DNA of 64,000 nucleotides. Origin: Streptomyces noursei ATCC 11455. GTDB lineage: Bacteria; Actinomycetota; Actinomycetes; Streptomycetales; Streptomycetaceae. Made by a program: the position numbers and the translations under genes. Shown here one piece after another: positions 1-64,000 of this stretch (position 1 is its first letter; every line of letters starts with the position of its first letter). Under the pieces are notes generated by a model, which made no database searches, was not told where the DNA came from, and worked only from the letters and a program-made list of their open reading frames with translations. The stretch lies in assembly GCF_001704275.1 (NCBI RefSeq), contig NZ_CP011533.1, positions 1,736,001 through 1,800,000 on the forward strand, read 5' to 3'.

Positions 1-2386
1 TGAACGCGCTGGATGACATCCGTCGTCTGCGCAACCGGTCCACGCACGACGGCTACGACATCTCCGACGAAGACGGGCTGCTCGCGGTACGTCGACTCGT
101 CGACGTACTGGTCTGGTTCACCAGTACCAGCAGCTCCGCCTTGCTGGGCGGAGAGCCACACATGGATCCCGAGGTCGCCCGGCGCTGCGAGTTCCTCGCC
201 GGGCTGTACATCACCCTCGGCTACCGCCAGGCCAAGCGATTCGTCCTTACCTCCAACACCGTCTACCAGCTCTTCTGCCGTGAATCGGGCATGCGCCTGG
301 AGTACGTCGAGCTGATGGTCTCGCAAGACGTTGACGATCTGCGTGCCGTACTCACGTCCAACGACGGTGAGTTGCTGCGCACCCGTCTGCCCAAACTCAC
401 CCGCTTCGTCATCCTTGATCAGGCCGGTGAGGACGAGGAGTTGCCCGGCTCCATTCGCGAACTGCTCGGTCGCGACTACCGGCTGGTGCGCTACGACAGC
501 TTCATCGACAGGCACGTCGACCTTGACGCCCACCTGGCCGGCGTGACCTCCGCGGACTGTGCCGAGCCACGCAGGGCCGTCACCGCCACTGTGCTGTCAA
601 CCGATGCCCGCACGGGAGAGTCCCTCATCCAGACAGCCGAGGACGCAGCCACCCTCCTCGGCCGCCTTGCCCGTGGCCAAGCCAACGTTCTGATCACCGG
701 TCGTCCCGGCAGCGGCAAAAGCACGTTGCTCCGGACACTGGCCGCGGACCCCGACGCACGGCGCTTTCGCTTCTACTTCGACCTCAGTCTCAAGCCGAGG
801 GGCGAGACCTTCCCCGAATACGCTGCACGCCTGCTGTCCCCATGCATGACGGCGGACCGCTCCCACGCGTACGACCTGTTCCTCTACCTGATCCGGTCCG
901 GCTCTGCGTTGTGCGTCCTGGACGCGGTTGACGAGGGTGTGGACGAAGCCAGCCCAGCCGGCTTCCTGCGGCTCTTTGCTGATCTGGCCCCTGTGCTCTC
1001 CGCTGAGTCCACTGTGGTCATGAGCTCGCGGGTCTCGTTCCTCGCCGACTCCCCCCAGGTCCGCCAGCTGTTGGACAGTTGCGCCGCCCGATCCGAGCAG
1101 CTGGTCGAGCAAATGTACGCGAACGGAGTCGACCCGGCCCGAGTACCGCACTTCCACCTGGTACGGCTCGCGGACCCCGATGCCACGTTCCTGGAGATGC
1201 GGCTGACCGCCTTCCTCCAACCTGCCTCTCCACAACCCCTCGACGCGTTGCTCGGCGCACACATCACGAAGACCCTCGCAGACCACGGTCAGGCCGATAT
1301 CGAAGAGCGCCTGCCCGCAGTCTTCGGCAGGGCCTTCCTCGCCGATCAAACGGTCTTCTCCCTCCTCGACCTGCACCGCGACCTTGGTCCCGGCGCCTTC
1401 ACCGACGGTCGCCTCGAACTCGACAGCTGCGCGCTCGCCCCGTTGTTGCGGCCGGCCGGTCCTGACCGGGTCGCCTTCGTCCACACCGCCTACCAGGAGC
1501 TGCTGGCTGCCCGATTCCTTGCCACGCCGAGCGGTCGTGAAGAGGCAGCAGAGCTGCCTGGAGGTGCCTTCATCACCGAGCAGGTGAGAGCCTTCCTCGC
1601 CCGCACATCGGCAGTTCTCCCTTCCGACGATTGCCTACTTCCCGCGGGGGTCCACCTCGTCGGACCGGCCGAACGACTCTTGTTGCGCCGCGTACGACAC
1701 GCAGTCCGATTCGACCGCCACGCCGTCACGGTCGGCCGCTACCGCCGCTTCCTCGACGCCTTGCGGCCCGATGGCACCTCGCCCTGGGACCACCCCGACC
1801 AACCGGACAACGTCACCCACACCCCCTGGGCCGACCGGCTCCGCGAATCGGATTATTACCGCGATGCCCGCTACGACGACTACCCAGCCATCTGCGTCAG
1901 CTGGTGGAGCGCCTTCGCGTTCGCAGCCTTCGAGGGCAAGCGCCTGCCCACCGCACTGGAATGGGAGGCCGCAGCTCGCGGCACGGACGGCCGACTCTTT
2001 CCCTCTTTCCCTGGGGTGACGCATCGGACGGCGCGCCGGTCAACTGTGCTGATACGTGGGTCGGGCATCCCGTGGTGACCTTCCACGCCTGGCAGCAGGA
2101 GTTCGCCCAAAAGGCACTTCGCCGAGCCTGGGTCACCCCGGTCGGCAACAGGGCCGCGAACCGCTCCCCGTACGGCATCACCGACATGGCGGGGAACGTG
2201 TGGGAGTGGACCTCCACCAGCCTCGATGACGCAGGCGAAGCGGTCATCTGTGGTGGCAGCTACGACAATCCGCTGCGCGCCGTGCAAGCAAGCAGCAAGG
2301 GCATCTACCGGAAACGTGGCTGCAGTAACGCGGTCGGTTTCCGTTGCGTACAGGACCTCACCGACCCAGAGGCGGCCATCTCATGA
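1..2386 (+). pseudogene. HEPN-like/NACHT/FGE-fold STAND protein, frameshifted, 5' truncated
   Basis: The reading frame is already open at the window edge (codons from base 3), so the N-terminus lies outside. The first residues contain R-N-R-S-T-H (bases 30-47), which fits the R-x4-H signature of HEPN RNase-type domains. A NACHT/STAND P-loop follows (Walker A GRPGSGKST near 699-722; Walker B-like CVLDAVDEG near 911-940). The C-terminus is a formylglycine-generating-enzyme (SUMF1) fold with DMAGNVWEWT and a final GFRC. The frame breaks near 2003: the first frame stops at 2078, while the conserved FGE C-terminus continues in another frame to 2386. Removing one copy of an 8-bp tandem duplication restores one 791-codon frame. 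FGE folds fused to NACHT modules are known from bacterial NTP-dependent conflict systems, where they are thought to bind rather than catalyse. The next gene overlaps by ATGA. The break could also be a sequencing error. Confidence 0.75.
1995..2010 (+). repeat. Perfect 8-bp tandem duplication causing a frameshift
   Basis: CTCTTTCC occurs twice in tandem (1995-2002 and 2003-2010) inside the FGE-fold coding region. Deleting one copy turns the local translation into RLFPWGD, the expected FGE sequence, and rejoins the two frames. This is seen directly in the bases. Whether it is a fixed mutation, a reversible slippage site or an assembly error cannot be told from the sequence. Confidence 0.9.
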
Positions 2387-2643
2387 GCGACGCGCGGCAC
2401 GGCATCATCGTCGACCGCCGGCCCAGTGGCGGAGGACTGACCGGCGCGGTCGGCGCCTTCATCGTCCAGGACGAGGCGGACGGTGGCTACTACACCTTCG
2501 ACTACACGCAGATCGTCACCGAAGGCTTCCGCACCATCCGCACGGGTGAGCGCGTACGGTTCCATGCGTCCGCAGACCGCCCCGGTGGCGCCGAGTTTGT
2601 GGTCCGGCTCGACCAGCCCGACCCTGCGGAGTACTACCGATGA
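2383..2643 (+). CDS. Small cold-shock-domain-like protein of a conflict operon
   Basis: An 86-residue protein starting at the ATG that overlaps the previous stop (ATGA, 2383-2386); its own stop overlaps the next start in the same way (2640-2643). Its pattern resembles a cold-shock/OB-fold domain: an initial GIIVDR strand, a G-x-I-x-x-D turn, a YYTFDYTQI strand where CSDs have the F-V-H segment, an eGFrtirtGerVrF block and a final hydrophobic strand. The canonical aromatic RNP motifs are degenerate, so this is a divergent member at best. The double overlap implies fixed stoichiometry with the STAND protein and the membrane protein. I infer a nucleic-acid- or nucleotide-sensing or adaptor role; small coupled proteins of this kind accompany actinobacterial NTPase conflict systems. 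An earlier ATG at 2344 lies inside the upstream gene and is less likely. Confidence 0.7.
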   Translation: MSDARHGIIVDRRPSGGGLTGAVGAFIVQDEADGGYYTFDYTQIVTEGFRTIRTGERVRFHASADRPGGAEFVVRLDQPDPAEYYR

Positions 2644-3917
2644 CCGTTGAGTTGGAGGCCATCGCCGGCGCGCGACAGATCCTCGTGGTCGTGCTCCCGG
2701 TACGGTTGCTGCGCACCCCGGACTGGCCGGAGGGGCCCTTCCCCTTCGAGGTCGGCAACAGACGGACGGATGCGGCCACCCGCGCGACCTACTTCGCGCC
2801 CGCCTCCGCCAGAGTGCTGTACGGATCGACTGGGCGCCCCTGTCGCTGGCATCGGACGATGTCAATCGTCCACGACGGGCTGCATCTGCAGGGCATGGAG
2901 CTGCTGCGTACCGCCACGGGACGGAGCCACGGACACGCTCTGGCGGTGCTGCACTTCACCGTGGACAGACCACTGCTTCCCGTACTGCGAGCAATAGGCC
3001 ACCGGCCCGACGCCGGCCCCGACCCACTCACCGGCCCGTTCGCGCCGCAGCAGCTCTTCGGACAGGTGGCCGAGGTCCGCGACGCCACCGACGCGTCAGC
3101 GATCACCCGCCCGTACACCATCGCTCTCCTCACTCCCAAAGCCCACCACACCCCCGCGCTTCGATCTGAGCCCACGGCAGCGCTCCCGGCCACCGCCGAC
3201 CACTGGCTGTGGCAGCTGGCATCCCGTTCCACACCACGCGACTTTCCTCTCGCTCCGGAATCCGCCGCCGACGAATTCGATCAGGCTGTGCGCATCTCCG
3301 CCGACTGGAGTGCTCTGGTGCTGCGACACAGCGCCGCATTCCTCGGTCATCGCCCCGACGCCGGCGAGGGCGACTTCTACGACTTCGCAGCCTTGCATGC
3401 CCGTACGGTCTACCTCGACGCCCTGTTACTCGGAACGCTCCAGCGTGACCACATCGACCGACTCACCGACGAACTCTCCGGGGTGTTCGACGGCCCGCTT
3501 CTTTCCGTCCAGGTCGGTTGGTTGGAGAGGAACATCGCGCACTTCCGCAGTACTTACTGGCGCCAGCACCTGACCGCACACGGTCCGGCGAACGAGCTGC
3601 TTCTTGCCTTCCAGACTCAGCACCGATTGCCCCAGCGATTCGCGGAGATCCTGGCCGAAGCCGCGGACTACAGCCGACTGGCCCAGAACCAGGAAAGCCA
3701 GCAGATCAGCGGCGCTCTCGGAGTTCTCACCATCCTCGGCCTCCCGCTCGGCACGGCTCTCAGCGTCCTCCAGGTCCTCGGCGACCAGTCCGCCGCCCAC
3801 CTGTTCGTCGCCCTCGGCCTGTCGATCGCCGCCACCGCCGGAGCCCTCACCACTCGGTACGGGCGCCTCGTCATCTCCTCCCTCCGGGGTGGTGCCGGCC
3901 CTGAACCGCCCGCCTAA
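2640..3917 (+). CDS. Putative membrane effector with two C-terminal TM helices
   Basis: A 425-residue protein, translationally coupled to the cold-shock-like gene (ATGA at 2640). Residues 1 to about 170 form an alpha/beta region with a hydrophobic first strand (QILVVVLPVRLL). Residues about 230-350 are rich in long charged helices and probably form a coiled coil. The end carries two membrane segments (about 358-379 and 386-404) followed by a basic tail. This layout of a helical stalk and a terminal TM hairpin recalls CorA-like proteins and the third component of CATRA-type conflict systems, but I cannot confirm membership by eye. As the last gene of an operon headed by a NACHT protein it is the best candidate for the effector, perhaps acting at the membrane. 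That role is inference. The gene converges on eccC, with 137 bp between them and nothing else recognisable there. Confidence 0.65.
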   Translation: MTVELEAIAGARQILVVVLPVRLLRTPDWPEGPFPFEVGNRRTDAATRATYFAPASARVLYGSTGRPCRWHRTMSIVHDGLHLQGMELLRTATGRSHGHALAVLHFTVDRPLLPVLRAIGHRPDAGPDPLTGPFAPQQLFGQVAEVRDATDASAITRPYTIALLTPKAHHTPALRSEPTAALPATADHWLWQLASRSTPRDFPLAPESAADEFDQAVRISADWSALVLRHSAAFLGHRPDAGEGDFYDFAALHARTVYLDALLLGTLQRDHIDRLTDELSGVFDGPLLSVQVGWLERNIAHFRSTYWRQHLTAHGPANELLLAFQTQHRLPQRFAEILAEAADYSRLAQNQESQQISGALGVLTILGLPLGTALSVLQVLGDQSAAHLFVALGLSIAATAGALTTRYGRLVISSLRGGAGPEPPA

Positions 3918-4054
3918 AAGCACACCCGCACTTGGCGAGCAGCCGCGAAGGGCTCTTCGTCGGAGTCGCGGATCAACATCAGCGGGGAGTCTTCGAGTGG
4001 CCCATCAGGGCACTCAAGGGGGCTGCCAAGCGAGCGGTTTACAGTCCCCCTGAC

Positions 4055-7000
4055 TCACTTGGGGGCAGACCAGCCGATTTGGATGACCCGGGGCCGCTGC
4101 CGCGGAGTGACCAATTGAGCCCGCCCGGGCGGCATGCGCTCAGCTCTCGTAGTGCCCACCAGCGGCCCCTCATCGGGGTTGCCCGACAAAATGGCACCCG
4201 CGGCTCCGAGCTCTTTGAGGCGTCGGGTGACCGGGTCGAACGAGGTGCGGGCTGCGCCAGCGGTGTTGCGGGCGACGATGATGCGGAGCCCGATGTCCCG
4301 GGCATAGGGAAACAATTCCGCCAGTGCTTCGAGGGGGTTGCCGGAGGGGAGCGCGACGAGGTCGTAGTCGTCGATGACGATGAAGATCTCGGGGCCGTGC
4401 CACCAGCTGCGGGCGCGCATCTGCTCGGCGGTGACGTCCTCCGTCGGCATCCGGGCTTGGAGGATCGGGACGAGGCGCTTCAGTCCGTCTTCGAGCGAGG
4501 CTGAGGCGGGAGCGTAGTGCAGCACGTGGTCCTCGGGGAGCTGTCCGTGCAGCCCGCGTCGGTAGTCGCCCACGACAGCCAGAGCTTCATGGGGCTGGTG
4601 CCGTTCAGCCAGTCGCCGTGCGAGCAGGCGAAGCAGCGCTGACTTGCCGGACTCGCTTTCGCCGTAGATGACCAGGAGCGGATCGGTGTCGAAGTTGAGA
4701 TAGACCGGCGCGAGCGCTGTTTCGTCGAAGCCCACGGCGAAGCCGAGGTCGGGTGTTTCGCTGGCCTTGGGGAGGGCGTCGACGTGCAGGCGGTCGGGGA
4801 GCATGCGTACGGGTGGGCACACCGGGCCGTGCCAGTGGGATGCGACGGCCGCGATCAGCTCGGTAGAGCTGTGGGCGTCGTCCGTAGGGTCGTGCGTGGC
4901 GTTGGGGAAAGTGGCGTGCGGCAGTGCGGCGACGTAGTGCAGGCCGCCTTGGGCGAGGCCGTGTCCGGGCCGGGTGGTGGGCACGTTGCGGGCGCGTCTG
5001 CGGTCGTGTTCGGAGTCCAGCGGGTCGGCCATCCGAAGTTCCAGCCGGGTGCCGAGTTGGTCCTTCAGGTCAGGGCGGATCTCGTTGTACCGCCCGGCCG
5101 TGAGGACGAGGTGAACGCCGTAGGCGAGGCCCCGAATGGCCATGGCCTCGACGTCGGGGATCAGCTGCTCGTGCTCCCGTTTGAAGTTGCTCCAGCCGTC
5201 GATCACCAGGAAGACGTCGCCGAAGAGGTGATCGGGGTAGTGCCCTACAGCCCGTCGTCCGCGGTAGGTCCGGATGGAGTCGATGTGATGGGCCCGGAAG
5301 AACTCCTCCCGCTCGTCGAGGATTTCCCGCATCTCGGCGATGGTCCGTCGCACCTTGGCCGCATCCAGTCGGGAACAGACACCCCCGACGTGCGGGAGGC
5401 CGGCCAGGGGCGAAAGGCTGCCGCCACCGAAATCCAGGCAGTAGAACTGCACTTCGCGGGCCGTATGCGTCAGGGCAAACGCCATGACGAGGGTGCGGAG
5501 CAGGGCGGACTTCCCCGACCGTGGACCACCGACCACCGCGGCGTGGCCCTGTGAGCCGGAAAAGTCGCAGTGAAGGGTTTCGCGGCGTTGCTCAAATGGC
5601 ACGTCGGCGATGCCCAGTGGGACGACGAGGGACATCTCCCGCCACTCGACCGGTTGCAGGCCCCGTTCGGAGGTGACCGTGAGCGGGGGAAGCAGATCGC
5701 CGAGGGAAGGGGACTCTTCCAGCGGGGGCAGCCAGACCTGTTGTGCCGCCGGTCCCTGGTCCCGGAGCCGCTCCACCAGGATGTCCAGTACGGAAAGGTC
5801 TGTGCCGTCTCCGTCTCGCGGTGCCTCATCTTCGCTGATCAAGCACGCGTCGGCGTCCTCGACGAGGGACTCGGCAGTGAACAGCATCGGGGTGAGGTCT
5901 TCCCGACGGCCGGAGGCGGTGGTGCGCTGGGGGCGGTAGGAGCCGGAGACGTATGCGGCCTTGAACTGGGTCAGGGCTTCCGTTCCCTGGCTCAGAAGGC
6001 CCGCTCCGGGGACGTTGGGCAAGTGGTATGCGTCGGCGACGCCGAGGGCGATGCGGGATTCGTCGGCCGAGAAGGTGCGCATCACCAGTCGGTAGGAGAG
6101 GTAGGTGTCCAAGCCGCGCAGCCGGCCTTCGTCCACCCGCTGCGAGGCGAGCAGGAGGTGGACGCCGAGCGAGCGGCCGATGCGTCCGATCTGCAGGAAC
6201 GTGTCGATGAATTCGGGCCTGGCCGCCAGCAGTTCGCTGAATTCGTCGAGGATGATCAGCAGGGTGGGTAGTGGCCGGAGTGGCGCACCTGCCGTCCGCG
6301 CTCGCTCGTAGGCGGCGATGTTGGCGAAGTTGCCAGCGGTGCGGAGCAGTTCCTGGCGACGGAGGAGTTCGCCGGAGAGGGCGTCCTGCATGCGGTCGAC
6401 GAGGGTGAGGTCCTCGACGAGGTTGGTGATGAATGCGGCCACGTGCGGTAGGTCGGCCAGGCCGGCGAACGTCGCGCCGCCTTTGAAGTCGGCCAGGATG
6501 AAGTTCAGCGTCTCGGACGTGTGGGTGGCGGCGAGGCCGAGGACGAGGGTGCGCAGTAGCTCGGACTTGCCGGAGCCGGTGGCGCCGACGCACAGGCCGT
6601 GTGGCCCCATGCCTCCCTGGGATGCCTCCTTGAGGTCGAGGACGACGGGCTTTCCGTCACCGTCCACGCCAAGCGGTACACGCAGGCGGTCCTGCACGAG
6701 GTGATGCCTCGGCACCGGGTCGAAGGTCGTGGGGTCCGCGATGCCCATGAGCTCGGTGAAGCCGAGGTTGCCCAGCAGCGGGTCCGCGTCCTCGTCGTCG
6801 CTGGTCCGCAGCGGGGAGAGGGCGCGGGCGAGTGCGGTGGCTTCGACCGCGCTGAGGGTGTCTGGAATGCCCGCGTAGGTGGAGCCGGAATTGGAGACGA
6901 GGATCAGGGTGTTCTGCTCGACGGCCATACCCGGTCGGCGATCGACTCGACGTGCCCCACGTCCGGATGTACGGCGCTGTCGCTGCCCGTCGATGGCCGT

Positions 7001-8041
7001 TTCGAGTTCGATGACGGTCACGCCCTGGAAACCGTCCCGGTCAAATGGCCACGGGAATGTGATTGTGGGGCCGGGGTCCAGGAGGATCACCACATGGGCT
7101 CGGTCGAGCAGGGGCTGGGCATCCGCATCCCAGGCGGGGCGCGTGGAGAAGTCCTCGGCAAAGTCCTCTTCGAGGTCGTCGAGCGAGGAATAGATCAGTA
7201 GTCGTTGGGTCCGTCGACTGTCGGCGGCTTCCCGCTCGGTGGCACGGGCATGTGGCAGCCACTTGATCCACTCCCATTCGGCGACCGTCCCCGGAGCCGT
7301 TACGACTGCGATGCGCACATCATCTGGTGAGTGCAGCGCCGCCAGTTGGCAGACCAGCGCCCGGACCGTCCCCTGGACGGTGTCGGTATCCCCTCTGATC
7401 GTCAGTCGCGGAAATGCCCGCAGGGACAACGCCAGGGGCAGCTCGTCGAGGTACTCGTACGCCGCCACGAAGTGTCGCAACGCGTGCGCGGACAGCGGCT
7501 CCCACTCCTCCGCCGGCTCCGCCCGCGGCACGATGAGGCGGGTCGCGAGAGTCTGCGGACCAAGTCCCACGCGTACTTGGGCGAAGTCGTCGTCGCCAGA
7601 TCGGCGCTCCCACAGCCGGGTGCGTTCGGCGATGACCGCCCAGAGCTGTGCCGGCTCGGGGAAGGTACGGAGTTCGCTCAGCCGCTGAGCGCGTGCAGTG
7701 TTCCGTGCCTCCTCGCGAGTGCGGGCCAAGTACTTCAGGTATTCCTGACGCGCCGCGTGAACACCTGGCGACGAGCCGCGCCAGCTACGGACGAACTGGC
7801 CCACCCCCGTAACGGCGGCGAAGATGAGCATGATGCCGCCCGTGATCTTCATGAACGGTGGTGAGCCGGGCAGGAAGAAATACACCGCCATGCTGGCCAT
7901 ACCCGCTATGGGCAGCAGTGTTAGGACGACGGATTCGCGCTTGTGCTCCGGCAGCACAGGCGGCGCCTTCAGACGCAGCTCATCCTGGGAATAGCCAGGG
8001 TGCTTTGCACGTGGAGGGCGCTTGACGGTGACGGTTGCCAA
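4055..8041 (-). CDS. eccC: Type VII secretion ATPase EccC (fused EccCa/EccCb)
   Basis: A 1328-residue FtsK/SpoIIIE-family motor, the energising and substrate-recognition component of the ESX/type VII machine at the inner membrane. Near residues 40-85 there are two closely spaced TM helices after an RPPR motif. Three ATPase domains follow: Walker A GATGSGKSE (about 485) with Walker B ILDEFSE; GGPRSGKSA (about 837) with VIDGW; GESESGKSA (about 1127) with VIDDYD. All three P-loops keep GK[ST], and only the first has the classical DE Walker B. Length matches actinobacterial fused EccC. The start at 8041 is TTG with no strong ribosome-binding site, 10 bp after the mycosin stop, so translation probably depends on coupling. 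The gene is last in the minus-strand locus, with no eccB, eccD or eccE beside it. Confidence 0.95.
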   Translation of the reverse strand: MATVTVKRPPRAKHPGYSQDELRLKAPPVLPEHKRESVVLTLLPIAGMASMAVYFFLPGSPPFMKITGGIMLIFAAVTGVGQFVRSWRGSSPGVHAARQEYLKYLARTREEARNTARAQRLSELRTFPEPAQLWAVIAERTRLWERRSGDDDFAQVRVGLGPQTLATRLIVPRAEPAEEWEPLSAHALRHFVAAYEYLDELPLALSLRAFPRLTIRGDTDTVQGTVRALVCQLAALHSPDDVRIAVVTAPGTVAEWEWIKWLPHARATEREAADSRRTQRLLIYSSLDDLEEDFAEDFSTRPAWDADAQPLLDRAHVVILLDPGPTITFPWPFDRDGFQGVTVIELETAIDGQRQRRTSGRGARRVDRRPGMAVEQNTLILVSNSGSTYAGIPDTLSAVEATALARALSPLRTSDDEDADPLLGNLGFTELMGIADPTTFDPVPRHHLVQDRLRVPLGVDGDGKPVVLDLKEASQGGMGPHGLCVGATGSGKSELLRTLVLGLAATHTSETLNFILADFKGGATFAGLADLPHVAAFITNLVEDLTLVDRMQDALSGELLRRQELLRTAGNFANIAAYERARTAGAPLRPLPTLLIILDEFSELLAARPEFIDTFLQIGRIGRSLGVHLLLASQRVDEGRLRGLDTYLSYRLVMRTFSADESRIALGVADAYHLPNVPGAGLLSQGTEALTQFKAAYVSGSYRPQRTTASGRREDLTPMLFTAESLVEDADACLISEDEAPRDGDGTDLSVLDILVERLRDQGPAAQQVWLPPLEESPSLGDLLPPLTVTSERGLQPVEWREMSLVVPLGIADVPFEQRRETLHCDFSGSQGHAAVVGGPRSGKSALLRTLVMAFALTHTAREVQFYCLDFGGGSLSPLAGLPHVGGVCSRLDAAKVRRTIAEMREILDEREEFFRAHHIDSIRTYRGRRAVGHYPDHLFGDVFLVIDGWSNFKREHEQLIPDVEAMAIRGLAYGVHLVLTAGRYNEIRPDLKDQLGTRLELRMADPLDSEHDRRRARNVPTTRPGHGLAQGGLHYVAALPHATFPNATHDPTDDAHSSTELIAAVASHWHGPVCPPVRMLPDRLHVDALPKASETPDLGFAVGFDETALAPVYLNFDTDPLLVIYGESESGKSALLRLLARRLAERHQPHEALAVVGDYRRGLHGQLPEDHVLHYAPASASLEDGLKRLVPILQARMPTEDVTAEQMRARSWWHGPEIFIVIDDYDLVALPSGNPLEALAELFPYARDIGLRIIVARNTAGAARTSFDPVTRRLKELGAAGAILSGNPDEGPLVGTTRAERMPPGRAQLVTPRQRPRVIQIGWSAPK

Positions 8042-8051
8042 CGGGACCCGG

Positions 8052-9287
8052 CTACTGCTGGAAGGGCGGCCTGGGTGGTTGCTGGCCGTACGGGGAAGGT
8101 GGAGGCACGACGGGACGCCGGCGCTTGACGACGACCGCAGCCAGTACGGCCACGACCCCCAGCACTACGACCCCGACGACACCCCAGATGACGTATGCGG
8201 AACCGCTGTCCTTGGAGGAGGCGGCGTCGGAACCGCCGGACGGAGCAGCGGGAGCTGCCGAGGGCATAGACGCGGCCGACGGGTCCGGCAGCGGCCCGTT
8301 CGTCGAACCGGCGGGGATGTCCTCAGTCAAGGCGCTGTACGGGCGGATGAACCCGTAGCCATAGTGCTTGTCCGGGAGCTTTGTACCCTTCATGGAATCC
8401 GGCAACATGGCAGTCTTCACGAGGCGGTTCGCGATCTGACCGGCCGTGAGGTCTGGGAACTTTGCGCGGAGCAGGGCGGCGGCGGCTGAGACGTAGGCGG
8501 TGGCGTCGGAGGTTCCGGTACCGCTTTGGTAGCCGTGATCACGTCCTGCGCCAGCGATGTCCACTCCTGGTGCTGCGAGCAGGTTGTTGGACCCGTAGTT
8601 GGACTTCTCCCAGATCTTCTTTGAAGAGTCGACCGCTCCTACCGAGATCACACCTGGGATGCTCGCGGGGTAGTTCGGCTCGTCGACGCCATCATTGCCG
8701 GCCGCGGCAACAATTACGGCATCCTTCTGCCGCGCATACCGAACGGCATCGTCCAGATCAGTAATCTTGAACGTGTCACCCAAAGACAAATTGACGACTG
8801 ACGCTCCGTGATCGACTGCATAACGGATCGCCTGCGAGACGGGGGACTCACCCTTACCCGTGCCGGTCTGCAAGCCATCCTGATTGTTCACAATGAGCGG
8901 CAGAATCTTTGCCTCAGGGGCGAGCCCCTTGATGCCAGCCTCGCCCCCAGGCCCGTGACCATGTCCTGCGATCAGGGAGGCCATGGCGGTGCCGTGCGAA
9001 CTCTCTGTTTCACGGTCGGCACGACCGTCGCCCTTAAGCAGGTTCTTTCCAGGCAGCACGTTGCCCACGAGGTCGGGGTGTGTCCCGTCGACACCGGTGT
9101 CGACGACGGCTACGGTCACGCCCCGCCCCGTGGATACCTTCTCAATCGCATCAGCATCGAATGCCGACAAGGCCCACTGACGATCGCGAATGGAATCCGC
9201 GGCAGCCGGGGACGCCACGCTCGCGAGGCCGACCACGCACAACAGTGCCGTCCCGCCTGCCGCTCTCATCCATCGTGTGAACGTCAC
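8052..9287 (-). CDS. mycP: Mycosin, type VII secretion subtilisin-like protease
   Basis: A 411-residue membrane-anchored S8 serine protease that is an accessory of type VII secretion and acts on the outer face of the membrane. An N-terminal signal peptide ends near AAA-D (residue 30). The catalytic triad is visible: Asp63 (VVDTGVDG), His98 (SHGTAMASL) and Ser260 (GTGTSDAT), with oxyanion Asn198 (AAGND). A single TM helix (about 362-385) is followed by an RRR stop-transfer and a proline-rich cytosolic tail, the standard mycosin layout. The start is GTG at 9287, two bases past the stop of the proline-rich WXG protein. An in-frame ATG six codons downstream is a less likely start, because the GGAAGGAAG upstream fits the GTG better. 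Mycosins usually support apparatus stability as well as processing. Confidence 0.95.
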   Translation of the reverse strand: MTFTRWMRAAGGTALLCVVGLASVASPAAADSIRDRQWALSAFDADAIEKVSTGRGVTVAVVDTGVDGTHPDLVGNVLPGKNLLKGDGRADRETESSHGTAMASLIAGHGHGPGGEAGIKGLAPEAKILPLIVNNQDGLQTGTGKGESPVSQAIRYAVDHGASVVNLSLGDTFKITDLDDAVRYARQKDAVIVAAAGNDGVDEPNYPASIPGVISVGAVDSSKKIWEKSNYGSNNLLAAPGVDIAGAGRDHGYQSGTGTSDATAYVSAAAALLRAKFPDLTAGQIANRLVKTAMLPDSMKGTKLPDKHYGYGFIRPYSALTEDIPAGSTNGPLPDPSAASMPSAAPAAPSGGSDAASSKDSGSAYVIWGVVGVVVLGVVAVLAAVVVKRRRPVVPPPSPYGQQPPRPPFQQ

Positions 9288-9289
9288 GC

Positions 9290-10897
9290 CTAATTGCTTC
9301 CTTCCGAACTGCCCGGCTCCGCCTCGCTGCCTTCCTGCTCTGGCGAGTTAGCGGTAGCCGGCTCCTCAGTGGCCGAAACGCCAACAACTCCCGGCACAAC
9401 GTCCCGCTGCGAGACCCAGGTCTCCTCATCCTCGACCAAGTAGTCCGGACGCAACCCCTGCCGACGCCTCTTCTCTTCCTGTGTGGGTCGCCCGTTGGCC
9501 GGTATGCCCAGCGGCCCACGCGCACGGGACGAACCTCCCGAACCGCCACTCAGAGCGCCGCCTCGGCTACGGTGCAGCCCTGAGCCACCCTGAGCACCCC
9601 GCCCCGGAACCCCAGGCTTACTCGGTTCGCCGACGACGCCGCCGGGTCGCCGTGCCAGCCCTCCCTGACGGCCACGAACGCCCCCTTTACCGGATGCGCC
9701 CGGGTCTGTGGCGCCGGCGACTGGCGGTCGTCCTGCCCGGCCCGGTTGACCCGGAGCCCCTGGAACAGTGGATCTTCCTGCGCCAGCGCGGCCACCCGGA
9801 GGCGTGCTCGGAGTGCCGGGTGAACCAGGGCGCATCGTTCTGCCGCCCAGAGGGCCACGCCCGCCAATCACTGGACCACCAGCAGGCAGTCCCGGCCCGT
9901 CGGGGCCCGAACCGGAGTTGCCAGGAACCTGGCCAACTACCGGCCCGGCAGAGCCCGTGCCAGGAAGGCTGGGAGCGCTGGGCACGCCACCGCGGACACC
10001 GTCCAACGCTGTACCCGGATTCGGTGCTTGCGTCGCAGGAGGACGTGTCCCAGGTCGGGCAGAGCGCCCAGTGGCCTCGCCCTGCTCTGAAGGCCGGGGC
10101 GAGGCGACGGCACCCGCGGCTGACGTGTCGCCAGCCGTCTTCCGGCCCGACACACGAGGGACGGTTGCGCTCCGTGGACTGGCCATGGCTGGAACCACGG
10201 CAAATGCCACATCTGGCGGTGGCACTGTCGAGTCCGGTGGGGCGATGGGCTTCTCCCGGTCGCGGGGAGGTGGGGGCGTCAACTGATTCGCCTTGACGTT
10301 GTACGAGGCGCCGAGCCTCTCCATGTGGGCAGCGGCCCGCAGGGCAATCTCCTTGCCCCGCGAAAGCGTGTCATCGTTTTTGGCCAGAGCATCGCTGACG
10401 CTCATGCCGTGGGCCACGTCCTGCTTCAGCCCACTATCGTCACGCACGCCGAAATTGCTCAGCCATTTTGCGCCGTCCTTGATCCCTGACACCACGGCAC
10501 CCACGTAGTTGCCGTGTTCCTGCTCAGAGACGGTGTCCTGGAGGGCCATAACTGATCTTTTGACCTCGCGGAGGTCGGCAGCCGCGCCTTGGAGGACATG
10601 CGAGGTGTTCTTGGCGTACATCGCGCCATTCTTGAGACTCGTGCTGAGCATCTTCGCCCGAGCCTCGAAAGCCTCGGCCGCCGCGCCGTGCCAGTACTCG
10701 CGGACATCCGCCACCGCTTTGTCCAGCAGATCCTTCACACTTCCGTCGGGCGCATCACCGGCCAGCTGGTCATGCACGTACATCCAGTGATGGGCGATCT
10801 CTTCGACCTTGTCCGGCCGTGTGTCGCGCACCATGGCCTTTAGGCCCTCAAGCGTATGGCTCGAGAAGTTGGTGGAGTGTCCGCCCCCGCTACCCAT
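9290..10897 (-). CDS. WXG100/PPE-like protein with Pro/Gly-rich tail
   Basis: A 535-residue protein. The first ~200 residues are helical with a W-H-G turn (Trp69-Gly71, in REYWHGAAAEAF), the hairpin signature of WXG100 proteins, plus an N-terminal helix as in PPE-type substrates. From about residue 205 onward it is an extended proline-, glycine- and arginine-rich low-complexity tail that ends acidic. This architecture fits a type VII substrate or a cell-envelope partner of the secretion machine. The start ATG at 10897 has a GGGGAGGG ribosome-binding site at ideal spacing. It precedes mycP by two bases, so the pair is probably co-translated. No enzymatic domain is visible. Tail length in such proteins varies strongly between strains, so orthologues may align only over the N-terminus. 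Confidence 0.8.
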   Translation of the reverse strand: MGSGGGHSTNFSSHTLEGLKAMVRDTRPDKVEEIAHHWMYVHDQLAGDAPDGSVKDLLDKAVADVREYWHGAAAEAFEARAKMLSTSLKNGAMYAKNTSHVLQGAAADLREVKRSVMALQDTVSEQEHGNYVGAVVSGIKDGAKWLSNFGVRDDSGLKQDVAHGMSVSDALAKNDDTLSRGKEIALRAAAHMERLGASYNVKANQLTPPPPRDREKPIAPPDSTVPPPDVAFAVVPAMASPRSATVPRVSGRKTAGDTSAAGAVASPRPSEQGEATGRSARPGTRPPATQAPNPGTALDGVRGGVPSAPSLPGTGSAGPVVGQVPGNSGSGPDGPGLPAGGPVIGGRGPLGGRTMRPGSPGTPSTPPGGRAGAGRSTVPGAPGQPGRAGRPPVAGATDPGASGKGGVRGRQGGLARRPGGVVGEPSKPGVPGRGAQGGSGLHRSRGGALSGGSGGSSRARGPLGIPANGRPTQEEKRRRQGLRPDYLVEDEETWVSQRDVVPGVVGVSATEEPATANSPEQEGSEAEPGSSEGSN

Positions 10898-10949
10898 GTC
10901 ATCCCTCCCCGTTGTGCTCGCTCATGTGATGGAGCCGACGGCAGCCGCC

Positions 10950-11258
10950 TCAACGCATGGACTGACGGACCTCTTGCTCACGGGCGTCATAGCCGTCGTG
11001 AACGGTCCTCGTCTTCTTGCTGGCGTCGGCAATCATGCTCTTCAGCTCGGTCACCATGTCGGCGATCTCCCGCTTCATCTTTCCGTGCGCATTCCGGAGC
11101 CCGGCTTCCTCGGCGAAACGCTGGCCGAGATACCCCTCCGGCAGCTCCGTCTTGTACTCAGCCGTGGTCCCGACCCCATCCATCGCGTCCACAAGCGAGT
11201 TGAGCCGCGTGATGACTTGCTGTAGCGCACTCAGATCAACTCGATATTCTTCAACCAT
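10950..11258 (-). CDS. WXG100-family small helical protein (EsxA/B-like)
   Basis: A 102-residue, almost entirely helical protein of WXG100 size. The classical W-x-G is replaced by G-Y-L-G (residues about 42-45) between the two predicted helices. A C-terminal Y-D-A-R-E stretch resembles the YxxxD/E export signal of type VII substrates (Y-D-A-R-E gives Y-x-x-x-E). I chose the ATG at 11258 because a GGGGGGA ribosome-binding site lies 8 bases upstream; a TTG two codons earlier is possible but poorer. The 250 bp upstream (11259-11508) contains no gene I can support and may hold a promoter splitting the locus into two transcripts. Likely role: secreted or chaperone partner of a longer WXG protein nearby. 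Confidence 0.8.
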   Translation of the reverse strand: MVEEYRVDLSALQQVITRLNSLVDAMDGVGTTAEYKTELPEGYLGQRFAEEAGLRNAHGKMKREIADMVTELKSMIADASKKTRTVHDGYDAREQEVRQSMR

Positions 11259-11508
11259 CTGCAAAATCCCCCCGGCGTCTCCACTTCAGACCTGTGCACA
11301 GCGCCTAACGCACACCGGATCCATCAAACCGTCTGCCAGAAGGCCTGGTCAACCGATCTCTTGGGGCGACTCAAGACCTGATGACTGTGTCTTAAAAGCG
11401 ACCCTGATCCGCTCACATAACAGCTGGGACAAGGTGGGCCAATCTGGGCAGGGCGCGCCTCGCAGGGCGGCCCAGAGCCGCTGGCCGGCCTGACGTCAAC
11501 CATGGTCG

Positions 11509-12621
11509 TTACGGCATCTTCAGACTGGCACAGCCATGACGTTCGGCTGACCGCGTGGCGAACGCCTTAAGAGTAGACTCCTCCAATTGCCCATCCGGGG
11601 TAAAGCGATCGCCATCGTCCGGCAGCGCCGTGGCGATGTACAACGCCTTGCCTCCGGAGGGACACTCGGCCGTAGCCCAGACGCTGCTACCTTTACGACC
11701 GGCTGACTTTTCAGAGTCGAGCTCGTCCCCATACCCCAACTGCGCCGGCAGTGCCCGAACAAACGGGCCATAGAAGGCGCTAAGGCGGTAGTGGGGTTTG
11801 TTCGAATCCGATAGGAGGTAGCAATTCTCGATAGGCGCATTTGAGTCCGTCGCACTTTCGCGGACAGCGGCCGCGATGCCTGCGCAGCTACCCCCAGCTT
11901 CGCCCTGCGGCACTTTTGTGTGTGCCGTATTGTCCGGCACACGATCAATAGGGCCACCGGGACGGGCGTTGCATCCCCAAGCCCTAGCTGCGTTCTGCGC
12001 CGTCTTCACCGCCGTACGCGCAAAGCGGGCGCGCTGAGCGGTCCCCTCCATCGATCGCATGGCCTGCCCTTGCAGCGTGACGATCAGGGAGGAGCGCTCG
12101 GGGTCATTGCGGTGGTTAGCGCACGGCATGTTGACCGTCGCGACGAGGCCCTCTCCCGAGCGCCCCTCGTCCATCACTCCTTCCCACCCGTGACCAAGCG
12201 GAATGGCCATCCCCAAGCCACCGTTCGGCGGAAAGCCGCCGAAGTCATGCAGAGCACCTGCCGCTCCAGAACTCCAGTCCATTGCCGTCGACAGCCATGC
12301 GCGGCCATCAGGGTCGCCTACGGAGCACTTGTGCAGTTGACCTGCCCGCGGGTTAATTCCCTGCTCTACTGCAACGTCATGTCCGCGCAGACGATCAGCT
12401 CCGAGCAGCTCCTTGACTTCCGAAGTGTCAACACTTCCTTTGCAAATATCTGCCAGACTCCGCTCGTCTTTCCAACGGTCATACGCTCCACTGAAGTAGA
12501 AGACGGAGGGCACGGCTATGACGAGGACGAGGACAACGAAGATCAGTAGGCGTTTGCGGCTCAGGCGGTCGACTCCCGGTGCGGGATCACCGATGCGGCG
12601 CTGTTCCGTAGCATCATTCAT
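11509..12621 (-). CDS. Membrane-anchored type VII locus protein, function unknown
   Basis: A 370-residue protein with a short cytosolic N-terminus, one TM helix (about 26-44) and a large extracellular part. The outer part appears to hold two related modules, each with a pair of cysteines (one beginning after DICKGSV, the other around GSCAGIAA and ENCYLLSD), as in DUF3558/LpqN-like lipoprotein domains of actinobacteria, though there is no lipobox here. The ATG start follows the stop of the 728-residue WXG protein by two bases, indicating coupled translation. I do not recognise a biochemical activity. Position suggests a cell-surface partner or receptor for the secreted WXG proteins, or a substitute for a missing core membrane component such as EccB. 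That last idea is speculative. Confidence 0.75.
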   Translation of the reverse strand: MNDATEQRRIGDPAPGVDRLSRKRLLIFVVLVLVIAVPSVFYFSGAYDRWKDERSLADICKGSVDTSEVKELLGADRLRGHDVAVEQGINPRAGQLHKCSVGDPDGRAWLSTAMDWSSGAAGALHDFGGFPPNGGLGMAIPLGHGWEGVMDEGRSGEGLVATVNMPCANHRNDPERSSLIVTLQGQAMRSMEGTAQRARFARTAVKTAQNAARAWGCNARPGGPIDRVPDNTAHTKVPQGEAGGSCAGIAAAVRESATDSNAPIENCYLLSDSNKPHYRLSAFYGPFVRALPAQLGYGDELDSEKSAGRKGSSVWATAECPSGGKALYIATALPDDGDRFTPDGQLEESTLKAFATRSAERHGCASLKMP

Positions 12622-12623
12622 GG

Positions 12624-14810
12624 CTAGTTATGGTTCTTCCCTCGCCCCAGTGCGTCTTGGGCATCGGTGCGACCGTCTTCGTAAATACCGCGCATCTCAT
12701 TCTGCATGGAATGAGCATGTCCTGAATCGGGGTCATCGTTGTGCATCCTGTACCACTCGGCCACCATCTTGTGGACGCCCGCTTGTCCGCTCTTGCCTAG
12801 TTCACCGTGAATGGTGTTCTGATCAATCTCGCCAGCCCCTGCTGCTTGAACAGCTGAATCCATGTGCTGCTGCCAGGCGGTAACACCAACGTCGGTGAGA
12901 CGAACCGCGATATCGCCGACTACAGGGAATCTAGTGACGATGCCCGCAGCGGTGTGGTAGCCAGCCTTTCCGATCCACCATTTGTTGTCAGTGAGTCCGT
13001 CGTCACGACGGTCGAGGATGACGTCCCCTTGGATAGCGTCAATGGCGCCGGTGGCTCCTGCAGCATCGCCCATGACGCCCTTCACGTCCTTCTCTGGAGC
13101 ATCGGGCGAGAGATCAGACAGCTGCTGTGCTACATGGGCTGTTTCTGCCTCCTGCAGGATGTGGTACGCCTCAGGGTCATCCGAGACTCCGCGCATTACC
13201 CGAATCAAGGACGGCCTGTCGGTAGACATCCGTATCTGTCCGGTGCCTTCGTCGCTCCAAACGCCTGATTCACCCTTCCCGGCATGGTCCAGGGAAGCGT
13301 TGTTAGCTGTCAGGATGTCGTGCGTATCCGATACGTAGTCACCAAGCGCATTGGCGATCGGACGTTGCATGCCCTCAGGGAGCTTCTCGTTCTTTGGACC
13401 ACCATCGAGCATGTTGATGCTGTCACGCATGACCCTGGCCTGCGACGCAGTGTGCTCACGTAGAGGGTCTTCCTCACCGGGCTCATGTCCGGTAGCGCCG
13501 GCTTCGATGGCCAGCGCCAGTGAACCCTGCCCGGTCTTTTCATGGAAACTGTCCGGCATCCACTGCCGGCCATGCACAAGGTATTTGAGGTTCCCGCTCT
13601 GGCGGTCCTCGCCCGGGTCGAGGAACTGCGTGGCTGCCTCGGGGTTCTTGCTCAGCGCGTCCATGTAGCCCGTCATGGGATCGCTGCCCGGGCCGTCACT
13701 GGAGTAGTCGATTCGCGCCATGGTGGCGTCAGGAGCCCACAACTGCCTCGGCGTCGACGAGGCCCTGGACTTCTCGTAGCTCACGAGGTCTCGGCCGTAG
13801 TCGTTGAGGAAGTCGGTGTCGAAGCTGCCGCTCCGCATCAGGCTGCTCATGAGCTGGTACCCCTTGGCGCTGGGCCCGCCAGGCCCTCCAGGGTCGATGG
13901 TCTGCGGCCCGAGCGCCAGCATCTTCTGCTTCCACTCGTCCATCGCCGTGCTGTCGCTCTGTGTGGCAATTCCGAGTGTGGAGCCGAGGCCGGCCTGCAA
14001 CTGCTTGAGGGCTGCATTACGCTCCGGGCCCCGCTCTCCGGAGTTGGGCCCTGATGCCTCTCGCCAGAATTCCAGTACACCCTTCGGACCCATCACGGTG
14101 GAGAACCTCTCCGCGAAGACCATGTCGTTCTTGCGCTTGGACAGGATCTTCCCCAATCGGTCGAGCTCGTCGTTGGTGAGGTCTTCGCCCTTCTTGGTGA
14201 GTCTCAGAGCCTCGGCCATGTCCTTCTTGGCGTCTCGGGCCGAGTCCAACGACGTGTAGATGTTCTTGTTGAAGGAAGCGTTGTTCTTGCCGTTGGAGTC
14301 CTGACGCAGCGCCCAGTCCGCAGCTTCGTCCGCTGCGGTGGCATCCCGCAGCACCTTCTCGATGCGCCTTTGGATGGCCTCGATCTTGGCCTTGCGCTCC
14401 GGGTGGAAGACCTCGCTATATCCGCCGGCCATGAATCCCTGGCTGTCCGGATCGGTGTCGATGACCATGCCGTTGTCCAGCACTTGGAGCTTCTCGGCAG
14501 GTGCTTCCTCATCGATGATCCGGTGGAGCTTCTTCTGTGCCGCGCTGAACTCCGCGTGGGCGTCGAGCAACAGAGTCGCGATGGCGTGCGCCTCTTGCGC
14601 CGCGGCAGCGTACTGCTCCTTGATCTTCGTGAGTGACAGCTGCGCCTGTTCGGCTGCGTCCCCGTGCCAGTCGGACTTCAGGGGCTGGGTGACACGTGCC
14701 TCGAACAGCTCCTGCAGGCCCTGGTACTTCTTGGGGAGCAGGTTCCACTCGTCCGCTGATGCCTGGAGCTTGCCGAGGTCGGCGTGGAGGAGATCGGAGA
14801 ATGCCACCAT
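12624..14810 (-). CDS. Large WXG100-domain protein, likely type VII substrate
   Basis: A 728-residue protein whose first ~110 residues form a WXG100-like helical hairpin with W-H-G at residues 48-50 and a following QAQLSL helix. The rest is mostly alpha-helical and hydrophilic, with one hydrophobic stretch near residues 620-660 (VVGDIAVRLTDVG). It resembles the long WXG proteins (DUF6571-like) that sit beside small WXG partners in Streptomyces type VII loci. I see no toxin motif, zinc site or nuclease signature in its C-terminus, so calling it a polymorphic toxin would be unsupported, and no neighbouring gene looks like a cognate immunity protein. The ATG start lies two bases after the stop of the upstream small WXG protein. 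Likely secreted or surface-associated. Confidence 0.8.
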   Translation of the reverse strand: MVAFSDLLHADLGKLQASADEWNLLPKKYQGLQELFEARVTQPLKSDWHGDAAEQAQLSLTKIKEQYAAAAQEAHAIATLLLDAHAEFSAAQKKLHRIIDEEAPAEKLQVLDNGMVIDTDPDSQGFMAGGYSEVFHPERKAKIEAIQRRIEKVLRDATAADEAADWALRQDSNGKNNASFNKNIYTSLDSARDAKKDMAEALRLTKKGEDLTNDELDRLGKILSKRKNDMVFAERFSTVMGPKGVLEFWREASGPNSGERGPERNAALKQLQAGLGSTLGIATQSDSTAMDEWKQKMLALGPQTIDPGGPGGPSAKGYQLMSSLMRSGSFDTDFLNDYGRDLVSYEKSRASSTPRQLWAPDATMARIDYSSDGPGSDPMTGYMDALSKNPEAATQFLDPGEDRQSGNLKYLVHGRQWMPDSFHEKTGQGSLALAIEAGATGHEPGEEDPLREHTASQARVMRDSINMLDGGPKNEKLPEGMQRPIANALGDYVSDTHDILTANNASLDHAGKGESGVWSDEGTGQIRMSTDRPSLIRVMRGVSDDPEAYHILQEAETAHVAQQLSDLSPDAPEKDVKGVMGDAAGATGAIDAIQGDVILDRRDDGLTDNKWWIGKAGYHTAAGIVTRFPVVGDIAVRLTDVGVTAWQQHMDSAVQAAGAGEIDQNTIHGELGKSGQAGVHKMVAEWYRMHNDDPDSGHAHSMQNEMRGIYEDGRTDAQDALGRGKNHN

Positions 14811-14812
14811 GA

Positions 14813-15271
14813 TCAGTGCCTCCCGCCGTCAAGAGCGTCCATCCGGGATTTTTCGGAGCGGTCTGTCCGCTCGTACGAACTGCTGGTGTTGTGCAGCTTC
14901 ATGACGGCGTCGGACAGCATCGTGCTCAGATGCACGGACTCGTCCGCCCACCTCTTGTGCAGCGCAGAGAGCCCCTGAGAGCTTTGCCAGCCGCCCAGAG
15001 CGCTGGACGCGACGTCGGTTTCCGACAGGGCGGGCTGGTCCACCTTGTCGGTGTCGCCCCGGAGGTCCTCCAGCGCCTTGGCCGCCTTGGTCAGCGCGAC
15101 CGTACGGACCGATGTCTGCCGTCCTCCGCTCCCTGCGCCCCCGTCTCCCCTGCTCTCTGCGGAGTTGAGCTCCATCGCCACGTTCTGCCGCTTGGCAACA
15201 TCGGTGAGCGATCCGTCATCGTTGTAACGGAACGGATTGAGCCGGCGGTCCCAATCCTGGTCGTAGGTCAC
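14813..15271 (-). CDS. Small WXG100-like protein, first gene of the type VII locus
   Basis: A 152-residue protein, helical in its second half. It contains GGWQSSQG and HKRW around residues 92-107 and a C-terminal helix with DAVMKLHNTSSSYERTD, similar to WXG100 partners of longer substrates. The N-terminus (DQDWDRRLNPFRYND) is less regular. It starts with GTG at 15271 behind a GGGGGA ribosome-binding site, and the next gene starts two bases after its stop. It is the promoter-proximal gene of the secretion locus. A small dyad (15301-15313) lies 30 bp upstream. Probably a heterodimer partner or chaperone for the 728-residue WXG protein; this is inferred from pairing. Confidence 0.75.
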   Translation of the reverse strand: MTYDQDWDRRLNPFRYNDDGSLTDVAKRQNVAMELNSAESRGDGGAGSGGRQTSVRTVALTKAAKALEDLRGDTDKVDQPALSETDVASSALGGWQSSQGLSALHKRWADESVHLSTMLSDAVMKLHNTSSSYERTDRSEKSRMDALDGGRH

Positions 15272-15300
15272 GCGCTTCCCCCGTGGCGGTACAGGTCAAT

Positions 15301-15313
15301 GTTCACTATGAAC
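15301..15313. promoter_or_regulatory. Dyad GTTCA-N3-TGAAC upstream of the type VII locus
   Basis: A perfect 5-bp inverted repeat with a 3-bp centre (GTTCACTATGAAC), 30 bp upstream of the first gene of the minus-strand secretion locus. The position suits a repressor operator. No regulator in the window can be assigned to it, and such short dyads also occur by chance. Confidence 0.35.
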
Positions 15314-16021
15314 ACACGGCGAAGGGAGCTTAGGTCGTCAAGTGGTTCGGAACAATCGGCTGGCCGGTTTGTTTCGATAGGCCCTGAACTGCCCGTAGTT
15401 GATTCGCCGCCGGACAGCCGCCCAGCTCCATCGCGATCGACCAGAGCCAGCCCGTCGGCCCGACGCTTGACCGGCGGTACCGCAGGGTCCGCCCGCCGAC
15501 TTCCTCGACGATACGTCCGGCGCGATCAGCTGGGTCGATCGCGCCGGTAAAGCACAAGCCATCCCGGGGCCCACACGCCCTTGATGCGCCCGCTCCCCGC
15601 TCGACGGCCGACGACCGCCCCTCAGCAACACCCCAACCCGCCACCGGACGATCACTAGCAACCCGACGGCCGCCCTTGATGAGGCACCGTTGGGCCAGCG
15701 CGGACGCCATTCCTCGGAATCGCCCGCATCATTCATTCCCTGGGAACACCTGCCCCGGGTGGCCCTTCCCGCTCGTCCGGCGACGGCCGTCCCGAAGGCA
15801 GTGCCGGCACCGGTCGCGCAACCGTCGCGCCGTGACGCTGCCACCGACAGTGCGCCATGATGATTCCTCGGCCGCCGTGACGTCTTGCCGTCATCCTGAA
15901 GCCCACCTCGGCCGAACACCGGCACGGCGTCCCACCACGCTGAAGCCCAGATCCTCATCACATACCGGATCATGGCGATTGGCTACCGCCTGCGCGGCTA
16001 CCGGCGGACTACGGTCGGCGC
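15314..16021. other. ~700 bp without a confident gene
   Basis: Open frames exist on both strands here, but none shows a recognisable domain, a good ribosome-binding site or normal protein composition. A minus-strand frame ending at 15330 has the most protein-like end (GPTGWLWSIAMELGG) and may be a gene remnant. The region separates the secretion locus from the patchwork of small genes to its right. Confidence 0.5.
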
Positions 16022-16300
16022 ATGGAGATCATCGTCGTGTACGAGCTCGACCAACCTACGAGCACGACCGACACCCGACCCGGCGAGGCCGGGGCCCGGG
16101 TCCGACGAGTGCACGCAGCGCCAGGCGCCCCAGGAGGGCCTTCCTCCCCCGGCCCACGGACCTTCTGCGGCAAGGACACCTTCGCCATGGAGACATCCTC
16201 CTGGCGGCCCTCGGGACACCCCGGTTCACCGTGGTACCCCCCGGCGTACGCCGACCGGGTCTGCGGCAACTGCGACAGCGCGATGGAAGACGAGACCTGA
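16022..16300 (+). CDS. Small cysteine-containing hypothetical protein
   Basis: A 92-residue protein. The first ~45 residues are low complexity. The rest is compact: TFCGKDTF, then SWRPSGHPGSPWYPP, then RVCGNCDSA. The C-x-x-C plus the earlier Cys suggest a metal or disulfide knuckle. The combination of an SWRPS/WYPP segment and a final CxxC looks like a conserved short actinobacterial protein family of unknown function, but I cannot name it. The ribosome-binding site is weak; a start at the internal ATG (METSSW) would lose the first Cys and is less likely. It converges on another small zinc-ribbon gene. Confidence 0.55.
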   Translation: MEIIVVYELDQPTSTTDTRPGEAGARVRRVHAAPGAPGGPSSPGPRTFCGKDTFAMETSSWRPSGHPGSPWYPPAYADRVCGNCDSAMEDET

Positions 16301-16397
16301 GCCAAGCCCACCGGACAGCACGCCGTCCTCCAGACGAAGGGCTCGCCCAGCTGGTGTGCGGGACACAGCCGAGTCTTCGGGCACTGTTGATGAGCCC

Positions 16398-16637
16398 TCA
16401 CTCCGCACGGGGCTCGGCGAGATAGGTGCCGGCCAGTGTGCCGTCGTATCCCGCAGCCTCGGCTGCGGCCTCCAGGCTCGGGTAGTCCTGGCCGATACCT
16501 TCGCCGATCATCGCCATGTAGTCCGCACGGGTCAGTTCGCGCTCGACCCACTGGTGCGCGCAGCGGCAACGAATGCTGACTTCGTTGCGGTCGCAGATGA
16601 CCATCCAGTCGCGCCGGGCGCCGCACTTGGGGCACAT
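16398..16637 (-). CDS. Small zinc-ribbon protein
   Basis: A 79-residue protein beginning MCPKCGARRDW, with a second knuckle IRCRCAHQW, so a four-cysteine zinc ribbon (CPKC...CRC) fills the first ~30 residues. A helical tail follows with YPSLEAAAEAAGYDG. A longer frame upstream is possible, but the CPKC start is the natural one. No function can be assigned; such proteins are often mobile-element or phage-derived. Its 5' end abuts a truncated TetR coding stretch on the opposite strand, which suggests this gene arrived by a rearrangement that removed the TetR DNA-binding domain. Confidence 0.6.
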   Translation of the reverse strand: MCPKCGARRDWMVICDRNEVSIRCRCAHQWVERELTRADYMAMIGEGIGQDYPSLEAAAEAAGYDGTLAGTYLAEPRAE

Positions 16638-16830
16638 GACGGTGATCCTCGACGCCCTCCGACAGCACGTCCTCGACACCTGGCCCTCGATCGAGGCACA
16701 CCCTCAGGCGGCCGAGTTCACCCACCTTGTGGAGTCCACGCCAGTGCTGCGCGCGTACGCCGAACGCATGTGGACCTGGTACACGGACACTCTCAGCGCA
16801 GCCATCGCCGACGAGTTCGGCGTGGACCCG
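16636..16830 (+). pseudogene. TetR-family regulator remnant (C-terminal domain only)
   Basis: The plus strand encodes a stretch typical of TetR ligand-binding domains: EAHPQAAEFTHLVEST, then TPVLRAYAERMWTWYTDTL and AAIADEFGVDP. The helix-turn-helix that should precede it is missing: upstream sequence is occupied by the antisense zinc-ribbon gene. After GVDP the similarity ends. I read this as a decayed fragment left by an insertion or deletion. Confidence 0.55.
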
Positions 16831-17057
16831 AGCTGGGAGCACCTCATTCTGATCCGAGTCCCAAGTGGTCATGGCAGCGGCGTGCTGCGTGCGTGTCGAC
16901 CCGACCTCCGGCCGGATGATGAGTCCGCGTCTCTGATCACCGAGCAGTCCGGCTCGGCGCCTCCGGCTTCCTTCGGGGGCACTATCCGCCTGAGGCTCGA
17001 TCGTTTCCGCTCTTTTGAAGGTGCCGGTGTCCGAGGCTAACGTGGCGTTCACGGCCT

Positions 17058-17098
17058 GCGGCCGTTCGCCCTCACTGCGACTGAGGGCGAACGGCCGC
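17058..17098. terminator. 17-bp perfect hairpin terminator
   Basis: Arms 17058-17074 and 17082-17098 pair perfectly (17 bp, 7-nt loop, very GC-rich). The hairpin lies 24 bp beyond the stop of the minus-strand cysteine-rich secreted protein gene. No U-tract, as is usual for actinobacterial terminators. Confidence 0.8.
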
Positions 17099-17122
17099 GG
17101 GTTGCAAACTACTTGGTGGGGG

Positions 17123-17869
17123 TCAGCTGGTGGCCTTGCCTATGCAGAACCAGACGGTGCCCGCTCCGACTCCGCCGGCCGCGGTGATGCACGGAACGCA
17201 TGCCACACCAGCGGTTCCCACGCATGCTGCTGCGCATGCGGTGCCGATGAGAGCAAGGGCCCAGGACGAGATGCCGGCGCCGGAGAGGCAGTCGTTGAGC
17301 TTGCCCCAGCTGAAGCCGTAGGTGGAAATCTTCGGCTGCGTGGCGGGCAGGTCCTTGGGAAGGTCAGCAGCCTTGATGGTCTTGTCGGCCGTCAGGGCGC
17401 CGTTGCGCCACACCTGCGCATGACCGGTCTTGTCGTCGTGGGTGAGCTGCATCTCCAGCGTTTCGACAACCTTACCGGAGGAGTCGTAGACGACGTTCAG
17501 GCTCGCGCCGCGCTCCTGGTCGCTGAAGGGGATGGAGACCTGAGTGTTGCCCTTGTGGAATTTGTAGACAGTGGCGCGTTCCGTCACGAGGGACGAACCG
17601 GCCTTGAGGTGCGTGGCGACCTTCTGGTCGCTGACGTCAGCGGTGACCCGCTTGACCCATGTCTGGGCCTGCTCGCCCTCAAGCACGGAGGACTGGCTCT
17701 GCAGCGCCTTGATGTTGCTGACCAGGGCCTCGGTCTCGGGCGAGACATCACTCGCAGAGGCCGCCGAGGCGGCGACCGGAGCGGCGAATGCCGGGCTCTG
17801 GGAGGCGGTGATCCCAATGAGCGAGACGCCTGCCAGGGCTGCAGAGGCGACGCGGTAAGAGAGCTTCAC
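17123..17869 (-). CDS. Secreted protein with halocin-C8-like six-cysteine C-terminal domain
   Basis: A 248-residue precursor. Residues 1-30 are a Sec signal peptide (cleavage after AFA likely). Residues about 40-190 form a soluble, cysteine-free domain with beta-strand character. The last ~57 residues hold all six cysteines in a hydrophobic Gly/Ala-rich context (DCLSGAGISSWALALIG, AACVGTAGVAC, WFCIGKATS). This layout matches the halocin-C8-type precursors, in which the C-terminal part is released as a cysteine-rich bacteriocin and the N-terminal part serves as immunity protein. The resemblance is by pattern, not alignment. A two-helix membrane protein lies 35 bp upstream on the same strand and may be an accessory. 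The GTG start at 17869 has AAGGAAG about 11 bases upstream. Alternative: a secreted structural protein with disulfides. Confidence 0.65.
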   Translation of the reverse strand: MKLSYRVASAALAGVSLIGITASQSPAFAAPVAASAASASDVSPETEALVSNIKALQSQSSVLEGEQAQTWVKRVTADVSDQKVATHLKAGSSLVTERATVYKFHKGNTQVSIPFSDQERGASLNVVYDSSGKVVETLEMQLTHDDKTGHAQVWRNGALTADKTIKAADLPKDLPATQPKISTYGFSWGKLNDCLSGAGISSWALALIGTACAAACVGTAGVACVPCITAAGGVGAGTVWFCIGKATS

Positions 17870-17928
17870 GAAAGCGGACTTCCTTCTTGCTCAAGATGTG
17901 TAGGTGCAATTCGGATTGACCAGGGCGG

Positions 17929-18093
17929 TCAGCGCTTGCGGAGGAGCACGAGAAGGACAAGCACGGAGCTGACGGCAGCAACCGTCCACGGACTGGGGCC
18001 GCCGTTCCATGTGACCACCGCCGCCGCGACGGTCAGAGCCGCGTTGAAGGCGGCAATCCCCAGGGCCAGTCCGCCCGTTCGCTTGTCAGTCAT
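17929..18093 (-). CDS. Small two-helix membrane protein
   Basis: A 54-residue protein with two predicted TM segments (LALGIAAFNAALTVAAAVV and VAAVSSVLVLLVLL), a short loop with GGPSPW and a final RKR, implying both ends are cytosolic. I chose the ATG at 18093 (MTDKRT) because AGGGG sits six bases upstream; an ATG two codons earlier would overlap that site. It directly precedes the halocin-C8-like precursor on the same strand, so co-expression is likely. Small two-helix proteins next to bacteriocin genes are often immunity or export helpers; here that is inference only. Confidence 0.6.
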   Translation of the reverse strand: MTDKRTGGLALGIAAFNAALTVAAAVVTWNGGPSPWTVAAVSSVLVLLVLLRKR

Positions 18094-18469
18094 GCGCATC
18101 CCCTGCTGTGGTCGATCAACGCCGCGGTCGAAAATGACCATATGAGTGGGGTAAAGCCGCCTCAACCACCATTCAGGCGTACTGATCATTTCCGGTCGGA
18201 GTTACCAGACCGGCACGACGTGTGCCGCAGGACGCGTTGCTGTGGATTGGGCCTACAAGCGCTCGCGTCACAACGGGAGTTGAGTGACGCAGCTGCCTTC
18301 GCCGGCCTTGCTCCCGACGCAGCCTCTCCGCTCGAAGCAGCCTTGGCGGGATGTCCTGATTTCGTAGGCGCAGGTCCCTCGCTCTGCCAAGGCGCCGTCG
18401 GACTACGGCGGTGGGTCACCTCGGCTACGGATTGAACTCGTAGGCGCCCCCACGGTCCGAGCAGTGGGC
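18094..18469. other. Intergenic stretch, nothing identified
   Basis: The left end must contain the promoter of the two-helix/halocin-like pair and the right end the 3' boundary of the biosynthetic operon. Frames on both strands lack domains and protein-like composition. No clear hairpin was found. Confidence 0.4.
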
Positions 18470-19267
18470 TCAGGTGCACTTCCGCGGAACTTCCGCCTCG
18501 GGGCAAGACCACGTCCGTTGTAGAAGGCGTTGGGCACGAACGAGATCCTCGGGGGTGTCCACGGCGAGGCCGGCGTCTGCCACGGGCAGCATCCGCACGT
18601 TGTACGAGTGCTCGACGAAGCGCAGCATCTCGACGCCCTCGGTGCGTTCGAGTGGCCCCTGGTCCAGCTCCCGAAAGACCTCCAGGCCGGCGGCCGTGAA
18701 TCCGTACAGCCCGAGCTGACGGAAGTAGGCCGGGTAGCCGCTCCGCGGGTACGGAATCGGCTGCCGAGAGAACATCAAGGCGTTGCTGTCCGTGCCGATG
18801 ACGACCTTTACGACGTTGTGGTCGATGGCAGCTGCTGTGTCGGCTATGGGCGTGTAGGCATTGACCGCTGGAGTGGCGGCTTCGAGGTGGGCCACGGCTT
18901 CCGAGACGGCGTCGATCGCCGCAGGATCGATGAACGGTTCGTCGCCCTGGACGTTGATGTATCCATCGGCTTGGAGGTGCTGGGCACATGCGGCGACGCG
19001 ATCGGTGCCGGTGGCGTGCTCGCCCGTCATCAGGCAGGGGATGCCGAGCTGTTGGCACACTTCCTCGATGCGGTGGTCATCAGTCGCGACGACCGCGTCG
19101 TCAAGGCATTGAGCTTCTTGGCATCGCTGGTGGACGTGCCACAGCAGAGGCTTGTCGCCGAGCATGGCCAGGGGCTTGCCGGGAAATCGTGATGCGCCCC
19201 AGCGGCATGGGATCACCGCTATGTGCCGGCGTGGGGGGCGTTTGGGCTTCGTTGGCGTAACGGCCAC
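18470..19267 (-). CDS. CMP-KDO synthetase-like cytidylyltransferase
   Basis: A 265-residue nucleotidyltransferase of the KdsB family, which couples CTP and a 3-deoxy-ulosonate to give a CMP-sugar and PPi. Visible landmarks: N-terminal IPCRWGASRFPGKPL (nucleotide loop), TGTDRVA, INVQGDEPFI (metal-binding Asp), FSRQPIPYPR, LERTEGVEMLR and a C-terminal DTPEDL. All key positions of KdsB are kept and the length is normal. KDO is a Gram-negative sugar, so in an actinomycete the substrate is probably a different ulosonate in a secondary pathway. It is the last gene of a long minus-strand operon, 24 bp after the NUDIX gene, with GGAGA five bases before the GTG start. A partner glycosyltransferase could be the 623-residue GT at 29510-31381. 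Confidence 0.88.
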   Translation of the reverse strand: MAVTPTKPKRPPRRHIAVIPCRWGASRFPGKPLAMLGDKPLLWHVHQRCQEAQCLDDAVVATDDHRIEEVCQQLGIPCLMTGEHATGTDRVAACAQHLQADGYINVQGDEPFIDPAAIDAVSEAVAHLEAATPAVNAYTPIADTAAAIDHNVVKVVIGTDSNALMFSRQPIPYPRSGYPAYFRQLGLYGFTAAGLEVFRELDQGPLERTEGVEMLRFVEHSYNVRMLPVADAGLAVDTPEDLVRAQRLLQRTWSCPEAEVPRKCT

Positions 19268-19291
19268 GGTGTTCTCCGGACGGTAGATGGG

Positions 19292-19828
19292 TCAGGAACT
19301 CGTGGAACGGTGCAGGAGGGCGAGCTTGCTAGCGATCGTGGGAGCAGTGACCTCGGGGAAAGGAAGCCACTGGAAGTCCGTGACTTCCTCTGGTTGGAGG
19401 TGCATCTTCCGCTCGCCGAGGAGATGGAAGGCGAACCGGAAGTCGTAGTGGTGGTGCCGTGGTTCGCCTCTGTCGGGGTTGGCTGCGATGTCGTGTACAT
19501 CGATGTCGAACGGGATGTCTGCGTAGCCGTTCAGCGTCGCCAGGGCGCTGGACGGAATGCCGGCTTCTTCTTGGAGTTCGCGTAGAGCGGCGTCAGGAAG
19601 AGTGGTGTCGGCTGCCTCGATATGGCCGCCGGGCAGCAGGTCCTTGCGAAGGATCCGGTGGTGGATGTGCAGCACCCGGTCGTGCCGGTCGATCACGATG
19701 GCACTGCAAGTGACGTGCCCCGGGTAGGTCTTGTGGCTGGTGGGATCTTCCCGGCGTGCCAGGGCCTCCCGTAGTGGCTGGAGTGCTTCCTGCTCGTCGG
19801 AGTGGCGTACAAGGTATGCCGCGGTCAC
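19292..19828 (-). CDS. NUDIX hydrolase
   Basis: A 178-residue protein with a NUDIX box GGHIEAADTTL...ALRELQEEAGI (about residues 68-92), carrying the R-E-L-x-E-E-x-G metal-binding core. Such enzymes cleave nucleoside diphosphates linked to another moiety. The start is GTG without a strong ribosome-binding site. It sits between the SAH-hydrolase-like and KdsB-like genes in the operon and could remove a phosphate or pyrophosphate from a nucleotide intermediate, in keeping with the hydroxymethyl-CMP hypothesis, or sanitise side products. Substrate cannot be read from sequence. Confidence 0.85.
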   Translation of the reverse strand: MTAAYLVRHSDEQEALQPLREALARREDPTSHKTYPGHVTCSAIVIDRHDRVLHIHHRILRKDLLPGGHIEAADTTLPDAALRELQEEAGIPSSALATLNGYADIPFDIDVHDIAANPDRGEPRHHHYDFRFAFHLLGERKMHLQPEEVTDFQWLPFPEVTAPTIASKLALLHRSTSS

Positions 19829-19864
19829 ATTGCGGATGTGCGTGCGGGATGGAGGAATGGCGGT

Positions 19865-20986
19865 TCACCTGGCGAAGTGGTCGAGCCAGGCCGTGGCGAT
19901 GGCCTGGCGGTCGCGCGAGGGCATCTCGTGGAGGCCGGGGTCGCGAGGGCCCTGTGTGAGCGTGGATGTGGCCGCGAGTATTTCGGCTTGGACGAGGTGG
20001 ATGTATGTGCCGACGGCAGCACCGTGCAGGAAGTTGACGGCGTTGCCGTCGGCCAGGACGTAGAAGTAGTGGCCGGTCACGTCGTACCGGTCCAGATGTT
20101 CCCCGGTGAACGTGCGCCGGTAGAGGTCGTTCAGTGCGTCGAGTTCGAGTTCGTCCTCGGAGGAGGTGACCGAGGCGACGTACGCGCCGTTGCGGAGGGC
20201 CGCGAAGTCGCTCTGCCGGAGGGCCAGGTTGCCCGTGGCGCACAGTACGAGCCCGGCATTGTGGATCGCTTCGGTGCAGGTGGCGGTGGTGCGGAAGCCC
20301 TGAGCGTGGGCTTGCACTCGCTTGACGGGATCGTTGTCGTAGACGACGACGCGGAGGTCGTGGGCCCGCAGGGTCTGGGCGATGCTCCGGCCGACTTTGC
20401 CGAAGCCGACGACGCAGGCGTCGCGGCCGGTGAGGATGTCACCTCGGGTGCGTACGAGGGCCTCCGTGGAGAAGACGATGGATCGCCCGACGAGGTGGTC
20501 CTCGCAGTCCTTCAGCGGGGAGCGGGCCACCGAGAACACGGGGCAGGGTAGTTGGCCGAGTGCCTCATACCGCTGGTGGCCGTTCTCGGTGTCCTCGACG
20601 ACTCCCAGGATGCGTCCGGAGAACTTGTCGACGAGGGTGTCGAGGCTGGGGGCGTAGTAGCCGCCGATGTCGAGGAGGACGACGTCGCGGCCTGGCACGT
20701 TGACTTCGAGGTAGTCGAGGGCGCTGGTCGGGTCGGCGAACATCTCGCGCGTGAGGGTGTGGACGGCGTACCTGCGGCGGGTCTCTGCCAGGGCTGTGGC
20801 ATTCACGGACTTGGGCTTGGGGAGCACGGCGGCGATGGTGGTCGTGCGGGCCATCGCGCGCAGGAAGGCCGGGCGGTCGGAGAGCAGATGCGTGATGATC
20901 AGCGCGCTGACGTCGCCGACGGCCGGGAAGCGCTCGGTGATACGTCGGAAGAAGGCGTCCAGCCGGGCTTTCTCTGGGCTCTCCAC
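19865..20986 (-). CDS. S-adenosylhomocysteine hydrolase-like protein
   Basis: A 373-residue NAD-binding protein related to adenosylhomocysteinase but shorter than the usual 430-490. Correspondences: DIGGYYAP (catalytic Asp region), VVEDTENGHQRY (catalytic Glu region), SPLKDCED (the Lys and Asp of the family's S-V-T-K-S-K-F-D segment), then a Rossmann stretch VVGFGKVGRSIA with YDNDP and LCATGNLAL. The NH2-terminal substrate domain is strongly reduced and the C-terminal tail differs. It may hydrolyse SAH made by the operon's methyltransferase, or use the same NAD-dependent 3'-oxidation chemistry on another nucleoside. I chose the GTG at 20986 because GAGAGGAG lies five bases upstream; a TTG eight codons earlier has no such site. 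It follows the epimerase with a 27-bp gap from stop to this start. Confidence 0.78.
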   Translation of the reverse strand: MESPEKARLDAFFRRITERFPAVGDVSALIITHLLSDRPAFLRAMARTTTIAAVLPKPKSVNATALAETRRRYAVHTLTREMFADPTSALDYLEVNVPGRDVVLLDIGGYYAPSLDTLVDKFSGRILGVVEDTENGHQRYEALGQLPCPVFSVARSPLKDCEDHLVGRSIVFSTEALVRTRGDILTGRDACVVGFGKVGRSIAQTLRAHDLRVVVYDNDPVKRVQAHAQGFRTTATCTEAIHNAGLVLCATGNLALRQSDFAALRNGAYVASVTSSEDELELDALNDLYRRTFTGEHLDRYDVTGHYFYVLADGNAVNFLHGAAVGTYIHLVQAEILAATSTLTQGPRDPGLHEMPSRDRQAIATAWLDHFAR

Positions 20987-21013
20987 AACGGCTCCTCTCT
21001 CATCGTGCAACGG

Positions 21014-22009
21014 TCAGGCGGCCGATTGGTGGGTGGGTCCGGTCATGGCGTGCATCTGTGCGCGTATGCCGGCGGTCAGATCGACGGTGGGCTGCCAGCC
21101 AAGTACGGAGCGGGCCCGCCGCGGGTCGGCGCGGGTAGTCAGGACGTCTCCGTTGCGGGCGCCGTCGGTGTGGACGTGGATCTCTCGGCCGGCGAGGGAC
21201 TTCGCGATGTTGATCACGTCGAGCAAGGAAGCGTTCGAGCCGCCGCCGACGTTGACGATGCCTGTGTCGATGGGGGCGCTCGCGGCGGAGATGGTGGCGG
21301 TGACGACGTCGTCGATGTAGGTGAAGTCACGGCGCTGGTGGCCGTCCCCGTACAGTCGCAGTGGTTGCCCGGTCAGCGCGGCGTGGAGGGCGCGGTGGGT
21401 GAACATGTCGGGGCGCTGGCGGGGGCCGTAGACGGTGAAGTAGCGGAGGGCGACGACGCTGGTGGAGCAGTCGGCTCGGGAGGCGTGGGCGAGGCAGAGC
21501 TGTTCCTCGGCGAGCTTGGTGACGGCGTACGGGGATGCCGGCCGGGGGTGGTCGCCTTCCGTGCTGGGACCGCCGTTTGTGGGGCCGTAGACGCTGGAGG
21601 ATGAGGCCACGACCAGCCGTGGGACGCGCATGCGGGTGGCGGCGTCCATCAGCCGCTGGGTGGCGAGGATGTTGGCGTTGACGTACTCGCTGAATTGCGG
21701 TCCCCATGAGGGTCGTACGCCGGGGATGCCTGCCAGATGGAAGATCGCGTCTGCGTCGAAGAGGAGTGGATCGATGGCGCAGTTGAGGAGATCCGCGGTG
21801 ATGTGCAGGTAGCCCGGGAGGCCGTGCAGTGGGGCGAGGTTGGCGGCGGCCGTCTGGTCCCTGGTTGGATCGCGGCGGTCGACTCCGATGACGGTGGTGC
21901 CTGCCTGGGCGAGGGTCTGGGCGAGGTGGGATCCGATGAAGCCGGCCGCGCCGGTCACAAGGGCACGTCGGGGGATCGCGGGGGTCGCTGTGGAGTGGGT
22001 GTCCGGCAC
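21014..22009 (-). CDS. NAD-dependent sugar epimerase/dehydratase (extended SDR)
   Basis: A 331-residue extended short-chain dehydrogenase. It has the NAD motif TGAAGFIGSHL near residue 20, SSSSVYG for the catalytic Ser, and YAVTK for the Tyr-x-x-x-Lys pair; RDFTYIDDVV and GGGSNASLLDV are typical of GalE/nucleotide-sugar epimerases. It should act on a nucleotide-bound sugar (epimerase or 4,6-dehydratase; an epimerase is more likely from VYGPRQRPDM). The GTG start at 22009 has GGGAG six bases upstream. An N-terminally extended frame exists upstream but overlaps the kinase gene and is not coding. In the operon it probably shapes the sugar used by one of the two glycosyltransferases. Confidence 0.9.
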   Translation of the reverse strand: MPDTHSTATPAIPRRALVTGAAGFIGSHLAQTLAQAGTTVIGVDRRDPTRDQTAAANLAPLHGLPGYLHITADLLNCAIDPLLFDADAIFHLAGIPGVRPSWGPQFSEYVNANILATQRLMDAATRMRVPRLVVASSSSVYGPTNGGPSTEGDHPRPASPYAVTKLAEEQLCLAHASRADCSTSVVALRYFTVYGPRQRPDMFTHRALHAALTGQPLRLYGDGHQRRDFTYIDDVVTATISAASAPIDTGIVNVGGGSNASLLDVINIAKSLAGREIHVHTDGARNGDVLTTRADPRRARSVLGWQPTVDLTAGIRAQMHAMTGPTHQSAA

Positions 22010-22047
22010 GGAATGCTCCCGAGGTGGGCGGGTTGGCGGGTGGGGCG

Positions 22048-22884
22048 TCAGCTGAGTTGGGACAGGACGGTGCGGCCGTGGGCGCTCAGGGTCATGTCGC
22101 CTTGTTCGTGGCCGCGGACGAGTGCGGTGACGGCTTCGATGGCGCCGAATCGCTCCATGAGCCGTTGCTCGGCGTCTGTGAGGCGGCTCCCGTAGCCGGT
22201 GAAGAACGCCTCGCGCAGCCGGGGGGCTGCCTGCCAGTGGCGGAAGTGAAGTCGGGCGAAGTCCCGGATGCGGGCGTCGCGTCGCATGTGCTCGAAGTCG
22301 TAGGTCCACAAGCCGTGTCCGACGTGCCAGTTCCTGGGCTGGTAGTCGAGGTGGCAGACGGCACTGTCCATCCTGCTGCCGGCCAGCTCGTCCGCGGTCC
22401 GCGAGAGGATCTTTCGCTCGGCGTGGGACAGGAGGCTGGCGTGGTCGGCCCTGGCGACCCAGCTTCGTAGCCGATCCGCCAGGGCGGCTCCGGCCCCCGC
22501 AGTCGTACGGCGGCGCGTCGCATGATGAAGGAGCTGGAGGACGGCTCCGGCGTCGTGGTGCGCCCTCGCCTCCTCGTCCGAACCCGGCGGCAGTGCGTCG
22601 CCGTTGTGCCCCGGCACCGCGGTGATGAGGAGCGTGTGGATGGAGTCCTGGCGGGCGACCAACTCGGGGGCGTGGTCCTTGAGATAGCGGCGCCACGTCA
22701 TGTACGCCTGCGTCTCCTGGACGTAGCGCGCCTGGCTTCCGTACTGCTTGGCGACGTAGGTGTTGCCCTGGGTGTCGACGAGCTGGAGAAGGTGGGACGG
22801 GAGGTTCGGGGTGTCGACGACGCTGACCGGCCCGACCGTGTGGCGTGCGAATGCGATGCGCGGGTCTTCGTTGGTCGTGCTCAC
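22048..22884 (-). CDS. APH-fold small-molecule kinase (first of three)
   Basis: A 278-residue aminoglycoside-phosphotransferase-fold protein. The catalytic loop HLDYQPRNW (H-x-D-x-x-x-x-N) and the metal-binding YDFEHMRRD segment are both present; an N-terminal lobe Lys (YVAKQYG) fits the ATP site. It likely phosphorylates a hydroxyl of a pathway intermediate, or confers self-protection. The GTG start at 22884 overlaps the stop of the histidine phosphatase gene (GTGA), so the two are co-translated, giving a kinase/phosphatase pair. A longer upstream frame is excluded by that overlap and by lack of a ribosome-binding site. Confidence 0.85.
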   Translation of the reverse strand: MSTTNEDPRIAFARHTVGPVSVVDTPNLPSHLLQLVDTQGNTYVAKQYGSQARYVQETQAYMTWRRYLKDHAPELVARQDSIHTLLITAVPGHNGDALPPGSDEEARAHHDAGAVLQLLHHATRRRTTAGAGAALADRLRSWVARADHASLLSHAERKILSRTADELAGSRMDSAVCHLDYQPRNWHVGHGLWTYDFEHMRRDARIRDFARLHFRHWQAAPRLREAFFTGYGSRLTDAEQRLMERFGAIEAVTALVRGHEQGDMTLSAHGRTVLSQLS

Positions 22885-23537
22885 GGCGTCGCTCCCGCTC
22901 GTAGGGCGGAGAGGTGGGCGGTGTCGTTGTGCCGGTCGAGCATCCACCTGCGCTGGCCGAGCCGATTGAGATGGTGCTGCCATCGGGTGATGGAGGCATG
23001 TGAGACGGTGAAACCCGCTTCCGTCATCGACCCGAGCCCGAGCAGCAGAGCGTGGGCAGCAAGGATTGTTTCGCCGTGGGCGGCGAGCAGAACGCGGTCG
23101 CCATGGTGCTGGACGATGAGGTCGTGGAGGAACGCTTCGGCCCGGCGGAGGTAGCCGTTCCAGGTGTCGGAACCGGCGGCCCAGGGTTGGTCGGGGTGGG
23201 CATGCGGGCCGCCGTTGGCCACGGTTTTCACGTAGTGCCAGGGCTTGCCGTCGGCCGCGCCATGAACAGGTCCGTCGAGGCCAGGTTCAACGAGCGGCTC
23301 CAGGTCGAGGGCCTGCCCGAGGATTTCTCCGCTCTGCTGGAGGCGCAGTCGGGGGCCGGCATACAGCGCGGTGAAGGGCTGGGCCCGATGCTCGGCGGCC
23401 AGCCTGGCTGCGGCCCTCTCGACCTGGACGTATCCGAGGCGGGTGAGCCCTGTGCAGGTGGCCGGGCCGCCGACGAGGCCATCGGCATTGCACTGCGCTT
23501 CTCCGTGGCGGACGAAGACGAGTTCGGTGGTGATCAC
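22881..23537 (-). CDS. Histidine phosphatase family protein
   Basis: A 218-residue member of the phosphoglycerate-mutase-like phosphatases. The RHGEAQCN motif (His11 is the phospho-acceptor) lies at the N-terminus, and the second catalytic His is in LLAAHGETI near residue 155. The arginine in GPRLRLQQS fits the phosphate pocket. The start is GTG, and the stop overlaps the following kinase start. In the operon it probably dephosphorylates a small-molecule intermediate; the substrate is unknown. A role in removing a protecting phosphate at a late step is one possibility that fits a neighbouring APH kinase. Confidence 0.88.
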   Translation of the reverse strand: MITTELVFVRHGEAQCNADGLVGGPATCTGLTRLGYVQVERAAARLAAEHRAQPFTALYAGPRLRLQQSGEILGQALDLEPLVEPGLDGPVHGAADGKPWHYVKTVANGGPHAHPDQPWAAGSDTWNGYLRRAEAFLHDLIVQHHGDRVLLAAHGETILAAHALLLGLGSMTEAGFTVSHASITRWQHHLNRLGQRRWMLDRHNDTAHLSALRAGATP

Positions 23538-23554
23538 GAGGGACCTTGGGTTGG

Positions 23555-24295
23555 TCAGCGCTGGGGCAGCCAGCGGTAGCGGTAGCCGTTGCGACCGGCA
23601 TAGGGCGCGGTCAGCACGGCATGAAGTGCGAGAAAGTTGCCGAGGCGCTCTCGGCTCGTCGTACCCAGCTGGGCGTCGTGCTGGGCGGCGGCGCGGTTGT
23701 ATACGTGCAGAGCTGCTGCGATGTCGGACGGGGCGATCGGGCCGTGCGTCATGATCAGCGTCGCGATCAGCTTGGCCAGGTCGTATCCGAAGGGTGCGAG
23801 GGTGAGGTCGTCCGTATCGAGACTGAAGACCGTGTCGTCCCCAGTGATCAGGAAGTTCCGTGGGTTGCAGTCCTTGTAGAAGGCAGCAGGCCCGTCGGCG
23901 GAGCGCTCCAGCAGCGTCAGCATGGCGTGCAGGGCAGATGGATTGGGCAGGAAGCCCTGCTGCAGCCGTTTACGCAGAGCCGCTTCCCGGCACGAGCGGA
24001 AATCCTCGAAGACGGTGACGTCCCGGAAGGTGTGCGGCCTGTCCATCTGGGCGCGGTGCAGGTCGCTTGCCCAAGCGGCGCCGTGCGCGTCTCCCAGGAT
24101 CTCGGCGAGGCGTGGGAGGTCTTCTCTGCGGGCGTGGCGACCGTCGATGAACTCGAACGTGAGACTGTTCGGGCCGACCGCCGTCAGGGCCGGCTGCCGC
24201 AGCGGCTTGGCATGGGTGGCGAGCCATCCGTGGTGACGGGCCGCGGCAGCCGCCTTTGCGAAGGTCTCGTAGTTCTTGGTGAATCGGAACGACAT
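23555..24295 (-). CDS. APH-fold small-molecule kinase (second of three)
   Basis: A 246-residue phosphotransferase. Its catalytic loop is KDCNPRNF, with Asp and Asn kept but the usual initial His replaced by Lys, and the Mg-binding stretch is SLDTDDLT. The N-lobe lacks an obvious glycine loop, as is usual for APH folds. The ATG at 24295 shares a base with the methyltransferase stop (TGATG), which excludes a longer frame. It ends 17 bp before the phosphatase gene. Likely phosphorylates an intermediate of the cluster; the altered loop makes substrate transfer from known APHs unsafe. Confidence 0.8.
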   Translation of the reverse strand: MSFRFTKNYETFAKAAAAARHHGWLATHAKPLRQPALTAVGPNSLTFEFIDGRHARREDLPRLAEILGDAHGAAWASDLHRAQMDRPHTFRDVTVFEDFRSCREAALRKRLQQGFLPNPSALHAMLTLLERSADGPAAFYKDCNPRNFLITGDDTVFSLDTDDLTLAPFGYDLAKLIATLIMTHGPIAPSDIAAALHVYNRAAAQHDAQLGTTSRERLGNFLALHAVLTAPYAGRNGYRYRWLPQR

Positions 24296-25146
24296 CAGGA
24301 CTGGCCCCTCTCGGACCGTGCCACGACGTACGTGATGACCGAGGTGGTGGCGATCGGCTTGTCCACGTGCCATTCATGAAGTGCGGCGGCCAGCGCGCCC
24401 GGGTTGCCGTACAAGCCGGGCGCGAGGTCGTACTTGGGGTTGGTGGCGAGGTATTCGGCGGCGTGATCGAGATCGGAGAACTCAAAGCGGTGTTCCTCGT
24501 GCTCGATCGCCACCACGTCCATGGTCGGCTTCGTCAGGTCGGCGAGGTTGCCTCCGTGCGCGGTGGCGTAGAGGCTCTCGTGCCGCTCGGCGCGTGGGTC
24601 GAGTCCTGCTGCCACCAGGGCGTCCAGCTCTTTGTAGCTGTCGATCGCCTTGGTGACGAGCACCGCGATCCCGCCGGGGACCAGGGAGCGGGCGATCTCG
24701 GCGATGGCGCGGCCGGGTTCGGGTGAGTGGTAGAGGCAGAACGCGGCAACAGCCAGCTCACACGACGCGTCGGGGAGGGGCAGATGGTGGAAGTCCCCTT
24801 GGAGGAAGGCCAGTTGTGTTCCGGGGTGGTGGCCGACACGCCTGCGGGCGGCGGCCACCAGTGCCGGAGAGGCATCGATGCCCAGGAGGCGCTGCGGCCT
24901 CAGCTGCTCGGCCAGGACTCGGGTGCTGGTGCCGCGACCACAGCCGATGTCCGCCACCAAGCCGAGGCGACGGCCGGCCCCGGCCTGGTGCGCTTGAGCC
25001 AGCTGGACGATGGCCTCGGGGACGGGACGGCCGGCGGTCCTCGCCCGCATCAGAGCAGTGGAGCGGCTGGCCAGCCGAGCGTCGTGGCCGTACAGCTCGC
25101 CCTGTCGATCGGGGTCGAGAAACGGGTTCGTGATCACCTGCCGCAC
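24295..25146 (-). CDS. Class I SAM-dependent methyltransferase
   Basis: A 283-residue methyltransferase with motif I VADIGCGRGTST (about residues 65-75), acidic motif GIDASP, and LQGDFHHLPLPD with post-I aromatic F-C-L-Y-H, all typical of UbiE/Methyltransf_11 enzymes. Target atom cannot be inferred. An SAH-hydrolase-like gene lies four genes downstream, consistent with methylation in the same pathway. The gene starts 22 bp after the P-loop kinase stop and overlaps the next gene by one base. Confidence 0.88.
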   Translation of the reverse strand: MRQVITNPFLDPDRQGELYGHDARLASRSTALMRARTAGRPVPEAIVQLAQAHQAGAGRRLGLVADIGCGRGTSTRVLAEQLRPQRLLGIDASPALVAAARRRVGHHPGTQLAFLQGDFHHLPLPDASCELAVAAFCLYHSPEPGRAIAEIARSLVPGGIAVLVTKAIDSYKELDALVAAGLDPRAERHESLYATAHGGNLADLTKPTMDVVAIEHEEHRFEFSDLDHAAEYLATNPKYDLAPGLYGNPGALAAALHEWHVDKPIATTSVITYVVARSERGQS

Positions 25147-25168
25147 CCCCGCTCGGGGCGCGGCGCGC

Positions 25169-25681
25169 TCAGGCGTGCTGTGTGGCGATCTGCTGCAGCC
25201 AGCGCCGCGTGTGCCGGCGGCCGGTGAGCATCACCACATCGGCGCGCCCGGAGGCGAACTCCTCGATCTTGGCCATGACCCGCGGTCGCATCTTGCGCCG
25301 ATACGTGGCCACGTACTTGATCACGCCCCAGTGGATGCGGTTGTGCACCCCGTTGCCCTTGTGTCCGGCACCGTGCCGGATCTGCCGGGAGAAGATCCCC
25401 CACAGTGCGGCCGGGGTCGAGACGTCCATCAGCACCACGGTGTCGCAGGCTTCGAGCCGGATCTGCAGCGTGGAGTTGTAGTTCCCGTCGATCACCCAGG
25501 CCGGCTGCGCGACCAGGTCGCGCTGTACCTCGGCGAATTTCTCCATGGGCAGGGCGTTCCACTCGTCGTCGTAGAACGCGGCATCCAGGTGCGTCACCGG
25601 TGCATCGAGCAGCGTGGCCAGCTGGCGGGCCAGATGGGACTTGCCGCTGCCTCCGCAGCCGACGATGGCGACCTTCTTCAT
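25169..25681 (-). CDS. P-loop kinase, adenylate-kinase/FlaR-like
   Basis: A 170-residue P-loop protein with Walker A GCGGSGKSH at the extreme N-terminus, LDAAFY and DGNYNSTL in the substrate region, and an R-x-x-R lid segment (RRHTRRWL) near the end. The pattern is that of small nucleotide or shikimate-type kinases often labelled topology-modulation (FlaR) protein. In this setting it may phosphorylate a nucleoside or nucleotide. The ATG at 25681 has GGAG five bases upstream. The 93-bp gap before it (25682-25774) is the largest within the operon. Confidence 0.82.
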   Translation of the reverse strand: MKKVAIVGCGGSGKSHLARQLATLLDAPVTHLDAAFYDDEWNALPMEKFAEVQRDLVAQPAWVIDGNYNSTLQIRLEACDTVVLMDVSTPAALWGIFSRQIRHGAGHKGNGVHNRIHWGVIKYVATYRRKMRPRVMAKIEEFASGRADVVMLTGRRHTRRWLQQIATQHA

Positions 25682-25774
25682 GGTGCTCCAGGGTAGAGGT
25701 ACTCGGACGCCCGGACGGCAAGCCCATCGGGACATATCCACGTGATCCAGGCGTCATGGCCCGGGCAAGGACAC

Positions 25775-26833
25775 TCATCGGGCGACCGCCTGCCGTTGGG
25801 CGACACCCGCGTTAGTCGCCGTGTCCAGCACGGATTCCAGGGCGTCGGCCTGGCGGCTGAGCCGGAAGAGCTCCAGCCGGCCGAGGCAATCCGAGATCAG
25901 TTCGGCGTGCTGTTGGCTACCCGCGATCTGCTGGAAGGCCGCGATGCGCCGGATCACGTGGGTGCCCGTCGTGACGACAAGATCTTCGGGGACGAACCGT
26001 TCGACGTGCTTGATGCCGGCCGGCGCGAGCGGTAGGCAGCCGGCGAGTACGGCTTCGAAGATCCGCTGTGTCATCTGGCCTGCCACTGCGTATCGCTCCG
26101 GCAGGAGGAGGACGGTGGCCAGGGTGCCGTTGTAGAGGCGGGAGACATCGGTGAAGGGGATCCGTCCGAGGAAGCTGACGTGCGGCCAGCACTCGGTGCG
26201 GGTCCATTTGCCGCCGACCCAGTGCTCGAAGCGGGCGGCGGCCGGCGCGAAGAAGCGGTCGAATGCGTCATCGCGGTCGTACTGGTTGCCGGCGTAGCCG
26301 AGCGGCGTCCTACGGTCCTCGCCGGCCAGGGCGACCGGGTCGGCGCCGTCCAGAAGCGCGTCATCGATGGGGAAGAGCACGCGGTGGGCGCCGGGGGTGG
26401 GCGCGAGGGCGGCTTCGCACACCATGACGTTCGGGGTTCTGCGCCAGATGCTGTCTTCCCGCAGTTGCCGGTCCTTGTCCCAGATCACGGTGGGGGTGCG
26501 GCGACGAACGGTGTAGTGCTTGAGCAGCTCCGCCTGGCGGTGGAGGTCACAGGTATGTCCCACGGTGCCGCAGGGGCTGGTGTTGCGCCCTTCGATGGGC
26601 CAGCGCCATTCGAGGAACAGCAGGTCGATGTCCGGAATGCCGCCGTCGAAGGCGTAGTGGTCGCCGAGAGCGTCACCGGCTTCGATCCGATCACGGTTGG
26701 TCTGCAGAAAGACGATCTCGTGGCCGCGCCCGAGAAGCGCGTCGATCAGCGGGCGGCGGTGGCTCCGGCCGCCGTCAGGGGTGTTGGTGATCCCGTTTCC
26801 CAGGAAGCCCCAGAAGCTGTAACCGATCTTCAC
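25775..26833 (-). CDS. GT-B glycosyltransferase, CgeB-like
   Basis: A 352-residue protein with a GT-B layout resembling CgeB/DUF3880 glycosyltransferases. The N-terminal domain begins KIGYSFWGFLGNG with a nucleotide-sugar-type loop. The C-terminal donor domain has SFLGRIPFTDVSRLYN and TQRIFEAVLAGCLPL, the usual E-x7-E-like donor signature region. The start is GTG at 26833, overlapping the carbamoyltransferase stop (GTGA). A longer frame to 27394 is antisense-type shadow of the carbamoyltransferase gene and not supported. It should attach a sugar to the pathway core; donor and acceptor are unknown. Confidence 0.8.
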   Translation of the reverse strand: MKIGYSFWGFLGNGITNTPDGGRSHRRPLIDALLGRGHEIVFLQTNRDRIEAGDALGDHYAFDGGIPDIDLLFLEWRWPIEGRNTSPCGTVGHTCDLHRQAELLKHYTVRRRTPTVIWDKDRQLREDSIWRRTPNVMVCEAALAPTPGAHRVLFPIDDALLDGADPVALAGEDRRTPLGYAGNQYDRDDAFDRFFAPAAARFEHWVGGKWTRTECWPHVSFLGRIPFTDVSRLYNGTLATVLLLPERYAVAGQMTQRIFEAVLAGCLPLAPAGIKHVERFVPEDLVVTTGTHVIRRIAAFQQIAGSQQHAELISDCLGRLELFRLSRQADALESVLDTATNAGVAQRQAVAR

Positions 26834-28557
26834 TTGGAGATCCACCGCCCTTCGATGAGCAGGGCATCCAGCCCTGAGTTCGCCAGGCAGTCCAGAGCCA
26901 TCTCCGGCGTGCCGCAGATGGGCTTGCCCTTGACGTTGAGCGAGGTGTTGATCAGGACGGGTACTCCGGTGCGGCGGGCGAACGCCTCCAGGACCGCGTG
27001 CACGAAGGGGTTCTGTGCGGGCGTGACGGTCTGGAGTCGGGCGGTGCCGTTGGCATGGACGATCGCGGGAATCTGCTCGCGGGCGGTATCCGTCACCTGG
27101 GAGGCCATGGACATGTACGGCGCGGCCTGGCCGAGGGTGAAGAACTCCCCGGCGCGGGCGGCAGTGACCATGGGCGCGAACGGGCGGAAGGGCTCGCGGA
27201 ACTTCACCGTGGCGTTGAGCCGCTCGACCACCCCGGCTTCGAGGGGAGAGGCGAGGATGGACCGGTTTCCCAGAGCACGTGGGCCGGCCTCGACACGGCC
27301 CTGGAACAGCCCGACGATCATTCCCTGGGCCAGCTGATCCGCAAGGAACTCCGCGGCCTCGGCACCGAGGAGCTTCTGTTGCAGGTTGGGCCACGGCGTG
27401 AGGTCCAGCACCGGCTCCGGGAAGGCCGGGCCGAGGTAGCAGGCACGGGCGATCCCGGACAACGGCCGTGGGCTGCCGCTGTCGGTGTGCACGGCGACTG
27501 CGGCTCCGATCGCGGTACCGGCGTCACCGGGAGCCGGCGGAACGAAGACCTCGTCGAAGATGCCGGCCTCGATGATCCGTCCGATGCTGACGCAGTTGGT
27601 GGCGACTCCGCCGCCCACGCACAGCCGCCGCGAACCGCTCAGCACACGGGCTCGTCTCGCGAGGTGGAGCATGATCTGCTCGGTGCGCTCCTGGAGGGCG
27701 GCGGCCAGATCCTGGTGGATCTCCTGGACCGGCTCGTCCGGGTGCCGGGGCGGGCAGGTCTCGACGGTGAGCCGAGGGGAGGTGCGCGGGTAACCGGAGG
27801 TGAGCACGCGGGGAGGGAAGTACGCCGGGTCCACGGTGAAGCCGGTGGCAGTGGTGTGGACCGCGCGGGAGAAGGTGTGACGGAATCGACCGGGGTTGCC
27901 GAGCGCGGCGAGGGCCATCACGGTGCCTTCTTCGTCGCCACGGCGCCAGCCGAGGTGCTCAGTGACCGCTCCGTACACATAGCCCAGCGACGCCGGGTCC
28001 ATGAGCTCTTCCAGCATGCGAACCCGCGGGCGGGTGCTGTGGTGAGCGTGGGCGATGGTCGTGGTCTGTCGCTCGCCGAGGCTGTCGACGACGAGGACGG
28101 CCGCCTCCTCCCAGCCCGATGCCGTGAACGCGGCAAGTTGATGGGCTCGATGGTGCAGTACGGGGATGACACGAGCACCGGGGAAGTGCTGAGCGAGGAG
28201 TTTCAGGCGACGCCGGGTGCGTACGGCGACCTTGGAGAAACCCGCGGCCCTCGGAAGGGCCCGCCGTCGCGTCGTACCCGACAGCGCCATGCGCAGGGCG
28301 GCAGGAGTCTCGGCGAGGTAGCGCATGGGCTGGAAGTTGTACGCGACGGCGTCGATGTCGGCGGGCGTGATACCTGCGTCGTCCATCAGCCACGCGATGG
28401 CCTGACGGGGGTAGTCACGGGTGTGTTTGTGCTGGGACAAGCGCTCCTCTTCGACGAATCCCACCAGTTCGCCGTCGATGAGGAGTGCGGCAGCGGAGTC
28501 GTGGGTGAAGGAGCAGATGCCCAGCACCACGGACGGCTTGCGGCTCACGGCAGCCAT
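26830..28557 (-). CDS. O-carbamoyltransferase, NodU/TobZ/CmcH family
   Basis: A 575-residue carbamoyltransferase of the family that uses carbamoyl phosphate and ATP to form carbamoyl-AMP and then carbamoylates a hydroxyl of an antibiotic or sugar. Landmarks: N-terminal GICSFTHDSAAALL, the metal-binding HHRAHQ motif (near residue 134), GGGVATN, and the C-terminal EAGPRALGNRSI and NTSLNVKGKP. Length is normal. The ATG at 28557 shares a base with the upstream TS-like stop (TGATG), which fixes the start. Directly downstream of a predicted pyrimidine hydroxymethylase, its acceptor could be the new hydroxymethyl group; a sugar hydroxyl is the alternative, as in TobZ, NovN and PolO. Confidence 0.93.
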   Translation of the reverse strand: MAAVSRKPSVVLGICSFTHDSAAALLIDGELVGFVEEERLSQHKHTRDYPRQAIAWLMDDAGITPADIDAVAYNFQPMRYLAETPAALRMALSGTTRRRALPRAAGFSKVAVRTRRRLKLLAQHFPGARVIPVLHHRAHQLAAFTASGWEEAAVLVVDSLGERQTTTIAHAHHSTRPRVRMLEELMDPASLGYVYGAVTEHLGWRRGDEEGTVMALAALGNPGRFRHTFSRAVHTTATGFTVDPAYFPPRVLTSGYPRTSPRLTVETCPPRHPDEPVQEIHQDLAAALQERTEQIMLHLARRARVLSGSRRLCVGGGVATNCVSIGRIIEAGIFDEVFVPPAPGDAGTAIGAAVAVHTDSGSPRPLSGIARACYLGPAFPEPVLDLTPWPNLQQKLLGAEAAEFLADQLAQGMIVGLFQGRVEAGPRALGNRSILASPLEAGVVERLNATVKFREPFRPFAPMVTAARAGEFFTLGQAAPYMSMASQVTDTAREQIPAIVHANGTARLQTVTPAQNPFVHAVLEAFARRTGVPVLINTSLNVKGKPICGTPEMALDCLANSGLDALLIEGRWISK

Positions 28558-29513
28558 CACCTCCTCACCGCCGTTGCGGTGGTCAGCGAACTGCCGGCGC
28601 GGTTCGTCAGCTCCGAGTACCAGGCGGTCAACGCTCCCCCGAGGGGCCCACGCGTGGCACCGGCGATACGCGTCGCCTGCTCCCGCTGACCGCCCTTCCA
28701 CAGCCGGTAGCTGCGCATGGTCTGTGCCATGGCATCCCAACCTGGGTGGCCGGTCTCCTCGCCGGCCTGGGTCCGGTCGAGAAGCTGCTCGAACCCGTCC
28801 CACGGCGTGGTCAGTTCAGGCATCAACGGGCTCGCCGTCACGCCGGTCAACGCATCGGCGTGCTCGATGTCGCGCTCGTAGATGTGGAGGGAGCCGACGT
28901 GGTGGTGGTATTCGCCCAGGTCGGCGTCCAACCATCCGGCCACCAGCTCGTGGAGCGTGGTGAAGAAGAACAGGTCGTACGGCATGCCGATCCACACGTC
29001 CTGGCCGCGCATCGTGGTCGACATGTGCAGTCGTCCGCCGCGCAGGTTGAAGCGGAAGCCGAGTGTGCAAGGGACGTCTTTATGGCCGGCGGTGTCGCGG
29101 GCCGGGTCGTAGAGCTGGATGATCGCCCGCCGGGAATCGGGGTCATCCTTGAGGATCTCCACGGCGCGGTGGAGCTGGTCGACCGTGCCTCCCCAGCTCC
29201 GCATCCTGGGCCCATAGGCGCCACGGAGGACGCCATCGTCCGCGTACTGTCGCAGCCGCGCGTTGTAGTCGAAGATCCACGGAGCATCGGTGCCGGAAAG
29301 GTGCCAGACGGTCTCGGCCACCGCGAAGGCGGGGTTCACGATGCGGGCGGGCGGCGCGTACAGGAGCCGGGCCCTGGGCTGGGTCAGGCGCATGGTGACG
29401 TCGAGGACCTCGCGCGTGGCCATCCCGCGGGGGCTGATCTTCTCCCCGCTCTTGGCCAACGTGACGGCCCCGGTGAAGAGTTCGGCGACGCTGTCGGCGG
29501 TCAGGTTCGTCAT
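28557..29513 (-). CDS. Thymidylate-synthase homologue, predicted (d)CMP 5-hydroxymethylase
   Basis: A 318-residue TS-fold enzyme. The catalytic Cys149 is in VPCTLGF, the phosphate-binding Arg pair is SRR (128-129), and the nucleotide-sugar contacts His210/Tyr212 lie in GSLHIY. In true thymidylate synthases the base-selecting residue is Asn (P-F-N; Asn177 in E. coli). Here the same position is Asp180 (MPYDLFFF). Asp at this site is the known hallmark of dCMP hydroxymethylase of T-even phages and of CMP hydroxymethylases of nucleoside pathways such as MilA (mildiomycin). I therefore predict transfer of a hydroxymethyl group from methylene-THF to C5 of CMP or dCMP. It overlaps both neighbours (ATGA with the GT, TGATG with the carbamoyltransferase). 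Which sugar (ribo or deoxy) is preferred cannot be told. Confidence 0.88.
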   Translation of the reverse strand: MTNLTADSVAELFTGAVTLAKSGEKISPRGMATREVLDVTMRLTQPRARLLYAPPARIVNPAFAVAETVWHLSGTDAPWIFDYNARLRQYADDGVLRGAYGPRMRSWGGTVDQLHRAVEILKDDPDSRRAIIQLYDPARDTAGHKDVPCTLGFRFNLRGGRLHMSTTMRGQDVWIGMPYDLFFFTTLHELVAGWLDADLGEYHHHVGSLHIYERDIEHADALTGVTASPLMPELTTPWDGFEQLLDRTQAGEETGHPGWDAMAQTMRSYRLWKGGQREQATRIAGATRGPLGGALTAWYSELTNRAGSSLTTATAVRR

Positions 29514-31381
29514 CGGACGGTGGCTCCCTCGCCCCGGGGCGGGCTGGAGTCGGCGCCCTCGGGTTGGTGGTCTGTTGGGTCGGTGTGCGAGTTGCCGGCC
29601 TCGGCCTGGCGCATGATGAGCTGGGCGACGTCAGCAGCGCTGCGGCCTCGCCAGCGGCACACCGCATCGCGCGCTTCTCGCGGTACTTGGGTGCTCCCCC
29701 GGCTCACGAGGTCGAGCGCGTCCGTAACGTCGGAAGCCGTACGGCAGCGATGCGCGGCGGCATGTTCTGCGAGACCGAGCGTGCGGTCGCCGGGACGTTC
29801 CAGTTCGACGACGGGTACATCGAGGAGGACGGCTTCGATGCCGCATGTGGAAGACACGCTGACCACGGCATCCGCACCCGCCAGGCAACCGCGCGCTCCG
29901 ACGCGCGGGTCGGCCACGGCCACCGGCGGCTCTCCGCCCTCCCGCAGCAAGCGGTCGAAGACATGCCCCTCTTGGACTGGGTGCGGGGCGATAACCAGGC
30001 CCCAGCATCCCCGGGCATTCATCAGGCCGTCGAGGATGATGTCCGCCTGGGCCTGCAAGCGCTCCGGGCTGAACGGCTGACATGCCCACACCGCGATCCG
30101 CTCCGGGCCGTGTCCGTTGCAAGCTCCGAGCAACTTCTGGAGGTAGCGGCGTTGCGCTTCTCTCCCAAGGTCGGCGAGAGCATCGAAGCGCGGCTGCCCC
30201 AGGACGTGGATCTCGGCCCCGGGGTGCCGAGCCCACGCCTGCGCCGCGGCGACGTCGCGGTCACCCATCACCACGATGTGGCGACTGTGGAGGGCGGGCC
30301 AGGCGACCGACTCAGGTGTCCACGCGCCGTGCTGGACGTTCACGGTGGTCACACCGTGCCGCTCGGCGACATGGGCGGCGAGGGCCCCCAGCGGACTGAT
30401 GTCGTTGCTCAGCAGCACAGTATGCGGGCGTACCGCGTCGAGCAGCTCGTCGAGCCACTCCTCCACTCGCGCTACGGCTTGCCAGGACGGCTGCGTACAT
30501 CCACCGCTCTCTTCGAGAAGTGCGGCGGCGAGGCGCTCCAGCCGGTCCAACCGAACGGTGTGAACGCCGACTTGGACCGTGCTATCGACTCCGGTGGGTT
30601 CTTCGGCATCTGGCCGCAGTCCGGGGACCGTTCCAGAAGCCGTGAGCGCCGCAGAGGGTGCTGGCCGCAACGTGACGGACCCGTTTGCGGGGGCTGGGCA
30701 GCGTTCCACCGGGTCCGTGGCGAGGTCGACCAACACGCTGGATCGGCCTTCGCCTGCAAGTTGCTCCAGTACCGGCAGCAGGGTTTGCGCGTGTCGTGAT
30801 GACCAGGACAGTGCCACTACCTCGGCCGTAGCCATGGCCGAAGACGTCGACGCGTCTACGCGGCGGCTGTCGAGATGTGGAGCGGTGAGCTTTCGCAGCC
30901 GGGCGGAGCGCGCCGGATTGTGCGGCGCCTGCGCACCGAGGGCGTACGCAACGCCCGACCAGGTGACGGTGTAGGCGCGGTACTCGCGTGAGCTGCATTC
31001 CCGCAACCCGAGAAGCCCCTCGTAGGGAGCAAGGGTCAAAGGCCCAGGGGTCGCAGCGAACTCGGGCCAGGCACTCAGGGCCAGGAGCTTCCGCACCAGC
31101 TGCGTGATCAGACGCCGTATGGGGACGTGCTGCACGTACAACCACGAGGCCCCACCCTGCGTCTCGGCGAGCCGCGAGCTGTACGCCTCCAGCGCGGACA
31201 TGACCTTGGTGACGTACCGGTCCACCTCTGTTCGGTCGACCGGCAGAGCCTCAAGATCCAACGTGGTGATGTGGGCGGCCGTGATGTGTCGCAGGGGCGC
31301 TTCCCCGACGAGCGCCCAGACGATCTGCTCCCCCACGAACGTCCGGGCGAGGCCGAGGGCACTCCTCTTCACGGTGCTCAC
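29510..31381 (-). CDS. Large GT-B-type glycosyltransferase
   Basis: A 623-residue protein. Residues about 1-180 are a helical/alpha-beta extension I do not recognise. The rest resembles GT-B glycosyltransferases of the CDP-glycerol glycerophosphotransferase, polysialyltransferase or KDO-transferase type: LSNDISPLGALAAHVAER, TVNVQHGAW, IHVLGQPRFD, APHPVQEGHVF and a donor-site VSVSSTCGIEAVLLDVPVVEL. CMP-activated donors are common in these families, and a CMP-sugar synthetase-like gene ends the operon, so a CMP-ulosonate donor is plausible. The GTG at 31381 overlaps the HAD stop, and its stop overlaps the TS-like start. The C-terminal tail is hydrophilic. Confidence 0.72.
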   Translation of the reverse strand: MSTVKRSALGLARTFVGEQIVWALVGEAPLRHITAAHITTLDLEALPVDRTEVDRYVTKVMSALEAYSSRLAETQGGASWLYVQHVPIRRLITQLVRKLLALSAWPEFAATPGPLTLAPYEGLLGLRECSSREYRAYTVTWSGVAYALGAQAPHNPARSARLRKLTAPHLDSRRVDASTSSAMATAEVVALSWSSRHAQTLLPVLEQLAGEGRSSVLVDLATDPVERCPAPANGSVTLRPAPSAALTASGTVPGLRPDAEEPTGVDSTVQVGVHTVRLDRLERLAAALLEESGGCTQPSWQAVARVEEWLDELLDAVRPHTVLLSNDISPLGALAAHVAERHGVTTVNVQHGAWTPESVAWPALHSRHIVVMGDRDVAAAQAWARHPGAEIHVLGQPRFDALADLGREAQRRYLQKLLGACNGHGPERIAVWACQPFSPERLQAQADIILDGLMNARGCWGLVIAPHPVQEGHVFDRLLREGGEPPVAVADPRVGARGCLAGADAVVSVSSTCGIEAVLLDVPVVELERPGDRTLGLAEHAAAHRCRTASDVTDALDLVSRGSTQVPREARDAVCRWRGRSAADVAQLIMRQAEAGNSHTDPTDHQPEGADSSPPRGEGATVR

Positions 31382-32046
31382 AGCAGGCTCCCCGCGACAA
31401 AGGGACCCGACTCGCAGCCCGTGCCCAGCAACCGGAGGAGGTCCCGCGGGTCATCCGCGATCTCGGGTGCCGGGCTGCCGGGCTCGCCATAGCCCCAGAC
31501 GGCATGCACGTACGGGACACCGGCCCGCCGTGCGCACTCGCGGTCGACGGCCATATCGCCCACGAACACCGCGGACGCGGGATCAGTGGCGAGATCAACG
31601 AGGGCGAGCATCAGCGGGTCCGGTGCAGGTTTGCCCCGCACCTCACCGCTGGGGGTCCGTACCGCGGCAAAAGGGCACCCGAGCCGGGCCAGCAGTGGAG
31701 CGGCGCGGTCAAAGGGTTTGGACGTGACGACCCCGAGCAACCAGTCGGCAGCAGCGAATGCGTGGAGCACTTCCTCCACACCGTCGAACGGCTGGGCCAG
31801 CTCGCAGCTCTGCTGCGACGCCTCCGCGTACGTCTCGTGAACAAGGTCCGCATCGGCGAGGCCGAGCCGTTCCATGATGTCGTCGAAGGGACGACCGAGG
31901 TGCTGCTCGTATGCCTCGAACGGTACGTCGATGCAGTGGTGTTCGCGTACCGCTTGCCATGCCTGCCGCATGATCGGTCGCGTATCGAGCAGGACACCGT
32001 CGAGATCGAGAACGAGCGCACGCCTGCCCTGGGAAGACGCCGTCAT
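31378..32046 (-). CDS. HAD-superfamily phosphatase
   Basis: A 222-residue HAD hydrolase of the beta-phosphoglucomutase/phosphoglycolate-phosphatase group. Motif I is LDLDGVLLDT (both catalytic Asp), motif II VVTSK, motif III Lys in RGKPAPDP and motif IV FVGDMAVD. It probably dephosphorylates a sugar- or nucleotide-phosphate of the pathway; in KDO biosynthesis a HAD enzyme (KdsC) does the equivalent step, and this one could act before the KdsB-like enzyme. The ATG at 32046 overlaps the LuxR stop, tying structural genes to their regulator. Confidence 0.9.
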   Translation of the reverse strand: MTASSQGRRALVLDLDGVLLDTRPIMRQAWQAVREHHCIDVPFEAYEQHLGRPFDDIMERLGLADADLVHETYAEASQQSCELAQPFDGVEEVLHAFAAADWLLGVVTSKPFDRAAPLLARLGCPFAAVRTPSGEVRGKPAPDPLMLALVDLATDPASAVFVGDMAVDRECARRAGVPYVHAVWGYGEPGSPAPEIADDPRDLLRLLGTGCESGPFVAGSLL

Positions 32047-32510
32047 CGGGATCCCACCCCTGCGCCGGCGTTGAGGATGTCCCAGCTCCAGGCGAGGCTT
32101 ACTCCGTGCACGGCGTCAGCGGCACCGATCTTGTCCAGCAGCCGCCGGATGTGCTTCTTGGCACCCTGGTGTGACATCAGCTGCGCCTTCGCGACTTCTT
32201 TCGCACCCGCGCCCCGGGCGAGCAGCCTGAGCGTGGTCGTCTCCTCCTCGGAGAGCGCCGGCCGTACGGCCTCCGCGCCAGCTGGCCGGGCTTCATGGCC
32301 TGCTCGGCACGCCAGGTCGGCGAGGGCGGCCCGGCGGCTCGTACCCAGCTTGGTCCGGATACTGCGGAGGTAGCCCTTGACGGTGTCCTCGGCCAAGCCG
32401 GTGCGGGCCGCGATCTCACTGTTTGCCAGGCCATCGGCGACCAGGCCCAGAATCTCGGTTTCCCTCCCTGTCAGGAGGGACAGCAGCGCAGGCGGTGAAT
32501 GTGCGGGCAT
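32043..32510 (-). CDS. LuxR-type regulator with two HTH domains
   Basis: A 155-residue protein made of two LuxR/GerE-like helix-turn-helix units: LTGRETEILGLVADGLANSEIA...EDTVKGYL (about 13-55) and LSEEETTTLRLLARGAGAKEVA...SHQGAKKHI (about 85-130), with no sensory domain. The second unit keeps the pattern but is less canonical. It heads the biosynthetic operon and is translationally coupled to the HAD gene (ATGA), so it is probably a pathway-specific, autoregulated activator. The ATG start has GGAG nine bases upstream. Confidence 0.85.
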   Translation of the reverse strand: MPAHSPPALLSLLTGRETEILGLVADGLANSEIAARTGLAEDTVKGYLRSIRTKLGTSRRAALADLACRAGHEARPAGAEAVRPALSEEETTTLRLLARGAGAKEVAKAQLMSHQGAKKHIRRLLDKIGAADAVHGVSLAWSWDILNAGAGVGSR

Positions 32511-32572
32511 GACGAACAGCTCCAGGGTCTGATCGGATGCGTGAAGTGACGAGGGAGAGGTGCTGGCCGCGG

Positions 32573-33034
32573 TCAGACGGCCGGCAGCATTGACGGGCAG
32601 TGCAGGAAGGCAAGGACCCGTTTGCCTGTGCCATCCGGCTTGAGATGTGAGGTCCAGGCATCTGCCTCGGCTGCCACGATGTGCAGGCCCCGGCCATTGA
32701 GCCCGCTGATCGGTCCCGTACGCGGGGCGGGGAGCTGGCAGGAGTTGTCCTCCAGCTCGATTCCTACGACGTCATTCCGGTAGGAGATCGTCATGGTGAT
32801 CTCCTCCAACAGGCCCTCGTCCTTGGTCCTGCCGTGGCGGCGTGCGTTCGTGACGAGTTCGCTGACGATGAGCAGTACGCGATCGGCGAGCGCGTCCAGG
32901 CCCCACTCGGTGAGCGTGGTCCGGGCGAATGCCCGGGCCCGACGCGGTGCGAGGTCGTCGGAGGACAGTGAGACGCTGGATTGCAGTTCGGCTCGTTCGA
33001 TGATGGCTTCCATGGCCAGGGCGGCGATGTCCAT
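32573..33034 (-). CDS. HATPase_c regulator, RsbW/SpoIIAB-like
   Basis: A 153-residue GHKL ATP-binding protein of the anti-sigma-factor kinase type. The N-box is LIVSELVTNARRHG, the G1 region ELEDNSCQLP has D followed by N instead of the usual D-x-G, and the G2 box is GRGLHIV. Streptomycetes carry many of these; they control sigma factors or cluster regulators. It precedes the LuxR gene by 62 bp on the same strand and stands divergently to the XRE gene. I chose the ATG at 33034 because AGGGCAGG lies just upstream; the longer frame has no ribosome-binding site. Confidence 0.82.
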   Translation of the reverse strand: MDIAALAMEAIIERAELQSSVSLSSDDLAPRRARAFARTTLTEWGLDALADRVLLIVSELVTNARRHGRTKDEGLLEEITMTISYRNDVVGIELEDNSCQLPAPRTGPISGLNGRGLHIVAAEADAWTSHLKPDGTGKRVLAFLHCPSMLPAV

Positions 33035-33042
33035 ACCTGCCC

Positions 33043-33159
33043 TCACGCCATCCGCCGTGGTCCGCTGCCACAGGCTCGACGCCGGCCGCCGTGCCGACGG
33101 CGGAGAGCCGCCGATTCCCTGCAGGAATTGTGGAACGCCATCTGGTGGTTCGCCGCCAT
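33043..33159 (-). CDS. 38-residue basic peptide ORF upstream of the HATPase gene
   Basis: A short frame starting MAANHQMAFHN, with GGGAGG seven bases before its ATG, an unusually good ribosome-binding site for this window. It ends 8 bp before the HATPase start, and its last bases sit beside the HATPase ribosome-binding site. The peptide is Arg-rich with two cysteines. It could be a leader that couples translation to the HATPase, a small regulatory peptide, or chance. An ATG two codons earlier is too close to the ribosome-binding site. Confidence 0.4.
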   Translation of the reverse strand: MAANHQMAFHNSCRESAALRRRHGGRRRACGSGPRRMA

Positions 33160-33350
33160 GGACATACCTCCCAAGGTCCCTGCCGTGCCGAGTCGATGAG
33201 TCTCGGCAACGGCTTGGGTGGCACGCTGCCAGGGAGCGGAAGAGATCGCATATCGCCGGGGTAATAAGGAAGTTGGGCTGCAATATGGCAACTGCAATGC
33301 CAGCATGAGCGCCATGCGTCCGTATCGGTCGGCCGACGCCGGGAGGGGTA

Positions 33351-34799
33351 ATGAGCGGTGAGCGTCGTTGCCTGAACTGCGGGTGCCGCCTCAGCCGCTA
33401 TAACCCGGACGATCGGGAACTGTGCGGGGCCTGTGCACGAAGCACCCCAGTCCCGACGGCTGAGCCCGATCCGCCCGCTGTCCCTCCCTACGTCTGGTCG
33501 GATCCCGTCGTCCAAGAAGCCCTACGGGAAATGGACTTCGGGCAGGTGAGCCGCCTCCTACGACAGCACGCCCGTTTACGTCAAGACGACCTCGCTCGCC
33601 TCACCGGACTCAGTCAGGGCTACCTCTCCCAGCTCGAATCCGGAGCCCGCCGCCTCACGCGCCTCGACAAGACCCAGGCGTTTCTGGACGCGCTGGAAGT
33701 GCCGGCCGAACTCCGTCCGCTCGGTCACGGTGGTACGCCCAGGCGCGAGGTGCCGGAGCCCGATCGTGAGGAATCCGACCATTTGCGCTCGCTCGCCACC
33801 GGAGCGGCGCAATCCTCCAGCGCGTTCGCCGAATTCATCTCCTCCAGCAACGTCAGTACAGACGAGCTGGAGCAGTTCGGATTCACCCTCGCCCGCATCG
33901 CCACCGACTACGTCCACGCGCCGCTGCTCCCCCTGTTCACCGAGCTGGTCGAGGTGCGGGATGAGCTCTTCGGCCGCTTGCAAGGCAGGCAACGTCCCCA
34001 GCAGAGTCGCGAGCTGTTGATGCTCGCGGGGACAGCGTGCCTGCTGCTCTCGCATGCCTCGCAGAATCTCGGTGAACAGGCATCCGCGATGGCGCAGATC
34101 CGTACTGCTCGACTGTGCGCCGAGCAGGCGGATCACACCGGGCTACGGGCATGGGCCGCGGGCACGGCCGCGCTGATCGCCGAATGGTCGCCGCAGAACC
34201 GGATGGCGCTGAGGCTGACGGAGCACGCGGCCCGGCTTGCGCCGGCCGGCGAGGCCCGTATCCGTATCGCCGCGATCGAGGCCCGAGCCGCGGCCCGGAT
34301 CGGCGATTGCGAGCTGTCCCTGGCCGCGATCGACCGAATGCGGCGGGCAAGGGAGGAGACGCCGGCTCATGACGAGGTCGAGCAGTTCGGCGGTCTGCTG
34401 ACCTTTCCCCCTGCGAAGCAGGATTACTACCTCGGCGGCACCTACACGCTGCTTGGGAAGTACGAGGCGGCCCACCGGCATGCCACCGCCGCCATCGCCG
34501 CCTACCGCAGCGGCCCGAGGGAGGAGCGCTCGTACGGGGATGAGGCCCTGGCCCATATCGATCTGATCACCGCCGGGGTCCTCCAGGGAGACCCCGACGG
34601 GGCGACGACCGCCCTCCAGCATGTCCTGGACCTGCCCCCGCGGATGCGCATCCGCCAGCTGGGCAGCGCCATGGACCGTCTGGGCAGTCTCATGCGCCGA
34701 ACCGACCTCAAAGGCAACCGGACGATTGGACAGCTGGCGGACCTCATTCACGGCTACCAGGTCATCGACGGCACAGCCGCGCTACGGTCGGAGCGATGA
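33351..34799 (+). CDS. XRE-family regulator with N-terminal zinc ribbon
   Basis: A 482-residue regulator. Residues 1-30 contain two cysteine pairs (CLNCGC and LCGAC), a zinc ribbon. Residues about 60-115 are an XRE helix-turn-helix (QVSRLLRQHARLRQDDLA, LSQGYLSQLESG). The remainder is a long helical, TPR-like region that probably senses a ligand or partner. This build is typical of Streptomyces transcriptional regulators next to small-molecule clusters. It is divergent from the HATPase gene; the roughly 190 bp before its ATG/GTG start should hold promoters for both sides. Its stop overlaps the start of a kinase gene (ATGA). Confidence 0.85.
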   Translation: MSGERRCLNCGCRLSRYNPDDRELCGACARSTPVPTAEPDPPAVPPYVWSDPVVQEALREMDFGQVSRLLRQHARLRQDDLARLTGLSQGYLSQLESGARRLTRLDKTQAFLDALEVPAELRPLGHGGTPRREVPEPDREESDHLRSLATGAAQSSSAFAEFISSSNVSTDELEQFGFTLARIATDYVHAPLLPLFTELVEVRDELFGRLQGRQRPQQSRELLMLAGTACLLLSHASQNLGEQASAMAQIRTARLCAEQADHTGLRAWAAGTAALIAEWSPQNRMALRLTEHAARLAPAGEARIRIAAIEARAAARIGDCELSLAAIDRMRRAREETPAHDEVEQFGGLLTFPPAKQDYYLGGTYTLLGKYEAAHRHATAAIAAYRSGPREERSYGDEALAHIDLITAGVLQGDPDGATTALQHVLDLPPRMRIRQLGSAMDRLGSLMRRTDLKGNRTIGQLADLIHGYQVIDGTAALRSER

Positions 34800-35674
34800 C
34801 CACGACATCCCTCACGCCCCAGGACGCTGCTCAACAAGCCTGCGAAGTCTGGGGACTCTCCGGACGCGGCATCTCGCCGCTGCGCACCCACGCCACCTCC
34901 GTCTACCTCCTGCCCCATGCCGACGCCGTCGTCCGGGTCAGCCGGGACGAACACCGCGCCGCGGCTCAACGAGCCATCGCCCTCACCCGGTGGCTCGCCG
35001 ACCAGGGACTTGAGATCACCGAGCCACTCGACGTACCGCAGCCCGTGGACGTTCACAGGTACGTGATCACTCTGTGGCAGCACTACCCACAGCCCGGAGG
35101 CCCGCCGCCAGGCCCGGAACACCTCGGCCACCTGCTCCGCCGGCTGCACCAGCTCCCCGAGCCTCCCATCGAGCTACCCGCCTACCGCCCCCACCTGGCT
35201 CTACGCCCTTCCGTCGAGTCCAGCGCCGCCCTCGCACCCAGCGACCGCGCGTGGATACTCGACCGCTCCGACGAACTCCTGGACGCCTACGCCCAACTCG
35301 ACTTTCCCCTCGGCCATGGTTTGCTCCACGGTGACGCCTACCCGGGCAACACCCTCTGGGACGGCACCGCTGCCAGACTCGGCGACTGGGACGAAGCAGC
35401 GATCGGTCCCCGGGAGGCTGACCTCGCCAACACCTTCCAGGGCGTCCGCTTCGGACGCACCCCAGCCCAACTCCGCGCCTTCTCCGACGCATATGGCTAC
35501 GACCTCGCCGACTGGCCGGGAATCCCGGTACTCACTGAACTACGGGACCTTCACACGCTCGGCTCGTTCATCCGTCGTGCCGACCTGGGTGACCTTGACG
35601 CGGCTGCCCAGCTCGCCTTCCGGCTGGACACCTTGAAGTGCGGAGACCGAACGAAGAGCTGGGCCATTCACTGA
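34796..35674 (+). CDS. APH-fold small-molecule kinase (third of three)
   Basis: A 292-residue phosphotransferase, coupled to the XRE gene (ATGA at 34796). The catalytic loop is HGDAYPGNTLW and the metal site LGDWDEAAIGPREADL, the clearest APH signature of the three kinases here; the N-lobe has a VVRVSRDEH ATP-site strand. Coupling to a regulator rather than to the biosynthetic operon suggests self-resistance or tuning of an effector ligand, though a biosynthetic role cannot be excluded. A 14-bp hairpin lies 230 bp downstream. Confidence 0.85.
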   Translation: MTTTSLTPQDAAQQACEVWGLSGRGISPLRTHATSVYLLPHADAVVRVSRDEHRAAAQRAIALTRWLADQGLEITEPLDVPQPVDVHRYVITLWQHYPQPGGPPPGPEHLGHLLRRLHQLPEPPIELPAYRPHLALRPSVESSAALAPSDRAWILDRSDELLDAYAQLDFPLGHGLLHGDAYPGNTLWDGTAARLGDWDEAAIGPREADLANTFQGVRFGRTPAQLRAFSDAYGYDLADWPGIPVLTELRDLHTLGSFIRRADLGDLDAAAQLAFRLDTLKCGDRTKSWAIH

Positions 35675-35820
35675 CCTCTGGGTCGAGAGCCGGCATAGCC
35701 CGCCGGCCGGCATGCATCCACAGCCCAAGGGAGGCGGCAGCCCATAGGCCATCAGTGCCTTCCCCCGTGGCGCCATACGTCGAATCGCCTGCTCAGAGGG
35801 CTCGCCAGGCAGCCCATCCC

Positions 35821-35874
35821 GGGGACTTTTCGGGGACTTTCCGGTCTGTCAGGGGGACTTTCCGGGGACTTTCC
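35821..35874 (+). repeat. Four phased direct repeats GGGGACTTTYC
   Basis: Copies begin at 35821, 35832, 35853 and 35864, spaced 11, 21 and 11 bp, i.e. one or two helical turns apart, so all face the same side of the DNA. Such iterons usually bind a protein cooperatively. They lie 200 bp beyond the RDF-like gene's stop, within the integrative-element remnant. Confidence 0.7.
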
Positions 35875-35903
35875 GCTACCTAAACAGGCAAGGCCCCGAA
35901 AGA

Positions 35904-35943
35904 CCGGAAAGGGCCTCCGACGCAGGTCAGAGGCCCTTTCCGG
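35904..35943. terminator. 14-bp perfect hairpin, likely bidirectional terminator
   Basis: Arms 35904-35917 and 35930-35943 are perfectly complementary (14 bp, 12-nt loop). Placed between two converging genes, it most likely terminates both transcripts. The arm sequence CCGGAAAGGG is related to the complement of the neighbouring direct repeats, so a protein-binding role is also possible. Confidence 0.75.
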
Positions 35944-36080
35944 GGTGAAGTCCCAGGTGGGGCGGACGAGACCGGCCTGTACGCCGGGTACAGACCTGCA
36001 CCTCGCCAAGAGTCTTCGACCTGCCCTCAGTGATCAAGAAGGCTTCCAGGTTCGGTAGCGCACCGAGATCAGCTCCGGAG

Positions 36081-36752
36081 TCAGGCAGCAAGTCGGAGTT
36101 GGTTTGGAGTGGCGAACTCTTGCTGAACGGCCGAAAGGACCGGACGCACAAAGCAGGCAGTCATCCCTGACCTCGTTGTGAAGACCTTCCGTCGCAGACA
36201 TATCTCCATCGGCGTACCCGTGACTCCACACTCCATACCCGCGACGGCGGCACTCAATGATTCAGAAAACGCCCACGATGAAGAAGTCAGGTTGAACAAC
36301 CCCAAGTCCGGTGCCGCCATGAGCCTGAAGGTGAGACGGGCATCTGGTTTGGGTCCGCGACCGGACCGAGCGGCGGCTTTTCGGTCGAAGAGCGAATCGG
36401 GACAACCGCAAGGATCGCCTGCGTTGTCCATCGGCTCGAGGAAGTTGAGCCCATCGCAGATATGAGTCGGTCCGCGTTCCTCCCCCGCGTCCAGTACAAG
36501 ACGGTTGACCACGCCTCCCGAGCCATCAACGCTCACCGCCACCGCACCGCTGTCCAGCGTTAGTTCAAAGGAGCCCTGCTGGCGATCACGGCTTCGAGGC
36601 CGTCCACCGTAGAGCCCGGCAACGGTTGCCGAGACTTGCTCGTTTGCTGTAGTCACCAGCCATGACGGCAGGTCCACGGTGCGCCCGTCACACCGTTCTT
36701 CTTCAGCCCGAAAGCTGCCGGCAGTCTGCCCGGGCCGGATTCCTTCAGTCAC
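36081..36752 (-). CDS. Candidate recombination directionality factor (phage gp3-like)
   Basis: A 223-residue protein with no common enzymatic fold. The central part has ICDGLNF, then CGCPDSLFDRKAAA, then FRLMAAPDLGLFNLTSSSW. This order of a cysteine knuckle, an R-K helix and a pdLG-f-x-x-S-x-S-W block resembles the gp3-like family, which includes the phiC31/phiBT1 directionality factors that make serine integrases excise. It lies on the same strand as, and 96 bp from, a large serine integrase, which is the expected neighbour. The GTG start has GAGAGG eight bases upstream. The assignment rests on pattern and position, not alignment; an alternative is an unrelated phage protein. Confidence 0.55.
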   Translation of the reverse strand: MTEGIRPGQTAGSFRAEEERCDGRTVDLPSWLVTTANEQVSATVAGLYGGRPRSRDRQQGSFELTLDSGAVAVSVDGSGGVVNRLVLDAGEERGPTHICDGLNFLEPMDNAGDPCGCPDSLFDRKAAARSGRGPKPDARLTFRLMAAPDLGLFNLTSSSWAFSESLSAAVAGMECGVTGTPMEICLRRKVFTTRSGMTACFVRPVLSAVQQEFATPNQLRLAA

Positions 36753-36848
36753 TGCGTCACCTCTCTGTGCGAACCTGACTCAGGCGCCTCACGATCGAAG
36801 GAATCCAGGGTTTTTGCCGAGCCGGAGTATTCGTGTAGTGCTCCCTGG

Positions 36849-38367
36849 CTACGGGGTGCCGGAAGGATTTCGCTCCGGCCCGTGCATCACACCCACCACG
36901 TAACGGACGGGTGCACCGGCTGGGAAGAGCGTGACCCGCAGCCCGAAGTCCAGGAGGATCTCCTTACGCGCCTGGACATCGAGTGCCTTGTCCCAGCGAT
37001 CGGCGACTGTCTCTCCCGTCGGTCGCTGGATCATCCCCGGCGGACGCACCTGCTCGGCCTCCAACGCGGCCAGTTCACGTCCCAGGGCGGCGTATCGCTC
37101 TCGAAACCACTGAGAATCATCAGCCGCGTCGTACAGGCCGGCCTCGCGGTCGAGCCGTAGCCGCTCCCTCGTGGCCTGCACTTCTGCGATGCGTTGCGGC
37201 ACCCCATTGCCGGGGTCGTAGACGGTCTCGAATATCGCGCCATCGCCGAAGTTCTGCAGGAACCGACACGTACTCCTCCAGGAGATGGGCACGTATCAGG
37301 GGCGCCGGGCGACAGTACTGCGCGCTCAGCCATCCCTTGTTCCGGACGGTGCACACGTATCGAGGCGGTGCATCGGCGGAGGTCTGCGTGAACAGCCTGT
37401 GGTGGCACTGCCCGCATAGTGCCACCTCCGTCAGCAGGTAGCTGCGGTTCGATCGGCGGCCCTTCCACGGCGTCGGCCGAGGCGTGAGAGCCCTCTTCAG
37501 CGCCTCGTGTGTCGTCCAGTCCCACAGGCCCTCGCAGAGGCGTACGGGATGTCCGTCCTGGTCGATGACGGGCTTGCCGTTGTGCATCAGGTAGCCCAGC
37601 GCCGCCTCTGAGAGAAGGATGTTCTTCAGGCTCGTCGGGTGCCATGGCCGGCCGCGGGCGGGCTTGCCGTACATCACGGCCAGGTGGTCGGCGGGGGCCA
37701 ACTCGCCTGCGCGGTTCAGCCGAGCCGCCTCGCTGCTGGGAGTGTTGTGCTCGGGGTCGGCCAGGATCCGGCGGGCGACGAGCCGGATCACCGTCGAGGC
37801 GTGCGGGTGCAGTTCGACGTGGTCGATCTTGCCGCCCATCACGCGCCGGACGAATTGGAATCCGTAGGAGGGCTTGCCTTTGGGGCGTCCGGCTGCCCGG
37901 GTCTTGATGGTGGCGCTGCGATTGCGGCGCTGGATGGCGCGCAGTTCCATCTGCGCGCCCCATGCCTCCATGGTGAAGCGGTTCTCGTCCGCCTGGTCGT
38001 CGAGGTCCCACGGGCCCTCGTGTCCGTAGGTGACGAGCAGCTTTCCCTCGTCGCGCATCTTGTAGCCGGTGTTCAGGCAGTCGACGACATTGCGACCGAG
38101 GCGGTCCACGGCTGCGGCGACCAAGCCGTCGTACGGGCCCCTCTCGTCACGCAGCCACGGGCCGAGCTTGGGCCGCGTCATCGGGTCCGTGGCGCCCGAC
38201 ACCTCCCAGTCATCGGCCCAGCCGATGATGTGCCCTCCGACGGACGCGGCGGCAGTGAGGACGTCCTCCCGCTGCCGCTCCGGTGACGACGTGGCCGCCT
38301 TCACACGCGACAGCCGTCGCACGCCCAGCAGGCATTTTCCACATCCGTCGTAGGGTCGTTCGATCAT
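36849..38367 (-). pseudogene. Large serine integrase, frameshifted near its C-terminus
   Basis: The catalytic domain is clear: GVRRLSRVKAATSSPERQRE with the nucleophilic Ser, then AVDRLGRNVVDCL. It is followed by a recombinase domain (KGKPSYGFQFVRR, LLSEAALGYLMHNGKPV) and a zinc ribbon (ALCGQCHHRL, YVCTVRNKG, YCRPAP). After LLEEYVS (about 37265) the frame is lost: that frame runs on without homology to 37120, while the coiled-coil tail (FLQNFGDGAIFETVYDPG to the end at 36849) continues one frame over. The total length is one base more than a multiple of three, so a single extra base (or two lost) explains it. Without the tail, such integrases bind att sites poorly, so the element is probably immobile. 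I use the ATG at 38367; an upstream extension has no recognisable sequence. Confidence 0.85.
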
Positions 38368-38375
38368 GTCCAGGT

Positions 38376-38419
38376 CCGTACCGCGCAAGGCTTCTCCGTT
38401 CAGGGCACGCAGGGTACGG
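38376..38419. other. Candidate attachment-site dyad beside the integrase
   Basis: Arms CCGTACC (38376-38382) and GGTACGG (38413-38419) form an imperfect dyad of 44 bp centred at 38397/38398, with 13 of 22 half-site positions symmetric. Size, symmetry and location just upstream of the integrase fit att sites of large serine integrases. No second copy was found in the window. Confidence 0.35.
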
Positions 38420-38451
38420 AGATTTCGCGGCCACACCCAGGACGATCTTGA

Positions 38452-38874
38452 TCAGCCCAGGAAGCTCAGTCGAACCTTACGGTTGACATTGGAGATGTTG
38501 GTGTCGACCAGGCACACCGACTGCCAGGTGCCCAGGGCGAGTTCGCCGGCGAGGACCGGGAGGGTGGCGTGTGGGGGGACGAGGGCGGGGAGGACGTGGT
38601 CGCGGCCGTGGCCCGGGGTGCCGTGGCGGTGGCGCCAGCGGTCGTCGGCGGGCAGGAGGTCGTGGAGGGCGGCGAGCAGATCGTCGTCGCTGCCGGCGCC
38701 GGTCTCCAGGAGCGCGACGCCCATCGTGGCGTGCGGCGTGAAGACGTTCAGCAGTCCGTCGCGGCCCCGTGCCGTGTCCCGTAGGAAGTCGACGCACTCG
38801 CGGGTCAGGTCGTGGACCGTCTCCGTGGAGCCGGTGCGTACGTCAATCTCTCGTGTCGTGAAGGTTGCAGCCAT
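38452..38874 (-). CDS. YjbQ family protein (UPF0047)
   Basis: A 140-residue protein of the YjbQ/UPF0047 family, small beta-sandwich trimers for which a weak thiamine-phosphate synthase activity is reported. Landmarks: TVHDLTRECVDFL, the conserved TPHATMGVALLE with its metal-type His, HGRDHVLPALVPPH and the terminal GTWQSVCLVDTN block. The length is normal. It is a widespread chromosomal gene and the first clearly core gene right of the integrase remnant; its 3' end (38452) faces the integrase start only 84 bp away. Confidence 0.9.
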   Translation of the reverse strand: MAATFTTREIDVRTGSTETVHDLTRECVDFLRDTARGRDGLLNVFTPHATMGVALLETGAGSDDDLLAALHDLLPADDRWRHRHGTPGHGRDHVLPALVPPHATLPVLAGELALGTWQSVCLVDTNISNVNRKVRLSFLG

Positions 38875-39049
38875 GCGGTGATGTTCTCAAAGAAGACAAA
38901 GAAGACGAAGAAAGCGCAGGAGACCGGCATACGGCGCGGGGAGGGGGTGAGGGGGTGGGCGCAATGGTCGGTCAATGTCGCGGCAACAAAGGTCCGGGGG
39001 CCGAGACGGGGGTTTGACCGGTCCTGGGGGCGGCGCTACGTTCGTCGGC

Positions 39050-39142
39050 ATGTCTACGTCAGCCCTGCTCACCACGCGCGGTCACATCGACCTGCTGCGG
39101 GTGGCCTCCGCCGCGTGTTGTCGCCGCGGCCGCGGTTGTTGA
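39050..39142 (+). CDS. Cysteine attenuation leader peptide of the sulfonate operon
   Basis: A 30-residue ORF beginning MSTSALLTTRGHIDLLRVAS and ending with AACCRRGRGC. This is the characteristic actinobacterial leader peptide in front of sulfur-assimilation genes. Consecutive Cys codons near the end allow ribosome stalling to report cysteine supply. The GC-rich self-complementary bases around 39121-39137 (CCGCGGCCGCGG) could form the linked RNA structure. The ssuC start lies about 200 bp downstream, the usual distance. Confidence 0.85.
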   Translation: MSTSALLTTRGHIDLLRVASAACCRRGRGC

Positions 39143-39181
39143 CGTTCTTTCCGTTCGTGATCCGCGGATCTGCTCGCTGAA

Positions 39182-39208
39182 TCTGTTGGATCTGTTGGAT
39201 CTGTTGGA
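39182..39208 (+). repeat. Three tandem copies of TCTGTTGGA
   Basis: A perfect 9-bp unit repeated three times, with a degenerate fourth copy (TCTGCTGAG), between the cysteine leader peptide and ssuC. It lies in the transcribed leader region. It may be a slippage-prone repeat; a regulatory role is not shown. Confidence 0.7.
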
Positions 39209-39343
39209 TCTGCTGAGTTTTCGGTCGGGTGCTTCGGTGCCGGTCGTGGTGTGGCGTGCGGTGCCGCGGCGTTGACCGTGGTGTGCCGCGGCGCGGCCTG
39301 GTCCGGTGCGTGCGTTCGCGTTCTTCTGTGTCTGGGGTTGTCG

Positions 39344-40216
39344 ATGAGCGGTGAGCAGGCTGCCGCGGCCGGGCGGGTTCCGGCCGGGGTGCCGGTGGGG
39401 CCGGGCGGGGCCGTTGTGCTGTCCCGGGTGGTTCCGGTGTCGGGACGGCGGTGGGCAGTGCCGCGGTGGGTGCGGCGGGCCGTGGGGCCGGTCGGACTGG
39501 TCGTGGTGTGGCAGGTGTTGAGCGGCGGTGGAGTGTTGCCGGCGGACCTGCTGGCGTCTCCGGTGGACATCGCCCGTACGGCCGGCGGCCTGGTCGCGGA
39601 CGGGACGCTGCCGTCCGCGATGGCGGTGTCGCTGCAGCGGGTCGCGGTGGGGTTGGTGACCGGCGCGGCCGTCGGGATCGCGCTGGCGCTGGTGTCGGGG
39701 CTCTCGCGGCTGGGTGAGGACCTGGTCGACGCGACCGTGCAGATGTTGCGGTCCATTCCCTGGGTGGGGGTCATCCCGCTCTTCATCATCTGGTTGGGGA
39801 TCGGCGAGGCGCCGAAGATCGCGCTGATCGCGGTCGGGGTGGCGTTCCACCTGTATCTCAACGTGTACGCCGGGGTCCGGGGCGTGGACGCGCAGTTGGT
39901 GGAGGCCGGCACGTCGCTCGGGCTGGGCCGGTGGGGGCTGATCCGGCACGTGGTGCTGCCCGGGGCGCTGCCCGGCGCCATGACGGGGCTGCGGTACGCA
40001 CTGGCGACGGCCTGGCTGGCGCTGGTCTTCGGGGAACAGGTCAATGCCGACGACGGGCTGGGCTTCCTGATGAATCAGGCCCGGGAGTTCTTCCGCACCG
40101 ACGTGATCGTGGTGTGTCTGGTGGTCTACGCCGTTCTCGGGCTGCTCGCCGATTTCCTTGTCCGTACGCTCGAAAGGCTGTTGTTGCAGTGGCGACCGAC
40201 GTTCACGGGGCAGTGA
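39344..40216 (+). CDS. ssuC: Sulfonate ABC transporter permease
   Basis: A 290-residue inner-membrane permease of the SsuC/TauC group with about six TM helices (first near VGLVVVWQVLSGGG). The EAA loop is EAGTSLGLGRWGLIRHVVLPGALPG, in which the permease contacts the ATPase. SIPWVGVIPLFIIW and a C-terminal QWRPTF tail are typical. The ATG at 39344 (MSGEQ) has GGGG about ten bases upstream; the longer frame reaches back into leader sequence and is unlikely. The gene overlaps ssuB by GTGA. Alkanesulfonate is the likely cargo, judged by the adjoining SsuD. Confidence 0.9.
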   Translation: MSGEQAAAAGRVPAGVPVGPGGAVVLSRVVPVSGRRWAVPRWVRRAVGPVGLVVVWQVLSGGGVLPADLLASPVDIARTAGGLVADGTLPSAMAVSLQRVAVGLVTGAAVGIALALVSGLSRLGEDLVDATVQMLRSIPWVGVIPLFIIWLGIGEAPKIALIAVGVAFHLYLNVYAGVRGVDAQLVEAGTSLGLGRWGLIRHVVLPGALPGAMTGLRYALATAWLALVFGEQVNADDGLGFLMNQAREFFRTDVIVVCLVVYAVLGLLADFLVRTLERLLLQWRPTFTGQ

Positions 40217-41109
40217 CCTCCGGCATCTCGACCCGGCCTCCCGAGTCGTCTCGGCCGTCGGAGTCGGTCGCGGCGGCTACGGTCGCCGGCGCGGCGGACG
40301 CGCAGGAGGGCGGCGGGGTCGCGGTGCGGGTCGACGGGCTGGTGCGGGAATTCGACCGGCGGCGGGTCCTCGACGGGGTCCGACTCGACATCCGGGTGGG
40401 CGAGTTCGTGGCGCTGCTCGGGCGCAGCGGGTGCGGGAAGTCGACGTTGCTGCGGGTGCTGGCGGGGCTCGATCGGGAGATCGAGGGCGAGGTGCTGGTG
40501 CCACGGCGCAGGGCGGTGGCGTTCCAGGCACCACGGCTGATGCCGTGGAAACGGGTGTGGCGGAACGTCCTGTTGGGACTGCCAGGGCGCCCCGAACGGG
40601 CCAAGGCGGCACGGGCGTTGGCGGAGGTCGGGCTCGATCACCGGGCGGATGCCTGGCCCAAGACGCTCTCCGGGGGCGAGGCGCAGCGGGCGTCGCTGGC
40701 GCGGGCGCTGGTGCGCGATCCGGATCTGCTGCTGCTCGACGAGCCGTTCGGCGCGCTGGACGCACTGACCCGGATCACCGCGCAGCGGCTGGTGGCCGAG
40801 GTGTGGCGGGAGCGGGGGTGCGCGGTGCTGCTGGTCACCCATGACGTCGAGGAGGCGCTGCTGCTGGCCGATCGCGTGCTGGTGATGGCGGACGGCCGGA
40901 TCGCACACGAGACGGCGGTGGAGCTGCCCCGGCCGCGGGACGCCGGGGATCCGCGGTGGACGGCGCTGCGCGCCCGACTGCTCGGCCGTCTGGGCGTCGC
41001 CGAAGCAGACGGCGGCACGGGCGGCGAAGCGGACAGCGACACGGACGGCGACGCGGACGGCGGCGCGGACGCGCAGGGGACACCTGACGGACGGGGTGCC
41101 GACGCATGA
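40213..41109 (+). CDS. ssuB: Sulfonate ABC transporter ATPase
   Basis: A 298-residue ABC ATPase. Walker A is GRSGCGKST, the Q-loop region AFQAPRLMPW, the signature LSGGEAQRASLARAL, Walker B LLLLDEPFGALD and the H-loop VTHDVEEAL, all intact. The C-terminal ~45 residues after the ATPase are a Gly/Asp/Ala-rich repeat-like tail (GGEADSDTDGDADGG) absent from most homologues. I prefer the GTG at 40213, which overlaps the ssuC stop; an in-frame GTG at 40189 is possible. Supplies energy for sulfonate import. Confidence 0.9.
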   Translation: MTSGISTRPPESSRPSESVAAATVAGAADAQEGGGVAVRVDGLVREFDRRRVLDGVRLDIRVGEFVALLGRSGCGKSTLLRVLAGLDREIEGEVLVPRRRAVAFQAPRLMPWKRVWRNVLLGLPGRPERAKAARALAEVGLDHRADAWPKTLSGGEAQRASLARALVRDPDLLLLDEPFGALDALTRITAQRLVAEVWRERGCAVLLVTHDVEEALLLADRVLVMADGRIAHETAVELPRPRDAGDPRWTALRARLLGRLGVAEADGGTGGEADSDTDGDADGGADAQGTPDGRGADA

Positions 41110-41273
41110 CGTCCGGCATCCGGCAGCTGCCCCCTGACGGGCCACCCGATCCCGGTGCCGTCCCGGACAGCTCCACATCCCTGGCAGCTCCACCATCCCG
41201 GCCAGCGCCGCCCTCTCCCGGTGGGGAACGGCAGAACGGCAGTGACGGAAGTGACGGAAGCGACGGACCCCTC

Positions 41274-42350
41274 ATGAGACGTGCATCGATCATCGGCCGG
41301 GCGGCGAGCCGCCGCCGGCCGTCCCTCGCCCTGGCCGCGCTGCCCCTCGTCCTGGTCCTGACGTCCTGCGGCGGTGCCTCGCGGGCGGACGGGACCGGGG
41401 GCGGGCTCGGCGGTCGCACCGACGGCAAGGGGTCGCCGACGCTGAACGTCGGGGACCAGAAGGGGGGTTCGGAGGCGATGCTGCGGGCGGCCGGCGAGCT
41501 GGACGACCTGCCGTACACGATCAAGTGGTCGACGTTCACCTCGGGGCCGCCGCTGCTGGAGGCGGTCAACGCCGGGGCGGTGGACGTCGGGGCGGTCGGC
41601 AACACCCCGCCGGTGTTCGCGGGTGCCGCGCGGTCGAAGATCAAGGTGATCGCGGGGTCCCACAGCCGGTCGGACGGCGAGGCGATCCTGGTGAAGAAGG
41701 ACTCGCCGCTGCGGTCCCCGGCGGAGCTCAAGGGCAAGTCGATCGCGGTGGCACAGGGCAGTTCGGCGCACTACCAGCTGATCGCGTCGTTGCGGGCATC
41801 GGGCCTGTCGCCGAAGGACGTCACGCTCGACTACCTCCAGCCGGCGGACGCGCTGGCCGCGTTCACCCGTGGGAAGGTCGACGCCTGGGCGGTGTGGGAC
41901 CCGTACACCTCGCAGGCGCTCGACCAGGCTGGCGCCCGGATCCTGACGACCGGTCAGGGGCTGGTGAACGGGCTGAGTTTCCAGGTCGCCGCGCCCGCCG
42001 CGCTGGACGACCGGGCGAAGTCGGCGGCGCTGAAGGACTACACGACGCGGCTGCGGCGGGCCCAGGACTGGGTGTTCCGGCATCCGGCGGCCTGGGCGAA
42101 GACCTGGGCGAAGGCGACCGGGCTGCCGGAGGGGGTGGCGCGGGACGCGGTCCGGCGCACCCGGGGGACGGCGGTGCCGGTTGCCGTGGACCGGGCCGCC
42201 ATCGGCTCCGAGCAGCGCATCGTGGACGCCTTCGCCGCGCTGAAGCTGATCCCGCGGTCCTTCGACTTCGGGGAGTTGGTCGATCCCCGCTTCAACGGCG
42301 GTCTGCCGCCTTCGGGCACGGCGCCGCGCACCTACGGAAAGGCCCAGTGA
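41274..42350 (+). CDS. ssuA: Sulfonate-binding lipoprotein
   Basis: A 358-residue substrate-binding protein of the SsuA/TauA family. A basic N-terminus and hydrophobic core lead to the lipobox LVLTSCGG (lipidated Cys), followed by a low-complexity linker and a binding domain with NVGDQKGGSEA, NAGAVDVGAVGNTPPVFAG and VDAWAVWDPYTS. I place the start at the ATG at 41274, just before the signal peptide. An ATG at 41106 overlaps the ssuB stop and would add 56 disordered residues, including three GSD repeats, before the signal; coupling could use it, but a lipoprotein signal normally starts the protein. Confidence 0.85.
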   Translation: MRRASIIGRAASRRRPSLALAALPLVLVLTSCGGASRADGTGGGLGGRTDGKGSPTLNVGDQKGGSEAMLRAAGELDDLPYTIKWSTFTSGPPLLEAVNAGAVDVGAVGNTPPVFAGAARSKIKVIAGSHSRSDGEAILVKKDSPLRSPAELKGKSIAVAQGSSAHYQLIASLRASGLSPKDVTLDYLQPADALAAFTRGKVDAWAVWDPYTSQALDQAGARILTTGQGLVNGLSFQVAAPAALDDRAKSAALKDYTTRLRRAQDWVFRHPAAWAKTWAKATGLPEGVARDAVRRTRGTAVPVAVDRAAIGSEQRIVDAFAALKLIPRSFDFGELVDPRFNGGLPPSGTAPRTYGKAQ

Positions 42351-42351
42351 C

Positions 42352-43557
42352 ATGTCCGTACACCTGCATTGGTTCCTGCCGACCGGCGGTGACGGCCGGA
42401 CCCTCGTGGACCGGCACGCCTACACCGACGGGGGCATCCGGCGGGACCGGATCACCCCGGTGAGCGGGGTGCGCGCACCGGACGTCGGGTATCTGACGCA
42501 GATCGCCAAGGCCGCCGAGCAGTTGGGGTTCGAGGCGGTGCTCACCCCGACCGGTACGTGGTGCGAGGACGCCTGGCTGACGACGATGGCGTTGTCGCAG
42601 GTCACCGAGCGGCTGAAGTTCCTGGTGGCGTTCCGGCCGGGGGTGATCTCGCCGGTGCTGGCCGCGCAGATGGCGGCCACGTTCCAGCGGGTCTCGCGGG
42701 GGCGGCTGCTGCTGAACGTGGTGACGGGCGGGGACTCGACCGAGCAGAAGCGGTTCGGCGACCATCTGGACCATGATCAGCGGTATGCGCGCACCGACGA
42801 GTTCCTGCGGATCGTGCGGGGGGTGTGGGGCGGCCGGCCGTTCGACTTCCAGGGGGAGCACTACCAGGTCGAGGGCGGGCTGACCGCGCTGCCGCCGGAC
42901 CCGCTGCCGGAGATCTTCTTCGGTGGGTCCTCGGCGGCGGCCGGGCCGGTGGCGGCACGGAACGTCGATGTCTATCTGACCTGGGGCGAGCCGCCGGAGC
43001 AGGTGCGGCAGAAGATCGACTGGATCCGGGGTCTGGCGGAGCGGGAGGGGCGGACGGTGCGGTTCGGGATCCGGCTGCACACCCTCTCGCGGGACTCCTC
43101 GAAGGAGGCGTGGGCGACCGCGAACCGGCTGCTGGACGACCTCGACCCGGACACCGTGGCCGCCGCCCAGCAGGCCCTGGGCAGGAGCGAGTCGGTGGGC
43201 CAGCAGCGGATGTTGGCGCTGCACGGCGGTTCGCGCGACGCGTTGGAGATCTCGCCCAATCTGTGGGCGGGGGTCGGCCTGGTGCGGGGCGGCGCGGGCA
43301 CCGCGCTGGTCGGCAGCCATGCCGAGGTGGCCGACCGGATCGAGGAGTACCACGCGCTGGGCATCGAGCACTTCGTGCTGTCGGGGTATCCGCATCTGGA
43401 GGAGGCGTACTGGTTCGGCGAGGGGGTCCGGCCGGAGCTCGCCGCACGGGGGCTGCTGCCCGCCGGTCCGTCGCCGCTGGCCGGCGTCCCGGCGGCGAAC
43501 GGGCGGCCGGCCTCGGCTCCGGGTGGCGCACCGCTGCTGGTGGCCGGCGGGCGCTGA
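42352..43557 (+). CDS. ssuD: FMNH2-dependent alkanesulfonate monooxygenase
   Basis: A 401-residue luciferase-fold monooxygenase that splits alkanesulfonates to aldehyde and sulfite using reduced flavin. It matches SsuD throughout: LHWFLPTGGDGR, TPTGTWCEDAW, KFLVAFRPG, NVVTGGDSTEQKRFGD with the loop over the active site, IFFGGSS and a late SGYPHLEEAYWFGEGV. The last ~35 residues are a Pro/Ala/Gly extension. No flavin reductase (SsuE) is encoded in the window, so reduced FMN must come from elsewhere. It follows ssuA by one base and ends the operon before a 13-bp hairpin. Confidence 0.95.
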   Translation: MSVHLHWFLPTGGDGRTLVDRHAYTDGGIRRDRITPVSGVRAPDVGYLTQIAKAAEQLGFEAVLTPTGTWCEDAWLTTMALSQVTERLKFLVAFRPGVISPVLAAQMAATFQRVSRGRLLLNVVTGGDSTEQKRFGDHLDHDQRYARTDEFLRIVRGVWGGRPFDFQGEHYQVEGGLTALPPDPLPEIFFGGSSAAAGPVAARNVDVYLTWGEPPEQVRQKIDWIRGLAEREGRTVRFGIRLHTLSRDSSKEAWATANRLLDDLDPDTVAAAQQALGRSESVGQQRMLALHGGSRDALEISPNLWAGVGLVRGGAGTALVGSHAEVADRIEEYHALGIEHFVLSGYPHLEEAYWFGEGVRPELAARGLLPAGPSPLAGVPAANGRPASAPGGAPLLVAGGR

Positions 43558-43569
43558 GCCGGACGCGGC

Positions 43570-43614
43570 ACCCGTGGTGGGGCCGGGCGGGAAGATCCCG
43601 ACCCCACCACGGGT
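43570..43614. terminator. 13-bp hairpin terminator after ssuD
   Basis: Arms ACCCGTGGTGGGG (43570-43582) and CCCCACCACGGGT (43602-43614) pair perfectly, with a further G/C pairing inside the 19-nt loop, followed by TTAGTAG. Ends the ssu operon just before the next start at 43625. Confidence 0.85.
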
Positions 43615-43624
43615 TAGTAGAAAC

Positions 43625-44872
43625 ATGAACTACACCGGGGTGCGTGAGGTCGAGGTCGTGGTGATCGGCGCCGGGCAGGCGGGCCTGGCCGCCGCCTTCC
43701 ATCTGGGGCGGACCGGCTACCGGCCGGACGCGGACTTCGTGGTCCTCGACCACTCCCCGCGCCCCGGCGGCGCCTGGCAGTTCCGCTGGCCCACGCTGAC
43801 CTACGACAAGGTGCACGGGATGCACGCGCTGCCCGGCATGGCGCTGACCGACGCCGATCCGGCGCGGCCGTCGGCCGAGGTGATCGGCGGGTACTTCGCG
43901 GCCTACGAGCAGCGGTTCGGACTGCGGGTGCACCGGCCGGTGAGCGTCACCGCGGTGCGGGACGCCGACGACGGCCGACTACTGGTGGAGACCTCGCAGG
44001 GGCAATACGCGGCGCGGGCGGTGATCAACGCGACCGGGACGTGGGACCGGCCGTTCTGGCCGCGGTTCCCGGGCCAGGAGGGCTTCCGGGGGCGGCAGCT
44101 GCACAGTGCGCAGTACCGCGGACCCGAGGAGTTCCGCGGCGCCCGGGTGGTGGTCGTCGGGGGCGGCACCTCGGCCGTCCAGCAGCTGATCGAGATCGCG
44201 CCGGTGGCCGCGGCGACGACCTGGGTGACCCGCCGGCCGCCGGTGTTCCGCACCGGACCGTTCGGCGCGGACGAGGGGCGGGCCGCGGTCGCGCTGGTGG
44301 CGGAGCGGGTCCGGCAGGGGCTGCCGCCGCGCAGCGTGGTGAGCGTGACCGGGCTGCCGATGACCGAGGCGGTCCGGCGGGCCCGGGAGAGCGGCGTCCT
44401 GGACCGGCTTCCGCTCTTCGCCCGGGTGACCCCGGACGGGGTGGCCTGGGACGACGGGCGGACCGTCGAGGCCGATGTGCTGCTGTACGCGACCGGCTTC
44501 CGGGCCGCCATCGACCATCTCGCGCCGCTGCGGCTGCGCGAGGCGGGCGGCGGCATCCGGATGGCCGGGACCCGGGCGGTGCGCGACCCCCGGGTGCACC
44601 TCGTCGGCTACGGGCCGTCCGCCAGCACCATCGGCGCCAATCGGGCGGGCCGGTCCGCGGTCCACGAGATCCGGCGGCTGCTGGCCGGGACGGCGGACGG
44701 ACCATCGGCGCCGGACGGAGCACGGCCCGGGGCCGGGATCCGGGGCGCGGCCGTACCCGGTCCCCGCCCGGCCGACGACCTCGTGGGGCGGGCGCCCGGC
44801 TACGCGGCCGGGGCGGCGGCCGTCCCGTCCACCGGGACGCGGCTGAGTTCCCGGGCCCGCAGCCGCGCGTAG
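43625..44872 (+). CDS. Flavin-containing monooxygenase
   Basis: A 415-residue FAD/NADPH monooxygenase of the single-component (CzcO/FMO) type. FAD motif [15 protein letters not shown] is at the N-terminus, [10 protein letters not shown] follows, an [11 protein letters not shown] segment resembles the FMO F-x-G-x-x-x-H-x-x-x-Y signature, and the NADPH motif [14 protein letters not shown] comes mid-protein. LLYATGFR is typical of the C-terminal half. The ATG at 43625 follows the ssu terminator by 10 bp; a longer frame reaches into ssuD. Its 3' end overlaps the adenosine deaminase gene antisense by 73 bp. Substrate unknown; an S- or N-oxidising role is possible given the sulfur operon upstream. 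Confidence 0.85.
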
Positions 44873-45969
44873 CCGGGCCGGACCACCTCGTTGATCAGGG
44901 CGGTCCGCTCGTCGAAGGGCAGGAAGGCGGCCTTGGCGGCGTTGACCGTGAACTCCTCCAGTTCGGCGGCGCCGTAGCCGAAGGTGTCCCGCAGGTGCTG
45001 GAACTCCTGCGTCATGGTGGTGCCGCTGACCAGGCGGTTGTCGGTGTTGAGGCAGACCCGGAAGCCGAGCCGGCGGAGCAGGTCGACGGGGTGCTCGGGG
45101 TAGCTGGCGGCGGCGCCGGTCTGGAGGTTGGAGGTCGGGCAGACCTCCAGGGCGATCCGCATGTCGCGGACGTAAGAGGCGAGCCGGCCGAGGGTGACCT
45201 GGCCGTCCGCGCCGATGGTGATGTCGTCGGTGATGCGGACGCCGTGGCCGATGCGGTGGGCGCCGCAGCGCAGCACCGCCTCGTGGATGGAGTCCATGCC
45301 GACCGCCTCGCCGGCGTGGATGGTGACCCGGGCACCCTCGGCGCGCAGGTAGTCGAAGGCTTCGGCGTGCCGGCTGGCCGGGTTGCCGATCTCGCCGCCG
45401 GCGATGTCGAAGCCGACCACGCCGCGGTCGCGGTGGGCGACGGCGAGCCGGGCGATCTCCGGGGAGCGGTCGGCGTGCCGCATGGCGCACAGCAGCGTGC
45501 CGATGCGGATCCGGTGGCCGGCCGCGGCGGCGCGGCGCTCGCCGTCCCGGAAGCCCTCGTTGACCGCGTCGACGACCTCGTCGAGGGTGAGGCCGCCGGC
45601 CAGGTGCTGCTCGGGGGCGTAGCGGACCTCGGCGTAGACCACGCCGTCGGCGGCCAGGTCCTCGGCGCACTCGGCGGCGATCCGGAACAGCGCCGCGCGG
45701 GTCTGCATCACGGCGCAGGTGTGCGCGAAGGTCTCCAGGTAGCGCTCCAGGGAGCCGGAGTCGGCGGCGTCGCGGAACCACCCGGCCAGGGCGGCGGGGT
45801 CGGTGGTGGGCAGGTTCCGGTAGCCGATGGCCGCGGCCAGCTCGATGATCGTCTCCGGACGCAGACCGCCGTCGAGGTGGTCGTGGAGGAGCACCTTGGG
45901 GGCGCGGCGGATGCGCTCCCGGTCGAGGGCGTGGGCGGACTGCGGCGGAAGCTTGTCAGACAAGGTCAT
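44800..45969 (-). CDS. Adenosine deaminase
   Basis: A 389-residue metal-dependent deaminase turning adenosine into inosine in purine salvage. The zinc ligands and catalytic residues are visible: HDHLDGG at the N-terminus, IHAGE (catalytic Glu), RIGHGVRI and the LNTDNRLVS block. Length is usual. I take the ATG at 45969 (MTLSDK), the common start of streptomycete adenosine deaminases; an ATG six codons earlier has no better ribosome-binding site. Its 3' end overlaps the monooxygenase gene on the other strand. A role in the lactate genes next door is not evident. Confidence 0.93.
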
Positions 45970-46050
45970 GGGGCGGGAGTATGACACGTCGCGCCGCCAC
46001 CGGGCGACCGGGTCCCGGCGGGCGGTCGCGCCCGGCGGTGTCCGGGCCGG

Positions 46051-46821
46051 TCAGCGCGCCTGCCACACCGGGAGCGCGGGGGCGCCCGGCGGCAGCATGT
46101 GCTTGGCCGCCAGCAGCGGCGTGCGCTCCAGCCGTACGACCTGGGTGACCAGCACGCCGGGGGTGTCGGCGGGGCGGCCCAACTGCGCGCCGCGCTGCCG
46201 GCCGAGGGTGGTGGCCACGATGGTGCTGCTGCCGGTCAGCGGCAGCCCGCGCCCGGCGTCCAGCAGCAGGCCGAGCATCGACGACGCCTCGCCGCCGGGC
46301 CCCTCGAACGCCGCGACGGCGTCCGGCAGCAGCTCCGCCAACGTCTCGTCCGAGGCCCACTCCTGGGTCAGGCAGGCCGGGAGTCCGCCGACCTCGATCA
46401 CGCTCTCCCAGAAGCGCACCTCACCGTGGGCCGGCAGGACCAGGTGCTGGGTGGAGAAGTCGGTGGGCTCCTCGCGGCTGCGGGCCAACGGCACGGTCAC
46501 GACCTGCCGGCCCGCCCCGAGCAGCGACTCCACCGGCTTGAGGAACTCGAAGCCGCGCGGCGGCAGATGGTGGCTGACCGTGCGGCCCACCCCGCGCCGC
46601 ACGGTGATCACGCCGTCCTCCTGGAGCAGGATCAGCGCCTCGCGCAGCGCCGGACGGCTCACGCCCAGTTCGGCGGCGAGCCGGGGCTCGGTGGGCAGGG
46701 TCGAGCCCGGCGGATAGGTGCCGGCGCGGATGGCCTCGACCATCCGCTCGTACAGCGCGACGACCGGCCGCCGCTGGGGCCGGCCCGCGGCGTTCCCCCG
46801 CTCCCGTTGTCTGCCAACCAT
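46051..46821 (-). CDS. GntR/HutC-family regulator
   Basis: A 256-residue regulator. The winged helix comprises YERMVEAIRAGTYPPGSTLPTEPRLAAELGVSRPALREAL and the wing DGVITVRRGVGR. A UTRA-type ligand domain follows (HLVLPAHGEVRFWESVIEV, GVLVTQVVRLER), placing it in the HutC subgroup. The ATG at 46821 has GGGGAGG seven bases upstream, which settles the start. It lies between adenosine deaminase and the MHS transporter on the same strand; it could control either, or the divergent lut genes. Ligand unknown. Confidence 0.88.
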   Translation of the reverse strand: MVGRQRERGNAAGRPQRRPVVALYERMVEAIRAGTYPPGSTLPTEPRLAAELGVSRPALREALILLQEDGVITVRRGVGRTVSHHLPPRGFEFLKPVESLLGAGRQVVTVPLARSREEPTDFSTQHLVLPAHGEVRFWESVIEVGGLPACLTQEWASDETLAELLPDAVAAFEGPGGEASSMLGLLLDAGRGLPLTGSSTIVATTLGRQRGAQLGRPADTPGVLVTQVVRLERTPLLAAKHMLPPGAPALPVWQAR

Positions 46822-47004
46822 CTGCGCCTCCCCGCATCCGTGGTCCGACCGCCCGCACCGCGCCCCGGGCAGGCGCGCACGGTCAGTTTCCCACCGCCGA
46901 GGCGCGGGTGACCGTCCACCCCGACGCGCCACCCCGAGAGCCGGGGCCACGGAAACCGCACCCGCGCTCCCCTCTTGTCAGTCAACATGCTTCCTCACAC
47001 CCAA

Positions 47005-47042
47005 GGCGCCGCTCCCCCTCGTCCCGGGCGGGGAGCGGCGCC
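47005..47042. terminator. 13-bp hairpin terminator after the MHS transporter
   Basis: Arms GGCGCCGCTCCCC (47005-47017) and GGGGAGCGGCGCC (47030-47042), 12-nt loop. Located 57 bp past the minus-strand transporter stop and upstream of the GntR gene, so the two are probably separate transcripts. Confidence 0.85.
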
Positions 47043-47099
47043 TTCCGTCTGTCGGCGGGTCAACTGCCGTGGTGAGCCGGCCGCTTGGCCGGCGGCCGG

Positions 47100-48428
47100 C
47101 TACTTCTCCAGCGGCCGGTGCGCGGTCTCCGGCAGCGCCAGGTAGACGAAGAAGGACACCAGGCAGGTCACCGCGACGTACCAGGGGAAGAGGTCCGGGT
47201 GGCCGGCCTGCTTGAACCACGTGCCGACGTACGGGGCGGTGCCGCCGAAGAGCGCGACGGTCAAGGAGTACGGGAAGCCGATGCCGGCGGCGCGCACCCG
47301 GGCTGGGAAGAGTTCGGCGTTCACCGCGGCGGCGATCGAGGTGTAGCCGGTGAGCAGCACCATGCCGGCGCACTGCACCAGCAGCAGGGAGACGAACGCG
47401 TCGGTGACCAGGTGGAGCAGCGGCACCGCCGACACGGCGAAGCCCAGCGCGAAGACGAGCAGCATCGGCTTGCGGCCGATGCGGTCCGAGAGCAGACCGC
47501 CGAGCGGCTGGAGCAGCGCGAAGAAGGCCAGCGACAGGGTGCCGACGGTGAGCGCGTCGCCCTTGTCGAAGCCGGCGTTGACCTGTGCGTAGGTGGGGAG
47601 GTAGGTGGTCCAGGTGTAGTACGCGATGGTGCCGCCGGCGGTGATGCCGCAGATCAGGAGCGACTGGCGGGGGTAGCGGCGCAGGCCCTCGAAGAGGCCG
47701 GGACGGCCGGCCGACCGCCCGGCCCCGGCCCCCGCGGCGTCGGGGCCCTGGGTCAGGGTCTCCCGGGCGCCGCGCCGGATCCACAGCCCGAGCAGACTCA
47801 GCAGGGCGCCGAGGAGGAACGCAATCCGCCAGCCCCACCGGCCCATCTGGTCCTCGGTGAGCAGCGCGGCGAGCAGCGCCCCGGTGCCGGCGGCGAGCAA
47901 CTGACCGGCGGTGGTGGAGACGTACTGGAAGCTGGCGAACAGGCCGCGCCGGCCCGGCCCGGCGGACTCCACCAGGAACGTGGTGGACGCCGCGAACTCG
48001 CCGCCCACCGACAGGCCCTGCACCAGCCGGGCGACGACCAGCACGATCGGGGCGAGGACGCCGGTGGCCGCGTAGGTGGGGGTGAGCGCGACCAGCAGGC
48101 TGCCGCCGCCCATCAGGAGGATGGTCAGAGTCAGCGCGGCGCGCCGGCCGCGCCGGTCGGCGACCGCGCCCATCAGCAGCCCGCCGATCGGTCGCATGAA
48201 GAAGCCGACCGCGAACACCGCGAAGGTGGAGAGCAGCGGCACCAGGGAGTTGCCGGCGCCCTTGGGGAAGATCTGGTCGGCGAAGTAGACGGCCAGGAAG
48301 GAGTAGGCGTACCAGTCGTACCACTCGACGGCGTTGCCGATGGAGGCGGCGGCCAGTTGCCGCAGCCGCGACGGCGGACGGTCGCCGCCGGGTGCCCGGT
48401 CCTGGGCTATGGGCTGTGCGCTCGACAT
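47100..48428 (-). CDS. MHS-family MFS transporter (organic acid/H+ symporter)
   Basis: A 442-residue, 12-TM major facilitator of the metabolite:H+ symporter group (KgtP/ProP/ShiA relatives). Typical marks are GNAVEWYDWYAYSFLAVYF in TM1, the loop 2-3 motif GAVADRRGRRAALT, RLVQGLSVGGEFAAS in TM4, and SDRIGRKP between TM8 and TM9. The start is the ATG at 48428 with AAGGA upstream; the longer frame crosses the divergent lut promoter region and is not coding. It is divergent from lutA over a 228-bp region, so lactate or another monocarboxylate is a plausible substrate. Confidence 0.9.
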   Translation of the reverse strand: MSSAQPIAQDRAPGGDRPPSRLRQLAAASIGNAVEWYDWYAYSFLAVYFADQIFPKGAGNSLVPLLSTFAVFAVGFFMRPIGGLLMGAVADRRGRRAALTLTILLMGGGSLLVALTPTYAATGVLAPIVLVVARLVQGLSVGGEFAASTTFLVESAGPGRRGLFASFQYVSTTAGQLLAAGTGALLAALLTEDQMGRWGWRIAFLLGALLSLLGLWIRRGARETLTQGPDAAGAGAGRSAGRPGLFEGLRRYPRQSLLICGITAGGTIAYYTWTTYLPTYAQVNAGFDKGDALTVGTLSLAFFALLQPLGGLLSDRIGRKPMLLVFALGFAVSAVPLLHLVTDAFVSLLLVQCAGMVLLTGYTSIAAAVNAELFPARVRAAGIGFPYSLTVALFGGTAPYVGTWFKQAGHPDLFPWYVAVTCLVSFFVYLALPETAHRPLEK

Positions 48429-48572
48429 GGTCCTTGAGCTCCCGTCCTTCTCCTCGGCCTGCCGCTGGGGCAGGATGACCCGACAGGTGATCATGTACCG
48501 GTGAGGCGGGTCGGCGCCAGGGAAAAGGGCGGTCGGGCCGCCGCCGCAAGACCGCGGAAAGGCGGTGGCAAT

Positions 48573-48626
48573 GTTGCGGCAACGTCCGGGCGAAGCCCGA
48601 TGGTCCGCCGCCGCGGCCGGCGGACC
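48573..48626. promoter_or_regulatory. Two dyads in the lutA/transporter intergenic region
   Basis: A GTTGC-G-GCAAC dyad (48573-48583) and a 9-bp dyad GGTCCGCCG-N7-CGGCGGACC (48602-48610/48618-48626). The second lies 30 bp before lutA. Either could be the operator of the GntR protein or another lactate regulator. GC-rich dyads are common in this genome, so support is modest. Confidence 0.4.
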
Positions 48627-48656
48627 GCCGGGAGGCGAGCGCGAGGAGGAGGCACC

Positions 48657-49457
48657 GTGCGGGTAGCACTGTTCGTCACCTGCATCAACGACACGCTCCG
48701 ACCAGGGACCGGGCGGGCGGTGGTGACCCTGTTGGAGCGGTTGGGCGTCGACGTCGACTTCCCGGCCGAGCAGAGCTGCTGCGGCCAGCCGCAGTTCAAC
48801 ACCGGCTACCGGCACGCCACCGAGCCGCTGGTGCGCCGCTTCGACCGGGCGTTCAGGGACTACGACTACGTGGTGACCCCGTCCGGCTCCTGTGCGGCGA
48901 TGGTGCGGGACAACTATCCGCGGATCGCTGCCAGGGCCGCGGCGGAGGGGCGCGGCCGGGAGCTGACCGAGGCCGCGGCGCGGGCCGTGCCCAAGACGTA
49001 CGAGCTGACGGAGTTCCTGGTGGACGTGTTGAAGGTGACCGACGTCGGCGCGTACTACCCGCACACCGTCACCTACCACCCCACCTGCCACGGGCTGCGG
49101 GTGCTGGGGCTCGGTGACCGGCCGCGGCGACTGCTGGAGCGGGTCCGGGGGTTGACGCTGAAGGAGTTGCCGGGCGCGGAGGAGTGCTGCGGGTTCGGCG
49201 GGACGTTCGCGGTGAAGAACCCGGCGGTGTCGACCGCGATGGGCGCCGACAAGGTCCGGGCGGTGACCGGGACCGGCGCGGAGGCGGTCTGCACGGTGGA
49301 CAACTCCTGTCTGCTGCACATCGGGGGCATGCTCGCCCGGCAGGGGTCGCCGGTCCGGCCGGTGCACCTCGCGGAGATCCTGGCCAGCACGGAGGCGGAC
49401 ACCGCGGCCGGCGGCGCGGCCGGCCGGGCCGCCGGGGCGGAAGGGGACGCGCGATGA
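48657..49457 (+). CDS. lutA: LutA, (Fe-S)-binding subunit of L-lactate oxidation
   Basis: A 266-residue member of the LutA/YkgE family, which together with LutB and LutC oxidises L-lactate to pyruvate through an Fe-S relay. Two CCG domains are present: QSCCGQPQFN and, later, EECCGFGGTF, with YHPTCHGLR before the second. The GTG at 48657 has GAGGAGGAGG upstream. The last ~20 residues are Ala/Gly-rich. The stop overlaps the lutB start (ATGA). Confidence 0.95.
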   Translation: MRVALFVTCINDTLRPGTGRAVVTLLERLGVDVDFPAEQSCCGQPQFNTGYRHATEPLVRRFDRAFRDYDYVVTPSGSCAAMVRDNYPRIAARAAAEGRGRELTEAAARAVPKTYELTEFLVDVLKVTDVGAYYPHTVTYHPTCHGLRVLGLGDRPRRLLERVRGLTLKELPGAEECCGFGGTFAVKNPAVSTAMGADKVRAVTGTGAEAVCTVDNSCLLHIGGMLARQGSPVRPVHLAEILASTEADTAAGGAAGRAAGAEGDAR

Positions 49458-50947
49458 GCCGCAGCTTCCTCGGGATGCCGGCGTTCCCCCGGGCCGCGGC
49501 CGTCTCCACCCGCGACCCCCGGCTGCGGGCCAACCTCGCCCATGCCACCCACACCATCCGCGACAAGCGGGCCCGGGCGGTGGCCGAGCTGGACGACTGG
49601 GCGCAGCTGCGGGCCGCCGGCGCCGCGGTGAAGGACCGGACGCTGCGCCATCTCGACCACTACCTGGAGCAGTTGGAGGAGTCGGTGGCCGCCGCGGGCG
49701 GCCATGTGCACTGGGCGGCGGACGCCGACGAGGCCAACCGGATCGTCACCCGGCTGGTCCGGGAGACCGGCGAGCGCGAGGTCGTCAAGGTCAAGTCGAT
49801 GGCCACACAGGAGATCGGCCTCAACGAGGCGCTGGCCGAGGCGGGCATCCGGGCGTACGAGACGGACCTGGCGGAGCTGATCGTGCAGCTCGGCGACGAC
49901 CTCCCGTCGCACATCCTGGTGCCGGCGATCCACCGCAACCGCGGCGAGATCCGCGACATCTTCCGTCGGGAGATGGGGAAGTGGGGGCGTCCGGCGCCGG
50001 AGGGGCTCTCCGACTCCCCCGCCGAGCTGGCGGAGGCCGCCCGGCTGCATCTGCGGGAGAAGTTCCTCACCGCCAAGGTGGGGATCTCCGGCGCCAACTT
50101 CATGGTCGCCGAGACCGGCACCCTGGTGGTCGTGGAGTCCGAGGGCAACGGCCGGATGTGCCTGACCCTGCCGGAGACCCTGATCTCCGTCGTCGGCATC
50201 GAGAAGACCGTGCCGACCTGGCAGGACCTGGAGGTCTTCCTGCAGTTGCTGCCCCGCTCGTCCACCGCCGAGCGGATGAACCCGTACACCACCACCTGGA
50301 CCGGGACCACGGACGGCGACGGGCCGCGGGCCTTCCATCTCGTGCTGCTCGACAACGGGCGGACCGACACCCTGGCCGACACGGTGGGCCGGCAGGCGCT
50401 GCGCTGTATCCGCTGCTCGGCGTGTCTGAACGTCTGCCCCGTCTACGAACGGGCCGGCGGGCACGCCTACGGATCCCCCTACCCGGGCCCCATCGGCGCC
50501 ATCCTCACCCCGCAACTGCGCGGCATGGCCGGCCCGTTGGAGGAGTCGTTGCCGTACGCGTCGTCGCTGTGCGGTGCGTGCTACGAGGTGTGCCCGGTGG
50601 CGATCGACATCCCGGAGGTGCTGGTGCATCTGCGGGAACGGGTGGTCGAGGGCGGCCCGGTGACCCGGCGCGGGGCCCGGGTCGTCCTCAAACCGGCCAA
50701 GGGGCATGCCGCGGAGCGGGCCGCGATGCGCGCCGCGGCCTGGACGTTCGACCACCCGGGCGTGCTGCGCGGCGGGATGCGGCTGGCCGCCCGGACCCGG
50801 CGGCTGCATCCACGGCGGCTGCCGGGTCCGGGCCGCGCCTGGTCCGACACCCGCGCGCTGCCGACGGTGCCGGCCGAGTCGTTCCGCGACTGGTGGCGGC
50901 GCACCCGGGGCGATGCCGGGGGCAGCGAGACGGGAGGCGTCAAGTGA
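49454..50947 (+). CDS. lutB: LutB, Fe-S oxidoreductase of L-lactate oxidation
   Basis: A 497-residue protein with an N-terminal LUD domain and two 4Fe-4S motifs: CIRCSACLNVCPVY and CGACYEVCPVAIDIP (between about residues 317 and 385). KVKSMATQEIGLNE and GISGANFMVAETGTLV are typical of the LUD part. The ATG at 49454 overlaps the lutA stop, which excludes the longer frame that reads back into lutA; the stop overlaps lutC (GTGA). The three overlaps argue for a stoichiometric complex. Confidence 0.95.
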   Translation: MSRSFLGMPAFPRAAAVSTRDPRLRANLAHATHTIRDKRARAVAELDDWAQLRAAGAAVKDRTLRHLDHYLEQLEESVAAAGGHVHWAADADEANRIVTRLVRETGEREVVKVKSMATQEIGLNEALAEAGIRAYETDLAELIVQLGDDLPSHILVPAIHRNRGEIRDIFRREMGKWGRPAPEGLSDSPAELAEAARLHLREKFLTAKVGISGANFMVAETGTLVVVESEGNGRMCLTLPETLISVVGIEKTVPTWQDLEVFLQLLPRSSTAERMNPYTTTWTGTTDGDGPRAFHLVLLDNGRTDTLADTVGRQALRCIRCSACLNVCPVYERAGGHAYGSPYPGPIGAILTPQLRGMAGPLEESLPYASSLCGACYEVCPVAIDIPEVLVHLRERVVEGGPVTRRGARVVLKPAKGHAAERAAMRAAAWTFDHPGVLRGGMRLAARTRRLHPRRLPGPGRAWSDTRALPTVPAESFRDWWRRTRGDAGGSETGGVK

Positions 50948-51600
50948 GCGGCAGGGACGTGGTGTTGGCGCGGGTGCGCCGGGCGTTGGCCGACGTACCG
51001 CGCGGCGAGGGGCCGCACGATCCGCCGGTCCCCCGGGACTACCGCCGGGTGCACGGCTCCCGGACGGCCGAGGAGACCGTGGAGCTGCTGGCGGAGAACC
51101 TCGCGGACTACCGGGCTGTGGTGCACCGCTGCGCGCCCGCCGGGCTGCCGGCGCTGATCGCCCGGCTGCTGGCGGCGCGCGGGGCGCGGACGGTGGTGGT
51201 GCCGGCCGGGCTGGACCCGCGGTGGCTGTCCGCGGCGGAGGTCGCCGCGCGCCCCGATCGGGCCACGGACACCGCGCGGGACCTGGCCGCGGTGGACAGC
51301 GTGGTGACGGGGTGCGCGCTGGCCGTCGCGGAGACCGGCACGCTGGTGCTGGACGCCGGACCGGATCAGGGGCGGCGCCGGATCACCCTCGTCCCGGACC
51401 ACCACATCTGTGTGGTGCGGGTCCCGGATCAGGTCGTCGGGTCGGTCCCCGAGGCGCTGCCGCGGCTGGCTCCGGAGCGCCCGTTGACGTGGATCTCCGG
51501 GCCGTCGGCCACCAGCGACATCGAGCTCGACCGGGTGGAGGGGGTGCACGGACCGCGGACGCTGGAGGTGGTGCTGATGGCGGCGGACGGCGAGGGGTGA
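50944..51600 (+). CDS. lutC: LutC, LUD-domain protein of L-lactate oxidation
   Basis: A 218-residue LUD-domain protein, third member of the lactate-utilisation set. It shows AVAETGTLVLDAG, the late VPDHHICVVRVPDQVV and the terminal TSDIELDRVEGVHGPRTLEVV, in which the SDIE-x-x-R-V-x-G-x-H-GP block is the family signature. The GTG start overlaps lutB. A 17-bp hairpin 43 bp past its stop ends the operon. Confidence 0.95.
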   Translation: MSGRDVVLARVRRALADVPRGEGPHDPPVPRDYRRVHGSRTAEETVELLAENLADYRAVVHRCAPAGLPALIARLLAARGARTVVVPAGLDPRWLSAAEVAARPDRATDTARDLAAVDSVVTGCALAVAETGTLVLDAGPDQGRRRITLVPDHHICVVRVPDQVVGSVPEALPRLAPERPLTWISGPSATSDIELDRVEGVHGPRTLEVVLMAADGEG

Positions 51601-51642
51601 GCCGGGGCCGGCCTCCCGCCGCCGGGCCGCGCGGAGGGTGAC

Positions 51643-51681
51643 CCTGTGGGTGGTACGCACCCGATGCGTACCACCCACAGG
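51643..51681. terminator. 17-bp perfect hairpin after lutC
   Basis: Arms 51643-51659 and 51665-51681 are perfectly complementary (17 bp) with a 5-nt loop. It ends the lutABC operon and lies 81 bp before the next gene, on the same strand. No U-tract. Confidence 0.9.
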
Positions 51682-51761
51682 TGTCTGGGCGCCCCGCGCG
51701 CCGGGCGGAAGACTCCTGGTCGTCGCGATCGAGCAGAGGACCGAGAGGCAGACGACAACCC

Positions 51762-52940
51762 ATGAGCAACAACGACAACTCCACGAACTGGCAGGCCGGT
51801 TGGGCCACCGCGGTGCAGCGGCCGAGCGTGGGGTTCCACAAGAACTGGGCCGAGGAGGGCTTCGCGGACCAGACCCTGCGGCAGACCGTGCGGGTCACCG
51901 GCGCGGGGACCCGGGCCCGGATCAAGCTCTCCAACCGGTACGGCACCGCGCCGCTGGAGGTGTCCGGCGCGAGCATCGCCCGGTCCGGCGACGGGGCGGC
52001 GGTGGCGGCCGGTTCGGTGCGGCGGCTGACGTTCGGCGGGTCGGAGTCGGTGCGGATCCCGGCGGGCGCGGAGGTCCACAGCGACCCGGCGGAGGTGACC
52101 GTGGCGGCGCTGGAATCGCTCACCGTGTCGCTGTACTTCGCCGGGCCGAGCGGGCCGGCGACGTTCCACGCGCAGGCGTGGGCCACCGCGTACCGGGCCG
52201 CGGGCGCGCAGTTGGGCGAGGTGGATCCGGCGGTCTTCGGGGAGACCACGGTGTCGTGGTACTACCTGGCCGCGGTGGAGCTGGCGGACGGCGATCCGGC
52301 GCGGCGGGACACCGTGGTGCTGTTCGGCGACTCGATCACCGACGGCTTCGGGTCGACCGTCGACGCCGACCGGCGCTACTCGGACGCACTGGCCGAGCGG
52401 CTGGCCGCCGAGGGCCGTCCGCTGCGGGTCCTCAACCTGGGCATCGGCGGCAATCTGCTGCTGAACGACTCGGAGTGGTTCGGTGAGCGGGCCGGGGCGC
52501 GGTTCGACCGCGATGTGCTGGCGCAGCCGGGCGTGCGCTCGGTGGTCGTGCTGGTCGGCCTGAACGACATCGGGTTCAGCGAGGTCGACCTGCCGACGTA
52601 CAAGCCCGCCCCGGACAACGCGCCGGAGCAACTCATCGCGGGCTACCGGGAGTTGATCGAGCGGGCGCATGCGGTGGGGGTGCGGGTCGTCGGGGCGACG
52701 ATCCTGCCGTTCAAGGGGTCGGAGTACCACACCCCGATGGCGGAGGCGAAGCGTCGGGCGGTCAACGAGTGGATCCGGACGGGCGGCGCGTTCGACGCGG
52801 TGGTCGACTTCGCGGCGGTGATGGCGGATCCGGCCGACCCGGACGCGCTGCTGCCCGCCTACGACTGCGGGGACTTCAAGCACCCGGGCGACGAGGGGTA
52901 CCGGGTGATGGCGCGGGCGCTCGATCCGGCCACGCTCTGA
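51762..52940 (+). CDS. SGNH/GDSL hydrolase
   Basis: A 392-residue esterase-type hydrolase. Residues about 1-175 form a beta-rich domain (TLRQTVRVTGAG, RIKLSNRYGTAPL). The SGNH catalytic part follows: block I GDSITDGFGS with the nucleophilic Ser, block II IGGN, block III GLNDIG with Asn, and block V DFKHPGDEGY with Asp and His. This two-part build is common in streptomycete GDSL hydrolases acting on carbohydrate esters. There is no signal peptide, so it is predicted cytosolic. The ATG at 51762 follows the lut terminator. A longer frame upstream runs through the hairpin and is not credible. Confidence 0.9.
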   Translation: MSNNDNSTNWQAGWATAVQRPSVGFHKNWAEEGFADQTLRQTVRVTGAGTRARIKLSNRYGTAPLEVSGASIARSGDGAAVAAGSVRRLTFGGSESVRIPAGAEVHSDPAEVTVAALESLTVSLYFAGPSGPATFHAQAWATAYRAAGAQLGEVDPAVFGETTVSWYYLAAVELADGDPARRDTVVLFGDSITDGFGSTVDADRRYSDALAERLAAEGRPLRVLNLGIGGNLLLNDSEWFGERAGARFDRDVLAQPGVRSVVVLVGLNDIGFSEVDLPTYKPAPDNAPEQLIAGYRELIERAHAVGVRVVGATILPFKGSEYHTPMAEAKRRAVNEWIRTGGAFDAVVDFAAVMADPADPDALLPAYDCGDFKHPGDEGYRVMARALDPATL

Positions 52941-53013
52941 CCACCGCCCGGCTTCTCGCCGTCGCTCTCCCCCGGGTCGCCCCGGCCGCGCCGAGGGACG
53001 CCCCGGGGAGCGG

Positions 53014-54864
53014 TCACACCAGGATCCCTGGGGCGCGGCCGTCGCCCGCGGGGTCGGCCGCGTCGTCGTCCGCGGCCTCCCGGTCGGTGTCGCGGCGGAC
53101 CAGGGCGGCGTAGCGGCCGTCGGCGGCCAGCAGTTCGTCGTGGGTGCCGCGTTCGGCGATCCGGCCACCGTCCAGGACGACGATCTGGTCGGCGTCCCGG
53201 ACCGTGGAGAGGCGGTGCGCGATGGTGAGGGTGGTGCGGCCCGCGGACAGCGCGTCGACGGCCCGCTGGACGGCGTGTTCGGTGCGGGTGTCCAGGGCGC
53301 TGGTGGCCTCGTCGAGGACGAGCACCGGCGGGTCGCGCAGGATGGTCCGCGCGATGGCCAGGCGCTGCTTCTCGCCGCCGGAGAAGCGGTAGCCGCGCTC
53401 GCCGACGACGGTGTCGTAGCCGTCGGGGAGGGCCGCGATGTGGTCGTGGATCTGGGCGATCCGGGCGGCGCGCTCGATCTCCTCGTCGGTGGCGTCGGGC
53501 TTGGCGAAGCGGAGGTTCTCGGCGACCGAGGCGTGGAAGAGGTAGGTCTCCTGGGAGACCACGCCGACCGCGCGGGCGAGGGTGCCGAAGCCGAGGTCGC
53601 GGACGTCGGTGCCGTCGAGGGTGACCCGGCCGCCGGTGACGTCGTAGAGGCGCGGGACGAGGTAGCTCAGGGTCGTCTTGCCGCTGCCGGTCGGGCCGAC
53701 GACGGCGAGGCTGGTGCCGGCCGGGACGGTCAGGTCGATGCCGTCGAGGGTGGGGGCGGCGTCCGGGTCGTAGCCGAAGGAGACGTTCTCGAAGCGGATC
53801 TCGCCGCGCGGGGCGGGGAGGTGGACGGGTTCGGCGGGTTCGGAGATGGCGACCGGCAGGTCGAGGTACTCGAAGATGCGCTGGAAGAGCGCGAGCGAGG
53901 TCTGCATCTGGACGCCGGTGGCCAGCAGGGAGACGGTGGGGCGCAGCAGGCCCTGCTGGAGGGTGACGAAGGCGACCAGGGTGCCGAGGGAGAAGGCCGG
54001 GCCACCGAGTTGCAGGACCAGGCCGGCCGCCCAGTAGATGAGCGCGGGCATGGCGGCCATGACGATGCCGATGGTGGCCATCCGCCAGCGGCCGGCCATG
54101 TTGGCGCGCACCTCCAGATCGACCAGGCGCTCGGACTCGCCGGCGAAGCTCTTGGTGAGCGAGTCGGCGCGGCCCATGGTGCGGCCGAGCAGCACGCCGC
54201 TGACCGAGAGGGACTCGGTGACCATCGCGGACATGGTCGCCATCTGCTTCTGCCGCTTGGTGGTGATCTTCTTGCGTTCGTTGCCGACACGGCGGCTGAT
54301 CCAGACGAAGAGCGGGAGCAGCAGCAGCGAGACGACGGTCAGCCGCCAGTCGAGGGCGATCATGGCGACGACGGTGGCGGTGACCGAGGTCAGGTTGGAG
54401 ACCAGGGACGTCGCGGTGGAGGTGACGGTGGCCTGCATCCCGCCGATGTCGTTGGCGATCCGGGACTGGACCTCGCCGGTGCGGGTGCGGGTGAAGAAGG
54501 CCAGCGGCATCCGCTGGAGCTTGGCGTAGACGGCGGTGCGCAGGTCGTGCATGACGCGCTGGCCGACGGTGGTGGAGATCAGGGTCTGCAGGACGCCGAA
54601 GACGCTGGTGGTGACCGCGGTGGCGATCATGCCGAGGGCGAGCAGCGTCAGCAGGCCGGTGCGCCGGCCGGGTATGGCGACGTCGAGGATCTCGCGGAGG
54701 AGGAACGGGGAGGCCACCGAGACCAGGGAGGAGGCGGCGACGAGCAGGCCGACCAGGGTCAGCCGGCCGCGGTAGGGGCGGAACAGCGCGAGGATCCGCC
54801 GCAGCTGGACCGGGGCGTCCGGGTCCTTGGGGGGCGGGGTCCAGTTCGGTTCTTCGGGACGCAT
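53014..54864 (-). CDS. ABC exporter half-transporter
   Basis: A 616-residue type IV ABC exporter: six TM helices in residues about 35-320 and a nucleotide-binding domain after 360. Walker A is GPTGSGKTT, the signature FSGGEKQRLAIART, Walker B VLVLDEATSALD and the H-loop IAHRLST. The first domain has the usual FFTRTRTGEVQSRI coupling helix. Such proteins form homodimers or heterodimers that export lipids, peptides or drugs. It is divergent from a MarR-type gene with an operator-like dyad between them, so repression by that MarR and release by a toxic ligand is likely. Confidence 0.93.
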   Translation of the reverse strand: MRPEEPNWTPPPKDPDAPVQLRRILALFRPYRGRLTLVGLLVAASSLVSVASPFLLREILDVAIPGRRTGLLTLLALGMIATAVTTSVFGVLQTLISTTVGQRVMHDLRTAVYAKLQRMPLAFFTRTRTGEVQSRIANDIGGMQATVTSTATSLVSNLTSVTATVVAMIALDWRLTVVSLLLLPLFVWISRRVGNERKKITTKRQKQMATMSAMVTESLSVSGVLLGRTMGRADSLTKSFAGESERLVDLEVRANMAGRWRMATIGIVMAAMPALIYWAAGLVLQLGGPAFSLGTLVAFVTLQQGLLRPTVSLLATGVQMQTSLALFQRIFEYLDLPVAISEPAEPVHLPAPRGEIRFENVSFGYDPDAAPTLDGIDLTVPAGTSLAVVGPTGSGKTTLSYLVPRLYDVTGGRVTLDGTDVRDLGFGTLARAVGVVSQETYLFHASVAENLRFAKPDATDEEIERAARIAQIHDHIAALPDGYDTVVGERGYRFSGGEKQRLAIARTILRDPPVLVLDEATSALDTRTEHAVQRAVDALSAGRTTLTIAHRLSTVRDADQIVVLDGGRIAERGTHDELLAADGRYAALVRRDTDREAADDDAADPAGDGRAPGILV

Positions 54865-54916
54865 GGGCTCCTAACGAGAGCGGGAGGGGGAAGCGGGAGG
54901 CCGGGAGGACGAAACT

Positions 54917-54955
54917 TTGCCGAGCCTAGCTCATTGTTACCTATACTCACAATGA
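54917..54955. promoter_or_regulatory. Divergent promoters with MarR operator-like dyad
   Basis: A 7-bp dyad TCATTGT-N11-ACAATGA (54931-54937/54949-54955) sits between the ABC exporter and the MarR gene. It overlaps a minus-strand promoter (TTGTGA at 54947-54952, 18-bp spacer, TAGGCT at 54923-54928) and a plus-strand one (TTGCCG at 54917-54922, 19-bp spacer, TATACT at 54942-54947). Binding there would block both directions. Confidence 0.7.
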
Positions 54956-54978
54956 ATCTTGTCCTGTATCCTGGGGCC

Positions 54979-55443
54979 ATGCCCTCCCCCGAGCCGTCGA
55001 TCAGCGTCAACGAGGCCAACGTGGCCGAGCAGCTGGTGCGGCTGACCCGCCGGATGCAGCGCGCCCAGAAGCGCCACATGGCCCACCTGGACGTCCCCTT
55101 CACCCCCGCGCAGTCCCGCGTGCTGCGGATCGTCGGCCACTGCCGCGACACCCCGCCCCGGATGGCCGACCTGGCCGAGCGGCTGGAGGTGGTCCCCCGG
55201 GCGGTGACGACGCTGGTGGACGCGCTGGAGGCGAACGGCACGGTGCGCCGGGTGCCCGATCCGACCAACCGCCGGGTGGTGCGGATCGAGCTGACCGACA
55301 CCGGCCGGTCGGCGCTCCGGGCGTTGCGCGGCGCGCGCCGGGCCGCCGCGGAGGAGATCCTGGCTCCGCTGACCGTCGAACAGCGCGAGGTGCTCGGCGG
55401 TCTGCTCGCCACCCTCGTCGACGGACCGGGCGAACCGCACTGA
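54979..55443 (+). CDS. MarR-family regulator
   Basis: A 154-residue winged-helix regulator. It has the MarR order: a dimerisation helix, LDVPFTPAQSRVLRIVG, the recognition region MADLAERLEVVPRAVTTLVDALEANG, the wing RRVPDPTNRRVVRIELTDTG, and a C-terminal dimerisation helix. It is divergent from the ABC exporter, the classical layout of an autoregulated MarR and its target pump. The ATG at 54979 is 24 bp past the dyad. The FAD/Fe-S dehydrogenase gene begins 53 bp downstream on the same strand, so it may be partly cotranscribed. Confidence 0.92.
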   Translation: MPSPEPSISVNEANVAEQLVRLTRRMQRAQKRHMAHLDVPFTPAQSRVLRIVGHCRDTPPRMADLAERLEVVPRAVTTLVDALEANGTVRRVPDPTNRRVVRIELTDTGRSALRALRGARRAAAEEILAPLTVEQREVLGGLLATLVDGPGEPH

Positions 55444-55496
55444 CCTGACGCACTGGCCTGCCGCGCCACCTGACGCGCAGTCAACCGGAGGTGACC

Positions 55497-58439
55497 GTGC
55501 CCCTGCTGGAGCCCACGCCCGAGGCCCTGCGGCCCCGCACCACCCGGCCCGCACCGGACCGGGTGCCCGAGCGGCTGGCGGCCGGCACCCCCGAGCCGCT
55601 GCGCGGCGACCTGATCGCGCTGCTCGGCCCGGACAAGGTGCGGCACACGGTCTCCGACCTGGTGCGCTACGCCTCCGACGCCAGCCCGTACCGCTTCCTC
55701 CCGCAGGTCGTGGTGGTCGCCGAGACCACCGAGGACATCGCCGCGGTGTTCGCCTACGCCCGCGCCCACGGCCGCCATGTGGTCTTCCGGGCCGCCGGGA
55801 CGTCCCTCAACGGCCAGGCGCAGGGCGAGGACATCCTCGTCGACGTCCGCCGCCACTGGACCGGGGTCGAGGTGCTGGACGACGGCGCCCGGGCCCGGAT
55901 CCGGCCCGGCACCACCGTCCTGCGGGCCAACGTCACGCTCGCCCGGTACGGCCGACTGCTGGGTCCCGACCCGGCCAGCGCCATCGCCTGCACCGTGGGC
56001 GGGGTGGTCGCCAACAACGCTTCCGGGATGACCGCCGGCACCACCCGCAACTCCTACCGGACGCTGGACTCGCTGACCTTCGTGCTGCCGTCCGGCACCG
56101 TCGTCGACACCGCGCGCCCGGACGCCGACGCCCGGTTGGCGCGCGCCGAACCGGTGCTCTGCACCGAACTGCTGGCCCTCAAGGCGGAGATCGAGGCGGA
56201 CCCGGAGCTGGTCGCCCGGATCCGCGCCAAGTACACGATCAAGAACACCAACGGCTATCGCCTGGACGCGTTCCTCGACGGGCGGACACCGGTGGACATC
56301 CTGCGCGGGCTGCTGGTCGGCTCCGAGGGGACCCTCGGCTTCATCGCCGAGACGGTCTTCACGACCCTGCCGCTGGACCGGCACACCTCCAGCGCGCTGC
56401 TCTTCTTCCCCACCCTCGCCGCCGCGGCCGCCGCCGTCCCGCGCTTCACCGAGGCGGGCGCCCGGGCCGTGGAGCTGATGGACGGCAACACCCTGCGCGC
56501 GTCGGTGCGGGTGTCCGGGGTGCCCGCCGACTGGGCGGAGCTGCCCAAGGAGACCGCCGCGCTGCTGGTGGAGTTCAGGGCGCCGGACGAGGCGGCGCAG
56601 CGGGCGTACGAGGAGGCGGCGGCGCGGGCGCTGGACGGGCTGGAGCTGGTCGCCCCGGTGCCGTCGGTCGCCAACGCCTTCACCCGGGACGCGGCCGTGA
56701 TCGGCGGCTACTGGAAGGCCCGCAAGGCGTTCGTCACCGCGGTCGGCGGCTCCCGCCCGTCCGGTACGACCCTGATCACCGAGGACTTCGCGGTCCCGCC
56801 GGCCCGGCTCGCCGACGCCTGCACCGCGCTGCTGGAGCTCCAGGACCGGCACGGCTTCGACGCCGCGGTCGCCGGCCACGCCGCCCACGGCAACCTCCAC
56901 TTCCTGCTCGCCTTCGACGCCGCCGACCCCGACGATGTGGCCCGCTACGCCGCCTTCATGGACGACTTCTGCCGGCTGACCGTCGCGCGGTTCGACGGCT
57001 CGCTCAAGGCCGAGCACGCCACCGGCCGGAACATCGCGCCGTTCCTGGAGCTGGAATGGGGGCCGCGGGCCACGGAGTTGATGTGGCGGATCAAGGAGAC
57101 GGTGGACCCCGGGGGCATCCTCGCCCCGCGGATCCTCCTCGACCGCGACCCGCGGGCGCACTTGCGCGGTCTGAAGACGATCCCCCGGGTCGAGGCGGTC
57201 GCCGACCCGTGCATCGAGTGCGGCTTCTGCGAACCGACCTGCCCCAGCGAGGACCTGACCACCACCCCCCGCCAGCGGATCGTGCTGCGCCGCGAGATGC
57301 ACCGCCAGCCGCCCCGCTCCGCGGTCGACGACGCGCTGCTGGAGGCCTACGGCTACGACGCGGTGGACACCTGCGCCGGCGACTCCACCTGCAAGCTGGC
57401 CTGCCCGGTCGGCATCGACACCGGCGCGCTGATGAGGGACTTCCGGCACCGGCGGCACTCCCCGCGCGAGGAGCGGATCGCCGAGCGGACCGCCCGGCAC
57501 TTCGCTGCGGTCGAGCGGGCCGCCCGGCTGGCGGTGGCCGCCGCCGAGCGGCTGGACGACCGGTGGCTGACGACGGTGACCGGCGCCGCCCGCCGGGCCG
57601 TCCGCCCCGACCTGGTGCCGGAGTGGCTGCCGCGACTCCCCGGCGCCGCGGCCCGCCGGCTGCCCGCCACGCGCCGGACCGACGCGACCGCGGTGTACTA
57701 CCCGGCCTGCGTCAACCGGATCTTCGGCGGACCCGCCGACCACCGCGGGCCGTCCCTCCCCGAGGCGGTGGTGGCGCTCGCCCGGCGGGCCGGCCGCCCG
57801 GTGTGGATCCCGCCGGACGTCGCCGGCACCTGCTGCGCCACCATCTGGCACTCCAAGGGCTACGAGCGGGGCAACCGCCTGATGGCCAACCGCGTCGTCG
57901 AGGCGGCCTGGGGCTGGACGGCCGGCGGACAGCTGCCGCTGCTGGTGGACGCGTCCTCCTGCGCCCTGGGCCTGGCCCACGAGGTCGAGCCGCACCTCAC
58001 CCCGTTCAACCGCTCGCTGCACGCCGAACTGACCGTCGTGGACTCGGTCGTCTGGGCCGCGGACCTCCTCCCCGACCTGGCGGTCCGCCGCACCCTCGGC
58101 TCCGCCGTCCTCCACCCCACCTGCGCCATGCAGCACCTGGGCGACGAGGAGGAGTTGCGGCGGGTCGCCGAGGCGTGCGCCCACGAGGTGATGGTCCCGG
58201 ACGACGCGGGCTGCTGCGCCTTCGCCGGCGACCGCGGCCTGCTGCACCGGGAGTTGACCGAGTCCGCCACCGCGAAGGAGGCGGCCGAGGTCACCGCCCG
58301 CCACTTCGACGCGCACCTCTCGGCCAACCGCATGTGCGAGATCGGCATGGACCACGCCACGGACGGCCGGGGGTACCGCTCGGCCCTCCTCGCCCTGGAG
58401 TGGGCGACGCGGCCGGACACCAGCCCGTCCGGCGCTTGA
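55497..58439 (+). CDS. FAD-linked oxidase/Fe-S fusion (2-hydroxyacid dehydrogenase)
   Basis: A 980-residue fusion of a GlcD/Dld-type flavin oxidase and a GlcF-type iron-sulfur subunit, as in large bacterial D-lactate or D-2-hydroxyglutarate dehydrogenases. The FAD domain (about 65-265) has RAAGTSLNGQA and GGVVANNASGM. The FAD-oxidase C-domain runs to about 545. Two 4Fe-4S motifs follow (CIECGFCEPTCPSEDL, CAGDSTCKLACPVGID), then CCG domains (ACVNRIFGGP, GTCCATIW, HPTCAMQHLG, GCCAFAGD). The GTG at 55497 has GGAGG at five bases' spacing; a GTG two codons earlier overlaps that site. Electrons probably go to the quinone pool. With lutABC nearby, D- and L-lactate could both be used. Confidence 0.92.
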   Translation: MPLLEPTPEALRPRTTRPAPDRVPERLAAGTPEPLRGDLIALLGPDKVRHTVSDLVRYASDASPYRFLPQVVVVAETTEDIAAVFAYARAHGRHVVFRAAGTSLNGQAQGEDILVDVRRHWTGVEVLDDGARARIRPGTTVLRANVTLARYGRLLGPDPASAIACTVGGVVANNASGMTAGTTRNSYRTLDSLTFVLPSGTVVDTARPDADARLARAEPVLCTELLALKAEIEADPELVARIRAKYTIKNTNGYRLDAFLDGRTPVDILRGLLVGSEGTLGFIAETVFTTLPLDRHTSSALLFFPTLAAAAAAVPRFTEAGARAVELMDGNTLRASVRVSGVPADWAELPKETAALLVEFRAPDEAAQRAYEEAAARALDGLELVAPVPSVANAFTRDAAVIGGYWKARKAFVTAVGGSRPSGTTLITEDFAVPPARLADACTALLELQDRHGFDAAVAGHAAHGNLHFLLAFDAADPDDVARYAAFMDDFCRLTVARFDGSLKAEHATGRNIAPFLELEWGPRATELMWRIKETVDPGGILAPRILLDRDPRAHLRGLKTIPRVEAVADPCIECGFCEPTCPSEDLTTTPRQRIVLRREMHRQPPRSAVDDALLEAYGYDAVDTCAGDSTCKLACPVGIDTGALMRDFRHRRHSPREERIAERTARHFAAVERAARLAVAAAERLDDRWLTTVTGAARRAVRPDLVPEWLPRLPGAAARRLPATRRTDATAVYYPACVNRIFGGPADHRGPSLPEAVVALARRAGRPVWIPPDVAGTCCATIWHSKGYERGNRLMANRVVEAAWGWTAGGQLPLLVDASSCALGLAHEVEPHLTPFNRSLHAELTVVDSVVWAADLLPDLAVRRTLGSAVLHPTCAMQHLGDEEELRRVAEACAHEVMVPDDAGCCAFAGDRGLLHRELTESATAKEAAEVTARHFDAHLSANRMCEIGMDHATDGRGYRSALLALEWATRPDTSPSGA

Positions 58440-58452
58440 GGACGAGCGGGCG

Positions 58453-59874
58453 TCAGCGAGCGATGTGCAGGGCCACGGCCCCGTGCGCGGGCACGGTGAG
58501 CTGCGCCGAACCATCCTGCCCGACCGTGACGGTGTGCCCCTCGCACGACGTCGGCACCGCAGCGACGACGTCGCAGTACGTCCCGGCCGGCAACGACGTC
58601 GCGAACGTCCGGTTCACCGCGCCGTCCCCGGCGTTGAGGGCGACGAACCCGGCCGAGCCGCGCCCGAAGGCGATCGCGTCGCCCCCGTTGTCCCACCAGT
58701 TGGTCAGCCCCGCCGAGCCCACCGCGTTGCGGAAGCCCACCATGCCGGTGATCTCCCGCTTGGCGTGCTCGTCGGTCCAGCCGGAGCTTCCGGAGGCGGG
58801 CGGTCCGGCGTCCTTGTCGGACCACTGGTAGCCGGAGTAGACGTTCGGCGAGCCGTACGGCGAGGCGAGCATGAAGACGTTGGCGAGGGTGTAGGCGGCG
58901 CCGTCCTTGTACGTCAGGGTCGAACCGTTGCGCTCGGTGTCCCAGTTGTCGACGAACGTGCGGGCCCGGTCGCCGCCGAGCTTGCCGTCGGCGACGGACT
59001 TCAGCTGGGCGAGGTTGCCGCTCTGGAAGGCGCTCTTGAGGTGGGTGCCGTAGCGGAACTCGTCGATGTCGCCGGTTCCGGTGTACTCGTCGGGCTGGAC
59101 GGCCTCGCCGGCGCCGTAGACGACCTCCTGCACCCAGTACCCCGGGTCCTTCATCTTGCCCTTGATGGCGGCGAGGTCGGCGGCGGCGATGTGCTTGGCG
59201 GCATCGATCCGGAAGCCGTCCACGCCCAGTGACCGCAGGTCGTCGAGGTACTTGGCGAGGGTGGTGCGGACGTAGTCGCTGCCGGTGTCGAGGTCCGCGA
59301 GGCCGACCAGTTCGCAGTTCTGGACGTCGTCGCGGTTGGTGTAGTCGGAGATGTTCCGGCGGCAGCCGTGGAAGTCCCAGTCCTGGTAGTAGCCGGGGTA
59401 GTTGTACTTGGTGTACTGGGTTCCGCCGGTGCCGGTACCGGATCCGGCCGCCATGTGGTTGATGACGGCGTCGGCGATGACCTTGACGCCGGCGGCGTGG
59501 CAGGTGCCGACCATCGAGGCGAACGCGGCGCGGTCGCCCAGCCGGCCGGCGATCTTGTAGCTGACCGGCTGGTACGAGGTCCACCACTGGTCGCCCTGGA
59601 TGTGCTCGGAGGCGGGCGAGACCTCGACGTAGCCGTAGCCGGCCGGGCCGAGTTGGTCGGTGCAGGCGCGGGCGACGTCGGCGTACTTCCACTCGAAGAG
59701 GGTGGCGGTGACGGTCCGGTCGCCGGGTGGGGTGGCCTGCGAGGGCCAGGGGGCGAGGGCGGCGAGGCCCGCCGCTGCCAGTGCGCCGGTCAGCGTTCTG
59801 CCCAGCATCCGGGAGCGGTGCCCGCCACGCGGCTCCTTCGGCACGGCGCGGTGGCGGCTCCTGCGTCGCTGCAT
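58453..59874 (-). CDS. Secreted alpha-amylase (GH13)
   Basis: A 473-residue GH13 enzyme that hydrolyses alpha-1,4 links in starch. An arginine-rich N-terminus and hydrophobic segment form a signal peptide (about residues 1-47). Conserved blocks: DAVINHM (region I), GFRIDAAKH (nucleophile Asp), WVQEVV (acid/base Glu) and [10 protein letters not shown], where the usual His of DNHD is Trp, as in streptomycete amylases. A small C-terminal beta domain (HTVTVGQDG) ends the protein. The ATG at 59874 has AAGGAG eight bases upstream. The 3' end converges on the FAD/Fe-S gene with 13 bp between. Confidence 0.95.
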
Positions 59875-60202
59875 TGTTGCGGCTCCTTCGTCATGGGGCA
59901 CGGGGACCGCGCCCACGAGAGCAGCCACGCGCCAGGCCGCCATGGGGGGATTCCGCTTCGGAGCCTGCCTTTTCGCGCGTGGACACGTCAAGACTTTCGG
60001 CAAGGCTTTTCAGGCTCTTGCGAAAGGTACTGAAGGCAGCGGGCGGGGCACCGCCGTGCGGCCTCCGCGGACGGCTGCGAAGAGTCCACATACGCGTACC
60101 AAGAGTCCAATGGGCCCTCTTGTGCCCCAGGCCACCCAACCGACAGGGTCCTCAACGAGGTTCACGACTGTCCCGCGTACGATCCGCTCCTTTGGAGGAC
60201 CG
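59875..60202. other. Divergent regulatory region, amylase/GH109-like
   Basis: 328 bp between two divergent starts with no convincing coding frame. It contains an imperfect inverted repeat CTTTCGGCAAG (59994-60004) / CTTGCGAAAG (60017-60026) that could be a sugar-regulator (LacI/MalR-type) operator for the amylase, and a direct repeat AAGAGTCCA near 60074 and 60102. Promoters were not assigned. Confidence 0.45.
59994..60026. promoter_or_regulatory. Imperfect inverted repeat upstream of the amylase
   Basis: CTTTCGGCAAG and CTTGCGAAAG are inverted copies that differ by one base in length, separated by 12 bp and 120 bp upstream of the amylase start. CTTGC/GCAAG elements are typical of MalR-type operators of streptomycete starch genes. 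Confidence 0.4.
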
Positions 60203-61636
60203 ATGCACGAGGCACAACCGCAGAACCAGGAGCCCAACGAGGCCGGACCCAGCCGCCGTTCGGTCCTGTGGACCGCCGGCGCGGCGGGCGCCGGACTGGG
60301 GTTCGCCGGGCTGGGCAGCGGGCCGGCGGCCGCCGCCGCGCCCGGGGCGGCCGGCTCGGCCGAGGCCGCCGCCGCGCCCCCCAGGCCCCAGGGCAGGACC
60401 ATGATCGGGGTGCCGTTCGAGCCGCGCAGCACGGTCCGCGTCGGCATCATCGGCCTCGGCAACCGGGGCGGCAGCATGATCGACCTGTTCCTGGCGATGC
60501 CGGACGTCCGGGTCGTGGCGCTCTGCGACCCGGTGAAGGACAAGGTCGTCAAGGCCGCGGCGAAGGTCACCAAGGCCGGACAGCCCGCGCCCGCCGTCTA
60601 CACCAACGGCGAGAACGACTTCGAAAACCTCTGCCGGCGCACCGACATCGACTTCGTCTACGCGGCGACGCCCTGGGACCTGCACTTCGAGATGGCAAGG
60701 ACCGCCCTGCTCAACGGCAAGCACGTCGGCACGGAATGCCCACTGGCGCTGCGCCTGGACCAGCTGTGGGAACTGGTGGACCTCTCCGAGCGCACCCGCA
60801 GACACTGCCTCCAACTGGAGAACTGCTGTTACGGCAGAAACGAGATGCGGGTGCTGCGGATGGCGCACGCCGGCCTCTTCGGTGAACTGCTGCACGGCGC
60901 CGGGGCGTACATCCACGACCTGCGGGGCCTGATGTTCGATCCGACGTACTACGAGGGGCCCTGGCGCCGGCTGTGGCACACCCGGCTGCGCGGCGACCTC
61001 TACCCCAACCACGGCTTCGGGCCGGTCGCCAACTACATGGACGTCAACCGCGGCGACCGGGCGGTGCGGATCGCCAGCTTCGGCTCGCAGGCGCGGGGCC
61101 TGGCCGCGTACCGCAAGGAGCACATGCCGCCCGGCGACCCCAGCTGGAAGGAGTCCTACATCGAGAGCGACCGGACGATCAGTCTGGTGCAGACCGCCAA
61201 GGGCCGGGTGATCCGGCTGGAGCACGACGTCTCCACCCCGCACCCCTACAGCCGGATCAACAGCCTCGGCGGCACGAAGGGCCTCTTCGAGGACTACCCC
61301 GAGCGGATCTACCTGGAGCCCGACCAGAACAACGACGAGTGGGGCGACTTCGGCCGGTACGCGGAGTGGGACCACTGGCTGTGGAAGGAGCACGCCAACC
61401 CACCCGGCGGCCACGGCGGGATGGACTACATGCTGGTCCTCCGGCTGACCCAGTGCCTGCGTCTCGGCCTGGTACCGGACTTCGACGTCTATGACGCGGC
61501 GACCTGGTCCGCGCCGGTGGCACTGAGCGACCGCTCGATCAAGGCGCAGGGCGCCCCGCAGGAGATCCCGGACTTCACCCGGGGGCTGTGGCGGAAGGCG
61601 CGGCCGGGGATGGATTCCCAGAAGCCCGCCGAGTGA
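60203..61636 (+). CDS. Tat-exported Gfo/Idh/MocA protein, GH109-like
   Basis: A 477-residue NAD-binding protein with a twin-arginine signal ([10 protein letters not shown], residues about 17-26). The Rossmann motif [12 protein letters not shown] is followed by ALCDP. The catalytic segment matches GH109 alpha-N-acetylgalactosaminidases: [46 protein letters not shown] and [14 protein letters not shown]. Those enzymes use bound NAD for oxidation-elimination-based glycoside cleavage, often after export by Tat. The ATG at 60203 follows TTGGAGGA. I give a GH109-like call; other periplasmic oxidoreductases share the fold. It is divergent from the amylase, suggesting an extracellular carbohydrate function. 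Confidence 0.85.
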
Positions 61637-61682
61637 CGGGGCGCGTGGGGCTCCCACGCGCCTCCTGAGCTCCGGCAGAGGT

Positions 61683-61721
61683 CCGGGACCCGGTGACAGG
61701 CCGTCCACCACCGGGTCCCGG
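61683..61721. terminator. 13-bp hairpin between converging genes
   Basis: Arms CCGGGACCCGGTG (61683-61695) and CACCGGGTCCCGG (61709-61721), 13-nt loop. It sits between the converging GH109-like and dctA genes and probably stops both transcripts. Confidence 0.85.
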
Positions 61722-61774
61722 GCGTCACCACATGCCGCGACCACTGCCCTCCGACCGCCGCTCCCCTCCGGCCG

Positions 61775-63151
61775 TCACCTCTCTCCGGGGGCGACGGGGG
61801 CGTCGTCCGGCTCCTCCTGGCCGGCGGGGGCGGGGGCCGGCTGCGGCGCCCTGCCGGCCGGGGCCGCGCCGGCCAGCACCTGCTTGGCCGTCACCCGGTC
61901 CAGCGCCCCCTCCCAGCGGGACACCGCGAAGACCGCGACGCAGTTGCCGAGCAGGTTGGTCGCCACCCGCATGGAGTCCATGATCCGGTCGACGCCGAGC
62001 AGCAGGGCGACCGCGGCGGCCGGGATGACGCCCAGCGCGGTGGCGGTCGCGGACAGCGCCAGGAACGCCGAACCGGGCACGCCCGCCATGCCCTTGCTGG
62101 TCAGCATCAGCACCAGGACGACGGTGATCTGCTGGCCGAGCGAGAGGTGGACGCCGATGGCCTGGGCGATGAAGAGCGTTCCGACGGAGAGGTAGATGGC
62201 GGCGCCGTCGAGGTTGAAGGAGTACCCGGTGGGCAGCACCAGGCCGACCGCGTCGTCCCGGCAGCCGGCGGCCCGCAGCTTCTGCATCATCCTCGGCATC
62301 ACGGTCTCGCTGGAGCCGGTGCCCAGCGCCAGCAGCAGTTCCTCGCGGGTGTAGCGGACGAACTTCCACAGGCTGAGCCCGGTGACGGCCTTGAGGGCGA
62401 GCCCCAGCAGGACGAGGAAGACCAGCGCGACGCCGTAGCAGACCGCGATCAGCTTGCCGTACGTCGACATCGCGCCCAGCCCGTACTGGCCGACGAGGTG
62501 GGCGGTGGCTCCGAAGACCGCGAGCGGGGCGAGCTTCATGATGTAGCCGACGATGGTGAAGACCACGTCCTGGGTCTGCTCGATCAGCGGCAGCAACTGG
62601 GGCACACGCCGCTGCCCGAGGTGCAGCAGCGCCGCCCCCACCAGGCAGGCCAGTACCAGGACTTGGAGCAGCGAGTTCTCGGCGAACGCGCCGACCGCGC
62701 TGTCCGGCAGCGCCTCCAGGACGAACTGGCTCGCGGAGGGCAGTTTCCCGCCACCTGTCCTGGCGTCCACCGCCCCCTTGTCGAGGGAGGCCGGATCGAC
62801 GTGCATCCCGGCGCCGGGGCTGAAGACGTTGGCCGCCAACAGGCCCACGACCAGGGCGATACTGGTCGCCGCCTCGAACCAGATCAGGGCCTTGACCCCG
62901 ATCCGCCCGAAGGACTTGAGGTCGCCCGCCTTGGTGATGCCGGCGACGACGACGCAGAAGACGAGCGGGGAGATGACCGCCTTGATGAGGCGGACGAAGC
63001 CGTCCCCGAGCGGCTGGAGCGAGGAGCCCGCCTGCGGCCAGAGGCGTCCGACCAGGACACCGAGCAGCAGGGCGAGCAGTACCTGGGCGAACAGACTGGT
63101 GCGCAACAACCGCCCGGCACGGCGGGCGATGCTTCCGGTGGCGTGCGGCAC
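61775..63151 (-). CDS. Cation:dicarboxylate symporter, DctA-like
   Basis: A 458-residue DAACS-family carrier (DctA/GltP type), importing C4-dicarboxylates or similar acids with protons or sodium. Typical landmarks: KAVISPLVFCVVVAGI, the serine-rich hairpin LALGTGSSETVMPRM, VLPTGYSFNLDGAAIYLS (substrate and cation sites), and MLTSKGMAGVPGSAF. Two GTG codons could start it; I prefer the one at 63151, which has GGAGGA six bases upstream, because the one at 63157 lies directly against that site. The C-terminal ~40 residues are Pro/Ala-rich. It complements the lactate genes in the window as an organic-acid transporter. Confidence 0.92.
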   Translation of the reverse strand: MPHATGSIARRAGRLLRTSLFAQVLLALLLGVLVGRLWPQAGSSLQPLGDGFVRLIKAVISPLVFCVVVAGITKAGDLKSFGRIGVKALIWFEAATSIALVVGLLAANVFSPGAGMHVDPASLDKGAVDARTGGGKLPSASQFVLEALPDSAVGAFAENSLLQVLVLACLVGAALLHLGQRRVPQLLPLIEQTQDVVFTIVGYIMKLAPLAVFGATAHLVGQYGLGAMSTYGKLIAVCYGVALVFLVLLGLALKAVTGLSLWKFVRYTREELLLALGTGSSETVMPRMMQKLRAAGCRDDAVGLVLPTGYSFNLDGAAIYLSVGTLFIAQAIGVHLSLGQQITVVLVLMLTSKGMAGVPGSAFLALSATATALGVIPAAAVALLLGVDRIMDSMRVATNLLGNCVAVFAVSRWEGALDRVTAKQVLAGAAPAGRAPQPAPAPAGQEEPDDAPVAPGER

Positions 63152-63324
63152 GGGCACTCCTCCATGGACGGATTTTGAAATGCGGAAACATATTTCCGCG
63201 GTCCGTCACTATGGCCGGTTGTCGTTTCTCCCGAAAGAGGGCAGGGAACTTCCCGTGAAATCTTGGAGCTTGATCCAAGGAGCGGCGCCCGCGGACTTCC
63301 GTCCTCGCGGCGGGAGCGGCGGAC

Positions 63325-64000
63325 TCAGCCGGACAGGTGCGCCCTGTCCCCCATCACCACGACCGGGTGCCGCGCCGGATCGAGCGCCCGCAGCAGCGCC
63401 GCCATCGCGGACTTCGCCACGCTCACGCAGGCCGAGGTCCCGGTCCCGTGGTCCAGATGGAGCCAGACCCCGCCGCCCTTGGACTGCCCCTGGGGGCGCG
63501 TGGGATCCAGCGGGGACGCCCCGACGACCCGGTTGTAGTTGATCGCCACCACGTAGTCGAAATCGTGACGGGTGTTCTTCGACCAGTACGCCGGCGGGGT
63601 GAACGCCGCCGCGTGCGTGTAGGGCAGCCGGGTCCCGGGATCGGGGAGCACCCCACCGGCGTCGGTCAGCGAGAAGACCCCGACCGGGCTGCGCTGGTCG
63701 TCCTCGTGATGGTCCAGCGTCCACCCGCGCCGCCCGTTGTGCGCCGGCCAACTCCCCTTTCGTTCCCACCCATTGGCGCCTTTCTCGTACAGCACCACCG
63801 TCGCGTCCGGGGAGTTCGGGCCCGCGCCGTAGACCGCGACGACCTGGCGGGTGGCGGCCGGGATCCGTGCCCGCAGCGCCGCGCCGACGCCGGGGACGCC
63901 CGCGGAGTGCGCGGTGTCCGACCCGCCGCCGGCCGACCCTCCGGGATGCGGCCGCGCCCCGACGCCGTCCCTCTCGGCGCCCTTGCCGCCCTTGCCGTCC
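63325..64000 (-). CDS. L,D-transpeptidase (YkuD) family protein, 5' truncated
   Basis: The frame is open to the window end, so the N-terminus is missing; at least 225 residues are encoded here. The upstream part is Gly/Ser/Lys-rich (GKGGKGAERDG), suggesting a linker after an unseen signal or anchor. The catalytic domain shows RSPVGVFSLTDAGG, YDYVVAINYN-like strands (FDYVVAINYN) and the active-site Cys in SACVSVAK preceded by HLDHG. These enzymes form 3-3 peptidoglycan cross-links or attach proteins to the wall. The usual S-H-G-C-h-N motif is altered (T-S-A-C-V-S), as in some streptomycete murein L,D-transpeptidase-like proteins. Confidence 0.8.
   Translation of the reverse strand, partial: DGKGGKGAERDGVGARPHPGGSAGGGSDTAHSAGVPGVGAALRARIPAATRQVVAVYGAGPNSPDATVVLYEKGANGWERKGSWPAHNGRRGWTLDHHEDDQRSPVGVFSLTDAGGVLPDPGTRLPYTHAAAFTPPAYWSKNTRHDFDYVVAINYNRVVGASPLDPTRPQGQSKGGGVWLHLDHGTGTSACVSVAKSAMAALLRALDPARHPVVVMGDRAHLSG

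What the first reader, a model, noticed from the sequence alone, without database searches (positions are those of the whole stretch)
18470..33034. Undescribed-looking nucleoside or CMP-sugar biosynthetic operon
Fourteen minus-strand enzyme genes, mostly overlapping by 1-4 bp, combine a predicted (d)CMP 5-hydroxymethylase, a TobZ/NodU carbamoyltransferase, two glycosyltransferases, a KdsB-like cytidylyltransferase, an SAH-hydrolase-like protein, a methyltransferase, NUDIX, two APH kinases, a P-loop kinase, two phosphatases and an epimerase, headed by a coupled LuxR gene. Established: MilA/BcmA-type TS homologues make 5-hydroxymethyl-CMP, and NodU-family enzymes carbamoylate hydroxyls. Inference: the product is a carbamoylated, glycosylated 5-hydroxymethylcytosine nucleoside, or a ulosonate linked through CMP. 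I know no pathway with this gene set.
Basis: partly seen in the sequence, partly recalled or inferred. Interest (0 to 1): 0.9.

Follow-up and report, generated by a model that had tools for sequence, protein, structure and literature searches.

The report
Streptomyces cassette for decorated hydroxymethylcytosine nucleosides
A 14-gene cassette found in many Streptomyces appears to reuse the kind of enzymes with which viruses decorate cytosine in their DNA, together with ten further enzymes, probably to build a sugar-bearing modified cytosine nucleoside that was not found described in the papers searched.

Summary
The operon is real: LuxR plus 14 open enzyme genes. It is not unique: its hydroxymethylase has an orthologue in 24 of 295 same-genus genomes, own included, and the genes found are collinear at 51 of 53 named loci, mostly Streptomyces. 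The main new evidence concerns glycosyltransferase GT2: its relatives lie near cytosine hydroxymethylases in this cassette, in a second bacterial cluster type, and at 8 of 12 viral loci; its model's top fold match is T4 DNA beta-glucosyltransferase, tied with other GT-B enzymes. With a MoeE5-like epimerase this suggests a uronosyl-5-hydroxymethyl-(deoxy)cytidine, further carbamoylated. HAD, KdsB and GT1 look like an optional arm: KdsB without HAD or GT1, 0 of 64 regions, though this is not statistically independent. Ten paper searches listed no such cluster. Substrates, sugar and product are untested.

The parts
32043..32510 (-). LuxR-type regulator (155 aa, two GerE stretches), overlaps HAD by 4 bp
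   Evidence: PF00196 5e-22; junction; absent from most relatives at the threshold used
31378..32046 (-). HAD phosphatase (222 aa); with KdsB and GT1 the proposed optional arm
   Evidence: PF13419 3e-24; nearest NCBIfam AHBA_synth_RP and PGP, both below cut-off; absent with KdsB present in 0 of 64
29510..31381 (-). GT1: GT-B fold protein with about 180 extra N-terminal residues (623 aa); proposed second glycosyltransferase
28557..29513 (-). TS-like cytosine-nucleotide hydroxymethylase (318 aa)
   Evidence: PF00303 3e-25; closest PDB MilA; residue tables
26830..28560 (-). NodU/TobZ-family O-carbamoyltransferase (576 aa)
   Evidence: PF16861 3e-63, PF02543 3e-41, on a longer frame; PHROG 1601 3e-101; best PDB GdmN 300 bits
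25775..26833 (-). GT2: glycosyltransferase related to viral proteins linked with hydroxymethylases (352 aa)
   Evidence: PF13524 7e-6 on a longer frame; viral relatives near TS; model pLDDT 85.7, top fold match T4 BGT, tied with others
25169..25681 (-). PLK: small P-loop kinase (170 aa)
   Evidence: PRK08118 1.5e-44, below its cut-off; PHROG 2107 thymidylate kinase 2e-5; found at 48 of 53 named loci
24295..25146 (-). SAM-dependent methyltransferase (283 aa)
   Evidence: PF08241 1.6e-21
23555..24295 (-). APH1: APH-like kinase (246 aa)
   Evidence: no Pfam family; profile hits PDB 2q83 YtaA at 0.002 (YtaA as an APH-like kinase is recalled); conserved KDxNxRN and DxDD motifs
22881..23537 (-). Histidine phosphatase branch 1 (218 aa)
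   Evidence: PF00300 2e-22
22048..22884 (-). APH2: APH-like kinase (278 aa)
   Evidence: no Pfam family; HLDYQPRN motif; present or absent together with HPh in 64 of 64 regions
21014..22009 (-). EPI: NAD-dependent sugar epimerase (331 aa), proposed UDP-glucuronate 4-epimerase
   Evidence: PF01370 4e-51 on a longer frame; closest PDB MoeE5, 266 bits; three UDPG/MGDP dehydrogenase matches over cut-off in the genome
19865..21010 (-). SAH-hydrolase-like NAD enzyme (381 aa); optional
   Evidence: PF00670 8e-18; Lys186/Asp190 equivalents kept, His301/Asn191 replaced in 51 of 51 rows
19292..19828 (-). NUDIX hydrolase (178 aa); optional
   Evidence: PF00293 1.5e-15
18470..19267 (-). KdsB-like cytidylyltransferase (265 aa); optional, last gene
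   Evidence: PF02348 1e-38; NF003952 over cut-off; closest PDB 1gq9, a 3-deoxy-manno-octulosonate cytidylyltransferase, 160 bits
32573..33283 (-). Upstream ATP-binding (anti-sigma-like) gene, start uncertain
   Evidence: PF13581 8e-9; a relative lies upstream at many, not all, cassette loci

Best explanation
The operon is a bounded biosynthetic cassette whose core (TS, GT2, EPI and a nucleotide-type kinase) is the kind of enzyme set with which some viruses make glycosylated 5-hydroxymethylcytosine, joined to a carbamoyltransferase, a methyltransferase and an APH-like kinase. Proposed working: TS converts dCMP (or CMP) and methylene-THF to the 5-hydroxymethyl nucleotide; EPI turns UDP-glucuronate into UDP-galacturonate; GT2 puts that sugar on the 5-CH2OH; NodU carbamoylates a hydroxyl, more likely of the sugar since GT2 would use the 5-CH2OH; kinases and phosphatases move protecting or activating phosphates. 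In the long form HAD, KdsB and GT1 add a CMP-activated acidic sugar, and the SAHH-like and NUDIX enzymes do a further redox and pyrophosphate step. The product would be a small, very polar nucleoside. Shown: gene content, conservation, linkage. Inferred: every substrate, the order of steps, and that the product is a free small molecule.
For: Gene content and order. Hydroxymethylase: MilA as closest structure, Cys and Asp conserved. GT2 linkage: of 26 genomes of the family with a GT2 hit I fetched 14 regions, mostly the more divergent; 14 of 14 hold a TS homologue, two of them (L196, L197) a MilA-type TS in an otherwise different cluster. Of 12 viral loci with a GT2 relative (L142-L153), 8 hold a TS homologue within 8 kb, two of these weak (L143 3e-10, L149 4e-7); DNA polymerase, nucleotide pyrophosphohydrolase or dCMP deaminase families were recognised in several. 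L145 has GT2, a thymidylate-kinase-like gene, TS and epimerase in a row. Maribacter phage Molly has UGDH, epimerase, 'beta glucosyl transferase', TS. Fold: top Foldseek and VIA rows are T4 BGT. Minimal form EPI-TS-NodU-GT2-PLK-MT-APH1 at L192-L195, L198, L200. Epimerase: MoeE5 best. Optional arm: KdsB without HAD or GT1 in 0 of 64.
Confidence: 0.45

Rival explanations
1. One reading: a MilA/BcmA-like ribonucleoside pathway in which CMP becomes 5-hydroxymethyl-CMP and NodU carbamoylates its 5-CH2OH, with glycosyltransferases adding sugars elsewhere.
For: MilA is the closest solved structure; a carbamoyltransferase from a sewage metagenome contig acts on 5-hydroxymethylcytosine in ssDNA, RNA and free nucleotides (PMC8670742, passages); Gly in place of MilA Ala176 leaves room for a 2'-OH (inference).
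Against: Lys133 is Arg in 54 of 54 and Ala176 is Gly or Ser; no MilB-like N-glycosidase family among the 14 proteins; GT2's relatives suggest that the 5-CH2OH is glycosylated.
Confidence: 0.2
2. The cassette makes a hypermodified nucleotide that enters nucleic acid, or decorates hydroxymethylcytosine already in DNA, in the bacterium itself or in invading phage.
For: TS, GT2, EPI and a kinase resemble viral DNA-modification sets; TS residues are nearer the dCMP type; the sister cluster L196/L197 also has an NDP kinase and an RNase_T exonuclease family protein.
Against: No polymerase or dCMP deaminase family among the 14 proteins; ten of the 14 had no match in the 40 viral loci; 0 of 10 cassette proteins match PADLOC at 1e-5.
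Confidence: 0.1
3. The cassette builds a surface glycan or glycolipid with a CMP-ulosonate; the TS-like protein and GT2 have drifted to other substrates.
For: GT1 weakly matches 'surface carbohydrate biosynthesis protein', and a capsule synthesis enzyme (rank 1), a polysialyltransferase and TagF appear in its Foldseek list; KdsB-like gene; carbamoyl and methyl groups are common on glycans (recalled).
Against: HAD and KdsB are both missing in 12 of 64 complete-core regions and GT1 too in 8, while NodU and GT2 were each found at 52 of 53 named loci; no flippase or polymerase family among the 14; no PF00793 synthase in the genome, though a NeuB homologue exists elsewhere.
Confidence: 0.12
4. It is an already characterised antibiotic cluster that my paper library or recall does not cover.
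For: The cassette is common (TS orthologue in 24 of 295 genomes); most subscription papers and MIBiG were out of reach.
Against: Ten paper searches listed no such cluster; listed database names of GT1 and GT2 relatives are mostly hypothetical or generic (best 120 of 238 and of 963).
Confidence: 0.1

Closest known systems
Mildiomycin (milA/milB) and bacimethrin (bcmA) pathways
   Same: A TS-family enzyme that hydroxymethylates a cytosine nucleotide; a LuxR-type regulator in mildiomycin (MilO; title and abstract start seen)
   Different: CMP-preference residues absent; no MilB-like N-glycosidase family. The other genes of those clusters were not compared here; differences there are from recall
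T-even and related phage hydroxymethylcytosine glycosylation (dCMP hydroxymethylase plus DNA glycosyltransferase; RB69 arabinosylation)
   Same: Hydroxymethylase plus a GT-B glycosyltransferase, at some loci with sugar-nucleotide genes or a thymidylate-kinase-like gene (PMC6024577 passages)
   Different: Bacterial chromosome; no replication genes; ten enzymes without a match in the viral loci
5-hydroxymethylcytosine carbamoyltransferase of the MetaGPA study (PMC8670742)
   Same: NodU-family enzyme co-occurring with a TS that has Asp at position 177 (passages)
   Different: Window NodU scores best with GdmN among structures and at most about 30% identity with the phage records listed; GT2 lies beside it. 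The MetaGPA enzyme itself was not compared
MoeE5 of moenomycin synthesis (UDP-glucuronate 4-epimerase, function recalled)
   Same: Closest solved structure to EPI, 266 bits
   Different: Different gene company
CMP-KDO synthetase (KpsU/KdsB)
   Same: Whole-length family match; Gln, Asp, Glu, Tyr and Asp of the pocket mostly kept
   Different: KDO-contact His (recalled) is Gln in 20 of 21 rows, and the PYPR Arg is Lys in 8 of 21; no PF00793 match for a KDO-8-phosphate synthase in the genome

Membership tests
MilA/BcmA CMP hydroxymethylase | Catalytic Cys and cytosine-selecting Asp (MilA Cys155, Asp186) | tested here: met
   Cys in 54 of 54, Asp in 53 of 54 with one gap (residue roles from PMC5175136)
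MilA/BcmA CMP hydroxymethylase | Lys133 and Ala176, which set CMP preference | tested here: not met
   Arg in 54 of 54; Gly 48, Ser 5, gap 1
MilA/BcmA CMP hydroxymethylase | Activity on CMP | not testable with these tools
   needs enzyme assay
Viral dCMP hydroxymethylase type | Arg, Ser, Asp at the three positions | tested here: inconclusive
   Viral rows R/S/D in 29 of 36 (some contigs twice, one row misaligned); cassette R/G/D 48, R/S/D 5 of 54; cassette TS one clade, sister group unresolved
Mildiomycin-type cluster | MilB-like N-glycosidase beside the hydroxymethylase | tested here: not met
   no such family among the 14 proteins in Pfam
Hydroxymethylcytosine glycosyltransferase (T4 BGT-like) | GT-B fold like T4 BGT | tested here: inconclusive
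Hydroxymethylcytosine glycosyltransferase (T4 BGT-like) | Genetic linkage to a cytosine hydroxymethylase | tested here: met
   14 of 14 bacterial GT2 regions fetched (of 26 genomes with hits); 8 of 12 viral loci within 8 kb
Hydroxymethylcytosine glycosyltransferase (T4 BGT-like) | Transfer of a sugar to 5-hydroxymethylcytosine | not testable with these tools
   needs enzyme assay
NodU/TobZ O-carbamoyltransferase | Both Pfam domains | tested here: met
   PF02543 and PF16861
5hmC carbamoyltransferase subgroup (MetaGPA) | Grouping with enzymes found next to D177 TS | tested here: inconclusive
   PHROG 1601 341 bits but GdmN is the best structure; no tree made; one viral TS locus, L157, has a 23% NodU relative
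UDP-glucuronate 4-epimerase | SDR motifs GxxGxxG and YxxxK, closest to MoeE5 | tested here: met
   motifs
UDP-glucuronate 4-epimerase | C4 epimerase activity on UDP-glucuronate | not testable with these tools
   needs enzyme assay
CMP-KDO synthetase | Family profile over curated cut-off | tested here: met
   NF003952 247.5 bits, cut-off 193; the other KdsB models are below theirs
CMP-KDO synthetase | Conserved His of the LKHVG motif (KDO contact, recalled) | tested here: not met
   Gln in the window and in 20 of 21 other rows, His in 1; some rows are the same strain
CMP-KDO synthetase | KDO-8-phosphate synthase in the same genome | tested here: not met
   PF00793 no match at 1e-3 (control rings in 11 of 14 genomes)
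S-adenosylhomocysteine hydrolase | Catalytic Lys186, Asp190, Asn191, His301 (numbering recalled) | tested here: not met
   Lys and Asp kept, Asn to His and His to Ser in 51 of 51 rows and the window
Known anti-phage defence systems | Match to a PADLOC model | tested here: not met
   0 of 10 cassette proteins at 1e-5; HAD, MT, HPh, EPI and LuxR were not given

The most novel reading that the evidence does not exclude
A viral-type hydroxymethylcytosine decoration module has been domesticated by Streptomyces into a standing chromosomal pathway that makes a hypermodified cytosine nucleotide, either placed in the cell's own or an invader's nucleic acid, or released as a nucleotide-like weapon, with a sister version (MilA-type TS, NDP kinase, exonuclease, GT2) doing the same at the ribonucleotide level.
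Probability: 0.12. Interest if true: 0.9.

Novelty: new variant of a known kind. Interest (0 to 1): 0.66.

Why it matters
If right, about one in twelve genomes of the sampled genus (24 of 295 by the TS gene; a few of the copies looked at are cut short) carries an unrecognised nucleoside pathway, and GT2 would, as far as I know, be the first relative of viral hydroxymethylcytosine glycosyltransferases placed in a bacterial biosynthetic cluster. It would link phage DNA hypermodification with nucleoside natural products, give a small-molecule route to sugar-bearing hydroxymethylcytosine building blocks, and offer a concrete genome-mining handle (TS next to GT2).

Tried and rejected
Rejected or weakened: (a) MilA/BcmA membership, by two specificity residues. 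(b) SAH hydrolase membership. (c) An ordinary KDO pathway: no PF00793 match; the NeuB homologue lies about 2.1 Mb away, near a second, weak KdsB-like hit. (d) A known defence system: none at 1e-5 for 10 of the proteins. (e) Xinaomycin (PMC4139839) and saskemycin (PMC12637814): the passages read do not describe this cluster. (f) Of 14 more distant TS loci of the genus (30-46% identity), none shares the cassette; isolated hits were a NUDIX in L137, P-loop kinases in L138 and L139, and APH3-, XRE- or ATPc-like regulators' genes in several.

Led nowhere: PDB profile of GT1; the GT2 profile against PDB gave T4 BGT at E 0.15 but not with a larger alignment, so I do not count it; two viral GT2 proteins had no match in phage records; the independence test for HAD and KdsB had too few pairs; paper searches listed nothing of use. 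Not done: family annotation of the flanking genes, a NodU or GT2 tree, comparison with the MetaGPA enzyme itself.

Papers: PMC8670742, PMC5175136, PMC6024577, PMC4139839 and PMC12637814 were seen as passages only; PMC11784345, PMC4081090 and the rest as search listings with abstract starts. No supplements read. Recalled, from no call: the full bacimethrin, mildiomycin and polyoxin gene sets, the function of MoeE5 and of PDB 6zl6, the KDO-contact role of the His, SAH hydrolase residue numbers, the nature of YtaA.

Full report
WHAT IS THERE. The window lies at 1,736,001-1,800,000 of a single 9.8 Mb contig. Its GT1 and GT2 match Streptomyces noursei proteins at 97% and 96%, so the organism is probably S. 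noursei or a near relative (inference). On the minus strand LuxR is followed by HAD, GT1, TS, NodU, GT2, PLK, MT, APH1, HPh, APH2, EPI, SAHH-like, NUDIX and KdsB-like, all open. Seven of 14 junctions overlap by 1-4 bp, seven have gaps of 3-93 bp. Families come from Pfam, NCBIfam and PHROGs. The genome has one other TS match, about 7 Mb away, with an ordinary-TS residue set.

IT IS A SHARED CASSETTE. A TS orthologue at 64% identity or more occurs in 24 of 295 same-genus genomes, the window's included. A scan of named genomes gave 53 loci, nearly all Streptomyces, with one Actinacidiphila, one Asanoa, two Micromonospora and one unclassified actinobacterium. At 51 of 53 the genes found are in the window's order and strand; the two exceptions are Micromonospora, where EPI lies upstream of TS. 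All 14 genes were found at 31 of 53 and the core six at 47 of 53; some of the rest are cut by contig or locus ends or are cut cassettes. In the 22 neighbourhoods printed the flanking genes differ, so the cassette has sharp borders and seems to move as a unit; I did not annotate the flanks by family search. A GT2 profile finds 26 of 297 genomes of the family and 2 of 396 across the phylum, own genome included in both.

MINIMAL AND EXTENDED FORMS. Six loci (L192-L195, L198, L200) have EPI-TS-NodU-GT2-PLK-MT-APH1 and no match to HAD, GT1, HPh, APH2, SAHH-like, NUDIX or KdsB; two NUDIX genes of another type follow in L193. Among 64 regions with a complete core and the KdsB position covered (from 72 with distinct TS), KdsB occurs with HAD and GT1 in 50 and without either in 0; HAD without KdsB in 2 (G159, L067); GT1 without KdsB in 6; HPh and APH2 agree in 64 of 64; NUDIX without SAHH-like in 0 (39 both, 4 SAHH-like only). 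This suggests add-on modules. Only 2 supported independent pairs were available (p 0.5; 5 pairs on all branches), so shared ancestry could explain the pattern.

THE HYDROXYMETHYLASE. The closest solved structure is MilA (136 bits; best ordinary TS 72). The nucleophile Cys is in 54 of 54 cassette sequences and the cytosine-type Asp in 53 of 54 (one gap). MilA's CMP preference was traced to Lys133 and Ala176, and changing them to Arg and Ser reversed it to dCMP (PMC5175136, passages). The cassette has Arg in 54 of 54, and Gly in 48, Ser in 5, gap in 1. Twelve of 14 more distant TS of the genus have the MilA set K/A/D; 29 of 36 viral rows have R/S/D (some viral contigs appear twice, one row is misaligned, and the Molly phage TS has Asn, not Asp). 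So the cassette enzyme looks like a viral dCMP type in which the window's clade has Gly for Ser. Whether it takes dCMP, CMP or both is open. The 14 cassette sequences used in the tree form one clade (SH-aLRT 99); its sister group is not resolved.

MECHANISM PROPOSED. dCMP or CMP to 5-hydroxymethyl nucleotide (TS); UDP-GlcA to UDP-GalA (EPI); uronosyl transfer to the 5-CH2OH (GT2); carbamoylation (NodU), methylation (MT) and phosphorylation (PLK, APH1); in the long form a CMP-activated acidic sugar (HAD, KdsB, GT1), phosphate exchange (APH2, HPh) and SAHH-like/NUDIX steps. Only gene content and linkage are shown. My odds: GT2 acts on a 5-hydroxymethylcytosine compound about 0.65; free small-molecule product about 0.6; the whole scheme 0.45. 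The APH-like kinases could also serve self-resistance.

KNOWN OR NEW. Ten paper searches listed no description of this gene set; most subscription papers and MIBiG were out of reach. Hydroxymethylcytosine nucleosides, carbamoyltransferases and phage hmC glycosylation are each known; the combination in a bacterial cassette appears new, so I rate it a new variant of a known kind.

Noticed in passing
L196:9476-15884 and L197:5187-13669 (also L141): A second GT2 cluster: TS (MilA-type residues in L141, identical to L196), NDP kinase-like, CxxxCxxC protein without Pfam family, RNase_T exonuclease, P-loop kinase, aldo-keto reductase, GT2, NUDIX (families from L197); in L196/L141 a DUF6093 gene lies beside it.
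   Followed up: partly
IMGVR_UViG_2818991273_000001 (L141): A contig catalogued as viral whose compared genes are 100% identical to the bacterial locus L196, so probably a provirus edge or bacterial flank.
   Followed up: partly
L142-L152: Uncultured viral genomes with a GT2-like glycosyltransferase, often a TS-like hydroxymethylase, and at some loci nucleotide pyrophosphohydrolase, dCMP deaminase or DNA polymerase; possibly undescribed sugar-hmC DNA modifications.
   Followed up: partly
G000:C1:3858983-3861148: NeuB homologue with a weak KdsB-like hit close by, perhaps a separate nonulosonate locus in the window's genome.
   Followed up: no
window 33351-35674 (+): NsdA-like/XRE regulator gene followed by an APH-family gene, divergent from the operon; at high identity only upstream of L033, L034, L035 and L053 among the loci.
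   Followed up: no
G016 (= L058), G077 (= L063), G225, L091, L096: Cassettes in which no gene was found after GT2, APH2, MT, GT2 and TS respectively; other ORFs follow: perhaps decaying copies.
   Followed up: no
window 10950-11264 and 12624-14810 (-): Small and large genes whose N-termini look like WXG100/ESX-type proteins (by eye only).
   Followed up: no
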